This document shows, piece after piece, positions 1 through 64,000 of a DNA stretch of 64,000 nucleotides (position 1 is the first letter of the stretch; each line of letters starts with the position of its first letter). A model generated the notes under the pieces. It searched no databases and was not told the origin of the DNA. It saw nothing but the letters and a program-made list of their open reading frames with translations. This DNA is from Scilla litardierei (taxonomy: Eukaryota; Streptophyta; Magnoliopsida; Asparagales; Asparagaceae). The position numbers and the translations under genes are program-made. The stretch spans positions 66,749,486 through 66,813,485 of the forward strand of contig CM061134.1 in NCBI GenBank assembly GCA_030789695.1, written 5' to 3'.

Positions 1-530
1 ATATGTCCAAAGTTGAGCCCAAAGTTGTATTATCATCCAAAACCAGCCGTCACAGGAAAAACACACCTAGGGTTCGTAACCCTAGGTGTGGGGCCCCACA
101 CAGGGGCCCCACGCAGCTGCTGCGCGCGCAGCCCAAGGGGCGCGTGCTTGGCACGCGCCCGCTGGCGCATGCCACGCACGCGCCTCTGCAGGGCGCCTGG
201 CGACCTGCGGCGCGTGCAAGGCACGCGCCCGCAGGCGCGTGCCAAGCACGCGCCAGGCAGGGCGCACAGTGCGCCCTGCGGGCGCTCTTAATTGCGCGCG
301 CTTTTCAAATGGGATCCGGCCAAAGGCCGGGTCCCACCTCTTAAAAAAAACTTTTTTTTGTTTGTTTCTTAAACAAAAAAATTATAGGCTGGTGTGTGTG
401 GGCTTCTATTTAAAACACTTTCAAATAGTCTTATTGGGCTTGTTTGGACTCCGATTTCGACGCGGTTCGAACCTGCGAATAGAGCGGGATGAACCCGTCT
501 TATCGGTAACCTTTTCCTTGCGTTAATGTT
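1..530. repeat. GC-rich hairpin cluster of unknown origin
   Basis: Six inverted repeats with 3-nt loops lie between 63 and 335: 63-89 (12-bp arms), 138-160 (10 bp), 209-229 and 234-254 (9 bp each), 257-279 (10 bp), and 311-335 (11 bp, one mismatch). A perfect 16-bp palindrome sits at 86-101. Recurring words are GGCGCGTGC and GCACGCGCC. A TATA-like TATTTAAA follows at 407-414 on the plus strand. No protein resembles a known family; open frames here come from the low stop frequency of GC-rich DNA. It may be the promoter part of another LTR inserted in element A, or part of A itself. Neither an LTR end nor a TSD was found. Confidence 0.5.
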
Positions 531-1552
531 ATTAAATATTGTCTTAAACTATTTAAAACACATTTAATCTCCTTTGCATCAAATACAAAATAGTCCCTAT
601 CTAATCTTAAATAATCATTTGCATCAAATACAAATGATCCGAGGGCATATTCCTCTACATGTAAGGCCTCCTCAAAAGCATGCTCTGGCTTCGTATGTGA
701 GGCCTCCTCGGCAATATGCTCTGGCTCGATAGTGTGCTCCTTTGCCTTCTCATCAACTATCAATGTAGGCTCTCTCTGGGATGGTGATGCTGGCTGCTCA
801 GGTGTGTCAGCTTGTGGGGATGTATCATGTGGAGGGGAATGCCCGCAAGCAATCCGAAAATATAGTCTATCCCCCTCAAGACTGACATGGATGTCCTCCT
901 CAATTGTTCTTGCAGCTGAAACACGGTTCATAACAAAATCTACAAATCGTAGCTCAAATGCATCACCTGCTGTAATGCTATCTGAACCGGTGAACCTCAC
1001 TGACACCAAGAGACCCTCCAATAATCTCTGAAATCCATCCTCATCTGGCTGCGCTGGTGGCTCAATTTCTGCTTCCTACACTGTACCTTCGTCCATCCAC
1101 TCTTCATATGCAACAGCTGTATTGTAGGATGTGGGATTGACGGCGGCACATTCTGGCTCTGGTAATATGATTGGAGATGCTTCTTGCCCATAAGATGAAG
1201 GAACAGAACTGATATCTTTGGGAATCATCACAACCTTAAACATGAGCGCATTCATTTCAAGTTGCCTCTTCACCCGTTCCAATAGAAGGTTACTCTTTTC
1301 AAGCCTGGCTTGCATTTCAACCTGGTGTGCATGCATCTCATCAAAAAAGATCATTTGTCTCTCATCAAGCTCAGGCCAGTGCATCTCCTCAAAAAAGTAT
1401 TCTCCCATCTGATCACTCTGATCAAAATAGTATTCTCCCGTCTGAGCACTCTGATCATAATAGTATTCTCCCATCTGAGCACTCTGATCAAAATAGAAAT
1501 CTCCCATCTGAATACTCTGATCAAAATCTGTGGTCCACGTAGTATAATCCAT
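500..1552 (-). pseudogene. Acidic ORF of element A with 11-residue repeats, one in-frame stop
   Basis: A single reading frame runs from ATG at 1552 to a stop at 500, broken once by TAG at 1076-1078; about 350 residues. The N-terminal part holds four 11-residue repeats of the form (F/Y)DQSxQMG(E/D)(Y/F)(Y/F), then a Glu/Leu/Arg-rich stretch that may form a coiled coil (residues ~55-95). The C-terminal part is Glu/His-rich with repeated EPEHxxEEA-like motifs. There is no zinc knuckle, protease or polymerase motif. It lies where gag would be, just inside the primer site, so it may be a gag replacement or an unrelated insert. I do not recognise the family. The last ~20 residues border the GC-rich block and may not be original coding sequence. 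Confidence 0.45.
1401..1532 (-). repeat. Four tandem 33-bp units within the element A ORF
   Basis: The word TCTCCC recurs at 1401, 1434, 1467 and 1500, exactly 33 bp apart. Each unit encodes 11 residues in the minus frame, so unit changes keep the frame. Units differ at several positions. Confidence 0.8.
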
Positions 1553-1562
1553 AGCACCTGAT

Positions 1563-1730
1563 CAACAAAGATAAATACCTGGAGAAAAGATATCAGTGGT
1601 ACAAAAGAATATAGAAATGATAATAATGGTGGCGGGGTGAAAATTTCCTTTCTTTTTCTCCAGGTATTAAAAAAAATTTCGTAGTCTAATCAACCTAATT
1701 GTGACAAATTGGCACCCAACAGGAAACACC
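1563..1730. other. Leader of element A, no gene seen
   Basis: Noncoding DNA between the last primer-site copy and the ORF start. A/T-rich with no recognisable motif. Confidence 0.5.
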
Positions 1731-1922
1731 TCCCTGGCAACGGCGCCAAAAACTTGATCGCTCCAAAAATGTAACCCAAGAGCACAACCTAGTATGGCAC
1801 AAATGCACGGAGATAAATCCCCGGCAACGGCGCCAAAAACTTGATCGCTCCAAAAAGTTAACCCAAGAGCACAACCTAGTATGTCGCAAATGCACGGAGA
1901 TAAATCCCCGGCAACGGCGCCA
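1731..1922 (-). repeat. Triplicated tRNA-Asp primer binding site
   Basis: On the minus strand TGGCGCCGTTGCCGGGGA, complementary to the 3' end of plant tRNA-Asp and the usual Athila primer site, occurs at 1922-1905 and 1835-1818 (both perfect) and at 1748-1731 (one mismatch). Spacing is exactly 87 bp. Each repeat also carries the LTR-end word CGATCAAG, so the duplicated unit spans the LTR end/PBS junction. The copy nearest the LTR (1905-1922) is in the normal priming position. Confidence 0.85.
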
Positions 1923-1928
1923 AAAACT

Positions 1929-4035
1929 TGATCGGCCCCGGATATACACCCGAAGAACGATTGTAGTTTTACCGCAAGCGCACGATGTAGTGGCGAGCGG
2001 GTATCGAACTCAAGGAGGTGGTGTTGGTTCCAATCTATCCTAGGTTGGTGCAACTACGAATGTTTTATTGGTGGAGATGGGTATGGAATGATATAATGGA
2101 AATGGTGATGGATGTCGGTGTCGGTGATAGAGAAGTTGGATAAAAAATCGATTAAAATATAAGATAATAAAAGTGTCTAGGGCAGGAAATCCACACTACG
2201 GGTCGTCATTCATCCTTGTAAATAGTGAATCTCAATATTACTAAACTTGTGTCGAGGTGAACTAGTCGTAACTGAATAGAGAACCAAGCTCACGCTCTCG
2301 CGCTATTGCCGGTCTATAGCAACCTAGATTAGGGCCCACTCTCGTGCAAACCCTAATCTAAGCCACTAGCATTAGGGTCGACATCATTGTTCAATCCCCC
2401 CTCGAGCCCACTCTCGTGCAAACTTGAGTTACGATCTAGGTTGTGATAGTTCGTATTCGTCCAATCTCTTTCAAACGAATATGTGTATAGATCTATAATA
2501 AAAATGCTAGCTTTGGTCCAATCTCTTGCAAACCAAGTCTAGCGAATCTCGATTATAAATCTAAATCGAATATCTAGGCCTTCCCATCGATAGGAATCCA
2601 ATCTCTTGCAAACCCCAAATCGATGGAAATTCCTAGCTATCCGTAATAAATCAATCACAACCTAACCTCATAGAAATTCTAGCAATTTAGAAATTTATTC
2701 ATTACAAATATGAAATTAGATCCGTAGGGTTCATCCCCATCCCTATAACAACAATCAACCAAGCATAGCAATAACGATATGAGAATCAATAAAAACCATT
2801 GCTTGCATGTAAAAAGATAGCAAATCAAAGATTCAAATAATAAGAATAAAAATACTTAGCTTTGATGAAGATCTTCAATCCAAATACAAGTTTTTTGATC
2901 CAAGAGGGGGCCTAGGGCATGGCCTAACCTATAAAATAACTCCTAAGAAAAACAATGGGAACCTTTTGGGGACTCCCCTCTAATGGTGGCTACAAAACCC
3001 CTATATAGTCTCCCAAAACCCTAGCAAATAACCCTAGAAAACCCGTCAAATTCGTGCCCAAAAACAGCTCAAACCGCAACTTAAATTCTGGGCCCGCCGC
3101 CGACTCGGCCGAGTGGAACATGTGACTCGGCCGAGTGGAAATTCCAGCACTGCAGCGTCAACTTGCAGAAATTCTCCAGATTTCATCCGACCTCCGATTG
3201 GTGCGTTCTTGGCGGCGTTGGAACTTTCATGAAGTATACTATCCATAAAAAATATGAGAAAAATAATTTGATTGCTGGAATGATAGCAGATTTCAAAAGA
3301 GTGAACGGTTGTCTGAAAATCTGGGCGCTGCGTGTCCTCGGCGTCACTCGGCCGAGTTGACTTCTCTACTCGGTCGAGTGGGCTTCTCTACTCGGCCGAG
3401 TGATAGACCCTGTAAAATTCCAGTAAGTCGGGGGTCTTGGGGGGTCTGTCTTTGGAGGTGACTCGGCCGAGTGGCTTTACTCGCTTGACCGAGGGACATT
3501 CAGTACTCGGCCGAGTCGGAACTCGGGGTGCATTGACGGATTACAGTAAGTTCATGTTTTCTGGATGCCGTCGTTCGTGTGCCACTCGGGAGAGTGGTGT
3601 CTCCATACTCGGATGAGTGGGATGTCGTCACTCGACCGAGTGCACGCTAATCTTCAAGTAATTGCGTGTCCGATCTGGCCGGCCGAGCGGGCTTCTTTGC
3701 TCGGCCGAGTGACTCCTTCACTCGACCGAGTGGCATGCTGAAAATGCCCAATCTTCATCATTTCACTTCCTCGTCACTCCTACGATGTTCTTTCTTCTTC
3801 CACTCGTCTTCTATCGCTGATAGGTCCTCAATAAGTCCATGAGCGATGCTCCGTTACACATGCAAGTCCTTTAAGCTCATTTTTGCTCCCAATTGCTCAT
3901 ATTTCCTGAAATCCGTCAAAAACAAGAAATAGTGAAAAGTAACACAATGTCATCGAATAATCGTGAAAATCGCAATATGAGCAACCGAAATGGTATGCAA
4001 ATATGCAGAAAAAGGTGTAAAATATGGACCGATCA
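1929..4035 (-). repeat. LTR of element A (about 2.1 kb)
   Basis: On the minus strand it starts TGATCGGTCC (4035) and ends GGCCGATCA (1929), six bases before the primer site. It aligns by eye, in reverse, with 10314-12093: matching start (TATTTTACACC), palindromic CACTCGGCCGAGTG cluster, repeated clauses ending in unit words such as CCAATCTCTTGCAAAC, and a GTTCGATACCCGCTCGCC segment near the end. It is about 330 bp longer than the other LTR, so the two are different subfamilies or well diverged. Confidence 0.8.
2995..3731 (-). promoter_or_regulatory. Palindrome array and TATA box in LTR A
   Basis: Perfect or near-perfect ACTCGGCCGAGT copies lie at 3103, 3125, 3346, 3368 (one change), 3390, 3461, 3505, 3630, 3699 and 3720, with weaker ones between. 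On the minus strand the array is followed, about 100 bp downstream, by CTATATAGGGG (around 3008-2998), a plausible TATA box. I infer a U3 enhancer plus core promoter; binding factors are unknown. Confidence 0.6.
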
Positions 4036-4936
4036 GCCACCGGTGCCCTTCCCTCAACGGCTAGCTAGAGCCAAGAAGGAGAAACTGCTAGCCAAGTTTC
4101 TCGAGTATTTGAGAGGGGTGAGCCTCAATATCCCCTTCCTCGACGCTATAGTGGAAATCCCATCTTACGCCAAGTTCTTAAAGGACTTGATCACGGGAAG
4201 GAAGAGGAAGGAGAAGATCATGATCGCGGAGGAAGGGACTTGGTTCACAAAGAGGGAAAAGGAGCCCACCAAATTTAAAGATCCAGGGAGTTTCCGGATT
4301 CCTTGCACTCTAGGCGGTGTCCCCCTACAAAAAGCATTGGTAGATTTGGGGGCTAGTGTTAGCCTCATGCCTCTCTCCATGTTCCAGAAGTTGAATACCG
4401 GCACGGATTTAAAACCTACCGACAAGCGGATTCAACTAGCAGACAGTCGGATTACAAGGCCGGTTGGGATCGTAGAGGACATCCCACTCCAAGTTCTGGG
4501 AGGCATATGTTTGCCATGCGATTTCATGATAATGGACATCAAGGAGGAGGGCGATACATCGCTCATACTTGGACGCCCATTCCTCGCCACCGCCGGTGTC
4601 ATCGTCGATGTGCGGGAGGGGACTCTTACCATGAACGTCGGTAACATCGAAGTGGAGCTCCATATACCGAAGGCAATGAAGCACATGCCGTATCATGAGG
4701 ACCTAGATTACATGGACCTCCTCGACGAGGTCATCGAAGAGGCGATCCCCCACTCCATCGGCGCACCCCACGAAGATAGCTTCGAAGAAGGCCTAGATTT
4801 GGCCGAGGAAGAGAAGATGGAGCCCTCCCCCGATATCTCCATGGCGATTGATGATGGCGACGCTGATGTTACAAGAATACGGGAGCTCTACAAGCTCTCG
4901 AAGTTGAGGACTCCGAAGAAAGCTCCACCGATATGA
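4036..4936 (+). pseudogene. Athila gag C-terminus and aspartic protease, 5' truncated
   Basis: Encodes the Athila gag segment (PFPQRL, then LAKFLEYL and PSYAKFLKDL) and a retroviral-type aspartic protease. The active-site region reads VDLGASVSLMP, the Athila form with DLGA in place of D(S/T)GA, and the flap/C-terminal part reads ILGRPFLATAG, typical of the family. The open frame extends upstream to 3893, but those residues come from the inserted LTR A, so the real coding part starts at 4036. It ends at TGA 4934-4936 after an acidic C-terminus. In complete Athila elements RT would follow; here it is missing, so no polymerase can be made. The protease itself looks undamaged. Confidence 0.8.
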
Positions 4937-5325
4937 CGATCGGTGTCACCGGTAAAGTCGAGGACCGGAACAAGCTCTAGCTTAGGGGAGCCATCCCCAA
5001 CATTGCCCGTGATGAAGGGGCGCTGAGGAAGACCACACACCACCATGATCTAAATCCGAGCGGTCTTACCGACAAATTCGACGGGTGCATCTCATATGCA
5101 CCCAACATCCCGCGCTAATTTGAAAATTTAAAGGGGTCGAGCTCAAGACCTTAAACGAGTGCTTGTCGGGAGGTAACCCGACAGTTATCGCATTATTTCT
5201 ATTTTAGTTTTTATTTTTGTTTTAGACTTTATTAATGTTTTTGAGTCGTTTGTCTGAAAAATTGTGACAACGGGTCCTATTTTCTTTGACAGGAGGAGGA
5301 GGAAAGGATATCTATCATAAGGAGG
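4937..5325 (+). other. Post-pol tail of Athila
   Basis: No long ORF. Contains the GGGTCGAGCTCAAGACC and GCTTGTCGGGAGGTAACCC words (about 5136-5181) that in Athila elements follow the integrase C-terminus. Finding them right after the protease marks the deletion of the polymerase block. An A/T-rich stretch follows. Confidence 0.55.
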
Positions 5326-5451
5326 ATGACCGAGGCGAAGAAGAGCGCTCCAGGAATGCGCTCGAGGCTTAGGAGGAGAAAGAAACCACCTGGAGGAAGA
5401 AAAACAGAGAGTAGAGCCAAAACGGAGCCCCGAAGCAGGAAACAGAGCCTC

Positions 5452-5812
5452 ACTCAACCGAGTACCATAGTCACTCGGCCGAGCAAAGAAAGCCGTCCGC
5501 CCGAGTGGCGCACCAACGAGGGAAGTCTGCTGTACCCAACTCTCTGTCTTTTTTTGTATTTTCAGTATAAACTGCCACTCGGTCGAGTATATTTCTTCAC
5601 TCGACCGAGTGAAATTGATACCCTCCTAGGGCAAGTGCTGCTGAGTAGCTTGTGCCACTCGGCCGAATGGAATTTCTCCACTCAGCCGAGTGTGGTAAAT
5701 ACACTCGGCTGAGTCGTAAGTGGCGATGAGTTTTTTTATAAAAAAATTTTCCGTTACGTCACTCGGCCGAGTGACAGAGTCACTCGGCCGAGTCGTAACC
5801 ACTCCTATATAA
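5452..5812 (+). promoter_or_regulatory. Internal palindrome array with TATA box before env-like ORF
   Basis: Nine ACTCGGCCGAGT-type words (5452, 5473, 5577, 5599, 5657, 5680, 5703, 5761, 5782; the last two perfect) are followed 12 bp later by TATATAA at 5806-5812. The same arrangement occurs in the LTR (array, then TATA). The env-like ATG is at 6352, about 540 bp downstream. I infer an internal promoter producing an env-like transcript. The ORF overlapping this array (5326-5712) reads mostly repeat DNA and is not called as a gene. Confidence 0.55.
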
Positions 5813-6351
5813 GGTGCTGCGGGCTCGGCGTGATTTTCGAAATGCCCAAATCCTCATTCTCGACCGAGCCCGCGCGACCCTTCAGCTCCCCTCACCCGCG
5901 GCACAACCTCCCTCGCCCAATTCAAGCCGCCGCCGGCCCCGATCGCTGCGCCACCACCGGCGACCGCTCCGGCGACCACTCCCCACCGCCGGCGACCACC
6001 CTCGCCGCTGGCCGACCGCCGGTAAACCAAAATTTCGCCCCTTTGCTCCTTTTTCCCCTATTTTTGACGATCCGTACGCCCATTGAGCCCCTAACTCAAA
6101 TCGACTTCTTTACTTATCTGTTATACCCCACCTCCCCCATGTATTTTGAATTTTAAACGCTGATATCATTGTTTGATGTGCCGGCTATCTTGGGGAAGCT
6201 TAGGGGAGCTTTCGGACGCGCTATTGGCTTCGTGGAGGTGGCGTCTTCGCACTTATCTGCTGTTTTGCTCTCGCGGCGTGTTCAGGTACCTTCGTTCCAT
6301 TTTTTTAGCACGCCGCATTTTTTATTAGTTGGGTGAGCACTCGGGGCACAC
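5813..6351 (+). other. Leader between internal TATA box and env-like ORF
   Basis: Pro/Ser-rich short frames in C-rich DNA (5830-6086), then unremarkable sequence. CCGCCGGTAAACC near 6018 and TTCAGGTACC near 6284 resemble splice donor and acceptor contexts, but no splicing can be shown. Confidence 0.3.
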
Positions 6352-8389
6352 ATGCCGCCCCGTACACGGCCACGTACTCGGGGATCTTCCGCCAAGAGGA
6401 AGCGGCTGGATGAGCCCAGCCCCTCCCACGCTAGGGAGAACTCCCCTCCACCTTCACCACCTCACCCCACACAGCCGCTTCCCGCCGATCCCATACACAC
6501 ACAGCCCATCCCCGCTGATCCCATCCCACCACCGGCTCCCGTTGTCGGGCCGCTGGGCATCACGTTCAGAGACGACGCACAGTGCATCCGATTTGAGCGT
6601 ATCGCCCAGTGCCCGATAGTACCCTCCAGGTTCGCTCATTTAGCAGACCTAGACCTCCTGGGGGTACTTGAGGGGATGCTCACGTTGTACGACAACGTGG
6701 GTTGGCGAGATTTTTTGTCTGTGTCGGTGGACACCTACGTCCGTCCGACACTTGAGGTACTTAGCTCGATCACCCGAACCGATGAGGGATGCTCCTTTAG
6801 ACTCATGGATCGAGAGTGTCAGATCTCTATCGATTTTCTTAGAGCATTCTTTCAGTGGCCCGCAGTCCCCACGCCCGACCGAGCCTACGCCCCCACACAC
6901 ATCCCTCCGCCATCTTTCGATTCCCACGCCTTTTGGGCCATGATCACGGGTTTACCACATGCCTTTGACCCTAGTAGGGCCAAGGCCTCAGCCATAGTCC
7001 ACCCCTGCCTCCGCATAGCACAGCGCCTTATGGCGACCACCTTTCTAGCGAGGTACGAGCCTGGGACGATGTCTACGCCTGAGCTCTATATGCTCTACGC
7101 GATGACTCACCCCAGAGTTCTGGATAGGGATGGTGTTGCGATGGTCCCTGCCGTTGAGATTGACGTCGCTAGCTGGTTTTGGACCGCATCATAGTATCGG
7201 TGGGTGCTCGCTCCCCGATATGTTGCGGCGGCCTAATCACCCTGCTAGCCCTGATGACCGGCGAGGACCTTCCAGCCGACCTACGTCGACCTTCGGGCCC
7301 CACTTCACTTTCGATAGACGTCATGGCCTGGATGAAGATGCTTCGTCCCTACGGCCAGCGGAACTGGGTATGGTTGCACGGTCCCTTCGGTGCTGACTAC
7401 ATGATCCTCCCGAGCCCCGCTCGGACACACATAAGACCGGCACACGAGGACTGTCTTCTGGCGATGGATCTCCTGATCCCCACCGCCTACGTGCTTGAGG
7501 CCGAGGAGGCTGAGCAGGCACCCCAACACCTGTAGACCCTGTGATCCCTCAGCCTGAGCCTGCACTTTCTGCCGCTCCCGACACCACTGTCCACACTTTT
7601 ACCGGTGTCGGGAGTACACTTGCTGAGCCGTCCTCCACTTCCACCACGTCTACCGCCACCCCCACCACAGCTGTACCCCTGTCGGTTGAGCCCATCACCT
7701 CTTTGCTACCCGAGCGTCCACCTTCTATTGTTGAGAGCGACGAGTCTTCCTTTGCTGCCGTCGTGGAGACCATGTCCAGTATGATCTCCGCTGGGTTATC
7801 ACCTTTTGGTCCATTCACTTCCTCACCAGTGTTCGACCTTTCTGTCTCAACGGCAGCCGTCCTATCCGAGAGTGTCATGACGTCTGTTCCCACGTCTGTG
7901 TCACTGACCTCTCTTGCTGCCTCGTCACCGATTTTGTCTTCCACTTCCACTGCTGCTGCTTCCACCTCACACCTGCCTACGTCCCAGCCTCGCACTGAGG
8001 CTGGGCATCCACTAGTGAGCACAGCCCCCTTTCCACACATGCCTACTGGCCCGATTGTTTACACCGCCCGTATCAGACATCCCCGGCCTGCTCAGCCTAG
8101 ACCTGTCCGTCCCTCCGCTCCACCACCCCCTGACGCTTTAGTTCAGAGCTTTCATGCTCTTGAGGGGGCGGTGAGTGGACTCAGGGGTGATTTTAGTGCT
8201 CTGTCTGCCACTGTCACCGCCATGCAGCACCGCCTCGAGCTACTTCCCGGCATTCACTTTTGCCTGACCCAGATTCTCGAGCGATTGCCACGACCACCAC
8301 CACCCACCAAGCAGACTGTTACCCAGCCACCACCACCTCCACCTCCACCTCCGCCACAGGACAAAAATGGTGCAGCACCACCAGCTTAG
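6352..8389 (+). pseudogene. Athila env-like ORF (ATHILA ORF-1 family), two frameshifts
   Basis: Begins MPPRTRPRTRGSSAKRKR, a basic N-terminus, then a Pro-rich stretch, then the globular ATHILA ORF-1-like part with the recognisable run PTLEVLSSI...FRLMDRECQISIDFLRAFFQWP. The frame breaks near 7170-7190 (6352-7194 continues at about 7179-7535), and again near 7515-7540 into 7541-8389. The last part is Ser/Thr/Pro-rich and ends in a polyproline run (about residues 265-275 of that segment). No signal peptide or membrane helix is evident. It lies 3' of the (deleted) pol, the position of the env-like gene in Athila. The function of this family is unknown; the retroviral-envelope comparison is positional only. 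Confidence 0.7.
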
Positions 8390-10313
8390 GCACACCCTTG
8401 ATGCCATTGATATTTTTTGCCGTTATGCTGCCCATTCTCTGCTTGGTCCTGATGATTTTTGCCCACCCATCCTCCCCTCACTATTTTTGTCCCCGTTTTG
8501 ATCATATCATTCTATATCCTTTTTCGGGAGTTAGGGAGAGTATTTTTGGTGACACACACATATCTGCATCACTCTTATCCTTGCATGCATCACATCCGCA
8601 TCATATTTTCATTTTGTTATTTTTATTTCTTTTTATCATGCATGCAGCCACCCCCCACCCATTACACGTCTCTCGGTGTGCCACACTTCGCACATTGAGG
8701 ACACTGTGCACTTTAGCTTGGGGGAGTGAGTTCTCACGCTTTCCGCTTTTATCACCTTTATTTTTAGTTTTTCCACGGTTTTCCACTTTTACACCCATTT
8801 TTCATCACTTTTTCATTTTTTTACCATGCATCACGTTTTTCTTATTTTCTTTGTGTGCTGCATTGTAAATAGTTTTTATTTTCTTTTATCTTTATTTCTT
8901 TCATCTTTTGCTAGAGATGATTTTTCTGTGATGATGATGACGTGGTGTTAGATTTTCTCTATATGCATGCTATATTTGTCGTGTCATAGATTTTTATTTC
9001 TGATATCATATGCTATATTCTGTTTTGCATTTAGAAATAGTAACCCTCTCTTTTGCTATATGAAAATGGATGAAATTCTATTATTAGCTGATGTCTGATG
9101 ATTCATATGTATGCTATCGTAGAAAACACACCAAGATTCAGGCATTGATGCTTATATCTGGAGTACTGCTTTCTTTTCTCATATCACTTCTAATTGCATG
9201 ATTTGTACGTCTCACTTCAGGTTGATTGAATGTTTGCTAGCATTGATAAATATGGATTATGTTACTTTTTTAGATCAAACTGAGTAGATTAGATTACCCT
9301 GCTGAAGTTGTCATGCATGTCCTATAGAGTGAACTGAGAGATACATTTATTTCTTTCTCCACATATCTTGAACATAATTTCTTTATTTTATATTCATTGG
9401 TGAATCTCCCCTTAGCAATTCTATTATTGGCATCCACCCGTTATTAAATCACATGCTCCAAATTCCCCAAAACCCAAAGAAAAATACTTGTATATCCTTC
9501 TCTTTGATTTGGGATCATTTGCGTATTTATGTTATGAAAAAAAAGAAAAAGAAAAAGAAAAAGATTTGAGAATAAGAGAAGAAAAGAGAAAAGAAGTTCG
9601 AAAACGATCCCATCTCATATCCTTTCTCTCTTTCTTCCCTCTTTTGCTTTTATTTTTTTTTTCTTTGACTTTTGGAGCATCATAGGAAACGGGGATGTAA
9701 ATATTGTTTTGTATATGCCACCCACGTTTATAGATAAGCTTGGGGGAGAGAATCCAATGATGTGTGAGAGAGTGACTACTTGACGGTGCATGACAATCTA
9801 GGCTAAGTAATATTTTATACTCGGTGAGATTGCTAAAGTTTCACGAAATCTAGAAATCTGCGCTTAGCAGTCATTTCATGATAACCACACTTTTTCTGTT
9901 CTTACTACTCTATCGTGTGATATCTCTTATACTCCTTATAGAGAGCATTCAATGTAAAAGTGTGTGATCTATGATATTGTATACCGCTTTAGATGCTTTA
10001 GACGATGTTAATCTTAGAATTATTCCATTTTTCACGCTATATTGATATTCTTGGGTTTTCTATTTCAAATGCATCATTATACTATGATATCAAAATAAAA
10101 GTCTTTGACATGTGTTTTATATTCGATGCATGCTATAGAGTAAGCAAAACCCACGTCCTGAGAAAAATGATCTAGCAACTTCCCTCTTCGTTTTCTACTT
10201 TGTTTTTCATTTTTCATTTTCCTTTTCTCCATCGTTTTCTTTATCTTTATCCACCGGGTTCGCTTTTTACTCATCTTCCTCGAGGTCGAGTAAGAGGTAA
10301 GCTTGGGGGATTT
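8390..10313 (+). other. Athila 3' noncoding region with repeated polypurine words
   Basis: No gene. AGCTTGGGGGAG recurs at 8715-8726 and 9737-9748, and AGCTTGGGGGA at 10300-10310, where it is the polypurine tract directly before the LTR. The first follows CATTGAGGACACTGTGCAC; element D has a matching block at about 40700-40736. An A-rich (AAAAAG)n stretch lies at 9536-9562. The remainder is T-rich. Confidence 0.6.
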
Positions 10314-12093
10314 TGATCACTCCGTATTTTACACCTTTTTTCTGCAGGTTTGCATGCCATTTAGATCACTCAAATCGTATTTTTCACGTTTATTCGACAA
10401 AATTGCGATGCTTTTCACGATTTGTTGTTTTTGTCGTATTTCAAGAGATTTGGAGCGATTTGGAGTGATTCTGAGATGCACCCACTCCGGAGTGTCACCG
10501 ACGACTCTCTTAAGGGGTATTCTGCGATTGGAGAGGAGTGGAAGAAGAAAGAACGTCGTAGGAGCGACGAGGAGGCAAAAATACGAAGAATGGGCATTTT
10601 CATCATGCCACTTGGCCGAGTGAAGGAGTCACTCGACCGAGCATAGACAGCCCGCTCGGCCGGCCAGATCGGACACGCAACAGAGCTAATATCAGCGTGC
10701 ACTCAGCCGAGCATCGCCAGACCACTCGGCTGAGAACCGAGTCATCCCTCGCCCGAGTGGAGCCAAGACGACGGCAACCAAAAATGTTGAACTCTCTGGA
10801 ATCCGTCAGTCAGCCCCAAAGACCGACTCGGCCAAGTAACGAACGCCGTCCGCCCGAGTGACTCCCGAGGAGACGACCCCCAAGACCCCCAACTCTCTGG
10901 AATCCGTCAAGGTCTCGCACTCTGCCGAGTGACATTTGTCACTCGGCCGAGTGAGCCGTGCTGCCTGTAGCGTAAGTTGCGATTTTGAGGCTGCGCAGGG
11001 ACAGTTTCGTCACAGTTTTTTGGGCGATTTTGGGGTGTATTTAACCCCGGTTTTTAACCTAGTTTAGAGAGCTTTTCAGAACTTTTTGCAGCCTTTTTTT
11101 AGATTACTTTTTAGGAATTAGATTTAGCTTTTAGGGAGGAGAGAAAAGTGATAATTTGTTGGATGCTATTTTGTTCTTCATTGGTTTGTCTCTCTCTCCC
11201 TCAAAAACTCCATTTTATTGATATTTTGAATATTGGTATGAATTCCATTGATTTTATTTGTGAATTTCTATTGAATTTCATTATGAATTGTGAGTAGTTT
11301 TATCGTCTTAGGGCGTAGGGATGACCCTACGAACCCTATTTCTAATTTGTGATGAATTGGTGAAATTATTGCTAGAATTGATTAGGGTTAGTTTGGGATT
11401 GATTTAATACGAATAGCTAGGGATTCATACCGATTGGGATTTGCAAGAGATTGGATCCCAATTCGATAGGAAGCCCTAGAAATTCGAATTGGGTTGCAAT
11501 TGAATTTCTCCGGAATCGGTTTGCAAGAGATTGGACCGAAACTAGGGTTTTCGATTGCAATTCTATACCAATACCCGTTTGCAAGAGATTGGACGGGTAG
11601 GAACTATCCCAACCTAGGTCGTAGCTCGAGTTTGCACGAAAGTGGGCTCGAGATACGATTGAACGATGATGTTGTTCTTCACGCTAGCTTGCCTAGGTTA
11701 GGGTTTGCAAGAGATTGGACCCTACCCTAGGTTTCCTATAGACCGGTAATAGCGCGAGAGCATGAGCTTGGTTCAACATTTAGTTGCAACTAGTTCACCC
11801 GAATTTCAAGTCTAGCAATTGTGAAACCTACGAATCACAATGATGAGATACGGCAAGTAGCGGGGATTCCCTATCCCTAGGCGTCTTTATTAATTTGATA
11901 TTTTCTTTCGTATAATTGAACGACTGTGACCGCATTACTGCAAACATTTCTCTACCATTCCTATAGCCAGGTTGACTGAAGAAGACACTGTCATTAGGCC
12001 TCCTTGTGTTCGATACCCGCTCGCCGCTACACCGTGCTTTTGCGGTAAGACTACAGTGTCGTCGTCCCGGGACGTGTATCCGGGGCGCGATCA
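10314..12093 (+). repeat. 3' LTR of the Athila element (about 1.8 kb)
   Basis: Starts TGATCACTCCG right after the polypurine tract and ends GGCGCGATCA, where SIRE gag sequence begins. Contains the ACTCGGCCGAGT-like array (10610-10952), a TATA-like box, and a U5 part with repeated TTGCAAGAGATTGGA clauses (11443, 11521, 11578, 11705). Homologous to the inverted LTR at 1929-4035. Confidence 0.85.
10610..11044 (+). promoter_or_regulatory. Palindrome array and TATA-like box in Athila LTR
   Basis: ACTCGGCCGAGT-type words from 10610 to 10952 (the last perfect), several decayed, followed by TATTTAA at 11038-11044. Same order as in LTR A and the internal copy. Confidence 0.5.
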
Positions 12094-13691
12094 ATGAGTT
12101 CAATAAGATATGCACATGTATGAGTGCATAACAAATTTGGAACCATCTCGTTGTTACCCATGAGGAAACGAATAAGGTAAAACTTTCTAAACTATATGTT
12201 GATGTACAAAATTTCGATATGTTCCACATGCAGGAAAATGAGAACATAGCAACATTGTATATAAGATACACCGACATCACTAATGAGCACGAAGCTCTTG
12301 GGCAAGTCTACTCTCAACAAGATAAGGTAAGGAAGATCATAATGGGAATGACCTCCAAATAGGAAAGAAGAGCTATCACCATCAAGGAGGTCAACGATAT
12401 GAAGAATTACAATATGGTTAATCTCATCGGGACTTTCATGTCTTACGAAGTAAGATAGGAGAACCGATTGAAGATTCGAGTTATGATGAATCCAACGGAG
12501 GCGAAGAAGAAGGCATTAGCATTCAAAGCTAATTCTTCATCCTCCAAAAGTGAAGAATCTGAAAAAGAGATGGACTTGGAGGAAATGGCGCAAATGGCAA
12601 AGAAGTTTCAACGCTTCTTTCGCAAAGGTAAATTTCCCTCCAAGAATAAATTTGATTCTACTAATAACTCTGCATCTCTTTGTTTTAAGTGTAACAAGCC
12701 AGGACACATCAAGAAGTATTGCCCAATGCTTCAAAAAAAGAGAAGTGGAAGGCACCAAAGTACCACAAGTCGGACAAATTCAAGAAAGACAAGAAGAAAG
12801 GACGTGTCTGTACGTTTGATGACTCAAGCGAGGATTCCTGAAACGAATCAGAAGATGAGAAGGGTGAAAGCACCCACATGTGTTTCATGGCATGAGAAGA
12901 CCCACTCTCCGATGAGAGTGATAGCGACATGGATCAACCCGAGGTAACTATCGACGAACTTCGGATAGCTAATGAATAACTATTTTCTAAGTATCAATCT
13001 CATGCTTAGATATATTAGATTAAAGAAATTATCTGTTAGCAAACCATCCATACCATGCATTATCAACAATGAAACCATTGTTGGTACACTAACACTTGAG
13101 AAAGAAAATTTAGTTTCTCAAAATGTCACTTTGAGAAATGAGATGAATACCCTCAAATCTCAACTAGATCAAACGTATACTAAGGATAATAGTGATCCAG
13201 CTTCACGACACACACACTTGGGTTTAGAGAATGATTCTCTTAAAACCCAAGTGCACAAGCTCAAAGCACGTGTGTCCACCTTGGACACCAATATTTCTTC
13301 TCTTAAGGAGAAATATAAGCTTATGTCCTCTCGTGTTATGAGATTTAACAAGGGAAAAGGACAATTTGATGATTTGCTCGCAAATCAATTTCCGGCCACA
13401 CATCGTGTCGGACTTGGTTATGTGGAAGCAAATGCATACAATGCTCGCTCCTCCTATAGTGGTATTATTATAGATTTCGTAAGGCCAACCTCCGGTGCGT
13501 CCACAAGTGGTGTCAAAGACACTATGGGTAGAAAACCTACCAAGAAACCAACCACTTCAACATCGCTTCTTTTTGGCAAGAACCCCGCTAAGGGTGGAAA
13601 CCAAAAGAGAGGCCATGCTCACATGTACACGAACCTTCATCCACGTGGGAAATCTCCTACTTCACAAGTGGACACACATGACATATTTTAA
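12094..13691 (+). pseudogene. SIRE gag (5' truncated, several stops)
   Basis: Copia-type gag beginning inside the UBN2-like region (frame of ATGAGTTCAATAAG) and running to a stop at 13691. The nucleic-acid-binding CCHC knuckle CFKCNKPGHIKKYC lies at 12681-12722, followed by a Lys-rich tail. After a break, 12972-13691 encodes a predicted coiled coil (SQNVTLRNEMNTLKSQLDQ) and a basic Thr/Ser-rich region. Stops at 12839-12841 (TGA) and 12977-12979 (TAA) occur at the same places in copia 2, so they predate the separation of the two copies. A small indel near 12735 also shifts the frame relative to copia 2. Confidence 0.75.
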
Positions 13692-13724
13692 GCTCCACAC
13701 CCGCTGACACGTGCAAATCCACAC

Positions 13725-14123
13725 ATGAGAAACACTCATACACGTGTCCCTACACATTCATATGCTCATGTGCATCATTCTTACATGTATGCACATCCAC
13801 CACATATCATACATGCTCCATATGTTTCATGCAACATGCATGTCCCTAAGCATGCAAACAACCCACATATGTCTAATGCACAACCACCTCCTTGTTCTTA
13901 TGCTAGAACCCATGTTCCTAAGAAGCATGCACCACATAGAAATCAAACTATTGTGCATGCAACTAGGAAAGGGACTCCCAAAACTTACACAATTTGGGGT
14001 CCCAAGAACACTAGTTTAAATGTCAGGAATGCTTATATTAATTCATACTTTAATGAAGTAATAAATAGTGGTAACTATGTTGGGAAGCGGAAGTCCACTT
14101 GGACTTGGCTTCCAAAGGGCTAA
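13725..14123 (+). pseudogene. SIRE gag-pro linker (His-rich)
   Basis: Open frame of about 132 residues, rich in His, Met and Pro (repeated HMHxPKHANNPHM-like words), ending in KRKSTWTWLPKG. It lies between the gag coiled coil and the protease, where SIRE elements carry a long linker. The same stretch in copia 2 is the Tekay-1 target (24631-24635/34094). Confidence 0.55.
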
Positions 14124-14224
14124 TCCCCTTGGATCCAACAAAAATTTGGTACCATGAGATTATGGTATACTATGTAGGTACCCAAGAAAACGAACGAGAG
14201 CAATAAAGGTCAAATCAGCTCTAA

Positions 14225-14560
14225 AAGGAAAGGATGGATACTCGACAATGGTTTCTTCAATCACATGACGAGAGATCCCTCATTGCTCTCCGAAGTGATT
14301 AGCATCCAGGATGGTGCAACGGTCACTTTTGGAGGTAATCAAAAGGAAACCATCATTGGAGTAGTTATAGTCGGTAATTCCTCTAAATCTTTAATTACAA
14401 ATGTATGTTTAATTAGTGGTTTGTGTCACAACCTTAACTCCATTAGTCAACTTTGTGACAAAGGTTACAAGGTTAACTTTGGAGACGGTTTGTGTAAAAT
14501 TGTTGATTCTAATTCAGATGTTTTACCGGTATTAGGCGTAAAAATATTTATTATTTGAGC
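14225..14560 (+). pseudogene. SIRE aspartic protease, active site altered
   Basis: Copia protease region: the WILDNGFFNHMT stretch (about 14236-14271) replaces the usual W(I/L)LDSGCSxHMTGD, so the DSG active-site triad is now DNG. ITNVCLISGLCHNLNSISQLCDKGY (second half) is typical of the copia protease C-terminus. The frame breaks after 14560. Copia 2 retains DSG at the same site. Confidence 0.65.
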
Positions 14561-14609
14561 TTGCCTAAAACCGTAGAACATTGCGTAGTTGCTAATACAA
14601 CTGAACAAC

Positions 14610-15484
14610 TATTATGGCATCACTGTTTTGGTCATGTTCATTTTAAGCACTTATATAAGTTAGCTAAGCATGATCTTGTCAAAGGTTTTCCAAAAATTGC
14701 TTTTAGTAAACTTTCGTGACTCATGTCAAGGAGGTAAACTTAGTAAATCATCTTTCAAACTTAAAGAAGGCATAACTTCTAAGAGGCCTCTAGAATTACT
14801 TCATCTAGATCTGTTTGGGCCAACTAAAACCGCTTCTTTAGGTAATGCTCATTATGGATTAGTTGTCGTTGACGACTTCTCTAGATTTACTTGGGTCTCA
14901 TTTTTAACTAATAAGAATGAAGTCTTTGAAGAGTTTACCATATTTGCAAAGGAGATTCAAAATTTTTTAGGATACACCATTATCACTATTTGTAGTGATC
15001 ATGGAGGAGAATTTGAAAATGAGTCTTTTACAAAGTTTTTTGATGACACCGGGATAACTCACAATTTTTCTTTTCCTCGTGCACAACCACAAAATGGTGT
15101 TTATTGATAGAGAGAATAGGACCTTCATTGAGTGTGCAAGTACCGTGCTCTATGATAGTCATCTTGGACTACAATTTTGGGCTGAGGTGGTGCACACGGC
15201 ATATTATGTGCTTAATAGGATCCTAGTGACCCCGAATGAACAAAACTTGCTTTGAGCTATTTTATGACAAAAAGCCTCAAGTTAAATATTTTCGTGTTTT
15301 TGGTTCTAAATGTTTTATCAAGAACACCTTTTGTAACTTAGATAAATTTGAGCCAAGATCCGATGAAGGACTCTTTGTTGGATATTCCACACGTAGCAAA
15401 GCCTACCGGATATACAACAAATCCGCTTCAATGATCGAGGAATCACTACATATATCATTTTACAAAGATTTTAAGTTTTCCTAA
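14610..15484 (+). pseudogene. SIRE integrase, broken
   Basis: HHCC-type zinc region remnant (HHCFGHVHFKHLYKLAKHDLV), then the catalytic core: first Asp in LLHLDLFGPT, second in CSDHGGEFEN, and the expected ERENRT glutamate after QPQNGVY, where a TGA at 15107 interrupts. The C-terminal part from 15236 (NKTCFELFYDKKPQVKYFRVFGSKC, then GLFVGYS) is in another frame. Stops and frameshifts make it non-functional. Confidence 0.75.
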
Positions 15485-15485
15485 C

Positions 15486-17263
15486 GTGATTGATGATAGT
15501 GTTCATGTTTTATGTGATTCTCTTAGTAATGTAACGATTAATGATTCTATTATTGAGACTAGCACTACTAATGAGATTGTTGAAGATGTTACAAGTGATG
15601 CAGGGGTTTCCAAGGCTTACCCAACCATTCGTAATCACCCGAATGACAAAATTATTGGAGATATTGGTGTGGGTGTTCGAACGAGGTCAAGAATTGAAGA
15701 ATTCTCTCATTGCACAGTCGTCTCTACCATTGAGCCAAAGAACATCCTAGAAGCATGTGAGGATACCTCTTGGATAGTGACAATGGAAGAAGAACTCATG
15801 CAATTCGAGAGAAATGAAGTTTGGGAGCTTGTTCCTCTTTCAAGTGGTCACCAAGTGATTGGGACCAAGTGGATCTTCAAGAACAAGACCGATGAGAACG
15901 AGGTCACCACAAGGAACAAAACAAGGTTAGTAGCTCAAGGCTACCGGCAAGAAGAAGATATTGATTTCGATTAATCTTTTGCCCCCGTAGCTAGATTAGA
16001 AGTTATTAGATTTCTTTTATCTTTTGAATCTCATAAGAATTTTAAACTATTTCAAATGGATGTCAAAAGTGCATTTTTAAATGGTATAGTTAATGAAGAA
16101 GTGTATGTTTCTCAACCACCCGGTTTTATACATGAAAAATTTCCAAACCATGTTTTCAAACTTTAGATAGCGTTATATGGGTTGAGACAAGCTCCTAGGC
16201 TTGGTATGATCGACTCAAAACCTTTCTTTTGTATTTAGGTTTTAAAATGGGTGAATTTGATTCAACACTTTTTATTAAGAATTAAGAAAATGACATCCTA
16301 TTGATTCAAGTTTATGTAGACGATATTATATTTGGATATACTAACGTTAATCTTTGCCAAGAATTTTCTAAGTCTATGAAGGATGAATTCGAGATGAGCC
16401 ATATGGGTGAGCTCAACTATTTCCTTGGACTGCAAATTTGACAAATGAAGGATGTGACTTTCATACATCAAACCAAGTACACAGGGGAGCTTATCAAGCG
16501 ATTCGGGATGGAATCGTCTTCAAGCAAAAGGACCTCCATGAGTACGACAACCCATCTACACAAGGATGAGAACAGAAAAGATGTAGACATTCGTCTATAT
16601 AGAGGTATGATTGGTAGCTAACTCTATTTAACTGTCAGTAGGCTCGATATCATGGTTTCTGTATGCCTTTGTGCTAGATATCAAGCTAGACCTAAGGAGT
16701 CACACTTGATTGCGGCTAAACGAATTTTTTGTTACCTCAATCATTCACTAGATTATGGGTTACTTTATCCTAAATCAAGCACATATGATTTAATCTCATA
16801 TAATGATACTGAATTTGTTGGATGCAAATCCGATAGAAAGAGTTCTAGTGGCACTTGCCATTTTCTAGGAAATTCCCTAGTTTCCTGGTTCTCCAAGAAA
16901 CAGAACTCGGTATCATTGTCCACGACTGAAGCAGAATAGATTGCCACGGGTCTTGCATATGCTCAAGTTCTTTGGATGAGACACACTCCTAAGGACTATG
17001 GAGTCAATTGTAATACTTGTCCTGTCATGGTTGATAACAAAAGTGATATATGTCTTTTCAAGAATCCGGTACATCACTCCCGTACCAAACACATAGATGT
17101 GAGACACCATTTTATCAATGATTATGTAGCTAAGAAGGACATCATCTTAGAGTACATTGAAACCCAAAAACAAATCACCGACATCTTCATTAAACCTCTT
17201 AAAGACGATTCAATTGTGAGGTTGCGTGGAGAATTAGGGATTATGGGTGAATCTGAAATTTAG
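15486..17263 (+). pseudogene. SIRE reverse transcriptase and RNase H, broken
   Basis: RT opens with WIVTMEEELMQFERNEVWELV and GTKWIFKNK, continues with FKLFQMDVKSAFLNG, and keeps the catalytic YVDD at 16313-16324. Many stops lie between 15972 and 16620. RNase H follows (YCxD-like region degenerated to ISYNDTEFVGC; SLSTTEAE near 16905-16940, then a TAG; RTKHIDVRHHFI near 17090). Ends at 17263. The non-consensus changes and stops show a dead copy. Confidence 0.8.
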
Positions 17264-17542
17264 GAGTTCAACCTTCATGTTATATCATATTTGAACTCAT
17301 ATCATTATTCTACTTCTCTTCTTTTGATAAATTATATGTTTCACATATATTTTTTAAAGAGATGTATTTGAGATTTTTGATGATTTCGATTGTTTGGATT
17401 GATTTACGAAATTATTTTTTACGAGAATATATTATATTTTGATAATGTTTCCTTGATTAGATTTGTGTTAGAGTATAGGTCATAAGTTGAGTGTCTCTAT
17501 CCTCTGGATTTTAACCCCAATATGCATTTCTGGACCAGGACA

Positions 17543-17963
17543 GACGACTGTCATTTCTTCGATAGTCGACTGCCCAACGCAATTTTATTAAACAACAGAC
17601 TGTATTTTTCGCACATGCGACAGTTGAATATTTTACAGTCGACTGTCCCCGTAACAGGCGACTACAATTTGGTCATCAGGCGCCTGTCCAAATTTTCAGA
17701 AGTCTATGTTTTTCATCATCAAATTTTTGATTGTCTGTTAGTCGACTGATGTGTATGTTGCAGTCGACTGTCTATCCGACAGGCGACTGTGTATTACCCA
17801 CCAATCGATTGTATGTCAACCTAAGCCCATCTTTATCCCTTCAACTAGTTTACTGATGATTGTTCATCAGTCGAATGTCAACTGTTGTAGAGGTTCGTCA
17901 ACTTGATTTGAGCCGTCGATTTTTCGATCTAACGGCCCAGATTCTTTGGACACCTATTTATAT
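17543..17963 (+). promoter_or_regulatory. Internal CAGTCGACTG array with TATA before env-like ORF
   Basis: Repeats of CAGTCGACTG and derivatives (GACGACTGTC, AGTCGACTGCC, CAGGCGACTG) from 17543 to 17880, followed by TATTTATAT at 17955-17963 and the env-like ATG at 18211. The LTR carries the same array before its own TATA (20984-21845). The corresponding copia 2 region is at 45062-45483. Confidence 0.5.
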
Positions 17964-18210
17964 CATAGAGAGCCATCGATTCGATCGTTTGTTTTCTCTC
18001 TCATCCGACGAAAACTCCCTTGTCTTCCTCGCTTCGAAATCCACTGTAGTCATTGTTTTTTACTTTGATTCAAAGCTTATCTCCTCTGTTCTGTCGAGTT
18101 CTTGGTCGCTTGTCTCCTTCTCATTCATTCATCACCGTTTAGGTATCTTTCTCTCTCATGTCGATTTATTCGTACGGTTTGTTTTTTCGCTCCTTTCGGT
18201 TGATTGCTCA

Positions 18211-19669
18211 ATGACACCCAAGACCAAGGGGAAGGCTGTTGCTCCTAAATGTACAAGGATCTCTAAGTCGACCATTGTCAAAACCAAACGACCCCATATA
18301 GCTCGCACCAAGAACGCTGATCCTCCATCTAACTCTTCGAGTGTCTATTCCCCTTCGTCTTCTTCCTTCTCTGAAGCTGAGCCTGTCATGAAGCGTCAGC
18401 GTAAGCCCGTTGGTGTTCACATTAATGAGCCTGCCGCTGAGGCCAAACCTATTAACCCTGAGTCTAGTTCAGATTCTCCTCTAGACCAAAATCCTGCAGT
18501 GCCTCCTGCTGATCCTTTAGTTCCTATTTGCCGAGATGATTCTTGTCTGGCAAAGTTCCACTCCATGCTAGGGAGCAATATCCTTCGTGAGCATTTTATT
18601 GTTTATTAGGCTTTTACTACTGAGAGATTCCTTGAGATTCTATCCTCTACCCACTTGGGTGATCTCTTTTGATACTCACATATCGACTCCCCACGTGCCT
18701 ATCCCTTCTTGGTCAAATTATTCTATGCCAACCGAATTCGCAGTGAATATGCTGACACAGGAGAGATAGACACTGTGGTTCAGGGGACCCGTATCTGTCT
18801 TGTCCCTACTCTCTTAGGGACCATTCTTAGGATCCCCTCTACTAGCTCTCTTCATGTTGACATCTCTATTTTTGATGTTCGTGATCTCGATCAGGATGTC
18901 CTTCAGGACATGTTCTGTGTGATCCCCTCTTTCCTTTCTTTTGGAGCCCGGGCCTCCATGTTCACGGCTAGGGGTTAGGCTGTTCACCTTGCGGTGAAGT
19001 CCAACCTCCTACCGAAGTATGGCTCCTCCGACCAGCCCTCTGAGGAGATCCTCAAATACATGTATGATATCTTCTCGGGTATGGTAGTAAAATGGGTCGG
19101 TGTCCTCCTTGATCGGATGGACAAGGTCGAGTTTACTTCTGCCTCCACTCATATCCCTTATGGAGGTATCCTTACACTTGTTTTCCCCCATTTTGGTATT
19201 GATTTGACTCCTTTCGAGCCTTTGCCTCTTGGTCCTCTCCTAGATGCTTCTGCGAAGTCAAAGTCCTCTTCGGCTCTACAGTCAGCATCTAAGAAGAGGC
19301 AACCTACCTCTGCTCCTTCGTCATCCACCATTCCTCCAGCTGATCAGCCATCTACCTCAGCCGCACCCTCTCATGACCCTTTGGTCGAGAGGATTTTTTG
19401 TTTATATAAGTTATTCTTTCTGTCGTTCCAGTATCAGGGAATTCCTTCCACTGAGCTCCTCAGATGCTTTGTTCCACCTCAGCCTACTCAGCCTTCCTCC
19501 GCCTACCATCACTGAGATTGTTGAGCATCCAGGTGTTACTGCTCCTCAGGATGTTTCTGTTGCTGTTGCTGATCCTCCTCCTGAGGATTCCAGGGTTGAT
19601 CCAAAGACTCAGGCGTTCCAGATTGTTTTGGCATCCTCCTCTAATGCTGATATGGACACTCACCTTTAG
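18211..19669 (+). pseudogene. SIRE env-like ORF, stops and one frameshift
   Basis: Begins MTPKTKGKAVAPK, basic, then a Ser-rich linker, then a globular part with YANRIRSEYADTGEI, GTRICLVPTLLGTIL and FPHFGIDLTPFEPLPLGP, as in plant 'putative transposon protein' domains found in env-like ORFs. Stops in frame at 18607, about 18670 and 18976. The Ser/Pro C-terminus continues in another frame to 19669. No signal peptide or clear membrane segment. It sits 3' of pol, the env-like position in SIRE elements. Copia 2 has the same start at 45729. Confidence 0.65.
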
Positions 19670-19813
19670 ACTTAGATTTTGTGTTAGGGTTGATTTTTTT
19701 TGGAGTGCCTGTATGTATCTTACTTTAATTTCGGTATGATGTATGTATTTTGATCAGTTTTTGTAGATGTACATGAGTTTTTGAATGTATTTTATGCTCA
19801 TGTATCTTTGATC

Positions 19814-19842
19814 ATATATATATATATATTTTGAAAGAAGTA

Positions 19843-19878
<36 letters not shown>

Positions 19879-19892
19879 TGTATGTATGTATA
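19814..19892. repeat. (TA)n and (GTAT)n microsatellite
   Basis: A TATATA run at 19814-19828, a short spacer, then TATATATA followed by ten or so GTAT units to 19892. Confidence 0.9.
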
Positions 19893-20577
19893 TGAAAATG
19901 CAGTTACTTCATTTTCTGTTTCTCACATTGTCTCATTGTTTATCTTATATGTGTGAATTTTGTGAAATTGTCTCCTTGTATGCGATATCATTTGTATGAT
20001 GTAATTTGAGACGATTTTAAATCTTTTAGCTTGAGATGTTGATATTTGATTATCATTCCTTTAGTCAACTTGTATTTCTTGTGTTTTATGAGTTTTTGGT
20101 ATGTATGTCAAGAAGATGCCCATTTGTGATTATTTTGTTCTCCGAAGATTTGTTGGCATCAAATTGGTTGTACATCCTATCTTTATACTCTCATGATGGT
20201 TTTAGTACTTATTTAGCACTATTGTTGTTATTTTACTCTCACCTTTTGGATAATGCCATATGGGGAGAGAAATAAACGGATTAATAATGTATGTACTAAG
20301 AAAATTCTAATTCTAAACTTGAATCTAAGATTGAAGTTGCCTAAGATTCAGGGGGGAGTAAGATGTAACGAACGTGGATTATAAAATCCTAGATTTCATG
20401 GACTCAACCAAACCATTCCATTCATGCATATCTTACTCATTTGCTTCATTTGATCTATAGATGCTCTAATATTTATTGACTAACTTTATTGGCATCTATG
20501 TAGGGGGAATAAGTTTCCTTTAAGCACAATTATTTATCTTTTTTTAAGTTTGTTTGTCATCATAAAAAAGGGGATAA
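19893..20577 (+). other. SIRE 3' noncoding region and polypurine tract
   Basis: No gene. CAGGGGGGAG near 20350 and AAAAAAGGGG at 20564-20573 are purine runs; the second lies directly before the LTR start and is the likely plus-strand primer. Confidence 0.6.
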
Positions 20578-22491
20578 TGTTGGGTATTGGACTTCTCCTT
20601 ACTTGGTGTTAATGATGAACAAACATAAATACTTGTGACTAATCCCCTATTTGCAGTTAATCCATTGCCTAAGCATATCATGAGGATCAATTAGCAATGG
20701 ATGTCAATCAAAGATCAATGAAAGCAAGAAAAGTGGATTGGATGATCAAAGACGGTGATTTAAGCTCCTAGAAGACTTCAAGCTCATACTTTGGAAAGAA
20801 GAAAGAGTTTTACAAATGTAATCTTCTTTTTTCTCTTCTAGTATGTAGCTTAGAAGTAGAACTATGATGGAGCACACTTACACATACACACACATCTTCA
20901 TTTCAATCATAGGAAATCATTAGATCATTTTTCCTTTGACTCCAATTCATATTCTCTCTAGAATGTGCATATTGTGATCTCAACAGTCGACTGCTAAACG
21001 TTTTACAGTCGCCTGTATAAAAATAGTCGACGATGTTTTGTTCAACAGTCGCATGTTATGCACATACCTAATTAGTTAATTTTTGGGCTTCTAAGCTTTA
21101 ACTCAATCAGGCGACTACAAAACGTTTCACATGCGCCTGACCAAGAGGCAATTGACTGTGATTTGTAAATCATTCGACTGTCTGTCATCTGACCAATGAT
21201 CATTCCATTTTATCTGGCCAGTCGACTGCTGTTGTATTTATAGTCTCCTGTCCATGGACAGTCGATTGTAAATGCTTCAAGGGTCGCCTGCCCATGATTC
21301 TTCTGTAGGACTTGCTCTCTGGAATAATTCTTATTCTAGTGCTAGTCGACTGATGTTGCTATTACAGTCGACTGTCCAATGGCATAGTCGAGTGTCAATG
21401 CTTCAACAGTCGTCTGTCTTTGAGCCTCTCTACAGACTCAACTCTCTGGAAAATGGCAGGGTTTGTGACAGTCGGCTGGAGAAGGAACTACAGTCGCCAG
21501 TTGGATTTACAATCGACTGTCATCTCTTCATCATTCGCATGTCCTATATTCCCAGACTTTTCTGAGGCTTTCTCAACTTACCCAGATTACAGCCAATCGC
21601 CTGTATAAGGATTTACAGTCGCCTGTTGGTTTAACAGTTGACTGTCTACTCCTCATCAATCGACTGTCCGTGTGGCAATTTACAATTTGAATTCTCACAT
21701 ATCCTCTGACACATTGCAGTAGTCGACTGTGTTTTGTTCAACAGTCGACTGTCGCATGTGCAGATTCTATCTGTTGGCAGTTTCTCAACGGATTTCAAAG
21801 GGGCTTTTGGGGATTTTGTTTGAGGGCTTTAGGGCAAATATAAAGGCAGCCTCTACTGTTCCATTGAGAAGTTACTCACTTGCTCATTCATTCAATCTTT
21901 CATTCATCTAAGATCAAAGCTCTCAAAATCTTAAAGCCCTAGAATTCATATCTTTAATCTCTTACTCTCCAACCTAGAACCTAAGAGAAATCGTCTAAGC
22001 ATTTGGTGCAGTCAAAAGAAATGGCTTTCCTCTTTTCCAAGAGAGTCATTCAACACACAACACACTCTCCTTCAAGTTCTACTTCAATGCATAGGTAATT
22101 GTAAATGTTGTTTATTTCATATTTCATAACTTTCGTTATTTGATTTACACTCGGATTGTGAGAATGGTTTTGCTTGCTCCCAAGTTGTGGAAGTCAAGGA
22201 CATCGAGTGTATTTCGATTTCACTTGTATGGTTGCTACAAGTGGGGTTTAAAGAAACCTCAAGTTAGGGTTCTAACTTGAGTATCCCGTTGTAACCCGGT
22301 AGAAGGGACGTAGGATTATCGAGAACATGTCGGGAAGTGACTTAGGTAATCCGAACCCTTGAAACATCCTTGCGTTTGCATTGTAAGGTTTATTTTCATT
22401 CCGCATTAATTGTTGGTTAGGAATTTAATTTGGTGTAATTATCATTTTAAATTGCATAACACTATACAACCCCCTTCTAGCTTTTTCCACA
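20578..22491 (+). repeat. SIRE LTR shared by copia 1 and copia 2
   Basis: Starts TGTTGGGTATTGG after a polypurine tract and ends CTTTTTCCACA, 19 bases before a TGGTATCAGAGC primer site. So it serves as 3' LTR for the upstream element and 5' LTR for the downstream one. Contains a long CAGTCGACTG array and a TATA box. Confidence 0.85.
20984..21845 (+). promoter_or_regulatory. CAGTCGACTG palindrome array and TATA box in SIRE LTR
   Basis: CAGTCGACTG is perfect at 20984-20993 and 21742-21751, with many one- or two-base variants between (e.g. CAGTCGCCTG, CAGGCGACTA). TATAAAG follows at 21839-21845. I infer a U3 enhancer and core promoter. Confidence 0.6.
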
Positions 22492-22510
22492 TAGCCAGGG
22501 ACCTTATAAT

Positions 22511-22522
22511 TGGTATCAGAGC
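22511..22522 (+). other. Primer binding site of copia 2 (initiator tRNA-Met)
   Basis: TGGTATCAGAGC, complementary to the 3' end of plant initiator tRNA-Met, 19 bases inside the LTR. Confidence 0.9.
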
Positions 22523-22537
22523 ACTGGTTTTAAAGCT

Positions 22538-24635
22538 ATGGCATCCAACAACAACAACGTTCCTCCACCGACTTCGTACAACAATCATGATCGTGATGGT
22601 CCGTCCACAGTTTTTGAATGACAATCAACGGTGCGTCCTCCGTGCTTCAATGGCACAAATTTCGGCTATTGGAAATGCCGGATGGAGACGTTCCTAAGGA
22701 GTGCTTCCCTTTAGAGAACCCTACACAAGGAATACGTCGAGCCCACCGAAGAGGATTTCGACAAATGGATGCCCTCTGAGAAATCCACCGAAGTCTATAA
22801 TGCAAAGGCAATGAACGCTCTTCCTTACGCATTGGATCCGGATGAGTTCAACAAGATATGCACATGTATGAGTGCATATCAAATTTGGAACCATCTCGTC
22901 GTTACCCATGAGTGAACAAATAAGGTAAAAATTTCTAAACTATATGTTGCTGTACAAAATTTCGATATGTTCCACATGCAGGAAAATGAGAACATAGCAA
23001 CAATGTATGGAAGATTTACCGACATCAACAATAAGCTTGAAGCTCTTGGGCAAGTCTACTCCTAACAAGATAAGGTAAGGAAGATCATAATGGGAATGAC
23101 CTCCAAATGGGGAAGAAGAGCTATCGCCATCGAGGAGGTCAACGACATGAAGAATTACAATATGGTTAATCTCATCAGGACTCTCATGTATTACGAAGAA
23201 AGACAAGATAACTGATTGAAGATTCGAGCTAGGATGAATCCAACAGAGGCAAAGAAGAAGGCATTAGCATTCAAAGCTAATTCTTCATCCTCCGAAAGTG
23301 AAGAATCAAAAAAGAGATGAACTTGGAGCAAATGGCGCAAATGGCAAGAAAGTTTCAATGCTTCTTTCGCAAAGGTAAATTTCCCTCCAAGAATAAATTT
23401 GATTCTACTAATAACTTTACATCTCTTTGTTTTAAGTGTAACAAGCCAGGTCACATTAAGAAGGATTGCCCAATGCTCCGAAACAAAGAGAAGTGGAAGG
23501 CACCAAAGTACCACAAGTCGGACAAATTCAAGAAAGACAAGAAGAAAGGACGTGTCTGTACGTTTGATGACTCAAGCGAGGATTCCTGAAACGAATCAGA
23601 AGATGAGATGGGTGAAAGCACCCACATGTGTTTCATGGCATGAGAAGACCCACTTTCCGATGAGAGTGATAACGACATGGATCAACCCGAGGTAACTATC
23701 GACGAACTTCGGATAGCTAATGAATAACTATTTTCTAAGTATCAATCTCATGCTTAGATATACTAGTTTAAAGAAATTATCTGTTAGCATGCATTATCAA
23801 CAATGACACCATTGTTGATACACTAACACTTGAGAAAACAAATTTAGCTTCTCAAAATGTCACTTTGAGAAATGAGGCGAAACTCTCAAATCTCAATTAG
23901 ATCAAACGTATCCTAAGGATAATAGTTATCTAGCTTCATGACACACACAATTGGGTTTAGAGAATGATTCTCTTAAAACCCATGTGTACGAGCTCAAAGC
24001 ATAGGTGTCCACCTTGGACACCAATATTTCTTCTCTTAAGGAGAAATATGAGCGTATGTCCTCTCGTGTTATGAGATTTAACAAGGGAAAAGGACAATAT
24101 GATGATTTGCTCGCAAATCAATTTCCGGCCACACATCGTGTCGGACTTGGTTATGTGGAAGCAAATGCATACAATGCTCGCTCCTCCTATAGTGGTATTA
24201 TTATAGATTTCGGAAGGCCAACCTCCGGTGCGTCCACAAGTGGTGTCAAAGACACTATGGGTAGCAAACCTACCAAGAAACCAACCACTTCAACATCGCT
24301 TCTTTTTGGCAAGAACCCTGCTAAGGGTGGAAACCAAAAGAGAGGCCATGCTCATATGTACACGAACCTTCATCCACGTGGGAAATCTCCTACTTCACAA
24401 GTGGACACACATGACATATTTTAAGCTCCACACCCACGGACACGTGCAAATCCACACATGAGAAATACTCATGCACGTGACCCTACACATTTGTATGCTC
24501 ATGCGCATCATTCTTACATGTATGCACATCCACCGCATATCATGCATGCTCCATATAAATTCATACAACATGCATGTTCCTAAGCATGCAAACAACCCAC
24601 ATATGTCTAATACACATCCACCTCCTTATTCATAT
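22538..24635 (+). pseudogene. Copia 2 gag, stops throughout
   Basis: ATG at 22538 (MASNNNNVPPPTSYNN) opens a SIRE gag. A TGA follows within 25 codons, then the UBN2-like core (FNKICTCMSAYQIWNHL, NENIATMYGRF) and CCHC knuckle CFKCNKPGHIKKDC at 23428-23469. TGA 23587-23589 and TAA 23725-23727 match copia 1. The coiled coil (24005-24423) and His-rich linker follow until Tekay-1 interrupts at 24636. Confidence 0.75.
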
Positions 24636-24928
24636 TGTAACGACTGGTTTTCATGTATCTGGATTTATTATATTATATTATATGTTTTGATGGATTTTCT
24701 CCTTATGTGTAGTTTTCGTCTCCATAACTTTCATTTTTCGATCATATCGTCGTGTTTTCTTAGCTTCTTCCGTAGGATCGTCGATTTTGGAGCAAGTCAT
24801 TCGTGACGGGCTTCGTATTGGTCATATCTTATTGTTAGATCAAGCCTAGGAGTCTTAGGAATCGATCTCGGGGCTCCGCACTCCGTATCGGAACTTTTGG
24901 TGCTAATTAGCCGGTGTAAGAAGGGCCA

Positions 24929-25260
24929 CCGACTGACTAAATGACGATCCAGTCGGTCGGCAAACCTTCTTGAACCGACTAGTTGGCTTTCTAAATTATT
25001 CTGGAGTTACTGTTTATCGTTAGTCGGTCTAAGAACGTTGGTTGACCGAAAAGGTTGCAAACTAGTCGGTCGGTAATGCTTCTTTAACCGACTAACTCAT
25101 CAACTATTTTTGACACTAGTTACTATTTACACTTAGTCGGTCTACGTTGTTCAACCGACCGACTAGATCCCAAACTAGTCGGTCAGCAGTTGGTCTTTGA
25201 CCGACTAAGCAGTGCAGAAAACCCTAGTTTTGCCCTAGCCGCCACCAAACTCTATAAATA
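24929..25260 (+). promoter_or_regulatory. Tekay-1 U3 inverted-word array and TATA box
   Basis: AGTCGGTC and GACCGACT words alternate. The commonest form is GACCGACTAG, an 8-nt spacer, then CTAGTCGGTC, a potential 10-bp hairpin. About three units of roughly 110 bp. TATAAATA follows at 25253-25260. The same layout recurs in the 3' LTR (32033-32364). Confidence 0.65.
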
Positions 25261-26535
25261 CCCCTCCAAACGTTTTCTTCTCCTCCCTCACGACCCAAAA
25301 CCCTAATTTCTCCCCCATTGAGCCCCCATCTCCCTCAAACCATTAATCATTCATCCCAAGCTCATCCTCCATCATCCAAACCCTCCCTCCACTCATTCCA
25401 CCTCTCATCTTCCCCAAATCTCCATTAAATCCCAAAATCCCCCCAAACCCTATTTCTCCAAACTTCTCCAATCATTTCCAGATCTGAACCCTAGGTTCCC
25501 CGGAGCGTTTCTTCCGTCGCCGTGGTTGCTCGGTGTTATTCTCCCGTTCCCTACGCGGTAATACCCGATTCCTTTAATTTTAGCATAACCCACATTGACA
25601 TTGTGAAACCCTAATAAAATGGATTGATTAGATGATTAGGGTTCTAATAAGAAACCTATTTAGGATCATTGTGCTAATAATTGTTTTGCCATAACAATGA
25701 TCCATTCCGTAGTTAGCTTGTGTGACGATCTTCATTGCTCGTCGATCCCGGTAACAGGCAAGTGAAACTTGCATCCCTTGATTTAGGCCATGTCTTAGGC
25801 CATTTACCTTGCTTTAGCGTAAAAGAGACTAGACGGTGAAAGGATAGCCGTTTAGACGCCACTGGCCTAGCTTGACAACGAAGCTTAGTCCGTCACCTTC
25901 ATCATGCTTGTATGTCACGTTTATTTTCCCTTAACGGTACACGTATTAACTGTTCATGTCATCCATGCATCCTTAACTGCTATTGAATTTTAACTGCCAT
26001 GTTTAATTTAAATAAACGGTACGCGAATATCTGTTCATGTCATTGCATTTTGCCTGTCACGTTTAATTTCTATTAACGGTACGCGAATATCTGCTCATGT
26101 CATTGCATACTTGAATACTCATCGTGATTGCGTAGCATCGCTACATACTAGTGCTACTTGTTCCGGCTAGGTGCACCCCTACGCCATACTTGTTAAATCC
26201 ACTTTCTGCCTTGTGTTTCAGAAGACGAGCTCAACACAGCCTGCGGGCAATAGGGCACTCGTTGAGTGATCCCTTGTACTTGATACTTGAACACAGCCTG
26301 CGGGCAATAGGGCACTCGTTGAGTGATCCCTTGTACTTGTACTTGTTACTTGACATTACACGTCACAACAACCACTTGCCACATGTACTCTCCTTTACTT
26401 TGCTTGTTACCACCTTACTTTACTTGCCATGCACCATACTTTAACTGCTAGGTTGTTAGTTTACATTTCCTTCCGTTTCCTTGCACAAGTCTTCCGACTT
26501 GCTGACATGTGCCCCTTTTCTCTTTTGGGTGACAC

Positions 26536-26643
26536 ATGTTAGAGCCCGAGCCCGAGTTACTTGCTGAGGACGGGGTGTTCGCTGACGCTGAGTCAGGACC
26601 TGCGTTGATCGAGGACTACGTTGACACTGGGGATCAGTCTTAG
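26536..26643 (+). CDS. Conserved 35-residue acidic LTR micro-ORF
   Basis: ATG at 26536 to TAG at 26641-26643, 35 residues, strongly acidic: starts MLEPEPE, middle AEDGVFADAE, ends VDTGDQS. The same-length ORF occurs in every Tekay LTR where this part is visible: 33641-33748, 57357-57464, and minus strand 46244-46137. The last is in an LTR whose upstream half is unrelated. Between Tekay-1 and Tekay(-) 24 of 35 residues match, with no indel and eight purely synonymous codon changes. One copy (53813-53716) is frameshifted. It lies in the RNA leader, about 1.3 kb after the TATA box. Function unknown: a leader peptide, a regulatory uORF, or a spliced exon are possible. Confidence 0.6.
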   Translation: MLEPEPELLAEDGVFADAESGPALIEDYVDTGDQS

Positions 26644-26996
26644 TGTTTTCGTTTAGCTTCTTTTGTTGGACTGCCTAGTCGTCGGTGCGTGGCACCTAGT
26701 TTGATACTCTATTATGTTTGTGTTGCTTTTGTTTGGCCTTGTTCTGGGCCATAGACTCTTTCCTGTTAGCCTGGTGGCTTTTCTATGATGTTGAATATTT
26801 TGTGGACGAACTTTGGGATTGGTATTTCATATCCGTCTCTTTATTATTATTGTTGTTGTTGTTCCTTTTGCGATTACAGGGACCTGCTTATACTAAATTG
26901 ACGCTTATCAGGCGTGCAGCTTCACAGCTCCACGTTTGAGCGGACCTTCTCACGTCTCGCCTCCATTTTAGGGAAGCGGGTCGTGACAGGTTTTAG

Positions 26997-27012
26997 TGGT
27001 GGCCCATGCAGG
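26997..27012 (+). other. Candidate primer binding site, tRNA not assigned
   Basis: TGGTGGCCCATGCAGG starts eight bases after the LTR. It is identical in Tekay-2 (57813-57828) and present in the minus Tekay (53356-53341). Position and the TGG start fit a primer site; I cannot match it to a tRNA 3' end. Confidence 0.4.
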
Positions 27013-27131
27013 TCTCTCTGTAACTGCAATTATCAGGGATAACAATAATAATATAAGATTGTCCAACAAATGAATTCGATATCCGAGTCACAAGCTATGA
27101 GTCTAATCTGCTTCGTTTTCTGTGTCATTAG

Positions 27132-28263
27132 ATGGCAGAAAGGCGATTCACCCGTGGTGGAGGTAGTGGTGCGCTCCCTCATGATGAGGAGCCTGAGCGG
27201 GAACCCACCAACGGAGAGATGATGCGGATGATGCTTCAGATGATGCAAGTGCAGCAGGGCGTGCTCCTGCAAGTCCAGAATGCTCCACTTGCTCGAGCTG
27301 CCCGGGCTCTTCTGGATGCCACTCGCTCTGAGCCAGGAGCGAAGCAATTTCGGGAGCTGGGTCCCGCATATTTTGATGGATCTGAGGGTCCTCTGGCTGC
27401 CGACGAGTGGATAAGGAACATTGAGGATAATCTGGCGATGGCGAAGATTAACCCGGCTGGATGGGTTGATTTGGCTAAGAGGCAGCTGAAGGACAATGCC
27501 AGAAACTGGTGGGATGCTGAAGAGAAGATGTTGGTGGAGCCGATAGTTTGGGCTACCTTCAAGTCCAGATTTGATGGAGAGTTCTTCCCGAAGGCTGCTA
27601 GGCAGGTGATGCTGCAGCGCTTTATAGATCTGAAGCAGGGGAGCTTGTTGGTGGATCAGTACAACCAGGAGTTCACGAGGCTCAGTCGGTTTGTACCAAA
27701 GATGGTGCAAGATGCCGATGAGAAAGCTCAGCGATTTCTTCAGGGACTTGCCTTGGAGCTTCAGAGCTTTGTGACCTCTTCTGACCTGGAGACATATCAG
27801 AAGGTTCTGATTGCTGCGAGGCGGCAAGAGTTGAATTTGAACCAGAGGAAGGGACATGTTTCCGGAGCTGGGAAGAGGCCTGTGGAGCAGGCCAGGGCGG
27901 TGGTTAGGCCTGGTTTCAAGCCTAATCATCCGGTGCAGTTCAAGAGGCCAGGAGGGCCTATTCTGAAGACTTGCCATTTCTGTGGCAAGACTGGACACCT
28001 CAGGGATCAGTGTAGGAGGTTTCTAGGACAATGCATTGTCTGCAGAGATCCTGCCCACACCATCAGGGAGTGTCCGAAGTCGAAGCAGCCTTGGCGGGCT
28101 CCTATTGCAGCACAGCCGTTGCAGCAGCGAGCTCCTGTGCCCGTTGGTCGTGGAGCGCCTCTTATTCCACAGAGACAGGCCTTTCGGCAGGCTGTTCCGC
28201 CGAGAGGGCAGGCCTTTCTGATGACTGAGAAGGAGAGCATGGCCGTGGATGAGGTTATTACAT
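27132..28263 (+). CDS. Tekay-1 gag (exon before gag-pol intron)
   Basis: Starts MAERRFTRGGGSG; contains the retrotransposon gag core (GPAYFDGSEGPLAADEWIR, NWWDAEEKML, FVPKMVQDADEKAQRFLQGL) and two zinc knuckles, CHFCGKTGHLRDQC and CIVCRDPAHTIREC (about 27973-28075), then a Gln/Pro-rich tail. Uninterrupted. If unspliced the protein ends at 28301, a few residues into the intron; if spliced it joins protease in frame. It forms the particle and binds RNA. The start is supported by the same ATG context in Tekay-2 (57949) and the minus copy (53222). Confidence 0.85.
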
Positions 28264-28372
28264 GTAACACTCATTCTAGCTATTTTTCTTCGTTAGTTTG
28301 ATTGTTAATTTTGTTGGTTGCTTGCTCATGCTTGTTACTAGAATAGGATTTGATTGTTAGATTGGTTGCTAG
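28264..28372 (+). other. Putative gag-pol intron, 109 bp (Tekay-1)
   Basis: Begins GTAAC and ends GCTAG before GTGTGG; T-rich with stops in all relevant frames. Exon 1 ends one base into a codon; exon 2 supplies GT, giving one continuous gag-protease frame. Equivalent segments in Tekay(-) (117 bp) and Tekay-2 (113 bp) differ in length modulo 3, yet each restores the frame. The last exon base is T here (G in the others), which may weaken the donor. Confidence 0.65.
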
Positions 28373-31300
28373 GTGTGGTTTTGGTTTGCACATTTCCTGC
28401 ACGAGTCCTCTTTGACTCTGGTGCGTCGATGTGCATTTTGGCCCGGAGCTTCGTGGAAAAGCATTCCTTGTCGACGTCCTCTCTCCCTAAGAGTTGGAAT
28501 ATCGTCACATGGAACGGTGTAGTCTCGATGCATCGTGGGTGCAATTCTTGCCCGTTGGTGGTTTGTGGACGTGAGCTTTGTGTTGATTTCATTGTCCACG
28601 ACATCATCAATTACGATGCGGTCCTTGGGATGGATTGGCTTGCGAGCTTCTATGCTACGATTGACTGTCGGAGGAAGAAGGTGGTGTTCGAGATTCCCGG
28701 ACATCTGGTATTTGAGTTCAGTCGTGGTAGCAGTTCGCTGGGTCCGGTCAGATTTCGGGCCAGACCAGTGGATGTCGTGGCTATGCAAATGGAGTTGGAG
28801 TGGCCAGCTGTGGTGCGAGATTTTGGTGACGTCTTCCCCGAGGAGATGTCTGGATTTCCGCCTGATCGAGCTTTGGAGTTTTCTATTGATCTTATCCCAG
28901 GTGCGCAGCCCATTTCGAAGGCACCATATCGTTTGGCGCCAGCAGAGTTGGAGGAGTTGCGGAAGCAGTTGGATGAGCTTTTGCAGAAGGGTTATATCAA
29001 TCCTAGTGTGTCTCTGTGTGGAGCACCGGTGTTACTGGTGAAGAAGAAGGATGGTTTGCGTCGCATGTGCGTGGACTATCGGGAGTTGAATGCGGTGACC
29101 ATTAAGAATAAATACCCGTTGCCTCGCATCGATGATATTTTTGATCAGCTTGGAGGTTCGAGGGTGTTTTCTAAGTTGGATTTGAGGAGTGGTTACCACC
29201 AGTTGAAGGTGAAGAAGGATGATGTGCTGAAGACAGCGTTTAGGACGAAGTATGGACACTATGAGTTCGTGGTTATACCTTTCGGCGTAACTAACGCACC
29301 CGCAGTTTTCATGAATCTGATGAACCTGATTTTCTACGACTTCTTGGATAAGTTTGTCGTTATCTTTATTGACGACATTCTGATCTATTCGAAGTCGGAG
29401 GAAGAGCATGCCTCGCACTTGCGGACGGTATTGGAGATTCTGAGGAAGCATCAGTTGTATGCTAAGTTTTCGAAGTGCGAGTTTTGGCTGGACAGAGTTG
29501 CTTTTCTAGGGCATGTGGTGACTGGAGATGGTATTTTCGTGGATCCCAAGAAGATTAGGGCCATCAGAGAGTGGTCCGTTCCGTCGTCAGCGTCTGAGAT
29601 TCGGAGTTTCCTTGGGCTTGCTGGTTACTATCGGCGATTCATTAAGGACTTTTCCCGTATTGCTGAGCCGATAACCAGGTTGACGCGGAAGGATGTACCT
29701 TTTGTTTGGTCGGGTGATTGTGAGAGTGCTTTTGGTATTCTGAAGGAGAGGTTGACGACTGCCCCTGTTCTTGTTGTGCCTGATCGCAGCGGTGGATTTG
29801 AGATCTTTTGCGATGCTTCTGGCAAGGGTCTCGGTTGTGTGTTGCATCAGCACGGGCATGTTGTGGCTTATGCGTCTCGTCAGCTTAAGGTTCATGAGAA
29901 GAATTACCCGACGCATGATTTGGAGTTGGCTGCTGTTGTGTTTGCTCTTAAGATTTGGAGGCACTTCCTGCTGAGTGAGAAAGTGAAGATTTTCACCGAT
30001 CACAAAAGCTTGAAGTATATTTTCACTCAGAAGGAGCTCAACATGCGACAGCGTCGATGGTTGGAGCTAATGGCGGATTATGATATTGATTTGCAGTTTC
30101 ACCCTGGCAAGGTGAATGTGGTTCCTGATGCGCTGAGTAGGCTTCCAGCGGTGATGATTTTGACCTCGCAGTGGAGATTGCGGTAGGATTTTTACGAGTC
30201 TGGTGTTGAGATTGTTCTTCCTGGGGAGGCTTCTTCGTTGATGTACATGCAGGTACAGTCGACGATCGTGGATCGGATTAAGGCTGGCCAGGCTGAGGAT
30301 CCGAAGCTGGTGAGGATTCGGGAGCAGGTGGAAGCTGGTCTACGGACTGACTTTTTGGTTCATGAAGATGGCTCGCTGAGGTTTGGAGCCAGGTTGTGTG
30401 TGCCAGCTGGAGATATTAGAGAGGAGTTGATGGTGGAGGCACACAGTTCGCCGTATTCTGTGCATCCTGGTGGCACCAAGATGTACCAGGATCTTCGTCT
30501 GAATTATTGGTGGTATGGTATGAAGAGGAGTGTGGCTCGGAGTGTGGCCAAGTGTTTGGTTTGCCAGTAAGTGAAGGCGGAGCATCAGCGTACGGCCGGG
30601 TTGCTACAACCGCTTCCGATTCCGGAGTGGAAATGGCAACACATCACTATGGATTTCGTGACTGGACTACCTCGGAGTCCGAAGCAGAATGACGCGATTT
30701 GGGTGATCGTGGATCGATTGACCAAGTCCGCGCACTTTATTCCATTCCGAGTGGGACAGTCCACTGAGGCGCTAGCGAGGAGATATATGGAGGAGATCGT
30801 GCGACTTCACGGAGTCCCCGTGAGTATCGTGTCAGACAGAGACACGAGGTTCACATCTTAGTTCTGGCAGAGTTTGCAGAAGAGCTTGGGTACGCGTCTG
30901 AGTTTCAGCACGGCGTACCATCCGCAGACGGATGGCCAGTCCGAGAGGACGATTCAGATTTTGGAAGACATGCTGAGGGCGTGCATGTTGGATTTCAAGG
31001 GTTCGTGGGAGGACCATCTACACCTGGTAGAGTTTTCTTACAACAACAGCTACCAGGCTTCTATTGGCATGGCGCCTTTCGCCGCTCTTTATGGGAGGAA
31101 ATGTCGATCGCCATTGAGTTGGGATGACGTTGGTGATCGGGAGTTGTTGGGACCTGAGATGATTGTGGAGGCTGTGTATATCGTCAGGAATATTCGGGAG
31201 AGGTTGAGGATTGCTCATGACCGTTTTAAGCATTGGACGGATGCTAAACGACGTCCTTTGGAGTTTCAGCCGGGCGACCATGTGTTTCTGAAGATTTCCC

Positions 31301-31695
31301 CGAATCATGGAGTGATTTGTTTTGGGAAGCGAGGGAAGTTGAGCCCGCGATACATTGGACCGTTTGACATTCTGGAGAAAGTTGGCGAGGTAGCTTATCG
31401 CTTAGCCTTGCCACCAGCTTTAGAAGGAGTTCACAATGTTTTCCATGTGTCGCAGCTTCGTCGATACATTAGCGATCCATCTCATGCTGTGGATTTCTCG
31501 GAGATTACCGTTCGCCCAGATTTGACGTATGACCAGCATCCAGTGCAGATTCTGGACAGGCGTCAGAAGTCACTTCGGAACAAGGTCGTCGATCTTGTGA
31601 GAGTGATGTGGCGACACGGCTCGCCTGGAGAGTCTACTTGGGAGAATGAGGATGAGATGCGAGAGCGTTTTCCACTTTTGTTCCTGGACACATGA
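28373..31695 (+). pseudogene. Tekay-1 pol: protease, RT, RNase H, integrase, chromodomain; three stops
   Basis: One frame. Protease active site LFDSGAS (Asp at 28414-28416). RT with [21 protein letters not shown], and catalytic FIDD (Asp pair 29371-29376). RNase H with [10 protein letters not shown] (Asp 29812-29814) and [10 protein letters not shown]. Integrase zinc region ([12 protein letters not shown] ... CLVC) and core ([26 protein letters not shown]). C-terminal chromodomain-like segment ([16 protein letters not shown] ... [15 protein letters not shown]). Stops: TAG 30184, TAA 30568, TAG 30859. The first separates RNase H from integrase. Without readthrough no integrase is made. Confidence 0.9.
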
Positions 31696-31728
31696 GTGTT
31701 GGGGAAATTCCGAGGACGGAATTTTTCT

Positions 31729-31742
31729 TAAGTTGGGGAGGA
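31729..31742 (+). other. Tekay-1 polypurine tract
   Basis: AAGTTGGGGAGGA directly before the 3' LTR; identical in Tekay-2 (62550-62562). Confidence 0.8.
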
Positions 31743-32032
31743 TGTAACGACTGGTTTTCATGTATCTGGATTTATTATATTATATTATATGTTTTGATGG
31801 ATTTTCTCCTTATGTGTAGTTTTCGTCTCCATAACTTTCATTTTCGATCATATCGTCGTGTTTTTTTGATTCTTCCGTAGGATCGTCGATTTTGGAGCAA
31901 GTCATTCGTGACGGGCTTCGTATTGGTCATATCTTATTGTTAGATCAAGCCTAGAGTCTTAGGAATCGATCCCGGGGCTCCGCACTCCGTATCGGAACTT
32001 TTGGTGCTAATTAGCCGGTGTAAGAAGGGCCA

Positions 32033-32364
32033 CCGACCGACTAGATGATGATCCAGTCGGTCGGCAAACCTTCTTGAACCGACTAGTTGGCTTTCTAAAT
32101 TATTCTGGAGTTACTGTTTATCGTTAGTCGGTCTAAGAACGGTGGTTGACCGACTAGGTTGCAAACTAGTCGGTCGGCAATGCTTCTTTAACCGACTAAC
32201 TCATCAACTATTTTTGACACTAGTTACTGTTTACACTTAGTCGGTCTGCGTTGTTCAACCGACCGACTAGATCCCAAACTAGTCGGTCAGCAGTTGGTCT
32301 TTGACCGACTAAGCAGTGCAGAAAACCCTAGTTTTGCCCTAGCCGCCACCAAACTCTATAAATA
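32033..32364 (+). promoter_or_regulatory. U3 inverted-word array and TATA box, Tekay-1 3' LTR
   Basis: Same alternating AGTCGGTC/GACCGACT words as in the 5' LTR; TATAAATA at 32357-32364. Confidence 0.6.
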
Positions 32365-33640
32365 CCCCTCCAAACGTTTTCTTCTTCTCCCTCACGACCC
32401 AAAACCCTAATTTCTCCCCCATTGAGCCCCCATCTCCCTCAAACCATTAATCCTTCATCCCAAGCTCATCCTCCATCAGCCAAACCCTCCCCCCACTCAT
32501 TCCACCTCTCATCTTCCCCAAATCTCCATCAAATCCCCAAAATCCCCCAAAACCATATTTCTCCAAACTTCTCCAATCATTTCCAGATCTGAACCCTAGG
32601 TTCCCCGGAGCGTTTCTTCCGTCGACGTGGTTGCTCGGTGTTATTCTCCCGTTCCCTACGCGGTAATACCCGATTCCTTTAATTTTAGCATAACCCACAT
32701 TGACATTGTGAAACCCTAATAAAATGGATTGATTAGATGATTAGGGTTCTAATAAGAAACCTATTTAGGATCATTGTGCTAATAATTGTTTTGCCATAAT
32801 AGTGATCCATTCCGTAGTTAGCTTGTGTGACGATCTTCATTACTCGTCGATCCCGGTAACAGGAAAGTGAAACTTGCATCCCTTGATTTAGGCCATGTCT
32901 TAGGCCATTTACCTTGCTTTAGCGTAAAAGAGACTAGACGGTGAAAAGATAGCCGTTTAGACGCCACTGGCCTAGCTTGACAACGAAGCTTGGTCCGTCA
33001 CCTTCATCATGCTTGTATGTCACATTTATTTTCCCTTAACGGTACACGTATTAACTGTTCATGTCATCCATGCATCCTTAACTGCTATTGAATTTTAACT
33101 GCCATGTTTAATTTAAATAAACGGTACGTGAATATCTGTTCATGTCATTGCATTTTGCCTGTCAAGTTTAATTTCTATTAACGGTACGCGAATATCTGCT
33201 CATGTCATTGCATACTTGAATACTCATCGTGATTGCGTAGCATCGCTACATACTAGTGCTACTTGTTCCGGCTAGGTGCACCCCTACGCCATACTTGTTA
33301 AATCCACTTTCTGGCTCGTGTTCCAGAAGACGAGCTCAACACAGCCTGCGGGCAATAGGGCACTCGTTGAGTGATCCCTTGTACTTGATACTTGAACACA
33401 GCCTGCGGGCAATAGGGCACTCGTTGAGTGATCCCTTGTACTTGTACTTGTTACTTGACATTACACGTCACAACAACCACTTGCCACATGTACTCTCCTT
33501 TACTTTGCTTGTTACTTCCTTACTTTACTTGCCATGCACCATACTTTAACTGCTAGGTTGTTAGTTTACATTTCCTTCCGTTTCCTTGCACAAGTCTTCC
33601 GACTTGCTGACATGTGCCCCTTTTCTCTTTTGGGTGACAC

Positions 33641-33748
33641 ATGTTAGAGCCCGAGCCCGAGTTACTTGCTGAGGACGGGGTGTTTGCTGACGCTGAGTCA
33701 GGACCCGCGTTGATCGAGGACTACGTTGACACTGGGGATCAGTCTTAG
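33641..33748 (+). CDS. LTR micro-ORF, Tekay-1 3' copy
   Basis: Same 35-residue product as the 5' copy, with only synonymous differences seen (e.g. GTGTTC to GTGTTT, GGACCT to GGACCC). Confidence 0.55.
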   Translation: MLEPEPELLAEDGVFADAESGPALIEDYVDTGDQS

Positions 33749-34093
33749 TGTTTTCGTTTAGCTTCTTTTATTGGACTGCCTAGTCGTCGGTGCGTGGCAC
33801 CTAGTTTGATACTCTGTTATGTTTGTGTTGCTTTTGTTTGGCCTTGTTTTGGGCCTTAGACTCTTTCCTGTTAGCCTGGTGGCTTTTCTGTGATGTTGAA
33901 TATTTTGTGGACGAACTTTGGGATTGGTATTTCATATCCGTCTCTTTATTATTATTGTTGTTGTTGTTCCTTTTGCGATTACAGGGACCTACTTATACTA
34001 AATTGACGCTTATCAGGCGTGCAGCTTCACAGCTCCACGTCTGAGCGGACCTTCTCACGTCTCGCCTCTATTTTAGAGAAGCGGGTCGTGACA

Positions 34094-34760
34094 CATATGC
34101 TAGAACTCATGTTCCTAAAAAGCATGCAACATATAGAAATCAAACTATTGTGCATGCAACAAGGAAAGGGACTCCCAAAACTTACTCAATTTGGGGTCCC
34201 AAGAACACTAGTTTAAATGTTAGGAATGCTTATGTTAATTCCTACTTTAATGAAGTAATAAAAGTTGTAACTATGTTGGAAAGCGGAAGTCCACTTGGAC
34301 TTGGCTTCTAAAGGCCTAATCCCCTTGGACCCAACAAAAATTGGGTACCATGAGCTTATGGCATACTATGTAGGTACCCAAGAAAACGAACGAGAGCAAT
34401 AAAGGTCAAATCATCTCTAAAAGGAAAGGATAGATACTCGACAGTGGTTTCTCCAAACACATGCCGTGAGATCTCATATTGCTCTCCGAAGTGATTAGCA
34501 TCAAGGATGGTACAACGGTCACTTTTGGAGGTAATCAAAAGGGAACCATCATTGGAGTAGGTATAGTCGGTAATTCCTCCAAATCTTTAATTACAAATGT
34601 ATAGTTTGTTAGTGCTTTGTGTCATAACCTCATCTCCATTAGTGAACTTTATGACAAAGGTTACAAGGTTAACTTTGGAGAAGGTTTGTGTAAAAATTGT
34701 TGATTCTAATTCACATGTTTTATTTACCGGTTTTAGGCATAAAAATATTTACTATTTGAG
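34094..34760 (+). pseudogene. Copia 2 gag-pro linker and protease, broken
   Basis: Resumes after Tekay-1 with ARTHVPKKHA-type linker, matching copia 1 at 13900. The protease active site keeps LDSGFSKHM (about 34437-34463), but a stop precedes it and later frames shift (34597-34818). Confidence 0.65.
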
Positions 34761-34799
34761 CTTGTCTAAAACCGTAGAACATTGCATAGTTGCTAATAC

Positions 34800-35690
34800 A
34801 AATGAACAACTATTATGACATCGCCATTTGGGTTATGTTCTTTTTAAGCACTTATATAAGTTAGCTAAGCATGATCTTGTCAAAGTTTTCCAAAAATTGC
34901 TTTTAGGAAGAAAAAATTTTGTGACTCATGTCAAGGAGGTAAACTTAGTAAATCATCTTTCAAACTTAAAGAAGACATAACTTCTAAGAGGCCCCTAGAA
35001 TTACTTCATCTAGAACTATTTGGGCCAACTAGAACCGCTTCTTTAGGTAATGCTCATTATGGATTAGTTGTCGTTGACGACTTCTTTAGATTTACTTGGG
35101 TCTCATTTTTTACTAATAAGAATGAAGCCTTTGAAGAGTTTACGGTATTTGCAAAGAAGATTCAAAATTTCTTAGGATCCACCATTATCACTATTTGTAG
35201 TGATCATAGAGGAGAATTTGAGAATGAGTCTTTTACAAAGTTTTTTGATGACACATGGGATAACTCACAATTTTTCTTTTCCTTGCGCACCACCACAAAA
35301 TGGTGTTTATTGAGAGAGAGAGAGAGAGAATAGGATCATAATTGAGTGTGCATGTACCATGCTCCATGATAGTCATCTTGGACTACAATTTTGAGCTGAG
35401 GCTGTGCACACGGCATGTTATGTGCTTAATAGGATCCTAGTGACACCGAACGAACAAAACTTGCTTTGAGCTATTTTATGACAAAAAGCCTCAAGTTAAA
35501 TATTTTTGTGTTTTTGGTTCTAAAGGTTTTATCAAGAAAACCTTTGGTACCTTAGATAAATTTGAGCCAAGATTCGATGAAGGACTTTTGTTGGATATTC
35601 CACACGTAGCAAAGCCTACCTGATATACAACAAATCCTCTTTAACGATCGAGGAATCACTACACGTATCATTTTATGAAGATTTTAATTT
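34800..35690 (+). pseudogene. Copia 2 integrase, broken
   Basis: Matches copia 1 integrase: LELLHLELFGP (first catalytic Asp now Glu), ICSDHRGEFENES, a frameshift near 35255, an (AG)n expansion near 35313, and KTFGTLDKFEPRFDEG at the C-terminal part. Non-functional. Confidence 0.65.
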
Positions 35691-35697
35691 CCCTCAT

Positions 35698-36792
35698 GTG
35701 ATTGATGATAGTGTTGATGTTTTATGTGATTCTCTTAGTAATTTAAAGATTAATAATTCTATTATTGAGACTAACACTACTAATGAGATTGTTGAAGATG
35801 TTCCAAGTGATGCAATGGTTCCCAAAGCTTACCCAACCGTTCGCAATCATCCCCATGACCAAATTATTGGAGATATTGGTGTGGGTGTTAGAACGAGGTC
35901 AAGAATTGAAGAATTCTCTCATTGCGCATTCTTCTCTACCATTGATCCACAGAACATCCAAGAAGCATGTGAGGATAGCTATTGGATAGTGGCACTGGAA
36001 GAACTCATGCAATTCGAGAGAAATGAAGTTTAGGAGCTCGTTCCGCTTTCAAGTGGTCACCAAGTGATTGGGACCAAGTAGATCTTCAAGAACAAGACCG
36101 ATGAGAATGAGTTCATCACAATGAACAAATCAAGGTTAGTAGCTCAAGGCTACCGACAAGAAGAAGGTATTGATTTCGAGGAATCTTTTGCCCCGTAGCT
36201 AGATTAGAAGCTATTAGATTGCTTTTATGTTTTGCATCTCATAAGAATTTTAAACTATTTCAAATGGATGTCAAAAGTGCATTTTTAAATGGTATAGTTA
36301 ATGAAGAAGTGTATTTTTATCAACCACCCGGTTTAATGCATGAAAAATTTTCAAACCATATTTTCAAACTTAAGAAAGCGTTATATTGGTTGAGACAAGC
36401 TCCTAGAGCTTGGTATGATCGACTCAAAAACTTTCTTTTGGATATAAGTTTTAAAATGGGTGAAGTTGATTCAACACTTTTTATTAAGGATTATGAAAAT
36501 GACATCTTATTGATTCAATTTTATGTAGACAATATTATATTTGGATATAGTAAATTTAATCTTTGCCAAGAATTTTCTAAGTCTATGAAAGTTTAATTCG
36601 ATATGAGCCATATGGCTGAGCTCAGCTATTTCCTTGGACTGCAAATTCAGCAAATGAATGTGTGACTTTCATACATCAAACCATGTACACATGGGAGCTT
36701 ATCAAGCGATTCGATATGGAATCGTCTTCAAGCAAAAGGACCCCATGAGTACGACAACCCATCTACACAAGGATGAGAACGGAAAATATGTA
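35698..36792 (+). pseudogene. Copia 2 RT, catalytic motif YVDN
   Basis: Begins MIDDSVDVLCDSLSN as in copia 1. The frame 36219-36596 encodes FKLFQMDVKSAFLNG, LRQAPRAWYDRLKNF and FYVDNIIFGYS: the second catalytic Asp is Asn (codon 36531-36533). Stops at 36031, 36080 and 36594. Element D interrupts at 36793. Confidence 0.75.
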
Positions 36793-38711
36793 TGACGTGT
36801 GTTCTTATTTCACCTTTTGCACACGCTCTTCATCGTGTTTCCATATGTGTTTCATCTCATTCCATGTTGGAATATCATATTTTGGTTCATATTGACTATT
36901 GGGTGTATTGTTTGTATTTCAGATAAATGTCGGTATTTCGGTGTCTTCTGGATTCAACCTTGCATGTCGGGACCAAAGCGTGCTTATATGGCAAAGATCC
37001 GATCGCCAAAGATAAGGCGTTGATGTTTTGGAGCTTCACCTGATCGTGTGGATGAGCCACCCGACCGGGTCGTATCATGGTATCAGTCATGCGCTCCACC
37101 CGGGTAACACACTGCGCCACCCTATTGGGTGAATGATCGGGTGGTGAGGAGATAGAGTGGCATTTATGGAGGAGCTTCCCACCCGATCGGGTCATCTCCT
37201 CGGGTCATTTTGGGGAAGAACTCACCCGACCGGTTGACACTTCAACCGATCGGGTGGTCTTTTCTTCCCCTTTTATGCACTGTGCTGTATTCATTGAAGA
37301 TCTGCTATCATTCCAGTGGGATTTTGGGTGATCTCTTATTTTTCTACATCGGCATCGTCAGCATCTTTCCAACGATAGGTAGCATGCCCAAATCCGATTT
37401 TTCTACTTTTTCTGAAATTTTCTGAGCGCAGCTGTGTGTTGAAATCCTGGGCTGTTTGGAATCTGATTCCCACCTGATCGGGTGGGCTCTCCACCCGACC
37501 GGGTGAGCCTATTTTCAGCAGTTCATTGTCCCTGTTTGGTTCCACCTGATCGGGTGAACTTCCACCCGATCGGGTGGCACTTTTTAAGCAGTTTTAGTGG
37601 ATATTTGTACCCGAACTGTTAGGGTTTTGTGTGGGCATATAAATATGAGATGTTGGACGACTTGTAAGGGGTTCCCCTCTATTTTCCAAGAGCTTTCAGC
37701 CCCTTTCATGGGAACCTTAGATTAGTTTAGATTAGGGTTTCTTTTTCAATAAATCTTGTAATGGATTGATGGATTCTAATGCAAGATAAGTATTTCTTTT
37801 CTTATTTCTAGTGCTTTATGTTATTTTCATTATGCTTAAGGATGAATGTTTGTTTGCATTTATTATTGCTTGCTATCATGCTCTTCATCATTGAGTAGTT
37901 CTTGATGAACCCTAATATGGGTTAGAGTAGGATTGATGCTTGGGATATTTCATTTGACTTGATTGCATGACAAGTGTTTGATGTAATGTGTCAATGTGGA
38001 TGTCTAGCAATCTGAGACCAACCAGTATGGCAACACACTAGATGGAGTTGGGGGTTGAGCTCTGGATGCTTGTCCCGTCAAGATCCGCTTTGATGTATTG
38101 CTAGGAATCACATTCGACCTATTTGGCCATTAGGGTTACACTATGGCATTTCATTGTCATCGGTGGGAAAAAGACCGCCTTTGACCGTTGGGTCAAGAGG
38201 AATAAAACGAGAGTTTGATTCTCTAGCCGTAGCTCACGCCCTAGCGTTGACATTGAGTCCTTGCACGTGGAAACGGCTTGGAAAAAATGTTGGGAGCTAT
38301 CATTGTGGCCTTAATGCTCTCGGTTGCGGAGGGTGTTAGACATGGGAATGCCCACCGTCCGAAATCAGGTAGACCTAGCATATCATCCTGGACACCGACC
38401 GAAATATCGGGCCCACGAGGCACTATGTACTACCTTTTGGGGCAATGTCTCACCCTGGGTCGAGTCAAATACCAAGTGCCATGAGTGCTCTAGCCCGTGT
38501 TAGCATGGATTCATTTCTTGTCTTTTACATTTCTTTCCTTTATTTCTACACTACCCACTCATATCATCCGCGTAGCTCTCACACAACCTAGGCGAGGCTA
38601 GTAGCCTTCAAGCCATCCACCTCCCTGTGTTTGAGACACCCGCACCCTACACTAACCGTGCACTTGCGGTAAAACGACGTCGCACCCTAATCATAAACTG
38701 GGCGCTGGTCA
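36793..38711 (+). repeat. 5' LTR of element D
   Basis: TGACGTGTGTTC to GCGCTGGTCA. Differs from its partner by scattered substitutions and small indels, so older than the Tekay insertions. Confidence 0.9.
37058..37644 (+). promoter_or_regulatory. CACCCGATCGGGTG palindrome array and TATA box
   Basis: CACCCGATCGGGTG and CACCCGACCGGGTG variants lie from 37058 to 37577 (a clear one near 37564). TATAAAT follows at 37638-37644. The array also overlaps the right LTR equivalents at 42465-42975. Confidence 0.6.
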
Positions 38712-38717
38712 AGTTTT

Positions 38718-38735
38718 TGGCGCCGTTACCGGGGA
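38718..38735 (+). other. Primer binding site of element D (tRNA-Asp)
   Basis: TGGCGCCGTTACCGGGGA, one mismatch from the plant tRNA-Asp 3'-end complement, seven bases after the LTR. Confidence 0.85.
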
Positions 38736-38941
38736 GGTTTCGGTTTGATATTAGCTTAGCTTAGGTTCGTTAGACTACACATAAAAACAAAAAAAACAAA
38801 CACAAACACAAAAACAAAACAAATACAATAACCAAGAAATATTTCCCCCACCATCATATTATCTTTTTGTTATTCTCTTGTACTATTGACGATCCTCTCT
38901 AGTTTTCTTATTTTTGTTGTCTAGGTATCTTTGCTATTACC

Positions 38942-40242
38942 ATGTGGAGACCAAATTTCGATGCTCAGATAGGATGCTATGATTCTTATTCATTTGTGGT
39001 TTGTGATATTTGTGGGATGGCAGGACACGTGCATAATGATTGCCCATTTACGCTTGAGTGCCTCATTCTAAACAAAGTCCAAACATTTTCCCACAACCTT
39101 AGCCAAAACACCTCCCATCCATTTCCTCAACCTTATATCCATCCACCAACACAAGAAAAATCAAGCCTTGAGTCTCTCCTTGAAAGTAGCATTTTTAACC
39201 AAGGCCAAATATTGCAAACCTTTATGGTACCAATCACCGAGCCTACACCGAGGAGAGGGGATGGAGGAGAGGATATACTCACTTTCATGGTTGAGACCAC
39301 CATCCCATCGGCCACCCTAGACACATCTCATGCCGATGTCCCATTTTTCTCACGCAACCACTTGGATGACCAAGCATTATTTGTTGATGATTGGGAGGAT
39401 GGGGTGATTTCTCTAGGATCTATGGGAGAGACTTCTCATCTTGATTTGGATGCCCCATATGAGCCGTATGAGAGCACCGAGGAGAATACAGAGCTTATGC
39501 ATACCGACGAGGAGGATGTGCGTGAGGACGAGGACACCACGACCACATACAGTGGTCCACTCCACATCCACCTCCACAGCCATCTCTGTTGCTGCTTCTT
39601 CCTTGGTCTGTGGTCAATCATGATGATGTCATTCAGGACATCGGGCAGATGGTAGAGCATGAGCATATCGTCAAGGAGAATGTGCATGAGGGCTTGTATA
39701 CGATGGTCCACTTCATGGAGCCCGAGTCATATCTACCTCTATCGTCACTCTCCACTTCTTCTACGGCTGAGCATCTACTTGAGCATATTGCCCCTATTCA
39801 GGGAGATTTTCATACTCAGTCTCACTCCACTTTTGAGTCTCGCTTTTCACTACCTATTTCTTTAAACTCATATATTTTTGACACACCATATCTCTCGCGG
39901 GACACATGATCTACTTCCCTTGAGGTATGCTGCGGTGCGTCACCACCTGGAGAGCCACTTCTCATGGAGAGCAAGGATTTGGTCGTCACTAGCACAGAGG
40001 ATAGCGACCCATTCTCAGGGAGTATTCGTCATCCTTTTATTATTTTTCCATCTTATGATGACGATTATCTATGGGATACATTTATTTTGGAAAATGATTT
40101 CTTGCCATGGGCTAATGCACCTCATTCTTTGCAGGTTACAGGTGGACACCTACGAGGGATTCTTGGAGGTGCATTGCTTGGGTCCATTGGCACACGTGGC
40201 ACAGCGCTTGTGGCGGAGCCACATCAGGAGCAGTTACAGTAG
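38942..40242 (+). pseudogene. Element D gag-like ORF with one CCHC knuckle
   Basis: Starts MWRPNFDAQIGCYDSYSF; zinc knuckle CDICGMAGHVHNDC at residues 21-34 (39002-39043). Then an acidic, Ser/Thr-rich region (HLDDQALFVDDWEDG). The frame shifts near 39560-39590 and continues in another frame through 39909 (TGA) to 40242. The knuckle near the N-terminus, with no gag core before it, is unusual: normally it is C-terminal. Probably what remains of an Athila gag after loss of its core. May bind RNA. Confidence 0.5.
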
Positions 40243-42205
40243 CTACCTGCTCCACTCTAAATTTTGGATCCGCTTATGCTCAGGTGTATCCTAATCTAGC
40301 AGTGTAAATATTTACCGCTTTCTAGTTTAGATTAGAATAATCCCGTTTCCTCTCATTAGCAAGGAGAGCGTATCTAGGGTTTACTTTTGCATCATAATAA
40401 CCCATTATGTTGTGCCCTTCAATCATTTCACCCCCATCACCCTATCCTCGTTCTTTTGGATTTTTCTTGGCCCTGTTATCATTTTTCTCCATGAGACCCC
40501 TACCACCTCTAAAGGGTGGTGATGCATGTTTTGCCTATCGTTCACTCGCCCCTTTATCTTTTATGCCCAGTATCGTATTTTCATATCTTTTGGGCATAGC
40601 TTATTTTAGCTTGGGGGAGAGTATCACCCATACTCATTTTTGTTATTTTTGATGCATTTCCCCTCACATTTTATCTTTGCCCTCTCATGAGTGATCTTAT
40701 TGTATTGAGGGCAATGCAAGCTTTAGCTTGCGGGAGTTGCATTTCATGCATGTTTCCTTTATTTTCTTCTATTTTTCACCTTTTTCATGCATCAAAAAAA
40801 TTTTCTTTTCATTTCTTATGCATCATTCCCATCATGCATTTTTGTTTCTCCATTTCATTCTTGCCTCTTTCTTGAGATAAACCCTCAATGATATTTTGCC
40901 ACTCATGCTTCTCTTATCGCATTTATGCCCCATTTTCCATTACGCTATTTCTTTGATTATTCAATGCTCATATATGTGTTTTACCATCTTTTGGGTTAAT
41001 TTGCTATATTCCGAGATTGTTGGTTGTGATAATATTTAAGGCATACTTCTAGCTATATATAATATTTTAATATGCCACTCTATTTGAAATTCCTTGATTT
41101 TCACGCTTCATTTCCAAGAAACAGTTATTTTACCATTCGACCCCCGTGCTTCTAACTCTTGCATGAAATAATATATGTGTACTCTTATCGCATGTGTTAG
41201 CTACCTTTCAACGGGATTAGGATAACCACACCCTCATTCCGTGCTTTAATTCATGGACGATTTTCTTGCCATGCTTGGATTTCTCAAAAAATTCTTTTTT
41301 GTTTTACTTTGTACATTCCCCCTCGTCGTGCACTGTTCTCCCATTTGGGGGAGTGCACACATTTTATTTTCCAAAAAAAACATTACCCAAAAACCATTAG
41401 ATACCTAAAAACTACCCAAATAAACACTTCTGTACATATTTTTGTATAATGGTCCTTCGGGGTTCTTCGTAACCCGATGCCCTAAAGCCAGCTAGCATGG
41501 GATGCGTAGGCCGTCCTTGCATTTCATTGCGATTCTGCAAGTTTGCAAGACAAAAATATTAAAATCAAATCAAAAACAAAAAAAGCAAAAAAAAACTATG
41601 TATATATGCCACATTCTCCCCTTTTCCTTCGCTATCCACATCTCCTATATTTGAGAGCACCAATGTATATAGGGAAGACGAGAGTTTGTACAAAGTGATC
41701 TTTCCACATCTTCTCCATCTTCTTTTGAAAATACAAGCAACACAAGAGAGTGTTGCAAAAATAAAAAACAACAAGTGTGTGTGGTGATTCCTTACATCCT
41801 AGAGATTGATAGTTATTTCCATGATTCATATCTACTCTTTCTTACTGATTCATGCATGTATGGGTATCTCGTATTCATTGTTTGGAAGATTTGATATGAA
41901 TTTTGAGCTTCCTCATATTTGGCCATATTATCTACTATAACATGCTATGATAGCTATGCATTTGCTAATGTCACGCTTCTATCTTTTTTGTGCTCCATTG
42001 ACAAGAACCCATGATGATATATTATGAGATTGAATTCTTGATTTAGATTGTGATATGCTTTTTCCTTGTGCTTAATTGTGTTGGTGATTACATTTGTGGT
42101 TTGGAGAGGGTGATCAAGGATTCTTCGCTTTTCTTTCTCGCTCTTGCACCAAATCTTCATTCAACTCGTCTTCCTCGGGACGAGGAAGAGTTTATCTTGG
42201 GGGCT
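40243..42205 (+). other. Element D 3' noncoding region
   Basis: No gene. AGCTTGGGGGAG at 40608-40619, AGCTTGCGGGAG at 40725-40736, TTTGGGGGAG at 41344-41353, and CTTGGGGG at 42196-42203 just before the LTR. Very T-rich, with A-runs near 41360 and 41565. Confidence 0.6.
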
Positions 42206-44101
42206 TGACGCGTGTTCATATTTCACCTTTTGCACACGCTATTCATCGTGTTTTCATATGCGTTTCATCTCATTCTATTTTGTATATATATCACATTTTG
42301 GTTCATATTGACTATTGGGTGTATTGTTTGTATTTCAGGTAAATGTCGGCATTTCGGTGTTTTCTGCAGTCAACCTTGCATGTCGGGACCAAAGCATTCT
42401 TATACGGTAAAGATCTGATGGCCAAAGATGAGGAGTTGAAGTTTTGGAGCTTCACCCGGTCGTGTGGATGAGCCACCCGACCGGGTCGTATCATGGTATC
42501 AGTCATGCACTCCACCCGGGCAACACACTGCGCCACCCGATTGGGAGAATGAACGGATAGTGAAGAGATAGAGTGGCATTCATGGAGGAGCTCCCACCCG
42601 ATTGGGTCATCTCCTCAGGTCATTTTTGGGAAGAGCTCACCCAACCGGTTGACACTTCATCCGATCGGGTAGCCTTTTCTTCCCCTTTTGTGCAGTGCTG
42701 CTGCATTTATTGAAGATCTGCTATCATTCCAGTGGGAGTTTGGGTGATCTCTTATTTTTTTAGCATCAGCATCGTCGTCAGATTTCCAACGATAGGTCAT
42801 ATGCCCAAATTCGATTTTTCTACATTTTCTGAAATTTTTTGAGCGCGGCTGTGTGCTGAAATTCTGGGGTGTCTGGAATCTGATTACCACCCGATCGGGT
42901 GAGTCCATTTTCAGCAGTTCAGTGTCTCTGGTTGTTTCCACCTGATCGGATGAACTTTCACCCGATCGGGTGGCACTTTTTCAGCAGTTTTAGTGGGTAT
43001 TTGTACCCGAACTGTTAGGTTTTTGTGGGGGCCTATAAATATGAGATGTTGGACGACTTGTAAGGGGTTCCCCTCTATTTTCCAGGAGTTTTCAACCCGT
43101 TTCATGGGAGCCTTAGATTAGTTTTGATTAGGGTTTCTATTTCAATAAATCTTGTAATGGATTGATGGATTCTAATGCAAGATAAGTATTTATTTTCTTA
43201 TTTCCATTGCTTTGTGTTATGTTCATTGTGCTTGATGATGATTGTTTGTTTGCATTTATTATTGCTTGCTATCATGTTCTTCATCATTGAGTAGTTCTTG
43301 GTGAACCCTAATATGGGTTGGAGTAGGATTGATGCTTGAGATATTTCATTTGACTTGATTGCATGTCAAGTGTTTGATTTAATGTGTCAATATGTATGTC
43401 TAGGAATCTGAGACCAACCTGTATGGAAACACACTAGATGGAGTTGGGGGTTCGGCTCCGGATGCTTATCCCGTCCAGATCCGCTTTGATGTATTGCTAG
43501 GAATCACATTTGACCTATTTGGCCATTATGCTAGGGCGTTTCATTGTCATCGGCGGGAAAAAGACCGTCTTTGACCGTTGGGTCAAAAGGAAATAAAACC
43601 GGAGTTTGATTCTCTAGCCGTAGCTCACACCTTAGAGTTGACATTGAGTCCTTGCACGTGGGAACGGCTTGGACGAAATGTTGGGAGCTATCATTGTGGC
43701 CTTAATGCTCTCGATTCCGGAGGGTGTTGGACATGGGAATGCCCACCGTCCGAAACCGGGTAGACCTAGCGTATCATCCTGGGAACCGACCGGAATATCG
43801 GGCCCACTGGGCACTAGGTACCACCTTTTGGGGAATGTCTCACACTGGATCGAGTAGAATACCAAGGGTCATGAGTGCTCTAGCCCGTGTTAGCGGGGAT
43901 TCATTTCTTGTCTTTTACATTTCTTTCCTTTATTTCTACACTACCCACTCATATCATCTGCGTAGCTCTCACACAACCAAGGCGAGTCTAGTAGCCTTCA
44001 AGCCATCCACCTCCCTGTGTTCAATATACCCGCACCCTACACTAACCGTGCACTTGCGGTAAAATGACACCGCGCCCTAATCATAAATGTGGCGTCGGTC
44101 A
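42206..44101 (+). repeat. 3' LTR of element D
   Basis: TGACGCGTGTTC to CGTCGGTCA. Palindromes 42465-42975 and TATAAAT at 43034-43040 match the 5' LTR. Confidence 0.9.
42465..43040 (+). promoter_or_regulatory. Palindrome array and TATA box, element D 3' LTR
   Basis: CACCCGATCGGGTG-type words (clear near 42890 and 42960), then TATAAAT at 43034-43040. Confidence 0.55.
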
Positions 44102-44106
44102 ATGTA

Positions 44107-44782
44107 GACATTCGTTTATATCGAGGTATGATCGGTAGCTTACTCTATTTAACTGCCAGTATGCCCGATATCATGTTTTCCGTAAGCCTTTGTGCTAGAA
44201 ATCAAGCTAGACCTAAGGAGTCACACTTGATTGCAGTTAAACGAATTCTGTGTTACCTCAATCATTCACTAGATTATGGGTTACTTTAACCTAAATCTAG
44301 CACATATGAGTTAATCTCATATAGTGATGCCGAATTTGCTGGATGCAAATCCGATAGGAAGAGTTCTAGTGGCACTTGCCATTTTCTAGGAAATTCTCTA
44401 GTTTCTTGGTTCTCCAAGAAACAGAACTCAGTATCATTGTCCACGACTGAAGCGGAATATTTTGCCGCAGGTCTTGCATGTGCACAAGTTCTTTGGATGA
44501 GACACACTCTTAAGGACTATGGTGTCAATTGTGATACTTGCCCTATCATGATTGATAACCAAAGTGCTATATGTCTTTCCAAGAATCCAGTACATCACTC
44601 CCGTACCAAACACATAGATGTGAGACGCCATTTTATCAATGATCATGTAGCTAGGAAGGACATCATCTTAGAGTACATTGAAACCCAAACAAATCGCCGA
44701 CATCTTCACTAAACCTCTTAAAGACGATTCAATTGTGAGGTTGCGTGGAGAATTAGGGATTATGGGTGAATCTAAAATTTAG
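44107..44782 (+). pseudogene. Copia 2 RNase H
   Basis: Continues from RT after element D: LYRGMIGSLLYLTASMPDI, ISYSDAEFAGCKSDRKS (active-site Asp kept), SLSTTEAEYFAAGLA, RTKHIDVRRHFI. Stops at 44287 (TAA) and a frameshift near 44690. Less decayed than the copia 1 equivalent. Confidence 0.8.
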
Positions 44783-45061
44783 GAGTTCAACCTTCATATT
44801 GTATCATATTTGAACTCATGTCATCATTCTACTTCTCTTCTTTTGATAAATTATATGTTTCACATATATTTGTTTTAAGAGATGTATTTGAGTTTTTCGA
44901 TGATTTCGATTGTTTGGATTGATTTACGAAATTATTTTTTACGCGAATCTATTATATTTTGAGAATGTTAATTTGATTGGATTTGTGTTAGAGTATAGGT
45001 CCTAGGGTGAGTGTCTCTATCCTCTGGATTTTAACCTCATTGTGTATTTCTGGACCAGGAA

Positions 45062-45483
45062 AGACGACTGTCATTTCTTTAACAGTGGACTGCCCAACAC
45101 AATTTTATTAAACAGCAGACTGTATTTTTTGCACATACGACAGTTGAATATTTTACTTTCGACTGTCCCCGTAACATGCGACTGCAATTTGGTCATCAGG
45201 CGCCTATCCAAATTTTCAGAATTCTCTGTTTTTCATCATCAAATTTTTGATTGTCTGTCAGTCGACTGTTGTGTATGTTACAGTCGACTGTCTATACGAC
45301 AGGCGACTGTGTTTTACCCACCAGTCTACTGTTTGTCATCCTAAGCCAATATTTATCCCTTCAACCAGTTGACTGACGATTGTTCATCAGTCGACTGTCA
45401 AATGTTGTGGCGGTTCGTCAACTTGATCTGAGCCGTCAATTTTTCGATCCAACGGCCCAGATTTTTTTGACACCTCTTTATAT
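45062..45483 (+). promoter_or_regulatory. Internal CAGTCGACTG array before env-like ORF (copia 2)
   Basis: Same repeats as copia 1 at 17543-17880; a weaker TTTATAT lies near 45478. The env-like ATG is at 45729. Confidence 0.45.
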
Positions 45484-45728
45484 CTTCGAGAGTCGTCAAT
45501 TCGATCGTTTATTTTCTCTCTCATCCGATGAAAACTCCCTCTTCTTCCTCGCTTCGAAATCCTCTATAGCCGTCATTTCTCACTCTGATTCAAAGCTTCT
45601 CTCCTCCGTTATGTTGAGTTCTTGGTCGCTTGTCTCCCTCTCAGTCGTTCATCACCGTTTAGGTATCGTTCTCTCGTGTCGATTTATTCGTATGGTTTTT
45701 TCTTCCGCTCCTTTCGGTTGATTGCTCA

Positions 45729-45790
45729 ATGGCACCCAAGACCAAGGGGAAGGCTATTGCTCCTAAACGTACTAGGATCTCTAAGCCAAT
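45729..45790 (+). pseudogene. Copia 2 env-like ORF, truncated by Tekay(-)
   Basis: MAPKTKGKAIAPKRTRISK matches the copia 1 env-like start, then the minus-strand Tekay LTR begins at 45791. Confidence 0.7.
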
Positions 45791-46136
45791 TGTCACGCCC
45801 CGCTTCCCAAAAATGTGGAGGCGAGACGTGAGAAGGTCCGCTCAGACTTGAAGCTACAAAGCTGTAAGTCTGATAAGCGTCAATCAACTTTAACTGCAGG
45901 TCCTTGCAACACGAAACGAAAAAAAGATGATAATAAGGAAATGAGATGAAAGATAAATCTCAAAATATCCATAATAATAAATTCCAACATCGCAGAAAAA
46001 CCACCAGGCTAAAAGAAAAGAGTCTAAAAGAGGTCCCAGCATGGCCAACAAAAGTACAAAGTACAAAAGCAAAGTATTGGTGCTATGCACCGGCAACTAA
46101 CCAGCAACCTAAAGCAAAAGCAACTAAAATCAGTCT

Positions 46137-46244
46137 CTAAGACTGGTCTCCGGTGTCCACCAACTCCTCGTCAAACGTAGGCTCCGGTTCAGCGTCAGCA
46201 AACACCTTGTCCTCAGCTACGGTCTCTGGCTCAGGGTATAACAT
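46137..46244 (-). CDS. LTR micro-ORF, Tekay(-) copy
   Basis: 35 residues: MLYPEPE, AEDKVFADAE, VDTGDQS end. Same length and 24 identical residues versus Tekay-1, despite LTR divergence on either side. Intact. Confidence 0.6.
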   Translation of the reverse strand: MLYPEPETVAEDKVFADAEPEPTFDEELVDTGDQS

Positions 46245-47329
46245 GTGACACCCAAAAGATCAAGGGACACATATCAACAAGTATACAAGAGACTTGTGCA
46301 AGGAAACTAAAAGTAAAGTGAACAACCTAGCAGTTCTAGCATGATGCAATGACATGGCAGTTATAACATGAGTGCAACAAGCAAGTAAAGTAAAGTAAAG
46401 TAAAGTACGAGCATGGCATTTAAATCATGGCATGGATGTCAAGTATTGCAATAAACATTCACAAGGACAAGTACAGGTAAAGTAAGCACGTCGTGCACAG
46501 AGATTACGCCTTTTGGCTAGAGTGGCTACGCGGGCCAACTCCTAAGCTCAAGTGATCGCTTATCCCTACCCCTACACGTGTGTATGGACTGGCTTCCATC
46601 TTCTGGATCACGAGCCAGGAAGTGTTTTATCACGATGGCATAGGGGTGCACCTAGCCGGACAAGGAAGTACAAGTATTGTAGCGTGTACTACGAATGCAA
46701 CAATCAACTTGGATGACATGTAGAATGCAATGCATGGCAGTTAAAAGTGCATACAGATAAGGAATTTAAACGTGACAGATATCAATGCATGCATGACATG
46801 GCAGGGTGACGGGTCTAGCTTCGTTGTCAAGCTAGATCCCAAAGTTGCGTCTAGACAGCTATCATTTCACTGTCTAGTCTCTTTTACGCTAAAAACAAGG
46901 AAGTGGCCTAAAAACATGGCCCTACACAAGAGTTGGCAAGTTTCACTTGCCTGCAAGTACAACGTCTAAGAACACCGTCCAACGAGTCCAAAGTCACAAT
47001 TATCCTACGTGCACAAGTCCACCGGCCTACATCCGTTTTATTAATCTTGATTAGTGAATTCTAAAACATTTAAAATACTTTTAAAACATTGATTTTATTC
47101 TTGATTAACATGCAATATGTTGGGGGTCCTAGGGGTGCAAAGCGTTACCTCAACACGACGCGAAAGCTACACTTGCGTCGGGTAGCGACGCCAAGGGTTG
47201 GAATAAAGAACGCACTCCAAGTCCAGATTCCAATATAGATTCCTCGCTCGAATAATCAGATCAGCAACTAGAGCAACAAACCAAGATTCCAAAGCTTGCA
47301 CGTTCGACGATGGGCTACGACGTATCGCA

Positions 47330-48165
47330 ACGTCGTAAACGGCAAATCGTCGGAGAGAAAGCACCTAGGTGGGGCCCACAGTAGTCCTAGGGACCAATTG
47401 GGGACCCACAATACCTCTGGAGAACTTGGGGGGGCCCACGGTGGCAAGTGGTGCGACGGATGCGGGGTTGCGACGATTGCCTCTCGGTCAGACACAGCCG
47501 GTGCGGGGACTTGGCTCGGTCGGTGCGGGAGAACGGCTGTGCACAGCACAGCGGGGTCGGGCTCTCGGTCGGTGTGGGGCGAGGTCTCGGTCGGTGCGGG
47601 CGAGATGCGGGGTCGGGCGCTTGGCGGGGCACTGCAACGTTGCAAGCGTTGCAATGTTGCGGAGAGCGGGCTTGAGCGGGCGGGCACCTCGGTCAGACAC
47701 GGGGCGACGGAGCGGGGCGATGGTGCGGTGCAGAGCGGAGGGGGTGCGGGCGAGATCTCTCGGTCAGACCGAGAGAATCTCTCGATCGGTGCGTGGATTT
47801 GCGGAGCGGGCGATGCAGCGGTGTGGAGCAGGCGATGGTGCGGGGCGGCTGTTGGTCGGTGCGGGGAAATAGGGGCGTTTTCCTCGGTCAGAGCGGCGGC
47901 GGCGGCTGCAACGTTGCGACGAATCGTCACAAGTGAGTTTTGGGGTTTTGGGAGCGGCTAGGGTTAATTTCTTGCGAAAATAGGTCTTCCTATAGATTGT
48001 TTATATAGTGTAGAGGGGTTGACTTGGTCTAGGGCTAAATCTAATAAGATTAGGAGTTTAAAATAATTTAAAATTCAAAACCCACTCTCCTAATCTTGTG
48101 GGGATTGGGTGCGGCCAAGATAGGGGTTAGAATTTGGCTCAAAAATTGTTTAAAACGTTTTAAAC
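47330..48165 (-). promoter_or_regulatory. Tekay(-) LTR core: palindrome, TATA box, GC-rich leader
   Basis: On the minus strand a perfect 18-bp palindrome GTTTAAAACGTTTTAAAC (48165-48148) precedes TATATAA at 48007-48001. Downstream a GC-rich block has TGCAACGTTGCA (47633-47644) and a 9-bp-arm inverted repeat CTCTCGGTC/GACCGAGAG. Both strands are open for about 220 codons here; I attribute that to GC content. Confidence 0.4.
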
Positions 48166-48587
48166 TTAATAAAATTTTATTTGGCCGAAAATACTTTAAA
48201 ACGTAGCTATTAAAAATATTTTAAACCTTGCTAAAAATATAAATTAGGTCAGATAAACTCCAAAAATTATAAAATAAATATCGGGGTGATCGTGGTGACG
48301 AGAGAAAGGTAACTTAGAAGACGGATCTCAATTTTCATGTCGGGTGGCGAAACTAAAAATAGAAACGTCCCCCGTCAAAAGTGAAAATCACAACGTCTCT
48401 TCGAATAAGATCAAATCGTGGGAGAACGACCTGAGAAATGTCGTTCAAAATTAGTGCCACAATTTACTACTCTCAGAGACGTTCACAACGGCATATCACA
48501 CTAAAGTGTTCACAAACAAACAAAGTCTAAAATAAACACGTGCAAGGTCAAAAGCACGTGCACATATAACGAAAAGTGGTCGTTACA

Positions 48588-48600
48588 TCCTCCCCACCTT
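48588..48600 (-). other. Tekay(-) polypurine tract
   Basis: AAGGTGGGGAGGA on the minus strand, directly before the 3' LTR. Confidence 0.75.
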
Positions 48601-48628
48601 AGAAATGATTACGTCCTCGGAATCAACA

Positions 48629-51600
48629 TCAAGCACTGCTCGGGAAGAGGTGCGGGAAACGCTCTCTCATCTCATCCTCACGCTCCCAGGTGGACTCACC
48701 AGGGGAACCGTGATGCCACTGCACTCGAACCAAGTCGACGGTCTTATTCCTCAGCTGCTTCTGTCGACGATCCAAAATCTCAAGTGGTTGCTGATCATAA
48801 GACAGATCCAGACGAACCGTGATCTCCGAGAAATCCACAGCATGGGACGGATCACTAACGTATCGACGTAACTGAGATACGTGAAATACGTCGTGAATTC
48901 CCTCCAGCGACGGCGGCAACGCCAAGCGATAAGCCACAGCTCCAATTCTCTCCAGGACATCAAACGGCCCAATGTACATCGGACTCAACTTGCCTCTTTT
49001 CACATATCAGATAACTCCGCGGTTCGGAGAAATCTTCAGGAAGACATGATCCCCAGGCTAAAACTCCAAAGGCCTCCGTTTAGCATCAGCCCAATGCTTG
49101 AAACGGTCCTGCGTAATCCTCAGCTTCTCCTGGATGTTCCTCACAACATCCATGGCCTCCACAATCATCTCCGGTCCTAACAGCTCCCGATCTCCAATGT
49201 CATCCCAGCTCAATGGCGATCGACATTTCTTCCCATATAGCGCGGCGAAAGGCGTCATACCAATACTCGCCTGGTAGCTGTTATTGTAGGCAAACTCAAC
49301 ATGATGGAGATGATCCTCCCAAGATCCCTTAAAGTCCAACATGCACGCTCTCAGCATGTCCTCCAAAATCTAAATCGTCCTCTCGGACTGGCCATCCGTC
49401 TGCGGGTGGTACGCCGTACTGAAACTCAGACTCGTACCCAGACTCTTCTGCAGACTCTGCTAAAAATGAGATGTGAATCTCGTGTCTCTATCCGACACGA
49501 TACTCACGGGGACTCCGTGAAGTCGTACGATCTCCTGCACGATTCACGTTACATCACTATCTAAACTAGGAAAAAAGAAAATAGAAACGGAGAGTAAACG
49601 AATTTACCTCCATGTATCTCCTCACCAACGTCTTAGTAGACTGTCCTACCCAGAAGGGAATAAAGTGCGCGGATTTGGTCAATCGGTCTACGATCACCCA
49701 AATCGTGTCATTCTGCTTCGGACTCCGAGGTAGTCCAATCACGAAATCCATAGTGATGTGTTACCACTTCCACTCTGGAATCGGGAGCGGTTGTAGCAAC
49801 CCTGCCGTACGCTGATGCTCTGCCTTTACTTGTTGGCAAACCAAACACTTGGCTACACTCCGAGCCACACTCCTCTTTATACCATGCCACCAAAAGTTCA
49901 GGCGAAGATCCTTGTACATCTTGGTGCTACCAGGATGTATAGAATACGGCAAACTGTGTGCTTCCACCAATAATTCCTCTCTGATATCTCCAGCTGGCAC
50001 ACGCAACCTGGCTCCAAATCTCAACGAACCATCCTCATGAATCAAAAAGTCAGTCCGTAGACCGGCTTCCACCTGCTCCCAAATCTTCACCAGCTTAGCA
50101 TCTCCAGTCTGTCCAGCCTTGATCCTATCCACGATCGTCGACTGTATCTGCATACACATCAACGAAGAAGTCTCTCCAGGAAGAATAATCTCAATGCCAG
50201 ACTCGTAAAAATCCTGCTGCAATCTCCACTGCGAAGTCAACATCATCACCGCTGGAAGTCTGCTCAGTGCATCTGGAACCACATTCACCTTGCCAGGGTG
50301 ATACTGTAAATCAATCTCATAGTCTGCCATGAGCTCTAACCATCGACGTTGTCGCATGTTGAGCTCCTTTTGAGTAAAGATATACTTCAAGCTTTTGTGA
50401 TCAGTGAAGATCTTCACCTTCTCACTCAGCAGGAAGTGCCTCCAAATCTTCAGCACAAACACGACTGCAGCCAACTCCAAATCATGTGTCGGGTAATTCT
50501 TCTCGTGAGCCTTGAGCTGACGAGAAGCATACGCAACCACGTGCTCGTGCTGATGCAACACACATCCGTGACCCTTTCCAGAAGCATCGCAAAAGATCTC
50601 GAATCCTCCACTCCGATCAGGCACAGTAAGAACATGGGCAGTCATCAACATCTCCTTCAGCACACCAAAAGCCTTCTCACAATCATCAGACCAAACAAAT
50701 GGTACATCCTTCCGCGTCAGTCTGGTCATCGGCTCAACAATCCGGGAAAAGTCCTTAATGAAACGCCGATAATAACCTGCAAGCCCAAGGAAACTCCGGA
50801 TCTCAGACGCTGACTGCGGAACAGGTCACTCTCTGATAGCCTTAATCTTCTCGGGATCCATCGAAATTCCATCGCCTGACACCACATGCCCGAGAAAAGC
50901 AACTCTATCCAGCCAAAACTCGCACTTGGAATACTTAGCATACAAACGATGCTTCCTCAAAATCTCCAACACTGTCCTCAAGTGCGATGCATGCTCTTCC
51001 TCCGACTTTGAATAGATCAGAATGTCGTCAATAAAGATAACGACAAACTTGTCTAGAGAGTCGTAGAAGATCAGATTCATCAGGTTCATAAAAACTGTGG
51101 GTGCGTTGGTCACACCGAAAGGCATAACCACGAACTCGTAGTGACCATACTTCGTCCTGAACGCTGTCTTCGGGCTGTCCTACTTCTTCACCTTAAGCTG
51201 ATGGTAACCACTCCTCAAATCCAACTTAGAGATCACCCTCGATCCTCCGAGTTGATCAAAGATATCATCTATACGAGGCAAGGGATATTTATTCTTGATA
51301 GTCACAGCATTCAGCTCCCGGTAATCCACACACATGCGACGCGAACCATCCTTCTTCTTTACCAGCAACACCGGTGCTCCCCACGGAGACACACTAGGAT
51401 TGATGTAACCTTTCTGTAGAAGCTCATCCAGCTGCCTACGCAACTCTTCTAACTCTGTTGGAGCCATTCGATACGGCGCCTTCGAAATAGGCTGCGCTCC
51501 CGGAATAAGATCGATCGAAAACTCGACAGCTCGATCGGGCGGCAGTCCAGACATCTCCTCGGGGAAGATGTCGTCGAATTCACATACCACAGCTGGTCTA

Positions 51601-52027
51601 CTCTGCTCCATCTATATAGCAACAATCTCCACCGGTCTGGCCCGGAACCTGACAGGGCCAAGCGAACCGCTACCTCGACTGAACTCAAACACCGGATATC
51701 CAGGGATCTCGAATACCACCTTCTTCCTCCGACAATCGATCGTAGCATAGAAACTCACAAGCCAATCCATTCCAAGCACTGCATCGTAGTTGATGATGTC
51801 GTGGACAATAAAATCAGCGTAAAGCTCATGTCCACAGACCACCAAAGGGCAAGAATTGCACCCACGATGCACCGAGATCACTTCATTTCCTGTAACGATA
51901 TTCCAACTCTTGGGAAGAGGGGAAGTCGTCAAGGAATGCTTCTCCATGAAGCTCCGAGAAATAATGCACATCGATGCACCAGAGTCAAAGAGGACTCGTG
52001 CAGGAAATGTGCAAACCAGAATCACAC
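48629..52027 (-). pseudogene. Tekay(-) pol, several stops plus 73-bp intron-like insert
   Basis: Same domain order as Tekay-1: protease LFDSGAS, RT with FIDD, RNase [11 protein letters not shown], integrase, chromodomain (LEILDRRQKQLRN ... [12 protein letters not shown]). In-frame stops at 51612, 51180, 50826 and 49761, and more in the integrase core. The frame changes by one across 49535-49607; removing that 73-bp GT-AG segment restores it. Dead copy. Confidence 0.85.
49535..49607 (-). other. 73-bp intron-like insertion in integrase core
   Basis: On the minus strand the sequence after ATACATGGAG is GTAAATTC ... CGTGCAG, then GAGATCGTACG. Tekay-1 and -2 read ATGGAGGAGATCGTG at the same place with nothing inserted. 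The insert is T-rich, GT-AG bounded, and its exact removal restores [11 protein letters not shown] in frame. Confidence 0.6.
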
Positions 52028-52144
52028 CTATCAAGCAATCTAACAATCAAACCTTATTCTAACAAAACAATCATATGCAAACAATCAAACATAAGCTAAC
52101 AATCAAAACTATCTAAGGAAGGAAACAACTAGATTGAGAGTTAC
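52028..52144 (-). other. Putative gag-pol intron, 117 bp (Tekay(-))
   Basis: Minus strand GCAG|GTAACTCTC ... CTTGATAG|GTGTGATTC. The length is a multiple of three, but the segment contains a stop, so gag would end here if unspliced. Removal joins gag to protease in one frame. Confidence 0.65.
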
Positions 52145-53222
52145 CTGCGATAACCTCATCCACAGTCTCGCTATCCACTGCCGTCATCAGATAAGCCTGC
52201 CTCCTCGACTGCATGGCCTGCTGAAAAGCCTGCTTCTGTGGAACGAGGGCTGGTCCACAACCTGCAGGTACAGGTGCTCTCTGCTGTAATAGCTGTGCTG
52301 CGATTGGTTCCTTCCAAGGCTGCTTCGACTTCGGGCACTCCTTCATAGCATGAGTAGGATCTCCACAAATTAGGCACTATCTCAACATCCTCCTACACTG
52401 CTTCTTAACATGCCCGGTCTTGCCACAGAAATGGCAAGTCTTCTGAGTAGGCCCACCTGGCCTCTTGAACTGCACCGTCTGATTAGGCCTCACCACTCCT
52501 CTGACCTGCTCCATAAGCCTCTTCCCAGCTCCAGATGCATGTCCTCTCTTCTGCCTCGCAATCCTCTCATGTCTCCGAGCAGCTACCAGCAACTTCTGAT
52601 AAGACTCCATATTCGTCGCAGACATCAGGCTCTGCAAGTATAGGAAAAGACCATGCAGAAACATCTGAGCCTTCTCCTCAGCATCCTCCACAATCTTCGG
52701 CGCGAAGCAACTCAGCCTAGTGAACTCCTGGTGGTATTGGTCCACCATCAGATTTCCATGCTTCATCTCAATGAAGCGCTGCAACATCTCCCTCCTGGCA
52801 GCCTTCGGAAAGTACTCCTCATCGAACCTGGACTTGAAAGTAGCCCAAGGTATAGGGCTCACCAACAGCTCCTCCTCTGCATCCCACCAGTTGCGGGCAT
52901 TATCCTTGAGCTGCTTCTTCACCAAATCAACCCATCCAGCCGGGTTGACCTTCGAAATCTTCAAATTATCCTCAGTGTTTCTGATCCACTCCTCAGCAGC
53001 CAACGATCCTTCAGATCTATCAAAGTAAGTCGGGCCCAGCTCCCGAAACTGCTTGGCTCCTGGCTCGAAGCGAAGGGCACTCTGGGTATTCTGGAGCATA
53101 CCCTGCTGCACCTGCATCATCTGATGCATCATCCTCATGATCTCAGCATTGGTGGGCTCTCTATCCGGTACCTCAGCACGATTGGGACCACTACCAGATC
53201 GGGTCTGTCGTCGTCCAGCCAT
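52145..53222 (-). pseudogene. Tekay(-) gag, one stop between zinc knuckles
   Basis: Starts MAGRRQTRSGSG; gag core (GPTYFDRSEGSLAAEEWIR) and first knuckle CHFCGKTGHVKKQC, then TAG at 52377-52379 just before the second knuckle CLICGDPTHAMKEC. 18 codons shorter than the other gags, mostly in the N-terminal linker. Confidence 0.8.
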
Positions 53223-53369
53223 CTAATGACATAGAAAACGAACAAACAAATTAGACTCAAAGCTTAATGACTTGGATGTTGCAATTTATTTAATGGAAAT
53301 TCCGTTATTATCGTTGTCCCGTTAGTTCGCAATTACAAGATATGACCTGCATGGGCCACCAACAAAACA

Positions 53370-55340
53370 TGTCATGCACCGCTTCCCAAAAACGTGGAGG
53401 CGAGACGTTAGAAGGTCCGCTCTGACTGGAAGTTACAAAGCTGCAAGTCCGATAAGCGTCAATCAACTTTAACTACAGGTCCTTGCAACACGAAACGAAA
53501 CAAAGATGATAATAAGGAAATGAGATGAAAGATAAATCTCAGAATATCTATAATAATAAATTCCAACATCGCAGATAAGCCACCAGGCTAAAAGAAAAGA
53601 GTCTAAAAGAGGCCCCAGCATGGCCAACAAAAGTACAAAGTACAAAAGAAAAGTATCGGTACTACGTACCGGCAACTAAACAGCAACCTAAAGCAAAAGC
53701 AACTAAAATCAGTCTCTAAGACTGGTCTCCGGTGTCCACCAACTCCTCGTCAAACGTAGGCTCCGGCTCAGCGTCAGCAAACACCTCGTCCTCTCTGGCT
53801 CAGGGTCTAACATGTGACACCCAAAAGAGCAAGGGGCACATGTCAGCAAGTCTATAAGAGACTTGTGCAAGGAAACTAAAAGTAAAGTGAACAACCTAGT
53901 AGTTCTAGCATGATGCAATGACATGGCAGTTATAACATGAGTGCAACAAGTAAGTAAAGTAAAGTAAAGTAAAGTACGAGCATGGCATTTAAATTATGGC
54001 ATGGATGTCAAGTTTTTCAATAAACATTCACAAGGACAAGTACAAGTAAAGTAAGCATGTCATGCACAGAGATTACGCCTTTTGGCTAGAGTGGCTGCGC
54101 GGGCCAACTCCTAAGCTCAAGTGATCGCTTATTCCTACCCATCCACGTGAGTATGGACTAGCGTCCATCTTCTGGATCACGAGCCAGGAAGTATTTTATC
54201 ATGATGGCATAGGGGTGCACCTTGCCGGACAAGGAAGTACAAGTATTGTAGCGTGTGCTACGAATGCAACAATCAACTTGGATGACATGTAGAATGCAAT
54301 GCATGGCAGTTAAAAGTGAGTACAGATAAGGAATTTAAACGTGAAAGATATCAATGCATGCATGACATGGCAGGGTGATGGATCTAGCTTCATTGTTAAG
54401 CTAGATCCCAAAGTTGAGTCTAGACAATTATCATTTCACTGTCTAGTCTCTTTTACGCTAAAAACAAGGAAGTGGCCAAAAACATGGCCCTACACAAGAG
54501 TTGGCAAGTTTCACTTGCCTGCAAGTACGACGTCTGAGAACACCGTCCAACGAGTCCAAAGTCACAATTATCCTACGTGCACAAGTCCACCGGCCTACAT
54601 CCGTTTTATTAATCTTGATTATTGAATTCTAAAACATTTAAAATACTTTAAAAACATTGATTTTAGTTTTGATGAACATGCAATAGGTTGGGGGTCCTAG
54701 GGATGCAAAGCGTTACCTCAACACGACGTGAAAGCTACATTGGCGTCGGGTAGCGACGCCAGGGGTTGGAATAAAAGAACGCGCTCCAAGTCCAGATTCC
54801 AATATAGATTCCTCGCTCGAATAATCAAATCAGCAACTAGAGAAACGAACCAAGATTCCAAAGCTTGCACGTGCGACGACGGGCTACGACGTATCGCAAC
54901 GTCGTAAACAGCAAATTGTCGGAGAGAAAGCACCTAGGTGGGGCCCACAGTAGTCCTAGGGACCAATGGGGGACCCACAATACCTCTGGAGAACTTAGGG
55001 GGGCCACGGTGGCAAGTGGTGCGACGGATGCGGGGTTGCGACGATTGCCTCTCGGTCAGACATAGCCGGTGCAGGGACTTGGCTCGGTCGATGCAGGAGA
55101 ACGACTGTGCACAGTGCAGCGGGGTCGGGCTCTCGGTGGGTGCGGGGCGAGGTCTCGGTCGGTGCGGGCGAGATGCGGGGTCAGGCGCTTGGCGGGGCGC
55201 TGCAACGTTGCAAGCGTTGCAATGTTGCGGAGAGCGGGTGTGAGCGGGCGGGCGCCTCGGTCAAACACGGGGCGAAGCGGGGCGATGGCGCGGTGCGGAG
55301 CAGAGCGGGTGCGGGCGAGATCTCTCGGTCAGACCGAGAG
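53370..55340 (-). repeat. 5' LTR of Tekay(-), truncated by Tekay-2
   Basis: Matches the first ~1.97 kb (from the U5 end) of the 3' LTR at 45791-48587, then stops inside CTCTCGGTCAGACCGAGAG, where Tekay-2 starts. Confidence 0.9.
53716..53813 (-). pseudogene. Frameshifted LTR micro-ORF
   Basis: 98 nt instead of 108: a 10-nt deletion after MLDPEPE shifts the frame. The only damaged copy of this micro-ORF. Confidence 0.6.
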
Positions 55341-55632
55341 TGTAACGACTGCTTTTCATGTATCTGGATTTATTATGATATAATATATGTTTTGGTGGAT
55401 TTTCTCTTCATGTGTGGTTTTCGTCTCCGTAGCTTTCATTTTCGATCGATTCGTCGTATTTTCTCGTTTCTTCCTTAGGATTGTCGATTTCGAAGTATGT
55501 CATTCATGACGGGCTTCATAACGGTCGTATCTTACTATTAGATCAAGCCTAGGAGTCTTAGGAATCGATCCCGGAGCCCCGCGCTCCGTATCGGAACTTT
55601 TGGTGCTAATTAGCCGGTGTAAGAAGGGCCAT

Positions 55633-56078
55633 TGACCGACTAGATGACGATCCAGTCGGTCGGTAAACCATCTTGAACCGACTAGTTGGCTTTCTAAATT
55701 ATTCAGGAGTTACTATTTATCGTTAGTCGGTCTAAGAACGTTGGTTGACCGACTAGGTTGCAAACTAGTCGGTCGGCAATGCTTCTTTAACCGACTAACT
55801 CATCAACTATTTTTGACACTAGTTACTGTTTACTCTTACTCGGTCTCAGAACGTTCATCGACCGACTAGATGTCAAACTAGTCGGTCAGTAGTTGTTCTT
55901 TGACCGACTAACTCTTAGTTTAGATTTTCGACTGGAGTTACTGTTTACACTTAGTCGGTCTGCGTTGGTCAACCGACCGACTAGTTCTCAAACTAGTCGG
56001 TCAGCAGTTGTTCTTTGACCGACTAAGCAGTGCAGGAAACCCTAGTTTTGCCCTAGCCGCCACCAAACTCTATAAATA
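55633..56078 (+). promoter_or_regulatory. Tekay-2 U3 array (four units) and TATA box
   Basis: GACCGACTAG/CTAGTCGGTC pairs, four units versus three in Tekay-1; TATAAATA at 56071-56078. Confidence 0.65.
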
Positions 56079-57356
56079 CCCCTCCAAACGTTTTCTTCTC
56101 CTCCCTCACGACCTAAAACCCTAATTTCTCCCCCCTTTGAGCCCCCATCTCCCTCAAACCCTATTTCCTTCATCCAAGCTCAATCTCCATCATCCAAACC
56201 CTCCCTCCACTCATTCTACCTCTCATCTTCCCCAAATCTCCATCAAACCCCCAAAAATCCCCCAAAACCCTATTTCTCCAAACTTCTCAAATCATTTCCA
56301 GATCTGAACCCTAGGTTCCCCGGGAGCGTTTCTTCCTTCGCCGTGGTTGCTCGACGTTATTCTTCCGTTCCCTACGCGGTAATACTCGATTCCTTTAATT
56401 TTAGCATAACCCACATTGACATTGTGAAACCCTAATAAAATGGATTGTTAGATGATTAGGGTTCTAATAAGAAACCTATTTAGGATCATTGTGCTAATAA
56501 TTGTTTTGCCATAACAGTGAATCTTTCCGTAGTTAGCTTGTGTGACGATCTTCATTGCTCGTCAATCCCGGTGGCAGGCAAGTGAAACTTGCATCTCTTG
56601 ATTTGGGCCATGTCTTAGGCCATTTACCTTGCTTTAGCGTAAAAGAGACTAGACGGTGAAAGGATAGCCGTTTAGACGCCATTGACCTAGCTTGACAACG
56701 AAGCTTGGTCCGTCACCTTCATCATGCTTGTATGTCACGTTTACTTTCCCTTAACGGTACGCGTATTAAATGTTCATGTCACCCATGCATCCGTAACTGC
56801 TTTTGCATTTTGCCTGTCATGTCTAATTTCAATAAACGGTACGCGAATATCTGTTCATGTCATTGCATTTTACCTGTCACGTTTAAATACAATTAACGGT
56901 ACGCGTATTAACTGCTCATGTCATTGCATGCTTGAATACCCATCGTGATTGCGTAACTTTGCTACATACTCGTACTATTGTTCCGGCTAGGCACCCCCCC
57001 TTGCGTGGGCACCATCCTATGCCATTTACACTTTCTGGCTCGTGTTCCAGAAGACGAGCTCATCACAGCCTGAGGGCATAGGGCGCTCGTTGAGTGATCC
57101 CTTGTACTTGACACTTGAACACAGCCTGAGGGCATAGGGCGCTCGTTGAGTGATCCCTTGTACTTGTTACTTGACATTACATGCCACAACAACCACTTGC
57201 CACTTGTACTCTCCTTTACTTTACTTGTTACCACCTTACTTTACTTGCCATGCACCATATTTTAACTGCTAGGTTGCTAGTGTACCTTTATTCCCGTTTC
57301 CTTACACAAGTCTTTCGACTTGCTGACATGTGCCCCTTTTCTCTTTTGGGTGACAC

Positions 57357-57464
57357 ATGTTAGAGCCTGAGCCTGAGTTACTTGCTGAGGACGTGGTGTT
57401 CGCTAACGCTGAGTCAGGGCCCGCGTTGATCGAGGACTACATTGATACTGGGGATCAGTCTTAG
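57357..57464 (+). CDS. LTR micro-ORF, Tekay-2 copy
   Basis: 35 residues, MLEPEPELLAED start and DTGDQS end. Three residue changes from Tekay-1 (G13V, D17N, V29I). Intact. Confidence 0.55.
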   Translation: MLEPEPELLAEDVVFANAESGPALIEDYIDTGDQS

Positions 57465-57948
57465 TGTCTTCGTTTAGCTTCTTTTGTTAGGCTGCTTAAT
57501 TGTCGGTGCGTGGCACCTAGTTTGATACTCTGTTATGTTTGTGTTATTTTGTTGGCCTTGTTCTGGGCCTTAGACTCTTTTCTGTTAGCCTGGTGGCTTT
57601 TCTGTGATGTTGAATATTTTGTGGACAAACTTTGGGATTGGTATTTCATATCCGCCTCTTTATTATTATTGTTGTTGTTCCTTTTCCGATTATAGGGACC
57701 TGCTTATACTAAATTGACGCTTATCGGGTTTGGGGCTTCACAGCTCCTCTCTCGTGCGGACCTTCTCACGTCTCGCCTCCATTTTAGGGAAGCGGGGCGT
57801 GACAGGTTTTAGTGGTGGCCCATGCAGGTCCTCTCTGTAACTGCAATTATGAGGGATAACAATAATAATATAAGATTGTCCAACAAATAAATTCGATATC
57901 CGAGTCATAAGCTATGAGTCTAATCTGCTTTGTTTTCTGTGTCACTAG

Positions 57949-59080
57949 ATGGCAGGAATGCGATTCACCCGTGGTGGAGGTAGTGGTGTGCCCCCTCATG
58001 ATGAGGAGCCTGAGCGGGAACCCACCAACGGTGTGATGATGCGGATGATGATCCAGATGATGCAAGTGCAGCAGGGCATGCTCCTGCACGTCCAGAATGC
58101 TCCACTTGCTCGAGCTGCCCGGGCACTTCCAGATGCCCCTCGCTCCGAGCCGGGAGCGAAGCAATTTTGGGAGCTGGGTCCCGCATATTTTGATGGATCT
58201 GAGGGTCCTCTGGCTACCGACGAGTGGATAAGGAACATTGAGGATAACTTGGCAATGGCGAAGATTAACCCGGCTGGATGGGTTGATTTGGCTAAGAGGC
58301 AGCTGAAGGACAACGCCAGGAATTGGTGGGATGCTGAAGAGAAGATGCTGGTGGAGCCGATCATCTGGGCTACCTTCAAGTCCAGATTTGATGGAGAGTT
58401 TTTCCCGAAGGCTGCTAGGCAGGTGATGCTGCAACGCTTTATAGATCTGAAGCATGGTAGCTTGTCGGTGGATCAGTACCACCAGGAGTTCACGAGGCTC
58501 AGTCGGTTTGCACCTAAGATGGTGCAGGATGCCGATGAGAAAGCTCAGCGATTTCTTCAGGGACTTGCCTTGGAGCTTCAGAGCTTTGTGACCTCTTCTG
58601 ACCTGGAGACATATCAGAAGGTTCTGATTGCTGCAAGGCGGTAAGAGTTGAATTTGAATCAGAGGAAGGGACATGTTTCCGGAGCTGGGAAGAGGCCTAT
58701 AGAGCATGCCAGGGTGGTGGTTAGGCCTGGTTTCAAGCCTAATCATCCGGTGCAGTTCAAGAGGCCAGGAGGGCCTATTCTGAAGACTTGCCATTTCTGT
58801 GGCAAGACTGGACACCTCAAGGATCAGTGTAGGAGGTTTCTGGGACAGTGCATTGTCCGCGGAGATCCTGCCCACACCATCCGGGAGTGTCCGAAGTCGA
58901 GGCAGCCTTGGCGGGCTCCTATTGCAGCACAGCCGTTGCAGCAGCGCGCTCCTTTGCCCGTTGGACATGGAGTACCTCTTGTTCCACAGAGACAGGCCTT
59001 TCGGCAGGCTGTTCCGCCGAGAGGGCAGGCCTTTCTGATGACTGAGGAGGAGAGCATGGCCGTGGATGAGGTTATTATAG
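57949..59080 (+). pseudogene. Tekay-2 gag, one stop
   Basis: 1132 nt to the intron, exactly as in Tekay-1. One TAA at 58642-58644 (CAA in Tekay-1), between the gag core and the knuckles CHFCGKTGHLKDQC and CIVRGDPAHTIREC; the second has lost its second Cys (C to R). Otherwise intact. Confidence 0.85.
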
Positions 59081-59193
59081 GTAACGCTCATTCTAGATAT
59101 TTATCTTCCTTAGTTAGTTTGATCTTTGATTATGTTGGTTGCTTGCTCATGATTGTTTGCTAGACTAGGATTTGATGGTTAATTGCTTGTTAG
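59081..59193 (+). other. Putative gag-pol intron, 113 bp (Tekay-2)
   Basis: ATAG|GTAACGC ... CTTGTTAG|GTGTGG. Good donor and acceptor consensus. 113 bp; removal restores the frame. Confidence 0.65.
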
Positions 59194-62100
59194 GTGTGGT
59201 TTTGGTTTGCACATTTCCTGCACGAGTCCTCTTTGACTCTGGTGCATCGATGTGCATTATTTCTCAGAGCTTCGTGGAGAAGCATTCCTTGTCGACGTCC
59301 TCTCTTCCTAAGAGTTGGAATATCGTCACAGGGAACGGTGTAGTCTCGGTGCATCGTGGGTGCAATTCTTGCCCGTTGGTGGTTTGTGGACGTGAGCTTT
59401 GTGCTGATTTCATTGTCCACGACATCATCAATTACGATGCGGTCCTTGGGATGGATTGTCTTGCGAGCTTCTATGATACAATTGACTGTCGGAGGAAGAA
59501 GGTGGTGTTCGAGATTCCCGGACATCCAGTATTTGAGTTCAGTCATGGTAGCAGTTCGCTGGGTCCGGTCAGATTTCGGGCCAGACCAGTGGATGTCATG
59601 GCTATGCAGATGGAGCTGGAGTGGCCAGCTGTGGTGCGAGATTTTGGCGACGTATTCCCCGAGGAGATGTTTGGTTTGCCACCTGATTGAGCTTTAGAAT
59701 TTTCTATCGATCTTGTTCCAGGTGCGCAGCCGATTTCGAAGGCGCCGTATCGTATGGCACCTGCAGAATTGGAGGAGTTGCGGAAGCAGTTGGATGAGCT
59801 CTTGCAGAAGGGTTATATTAATCCCAGTGTGTCTCTGTGGGGAGCACCGGTGTTGCTGGTAAAGAAGAAGGATGGTTCGCGTCGCATGTGCGTGGACTAT
59901 CAGGAGTTGAATGCGGTGACCCTTAAGAATAAATACACGTTGCCTCGCATCGATGATATTTTTGATCAGCTTGGGGGTTCGAGGGTGTTTTCTAAATTGA
60001 ATTTGAGGAGTGGTTACCATCAGTTGAAGGTGAAGAAGGATGATGTTCCGAAGACAGCGTTCAGGACAAAGTAAGGACACTATGAGTTTGTGGTTATGCC
60101 TTTCGGCGTAACTAACGCACTCGCAGTTTTCATGAATCTGATGAACCTGATTTTCTATGACTTTTTGGATAAGTTTGTCGTTATCTTTATTGACGACATT
60201 CTGATCTATTCGAAGTCGGAGGAAGAGCATGCCTCGCACTTAAGGGCGGTGTTGGAGATCTTGAGGAAGCATCGGTTGTATGCTAAGTTTTCGAAGTGCG
60301 AGTTTTGGCTGGATAGAGTTGCTTTTCTTGGGCATGTGGTGACCGGGGATGGTATTTCAGTGGATCCCGAGAAGATTAGGGCCATCAGGGAGTGGCCTGT
60401 TCCGTCGTCAGCATCTGAGATTCGGAGTTTCCTTGGACTTGCTGGTTATTATCAGCGATTCATTAAGGACTTTACTCGTGTTGCTGAGCCGATGACCAGG
60501 TTGACGTGGAAGGATGTTGCTTTTGTTTGGTCGGGTGATTGTGAGAGTGCTTTTGGTGTTCTGAGAGAGCGCTTGACGACTGCCCCCATTCTTGTTGTGC
60601 CTGATCGCAGCGGTGGATTTGAGATCTTTTACGATGCTTCTGGCAAGGGTCTCGGTTGTGTGTTGCATCAGCATGGACATGTTGTGGCGTATGCATCTCG
60701 TCAGCTTAAGGTTCATGAGAAGAATTACCCGACGCATGATTTGGAGTTGGCTGCCGTTGTGGTTGCTCTTAAGATTTGGAGGCACTTCTTGCTGAGTGAG
60801 AAAGTGAAGATTTTCACCGATCACAAAAGCTTGAAGTATATTTTCACTCAGAAGGAGCTCAATATGCGACAGCGTCGATGGTTGGAGCTTATGGCGGATT
60901 ATGAGATTGATTTGCAGTTTCACCCTGGCAAGGTGAATGTGGTTCCAGATGCTTTGAGTAGGCTTCCAGTGGTGATGATTTTGACCTCGCAGTGGAGATT
61001 GCAGCAGGATTTTTGCGATTCTGGCGTGGAGATTGTTCTTCCTGGGGATGATTCATCGTTGATGTACATGCAGGTACAGTCGACGATCGTGGATCGGATT
61101 AAGGCTGGCCAGGCTGAGGATCCGAAGCTGGTGAAGATTCGGGTGCAGGTTGTAGCCGGTCTGCGGACTGACTTTTTGATTCATGAGGATGGCTCGCTGA
61201 GGTTTGGAGCCAGGTTGTGTGTGCCCGCTGGGGATATCAGAGAGGAGTTGATGGTGGAGGCACACAGTTCGCCGTATTCTGTGCATCCTGGTGGCACCAA
61301 GATGTACCAGGATCTTCGTCTGAATTATTGGTGGAATGGAATGAAGAGGAGTGTGGCTCGGAGTGTAGCCAAGTGCTTGGTTTGCCAGCAAGTGAAGGCA
61401 GAGCATCAGCGTTCGACCGGGTTGCTACAACCGCTTCCGATTCCGGAGTGGAAGTGGCAACACATCACTATAGATTTCGTGACTGGACTACCTCGGAGTC
61501 CGAAGAAGAATGACGCGATTTGGGTGATCGTGGATCGATTGACCAAATCCGCGCACTTTATTCCATTCCGAGTGGGGCAGTCCACTGAGGCGCTAGCAAG
61601 GAGATATATGGAGGAGGTCGTGCGACTTCATGGAGTCCCCGTGAGTATCGTGTCAGACAGAGACACGAGGTTCACATCTCAGTTCTGGCAGAGTTTGCAG
61701 AAGAGTTTGGGTACGCGTCTGAGTTTCAGCACGGCGTACCATCCGCAGACGGATGGCCAGTCCGAGAGGACGATTCAGATTTTGGAAGACATGCTGAGGG
61801 TGTGCATGTTGGATTTCAAGGGTTCGTGGGAGGACCATCTACACTTGGTGGAGTTCTCTTACAACAACAGCTTCCAGGCGAGTGTTGGCATGGCGCCTTT
61901 CGCCGCTCTTTATGGGAGGAAATGTCGATCGCCATTGAGTTGGGATGACGTTGGTGATCGGGAGTTGTTGGGACCCGAGATGATCGTGGAGGCCGTGGAT
62001 ATCGTCAGGAATATTCGGGAGAGGTTGAGAATTGCTCAGGACCGTTTTAAGCATTGGGCGGATGCTAAACGTCGTCCTTTGGAGTTTCAGCCGGGCGACC

Positions 62101-62516
62101 ATGCGTTCTTGAAGATTTCCCTGAATCGTGGTGTGATTCGTTTTGGGAAGCGAGGGAAGTTGAGCATGCGATACATTGGACCGTTTGACATTTTGGAGAG
62201 GGTTGGCGAGGTAGCGTATCGCTTGGCCTTGCCGCCATCTTTGGAAGGAGTTCACAATGTTTTCCATGTGTCACAGCTTCGTCGATACATTAGCGATCCA
62301 TCTCATGCTGTGGATTTTTCGGAGATTACCGTTCGCCCCGATATGACGTATGACCAGCATCCAGTGCAGATTCTGGACAGGCGTCAGAAATCACTTCGGA
62401 ACAAGATTGTCAATCTTGTGAGGGTGATGTGGCGACATGGCTCACCTGGAGAGTCTACTTGGGAGAATGAGGATGAGATGCGAGAGCGTTTCCCACTTTT
62501 GTTTCCGGACTCGTGA
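59194..62516 (+). pseudogene. Tekay-2 pol, nearly intact (two stops)
   Basis: Protease LFDSGAS, then TGA at 59688-59690 before RT and TAA at 60072-60074 in the fingers/palm region. From 60090 to 62516 the frame is open for 808 codons: FIDD palm motif, RNase H ([10 protein letters not shown], catalytic Asp kept), integrase zinc region, core with MDFVTGLP (here IDFVTGLP), VSDRDTRF and TDGQSERT, and the chromodomain-like C-terminus ([15 protein letters not shown] ... [12 protein letters not shown]). Confidence 0.9.
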
Positions 62517-62562
62517 GTATTTGGAAATTCCAAGGACGGAATTTTTCTTAAGTTGGGGAGGA

Positions 62563-64000
62563 TGTAACGACTGCTTTTCATGTATCTGGATTTATTATGA
62601 TATAATATATGTTTTGGTGGATTTTCTCCTCATGTGTGGTTTTCGTCTCCGTAGCTTTCATTTTCGATCGATTCGTCGTATTTTCTCGTTTCTTCCTTAG
62701 GATTGTCGATTTCGAAGTATGTCATTCGTGACGGGCTTCATAACGGTCGTATCTTACTATTAGATCAAGCCTAGGAGTCTTAGGAATCGATCCCGGAGCC
62801 CCGCGCTCCGTATCGGAACTTTTGGAGCTAATTAGCCGGTGTAAGAAGGGCCATCGACCGACTAGATGACGATCCAGTCGGTCGGCAAACCTTCTTGAAC
62901 CGACTAGTTGGCTTTCTAAATTATTCAGGAGTTACTGTTTATCGTTAGTCGGTCTAAGAACGTTGGTTGACCGACTAGGTTGCAAACTAGTCGGTCGGCA
63001 ATGCTTTTTTAACCGACTAACTCATCAACTATTTTTGACACTAGTTACTGTTTACTCTTAGTCGGTCTCAGAACGTTCATCGACCGACTAGATGTCAAAC
63101 TAGTCGGTCAGTAGTTGTTCTTTGACCGACTAACTCTTAGTTTAGATTTTCGACTGGAGTTACTGTTTACACTTAGTCGGTCTGCGTTGGTCAACCGACC
63201 GACTAGTTCTCAAACTAGTCGGTCAGCAGTTGTTCTTTGACCGACTAAGCAGTGCAGGAAACCCTAGTTTTGCCCTAGCCGCCACCAAACTCTATAAATA
63301 CCCCTCCAAACGTTTTCTTCTCCTCCCTCACAACCTAAAACCCTAATTTCTCCCCCCTTTGAGCCCCTATCTCCCTCAAACCCTATTTCCTTCATCCAAG
63401 CTCAATCTCCATCATCCAAACCCTCCCTCCACTCATTCTACCTCTCATCTTCCCCAAATCTCCATCAAACCCCCAAAAATCCCCTAAAACCCTATTTCTC
63501 CAAACTTCTCCAATCATTTCCAGATCTGAACCCTAGGTTCCCCGGGAGCGTTTCTTCCTTCGCCGTGGTTGCTCGGTGTTATTCTTCCGTTCCCTACGCG
63601 GTAATACTCGATTCCTTTAATTTTAGCATAACCCACATTGACATTGTGAAACCCTAATAAAATGGATTGTTAGATGATTAGGGTTCTAATAAGAAACCTA
63701 TTTAGGATCATTGTGCTAATAATTGTTTTGCCATAACAGTGAATCTTTCCGTAGTTAGCTTGTGTGACGATCTTCATTGCTCGTCAATCCCGGTGTCAGG
63801 CAAGTGAAACTTGCATCTCTTGATTTGGGCCATGTCTTAGGCCATTTACCTTGCTTTAGCGTAAAAGAGACTAGACGGTGAAAGGATAGCCGTTTAGACG
63901 CCATTGACCTAGCTTGACAACAAAGCTTGGTCTGTCACCTTCATCATGCTTGTATGTCACGTTTACTTTCCCTTAACGGTACGCGTATTAAATGTTCATG
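62563..64000 (+). repeat. 3' LTR of Tekay-2 (partial)
   Basis: Starts TGTAACGACTGC after the polypurine tract 62550-62562. Array 62855-63248 and TATAAATA 63293-63300 as in the 5' LTR. Runs off the window before the micro-ORF. Confidence 0.95.
62855..63300 (+). promoter_or_regulatory. U3 array and TATA box, Tekay-2 3' LTR
   Basis: Four-unit inverted-word array as in the 5' LTR, followed by TATAAATA. Confidence 0.6.

Follow-up and report, generated by a model that had tools for sequence, protein, structure and literature searches.

The window, a 64,000-nucleotide stretch of contig CM061134.1 of Scilla litardierei, holds LTR retrotransposons of several families, each with arrays of its own short word. 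Sites were defined, for counts and spacings, as the family word with up to 3 mismatches, which results in 8-12 sites per array in Athila. The Ty3/gypsy element Athila(-) carries 12 ACTCGGCCGAGT-type sites in the U3 of its 5' LTR (3103..3731, minus strand), with a TATA-like word 96 bp past the proximal edge. The 3' LTR of the plus-strand copy, Athila(+), has eight sites at 10610..10952, followed by TATTTAA at +86. Inside this copy lie, all on the plus strand, a protease-bearing ORF (3893..4936), a second array of the element's own word with nine sites (5452..5793; word and palindrome counts), TATATAA starting 13 bp past that array (5806..5812), the ATHILA ORF (6352..7194) and a further ORF behind it (7541-8389). 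The TATATAA is a candidate TATA box of a putative internal promoter and the ATHILA ORF, an extra gene of 280 aa in the env-like position, matches PF03078 (E 9.9e-12). No reverse transcriptase match was found between the protease-bearing ORF and the ATHILA ORF of this copy.

The copia family SIRE, a Sirevirus, shows the same arrangement on the plus strand. Its U3 has 22 ACAGTCGACTGT-type sites (20983..21752) with a TATA-like word at +87, and an internal array of 12 sites (17540..17878) precedes an extra ORF that is broken, its first piece spanning 18211..18609 and the next, with a weak PF20167 match (E 0.053), 18673-18975. A second SIRE copy has an internal array of 12 sites as well (45060..45398; word and palindrome counts). 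Element D contains plus-strand U3 arrays in both LTRs, with ten CACCCGATCGGGTG-type sites at 37037..37576 and nine at 42453..42972, each followed by a TATA box at +62. In Tekay(+) the U3 array consists of 9-base half-sites TAGTCGGTC and GACCGACTA in alternating orientation (24931..25207, TATA at +46) and has three further copies in the window: in the 3' LTR of the same element (32035..32311) and in the 5' and 3' LTRs of a second element (55634..56025 and 62856..63247), all on the plus strand. The word clusters lie at or near the positions that had been given from the sequence alone. The array at locus L011 is best explained as the LTR of a SIRE element on the minus strand.

The placement of the arrays before a TATA-like word was mostly borne out. 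Of 21 arrays, 17 have such a word at most 130 bp downstream, and one of the 21 has it on its distal side. The four that lack it downstream are both internal SIRE arrays and both LTRs of locus L019; near 17963 a TTTATATC-like word, which falls outside the TATA search pattern, was spotted by eye behind the internal SIRE array. In Tekay(-), which had been singled out as an exception, no comparable array precedes the TATA.

Palindromes, CpG and relatedness of the families

Perfect palindromes of at least 10 bp were counted and compared with the mean of 200 dinucleotide shuffles. The excess predicted by the sequence-only reading, which held all words to be palindromic, was found in part of the arrays. 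Among the U3s it is seen in Athila(-) (7 vs 0.97, p 0.000) and SIRE (6 vs 1.18, p 0.000), with a marginal result for the 3' U3 of D (3 vs 0.78, p 0.035), and among the internal arrays in that of Athila (4 vs 0.39, p 0.005) and in both of SIRE (4 vs 0.45 and 3 vs 0.29, each p 0.000). It was absent from the Athila(+) U3 (2 vs 0.65, p 0.155), the 5' U3 of D (2 vs 0.79, p 0.15) and the Tekay U3s, two of which were counted (1 vs 0.55, p 0.425; 1 vs 0.73, p 0.51). The words of Athila, SIRE and D are dyads, but Tekay has alternating inverted half-sites. Palindromes also exceed shuffled expectation outside the arrays, in SIRE 17963-20576 (12 vs 2.32, mostly AT repeats), in Tekay(-) R-U5 (6 vs 1.83, p 0.015) and, with AT-rich words, in Tekay(-) U3 (3 vs 0.59, p 0.02). 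The observed/expected ratio of CpG is 1.11 in both Athila U3s against 0.87 and 1.03 in Athila R-U5, and 1.29-1.37 in Tekay U3 against 0.82 and 0.77 in Tekay R-U5; the SIRE U3 is CpG-poor (0.59).

The same reading had taken the families to be unrelated and their arrays convergent. Within the window, no array aligns over at least 100 bp with an array of another family, which fits an independent occurrence of arrays in copia and in gypsy. The number of separate families is, however, lower and their relationship closer than had been assumed. Element D probably belongs with Athila, because its LTR matches an element bearing an ATHILA ORF (74-76% identity over 315-326 bp); a tblastn search gave no match to the ATHILA ORF in D, and its link to Athila is through the LTR. 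The internal promoter-plus-gene module of the copia and gypsy elements may, on the other hand, be of shared descent, as there is weak evidence of a possible distant relationship between their extra genes. A SIRE ORF matches PF20167 at E 3.4e-16, and the ORF of locus L018, an ATHILA ORF (PF03078, E 5.1e-18), scores E 0.0032 against PF20167, under the cut-off of the family. Compared directly, the product of the Athila extra gene and that of the SIRE one gave a BLASTP E of 0.19 and an hhalign probability of 9.6% (P 0.0034). These scores are no more than suggestive of a relationship.

Site pairing and the internal Athila array

Two features had escaped the sequence-only reading, the same-word arrays inside Athila and SIRE elements and a preferred distance between sites. 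Among palindrome-type sites of 16 arrays, 81 of 148 neighbour spacings measure 19-23 bp, approximately two helical turns, and just eight others are below 41 bp; sites often stand in pairs or triplets. Genome-wide, ACTCGGCCGAGT has 233,458 exact occurrences and the reversed word, used as control, 109; exact word pairs with gaps of 4-16 number 32,543, the reversed word yielding none. Among the first 50 pairs listed every gap was 9-11 (21, 25 and 4 by hand count). Helical phasing of the longer gaps is not claimed: a periodogram of 34 gaps from nine arrays peaked at ~10.75 bp (R 0.387) with p 0.042 against jittered gaps, but p was 0.33 on the 25 distinct values that remain when repeats are dropped. 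The spacers within pairs resemble each other beyond shuffled expectation (0.36-0.57 vs 0.25-0.30, 11-base Athila spacers being trimmed to 10 and 7- to 9-base spacers excluded), therefore pairing may partly stem from, and be inherited via, duplication.

The internal Athila array lies directly before the TATA box and the ATHILA ORF, and array and ATHILA ORF are associated in 10 of 10 retrieved loci, which were chosen by their array. Site conservation was measured in this one internal array, with a doubtful tenth site dropped and L035 left out of the between-subfamily identities. Between two subfamilies its nine sites are 91.6% identical, the pair spacers 74.7% and the remaining array 76.7%, whereas the leader past the TATA is 57.5% identical and 26% gapped; spacers and TATA zone are thus also more conserved than the leader. 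The ATHILA ORFs of the compared subfamilies have a dS of 0.63-0.90 and a dN/dS of 0.20-0.33, which indicates purifying selection, and the ORF is retained in three elements in which pol was not found.

One element of a second Athila clade has a different word. Its three arrays contain 23 second-type dyads and no first-type word at up to 2 mismatches, and 15 first-clade loci contain no second-type dyad. In this single element the word has changed in all three arrays at once. The ORFs of the two clades are 32-35% identical. No third Athila clade with a different word and an ORF of its own turned up: L041, which follows the second L024 array, has none of the words and gave no tblastn match.

Putative function of the arrays

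We consider it rather probable that the arrays are platforms on which a dimeric factor binds cooperatively, and that this factor drives two promoters. Each array would offer multiple sites to a putative dyad-recognising DNA-binding factor, and with site centres 19-23 bp apart neighbouring dimers would face the same side of the helix, which could allow cooperative binding. In Athila and SIRE one word would serve twice, the U3 array for the genomic RNA and the internal array, which precedes a TATA-like word and the extra ORF, for a separate ORF mRNA, such that a single factor could co-activate both promoters. A word that differs in all arrays of the second-clade element at once is what would be expected if one factor serves them all. 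The enhancer for dimeric factors that had been proposed from the sequence gains from the dyad words, their pairing, their place before the TATA and the site conservation in one array, but the Tekay words are not palindromic. By eye, the half-sites have a core [ACG][TC]CG[AG] in common, therefore one factor family, instead of separate factors, could read all words. In foamy viruses a single transactivator serves both the LTR and an internal promoter that precedes accessory genes, an analogy to the proposed two-promoter circuit by function alone.

In a narrower version of this reading, which seems unlikely to us, the element itself encodes the factor. The extra ORF, ATHILA ORF or SIRE PF20167-type, would be a nuclear DNA-binding regulator, either an autoregulatory activator or an anti-silencing protein, which binds its clade's word both in U3 and ahead of the gene that encodes it. 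The position of the internal array directly before the ORF, the difference of both word and ORF between the two clades, the purifying selection on the ORF and its retention in elements without a pol found, the basic N-termini of the ORF products and a predicted nuclear signal reported for a related sunflower Athila protein (PMC11728184) all favour this. Against it, element D and Tekay have arrays and no such ORF was found in them, four Sireviruses listed in Table 3 of PMC2829016 have LTR motifs but no ENV, no DNA-binding domain was found in the ORF products in Pfam, and the word-ORF association concerns two clades only. A database search with the ATHILA ORF protein returned 1022 candidates, all with E values above 0.001, and a fold predicted from its single sequence (mean pLDDT 39.1) was set aside. 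In its widest form, which we regard as similarly doubtful, Athila and Sirevirus, which represent the two main superfamilies of plant LTR retrotransposons, would share one two-promoter circuit. The envelope-like ORF would be a nuclear regulator that binds paired palindromic words in U3 and ahead of itself, word and protein would co-evolve to give each clade a private switch, and ORF-less relatives such as element D would be driven in trans.

An action via chromatin or RNA, in which CpG-rich palindromes fold in the transcript or draw small RNAs and methylation, a role that has been suggested for maize Sireviruses, we judge improbable: the CpG ratio of the Athila and Tekay U3s exceeds that of R-U5 and a small-RNA excess is reported at palindrome clusters of maize Sireviruses (PMC10760457), but the SIRE U3 is CpG-poor, a fold-back requires neither the 19-23 bp pairing nor a position right before the TATA, and the internal array sits between pol and ORF. 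Least credible is that the arrays have no function and grew by duplication of ~21 bp units carried passively in multicopy families, for although the likeness of pair spacers, a SIRE spacer present twice and the partly tandem Tekay arrays (period 113-115 bp) speak for it, sites remain conserved where the leader diverges, one word recurs at places within an element that have no alignable flanks of at least 100 bp, and several families are alike in pairing and in the side of the TATA.

Relation to known systems

Arrays of the copia type were already published in 2010. Bousios et al. (PMC2829016) described Sirevirus repeated motifs (RMs) as palindromic words that occupy the LTR's upper half, ahead of the TATA box, in at least eight copies per element, with additional copies before the ENV gene where one is present, and had proposed an internal ENV promoter; they report them as Sirevirus-specific, missing from the other copia elements compared, and call the function of envelope-like ORFs of plant retrotransposons unproven. 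The SIRE arrays (22 sites in U3, 12 in each internal array) and the Athila arrays (8-12 each) agree in copy number, in having a TATA box close behind the LTR array (+87 in SIRE, +96 and +86 in Athila) and in copies before the extra gene (17540-17878 and 45060-45398 in SIRE, 5452-5793 in Athila). The CGG-CCG core described for RMs is present in ACTCGGCCGAGT and absent from ACAGTCGACTGT, as it is from the RM of Tnd-1. Since Athila has gag and pol of gypsy type and carries the ATHILA ORF, and RMs belong to Ty1/copia Sireviruses, the Athila arrays are built like RMs but are not members. The Ty3/gypsy Athila hence has the same layout, in the LTR and internally, and the 19-23 bp pairing seen here in several families does not appear in the consulted sections of that account.

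The VANC/VANDAL anti-silencing system, in which a protein of the element binds the motif and removes DNA methylation, also has family-specific short motifs in dense non-coding arrays that change between related families, but the VANC motifs are described as non-palindromic and in one orientation, in DNA transposons, and bound by a known element protein (PMC5735166), whereas for the arrays here binding is predicted. For the gypsy element Grande, an additional gene downstream of pol is reported to be transcribed from a promoter of its own and to yield a nuclear protein (Gomez-Orte et al. 2013, cited in PMC11728184), but Grande belongs to the Tat lineage, Athila being another lineage. No report of Athila arrays of this kind came up in searches of the open-access PMC literature. 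New within that scope are the internal Athila array before a TATA and the ATHILA ORF, the 19-23 bp pairing and the joint word change in one element of the second clade.

The arrays, their spacing and place, the site conservation in one array and the joint word change in one element are seen in the sequences; protein binding, its cooperativity, promoter activity and the identity of the factor are inferred. That gypsy Athila, like copia Sireviruses, has the same cis-words in the LTR and before an envelope-like ORF means that a regulatory role, with the ORF product or a host factor as candidate binder, can be tested directly, and the pairing provides a sharp binding prediction. With 233,458 copies of one word, the genome offers unusually many potential sites to any factor that would bind it.

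Composition of the window

Self-alignment, ORFs and Pfam resolve the window, on contig C5 of the 3.68-Gb assembly, into a nest of LTR retrotransposons, whose LTR ends are approximate. A minus-strand Athila 5' LTR, Athila(-) (about 1950-4035), is followed by a plus-strand copy, Athila(+) (about 4035-12093), with a protease ORF (3893-4936, +), the ATHILA ORF (PF03078; 6352-7194, +) and a 3' LTR (about 10314-12093, +); this copy gave no hit to an Athila reverse transcriptase. Two in-line SIRE copies with a common LTR, an arrangement such as recombination between copies would leave, occupy 12094-45785 and contain inserted Tekay(+) (24636-34095, +) and element D (36793-44102). Tekay(-) begins at 45791 (minus strand) and a second Tekay(+) at 55341 (plus strand). 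The names Tekay and SIRE are those of the sequence-only reading; Pfam gives the former a gypsy pol with a chromo match below threshold and the latter an integrase core. An 87-bp tandem repeat (2.3 copies, 1731-1934) adjoins the Athila(-) LTR and contains a primer-binding-site-like word, presumably of the tRNA-Asp type.

Palindromes, spacing of sites and kinship of the families

A TATA-like word lies within 130 bp downstream in 17 of 21 arrays and on the distal side in one of 21, which upholds the sequence-only reading that arrays precede such a word. Its claim that the U3 arrays consist of palindromes held with limits for Athila, D and SIRE and failed for Tekay(+). Set against 200 dinucleotide shuffles, the internal arrays and the U3 regions of Athila(-) and SIRE have more perfect palindromes than expected, and the element D 3' U3 marginally more. 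The Athila(+) U3, the element D 5' U3 and Tekay(+) have no such excess; Tekay(+) shows half-sites of alternating orientation instead. Excess also occurs outside arrays (SIRE 17963-20576; Tekay(-) U3 and R-U5). Genome-wide, ACTCGGCCGAGT occurs 233,458 times and its reversed control 109 times. Other word clusters were seen in Tekay(-) downstream of a TATA-like word (47483-47883; GC-rich CTCGGTC words with 22-bp tandem stretches) and in two further loci, L022 (3327-3461; GC-rich CAGCGGG/CCCGCTG array, alternating orientations, steps of 7-13 bp) and L017 (730-1954; densely set CCTGGCC/GGCCAGG words of either orientation, with 26 in up to 600 bp).

Sites called with up to three (12-mers) or four (14-mers) mismatches tend to stand in pairs. 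Of 148 spacings between neighbours in the 16 arrays whose words are of the palindrome type, 81 measure 19-23 bp; 4 fall at 8-18, 4 at 24-40 and 5 at 41-45 bp. Random placement gives a mean of 0.41-2.34 spacings of 19-23 bp per array (p <=0.04 in 15 of 16 arrays, p = 0.053 in L023); these tests are not independent because homologous copies are included. In Tekay, steps of 19 and 23 bp alternate for most half-sites, successive groups are separated by 42-60, and one stretch of L020 is irregular. Exact pairs of the Athila word with gaps of 4-16 number 32,543 genome-wide (reversed control, none); a hand count of the first 50 listed gave gaps of 9 in 21, 10 in 25 and 11 in 4. Independently of any word, 18 of 49 pairs of repeated palindromic 8-mers within 8-80 bp lie at 19-23 bp (window plus 17 stretches, tandem-like pairs filtered out). 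Pair spacers resemble each other more than shuffled spacers do, therefore duplication may have a part in the pairing.

The families had been read as unrelated. Element D appears to belong with Athila, its LTRs matching at 74-76% over 315-326 bp the LTR of L018, whose element carries a PF03078 ORF (Pfam). Arrays of these word types are present in seven (L009, L011, L018, L019, L020, L023, L024) of seventeen 10-kb stretches taken at preset round coordinates (L009-L025). L019, L023 and L024 share the type ACTCGACCGAGC/T, and pieces of their LTRs align with Athila(-) over 125-198 bp at 73-86%. By these LTR matches Athila, D and the L019/L023/L024 elements appear to form a single radiation in which the words drifted, leaving Athila, SIRE and Tekay as separate cases. 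L041 has on its minus strand two ORFs of 186 aa that are almost the same and lie 6.1 kb from each other (1699-2259 and 7808-8368); they probably represent the LTRs of a different element, in which none of the words occurs.

The internal array and the ATHILA ORF

From the end of the Athila(+) internal array (5452-5793) it is 13 bp to a TATATAA word and 559 bp to the ATHILA ORF. This ORF lies downstream in all ten loci fetched from the genome-wide pair listing for spacers resembling the window array; since they were chosen on the array, the result speaks for linkage among homologous copies rather than for recurrence in independent cases. When the ten loci are aligned with the window copy, a TATA-like word can be seen by eye no more than about 15 bp beyond the final site of these 11 copies. 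Between subfamilies (3 against 7 copies), identity is 91.6% in the nine sites, 74.7% in pair spacers, 76.7% in the rest of the array, 71.7% in the TATA zone and 57.5% (26% gapped) after it. On the best tblastn piece per locus only, the window ORF gives dS 0.63-0.90 and dN/dS 0.20-0.33 against seven subfamily B loci, and dN/dS 0.25 (L035), 0.37 (L032, one stop) and 0.88 (L033, dS 0.046) against the remainder. In L036 with adjoining L029, a copy that has pol, about 330 bp separate the end of the last pol-side ORF from the array; Pfam places reverse transcriptase, RNase H and integrase zinc domains in the ORF preceding that one. Gag and/or protease ORFs, ATHILA ORF and internal array are kept in window 3893-12093, L032 with L037, and L018 with L040; no pol ORF was seen in these three copies from both clades, L040 being left out of the tblastn for pol.

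A second Athila clade (L018 and its neighbour L040) has an ORF 32-35% identical to the window ATHILA ORF. Its 19 kb contain 23 dyads of type CA[AC]CCGATCGG[GT]TG (<=1 mismatch), all within three arrays (3' LTR 8, internal 8, 5' LTR 7); a TATA-like word stands at +12 from each. The first-clade word is absent from these 19 kb within two mismatches, and second-type dyads from 15 first-clade loci within one. A single factor serving every array would predict such a joint change; the sample, one element, is small.

Sirevirus precedent and the candidate factor

Sirevirus arrays are already known: PMC2829016 describes motifs in the LTR and before the extra ORF, a pattern that the window SIRE follows with internal arrays at 17540-17878, before an ORF at 18211, and at 45060-45398. 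Athila, a Ty3/gypsy element, has a counterpart in both places; in searches of the open-access PMC literature we found no report of arrays in both places of Athila, nor of the pairing distance or joint word change. Locus L009 has an open 540-aa Sirevirus-type extra ORF (6604-8223; PF20167, E 3.4e-16), strongly basic at its N-terminus, and no such array was found before it.

The factor may be an element-encoded protein, as suggested by the linkage of internal array and ORF, the joint divergence of word and ORF, purifying selection on the ORF, its survival where no pol was detected, the basic N-termini and a nuclear signal predicted for a related protein of sunflower (PMC11728184). However, some elements bear arrays although no ORF of this kind turned up in them, LTR motifs persist in Sireviruses that lack ENV (PMC2829016, Table 3), and Pfam shows no DNA-binding domain; the factor may also be one of the host. 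By eye, the half-sites CACTCGG, TRCTCGR, CACCCGA or CAACCGA, TAGTCGG and CAGTCGA share the core [ACG][TC]CG[AG], a point in favour of a single factor family as their putative reader. The layout, spacing and conservation of the paired dyad words are most likely those of targets for a dimeric factor, which would bind them pairwise about two helical turns apart and, once bound, would activate two promoters.
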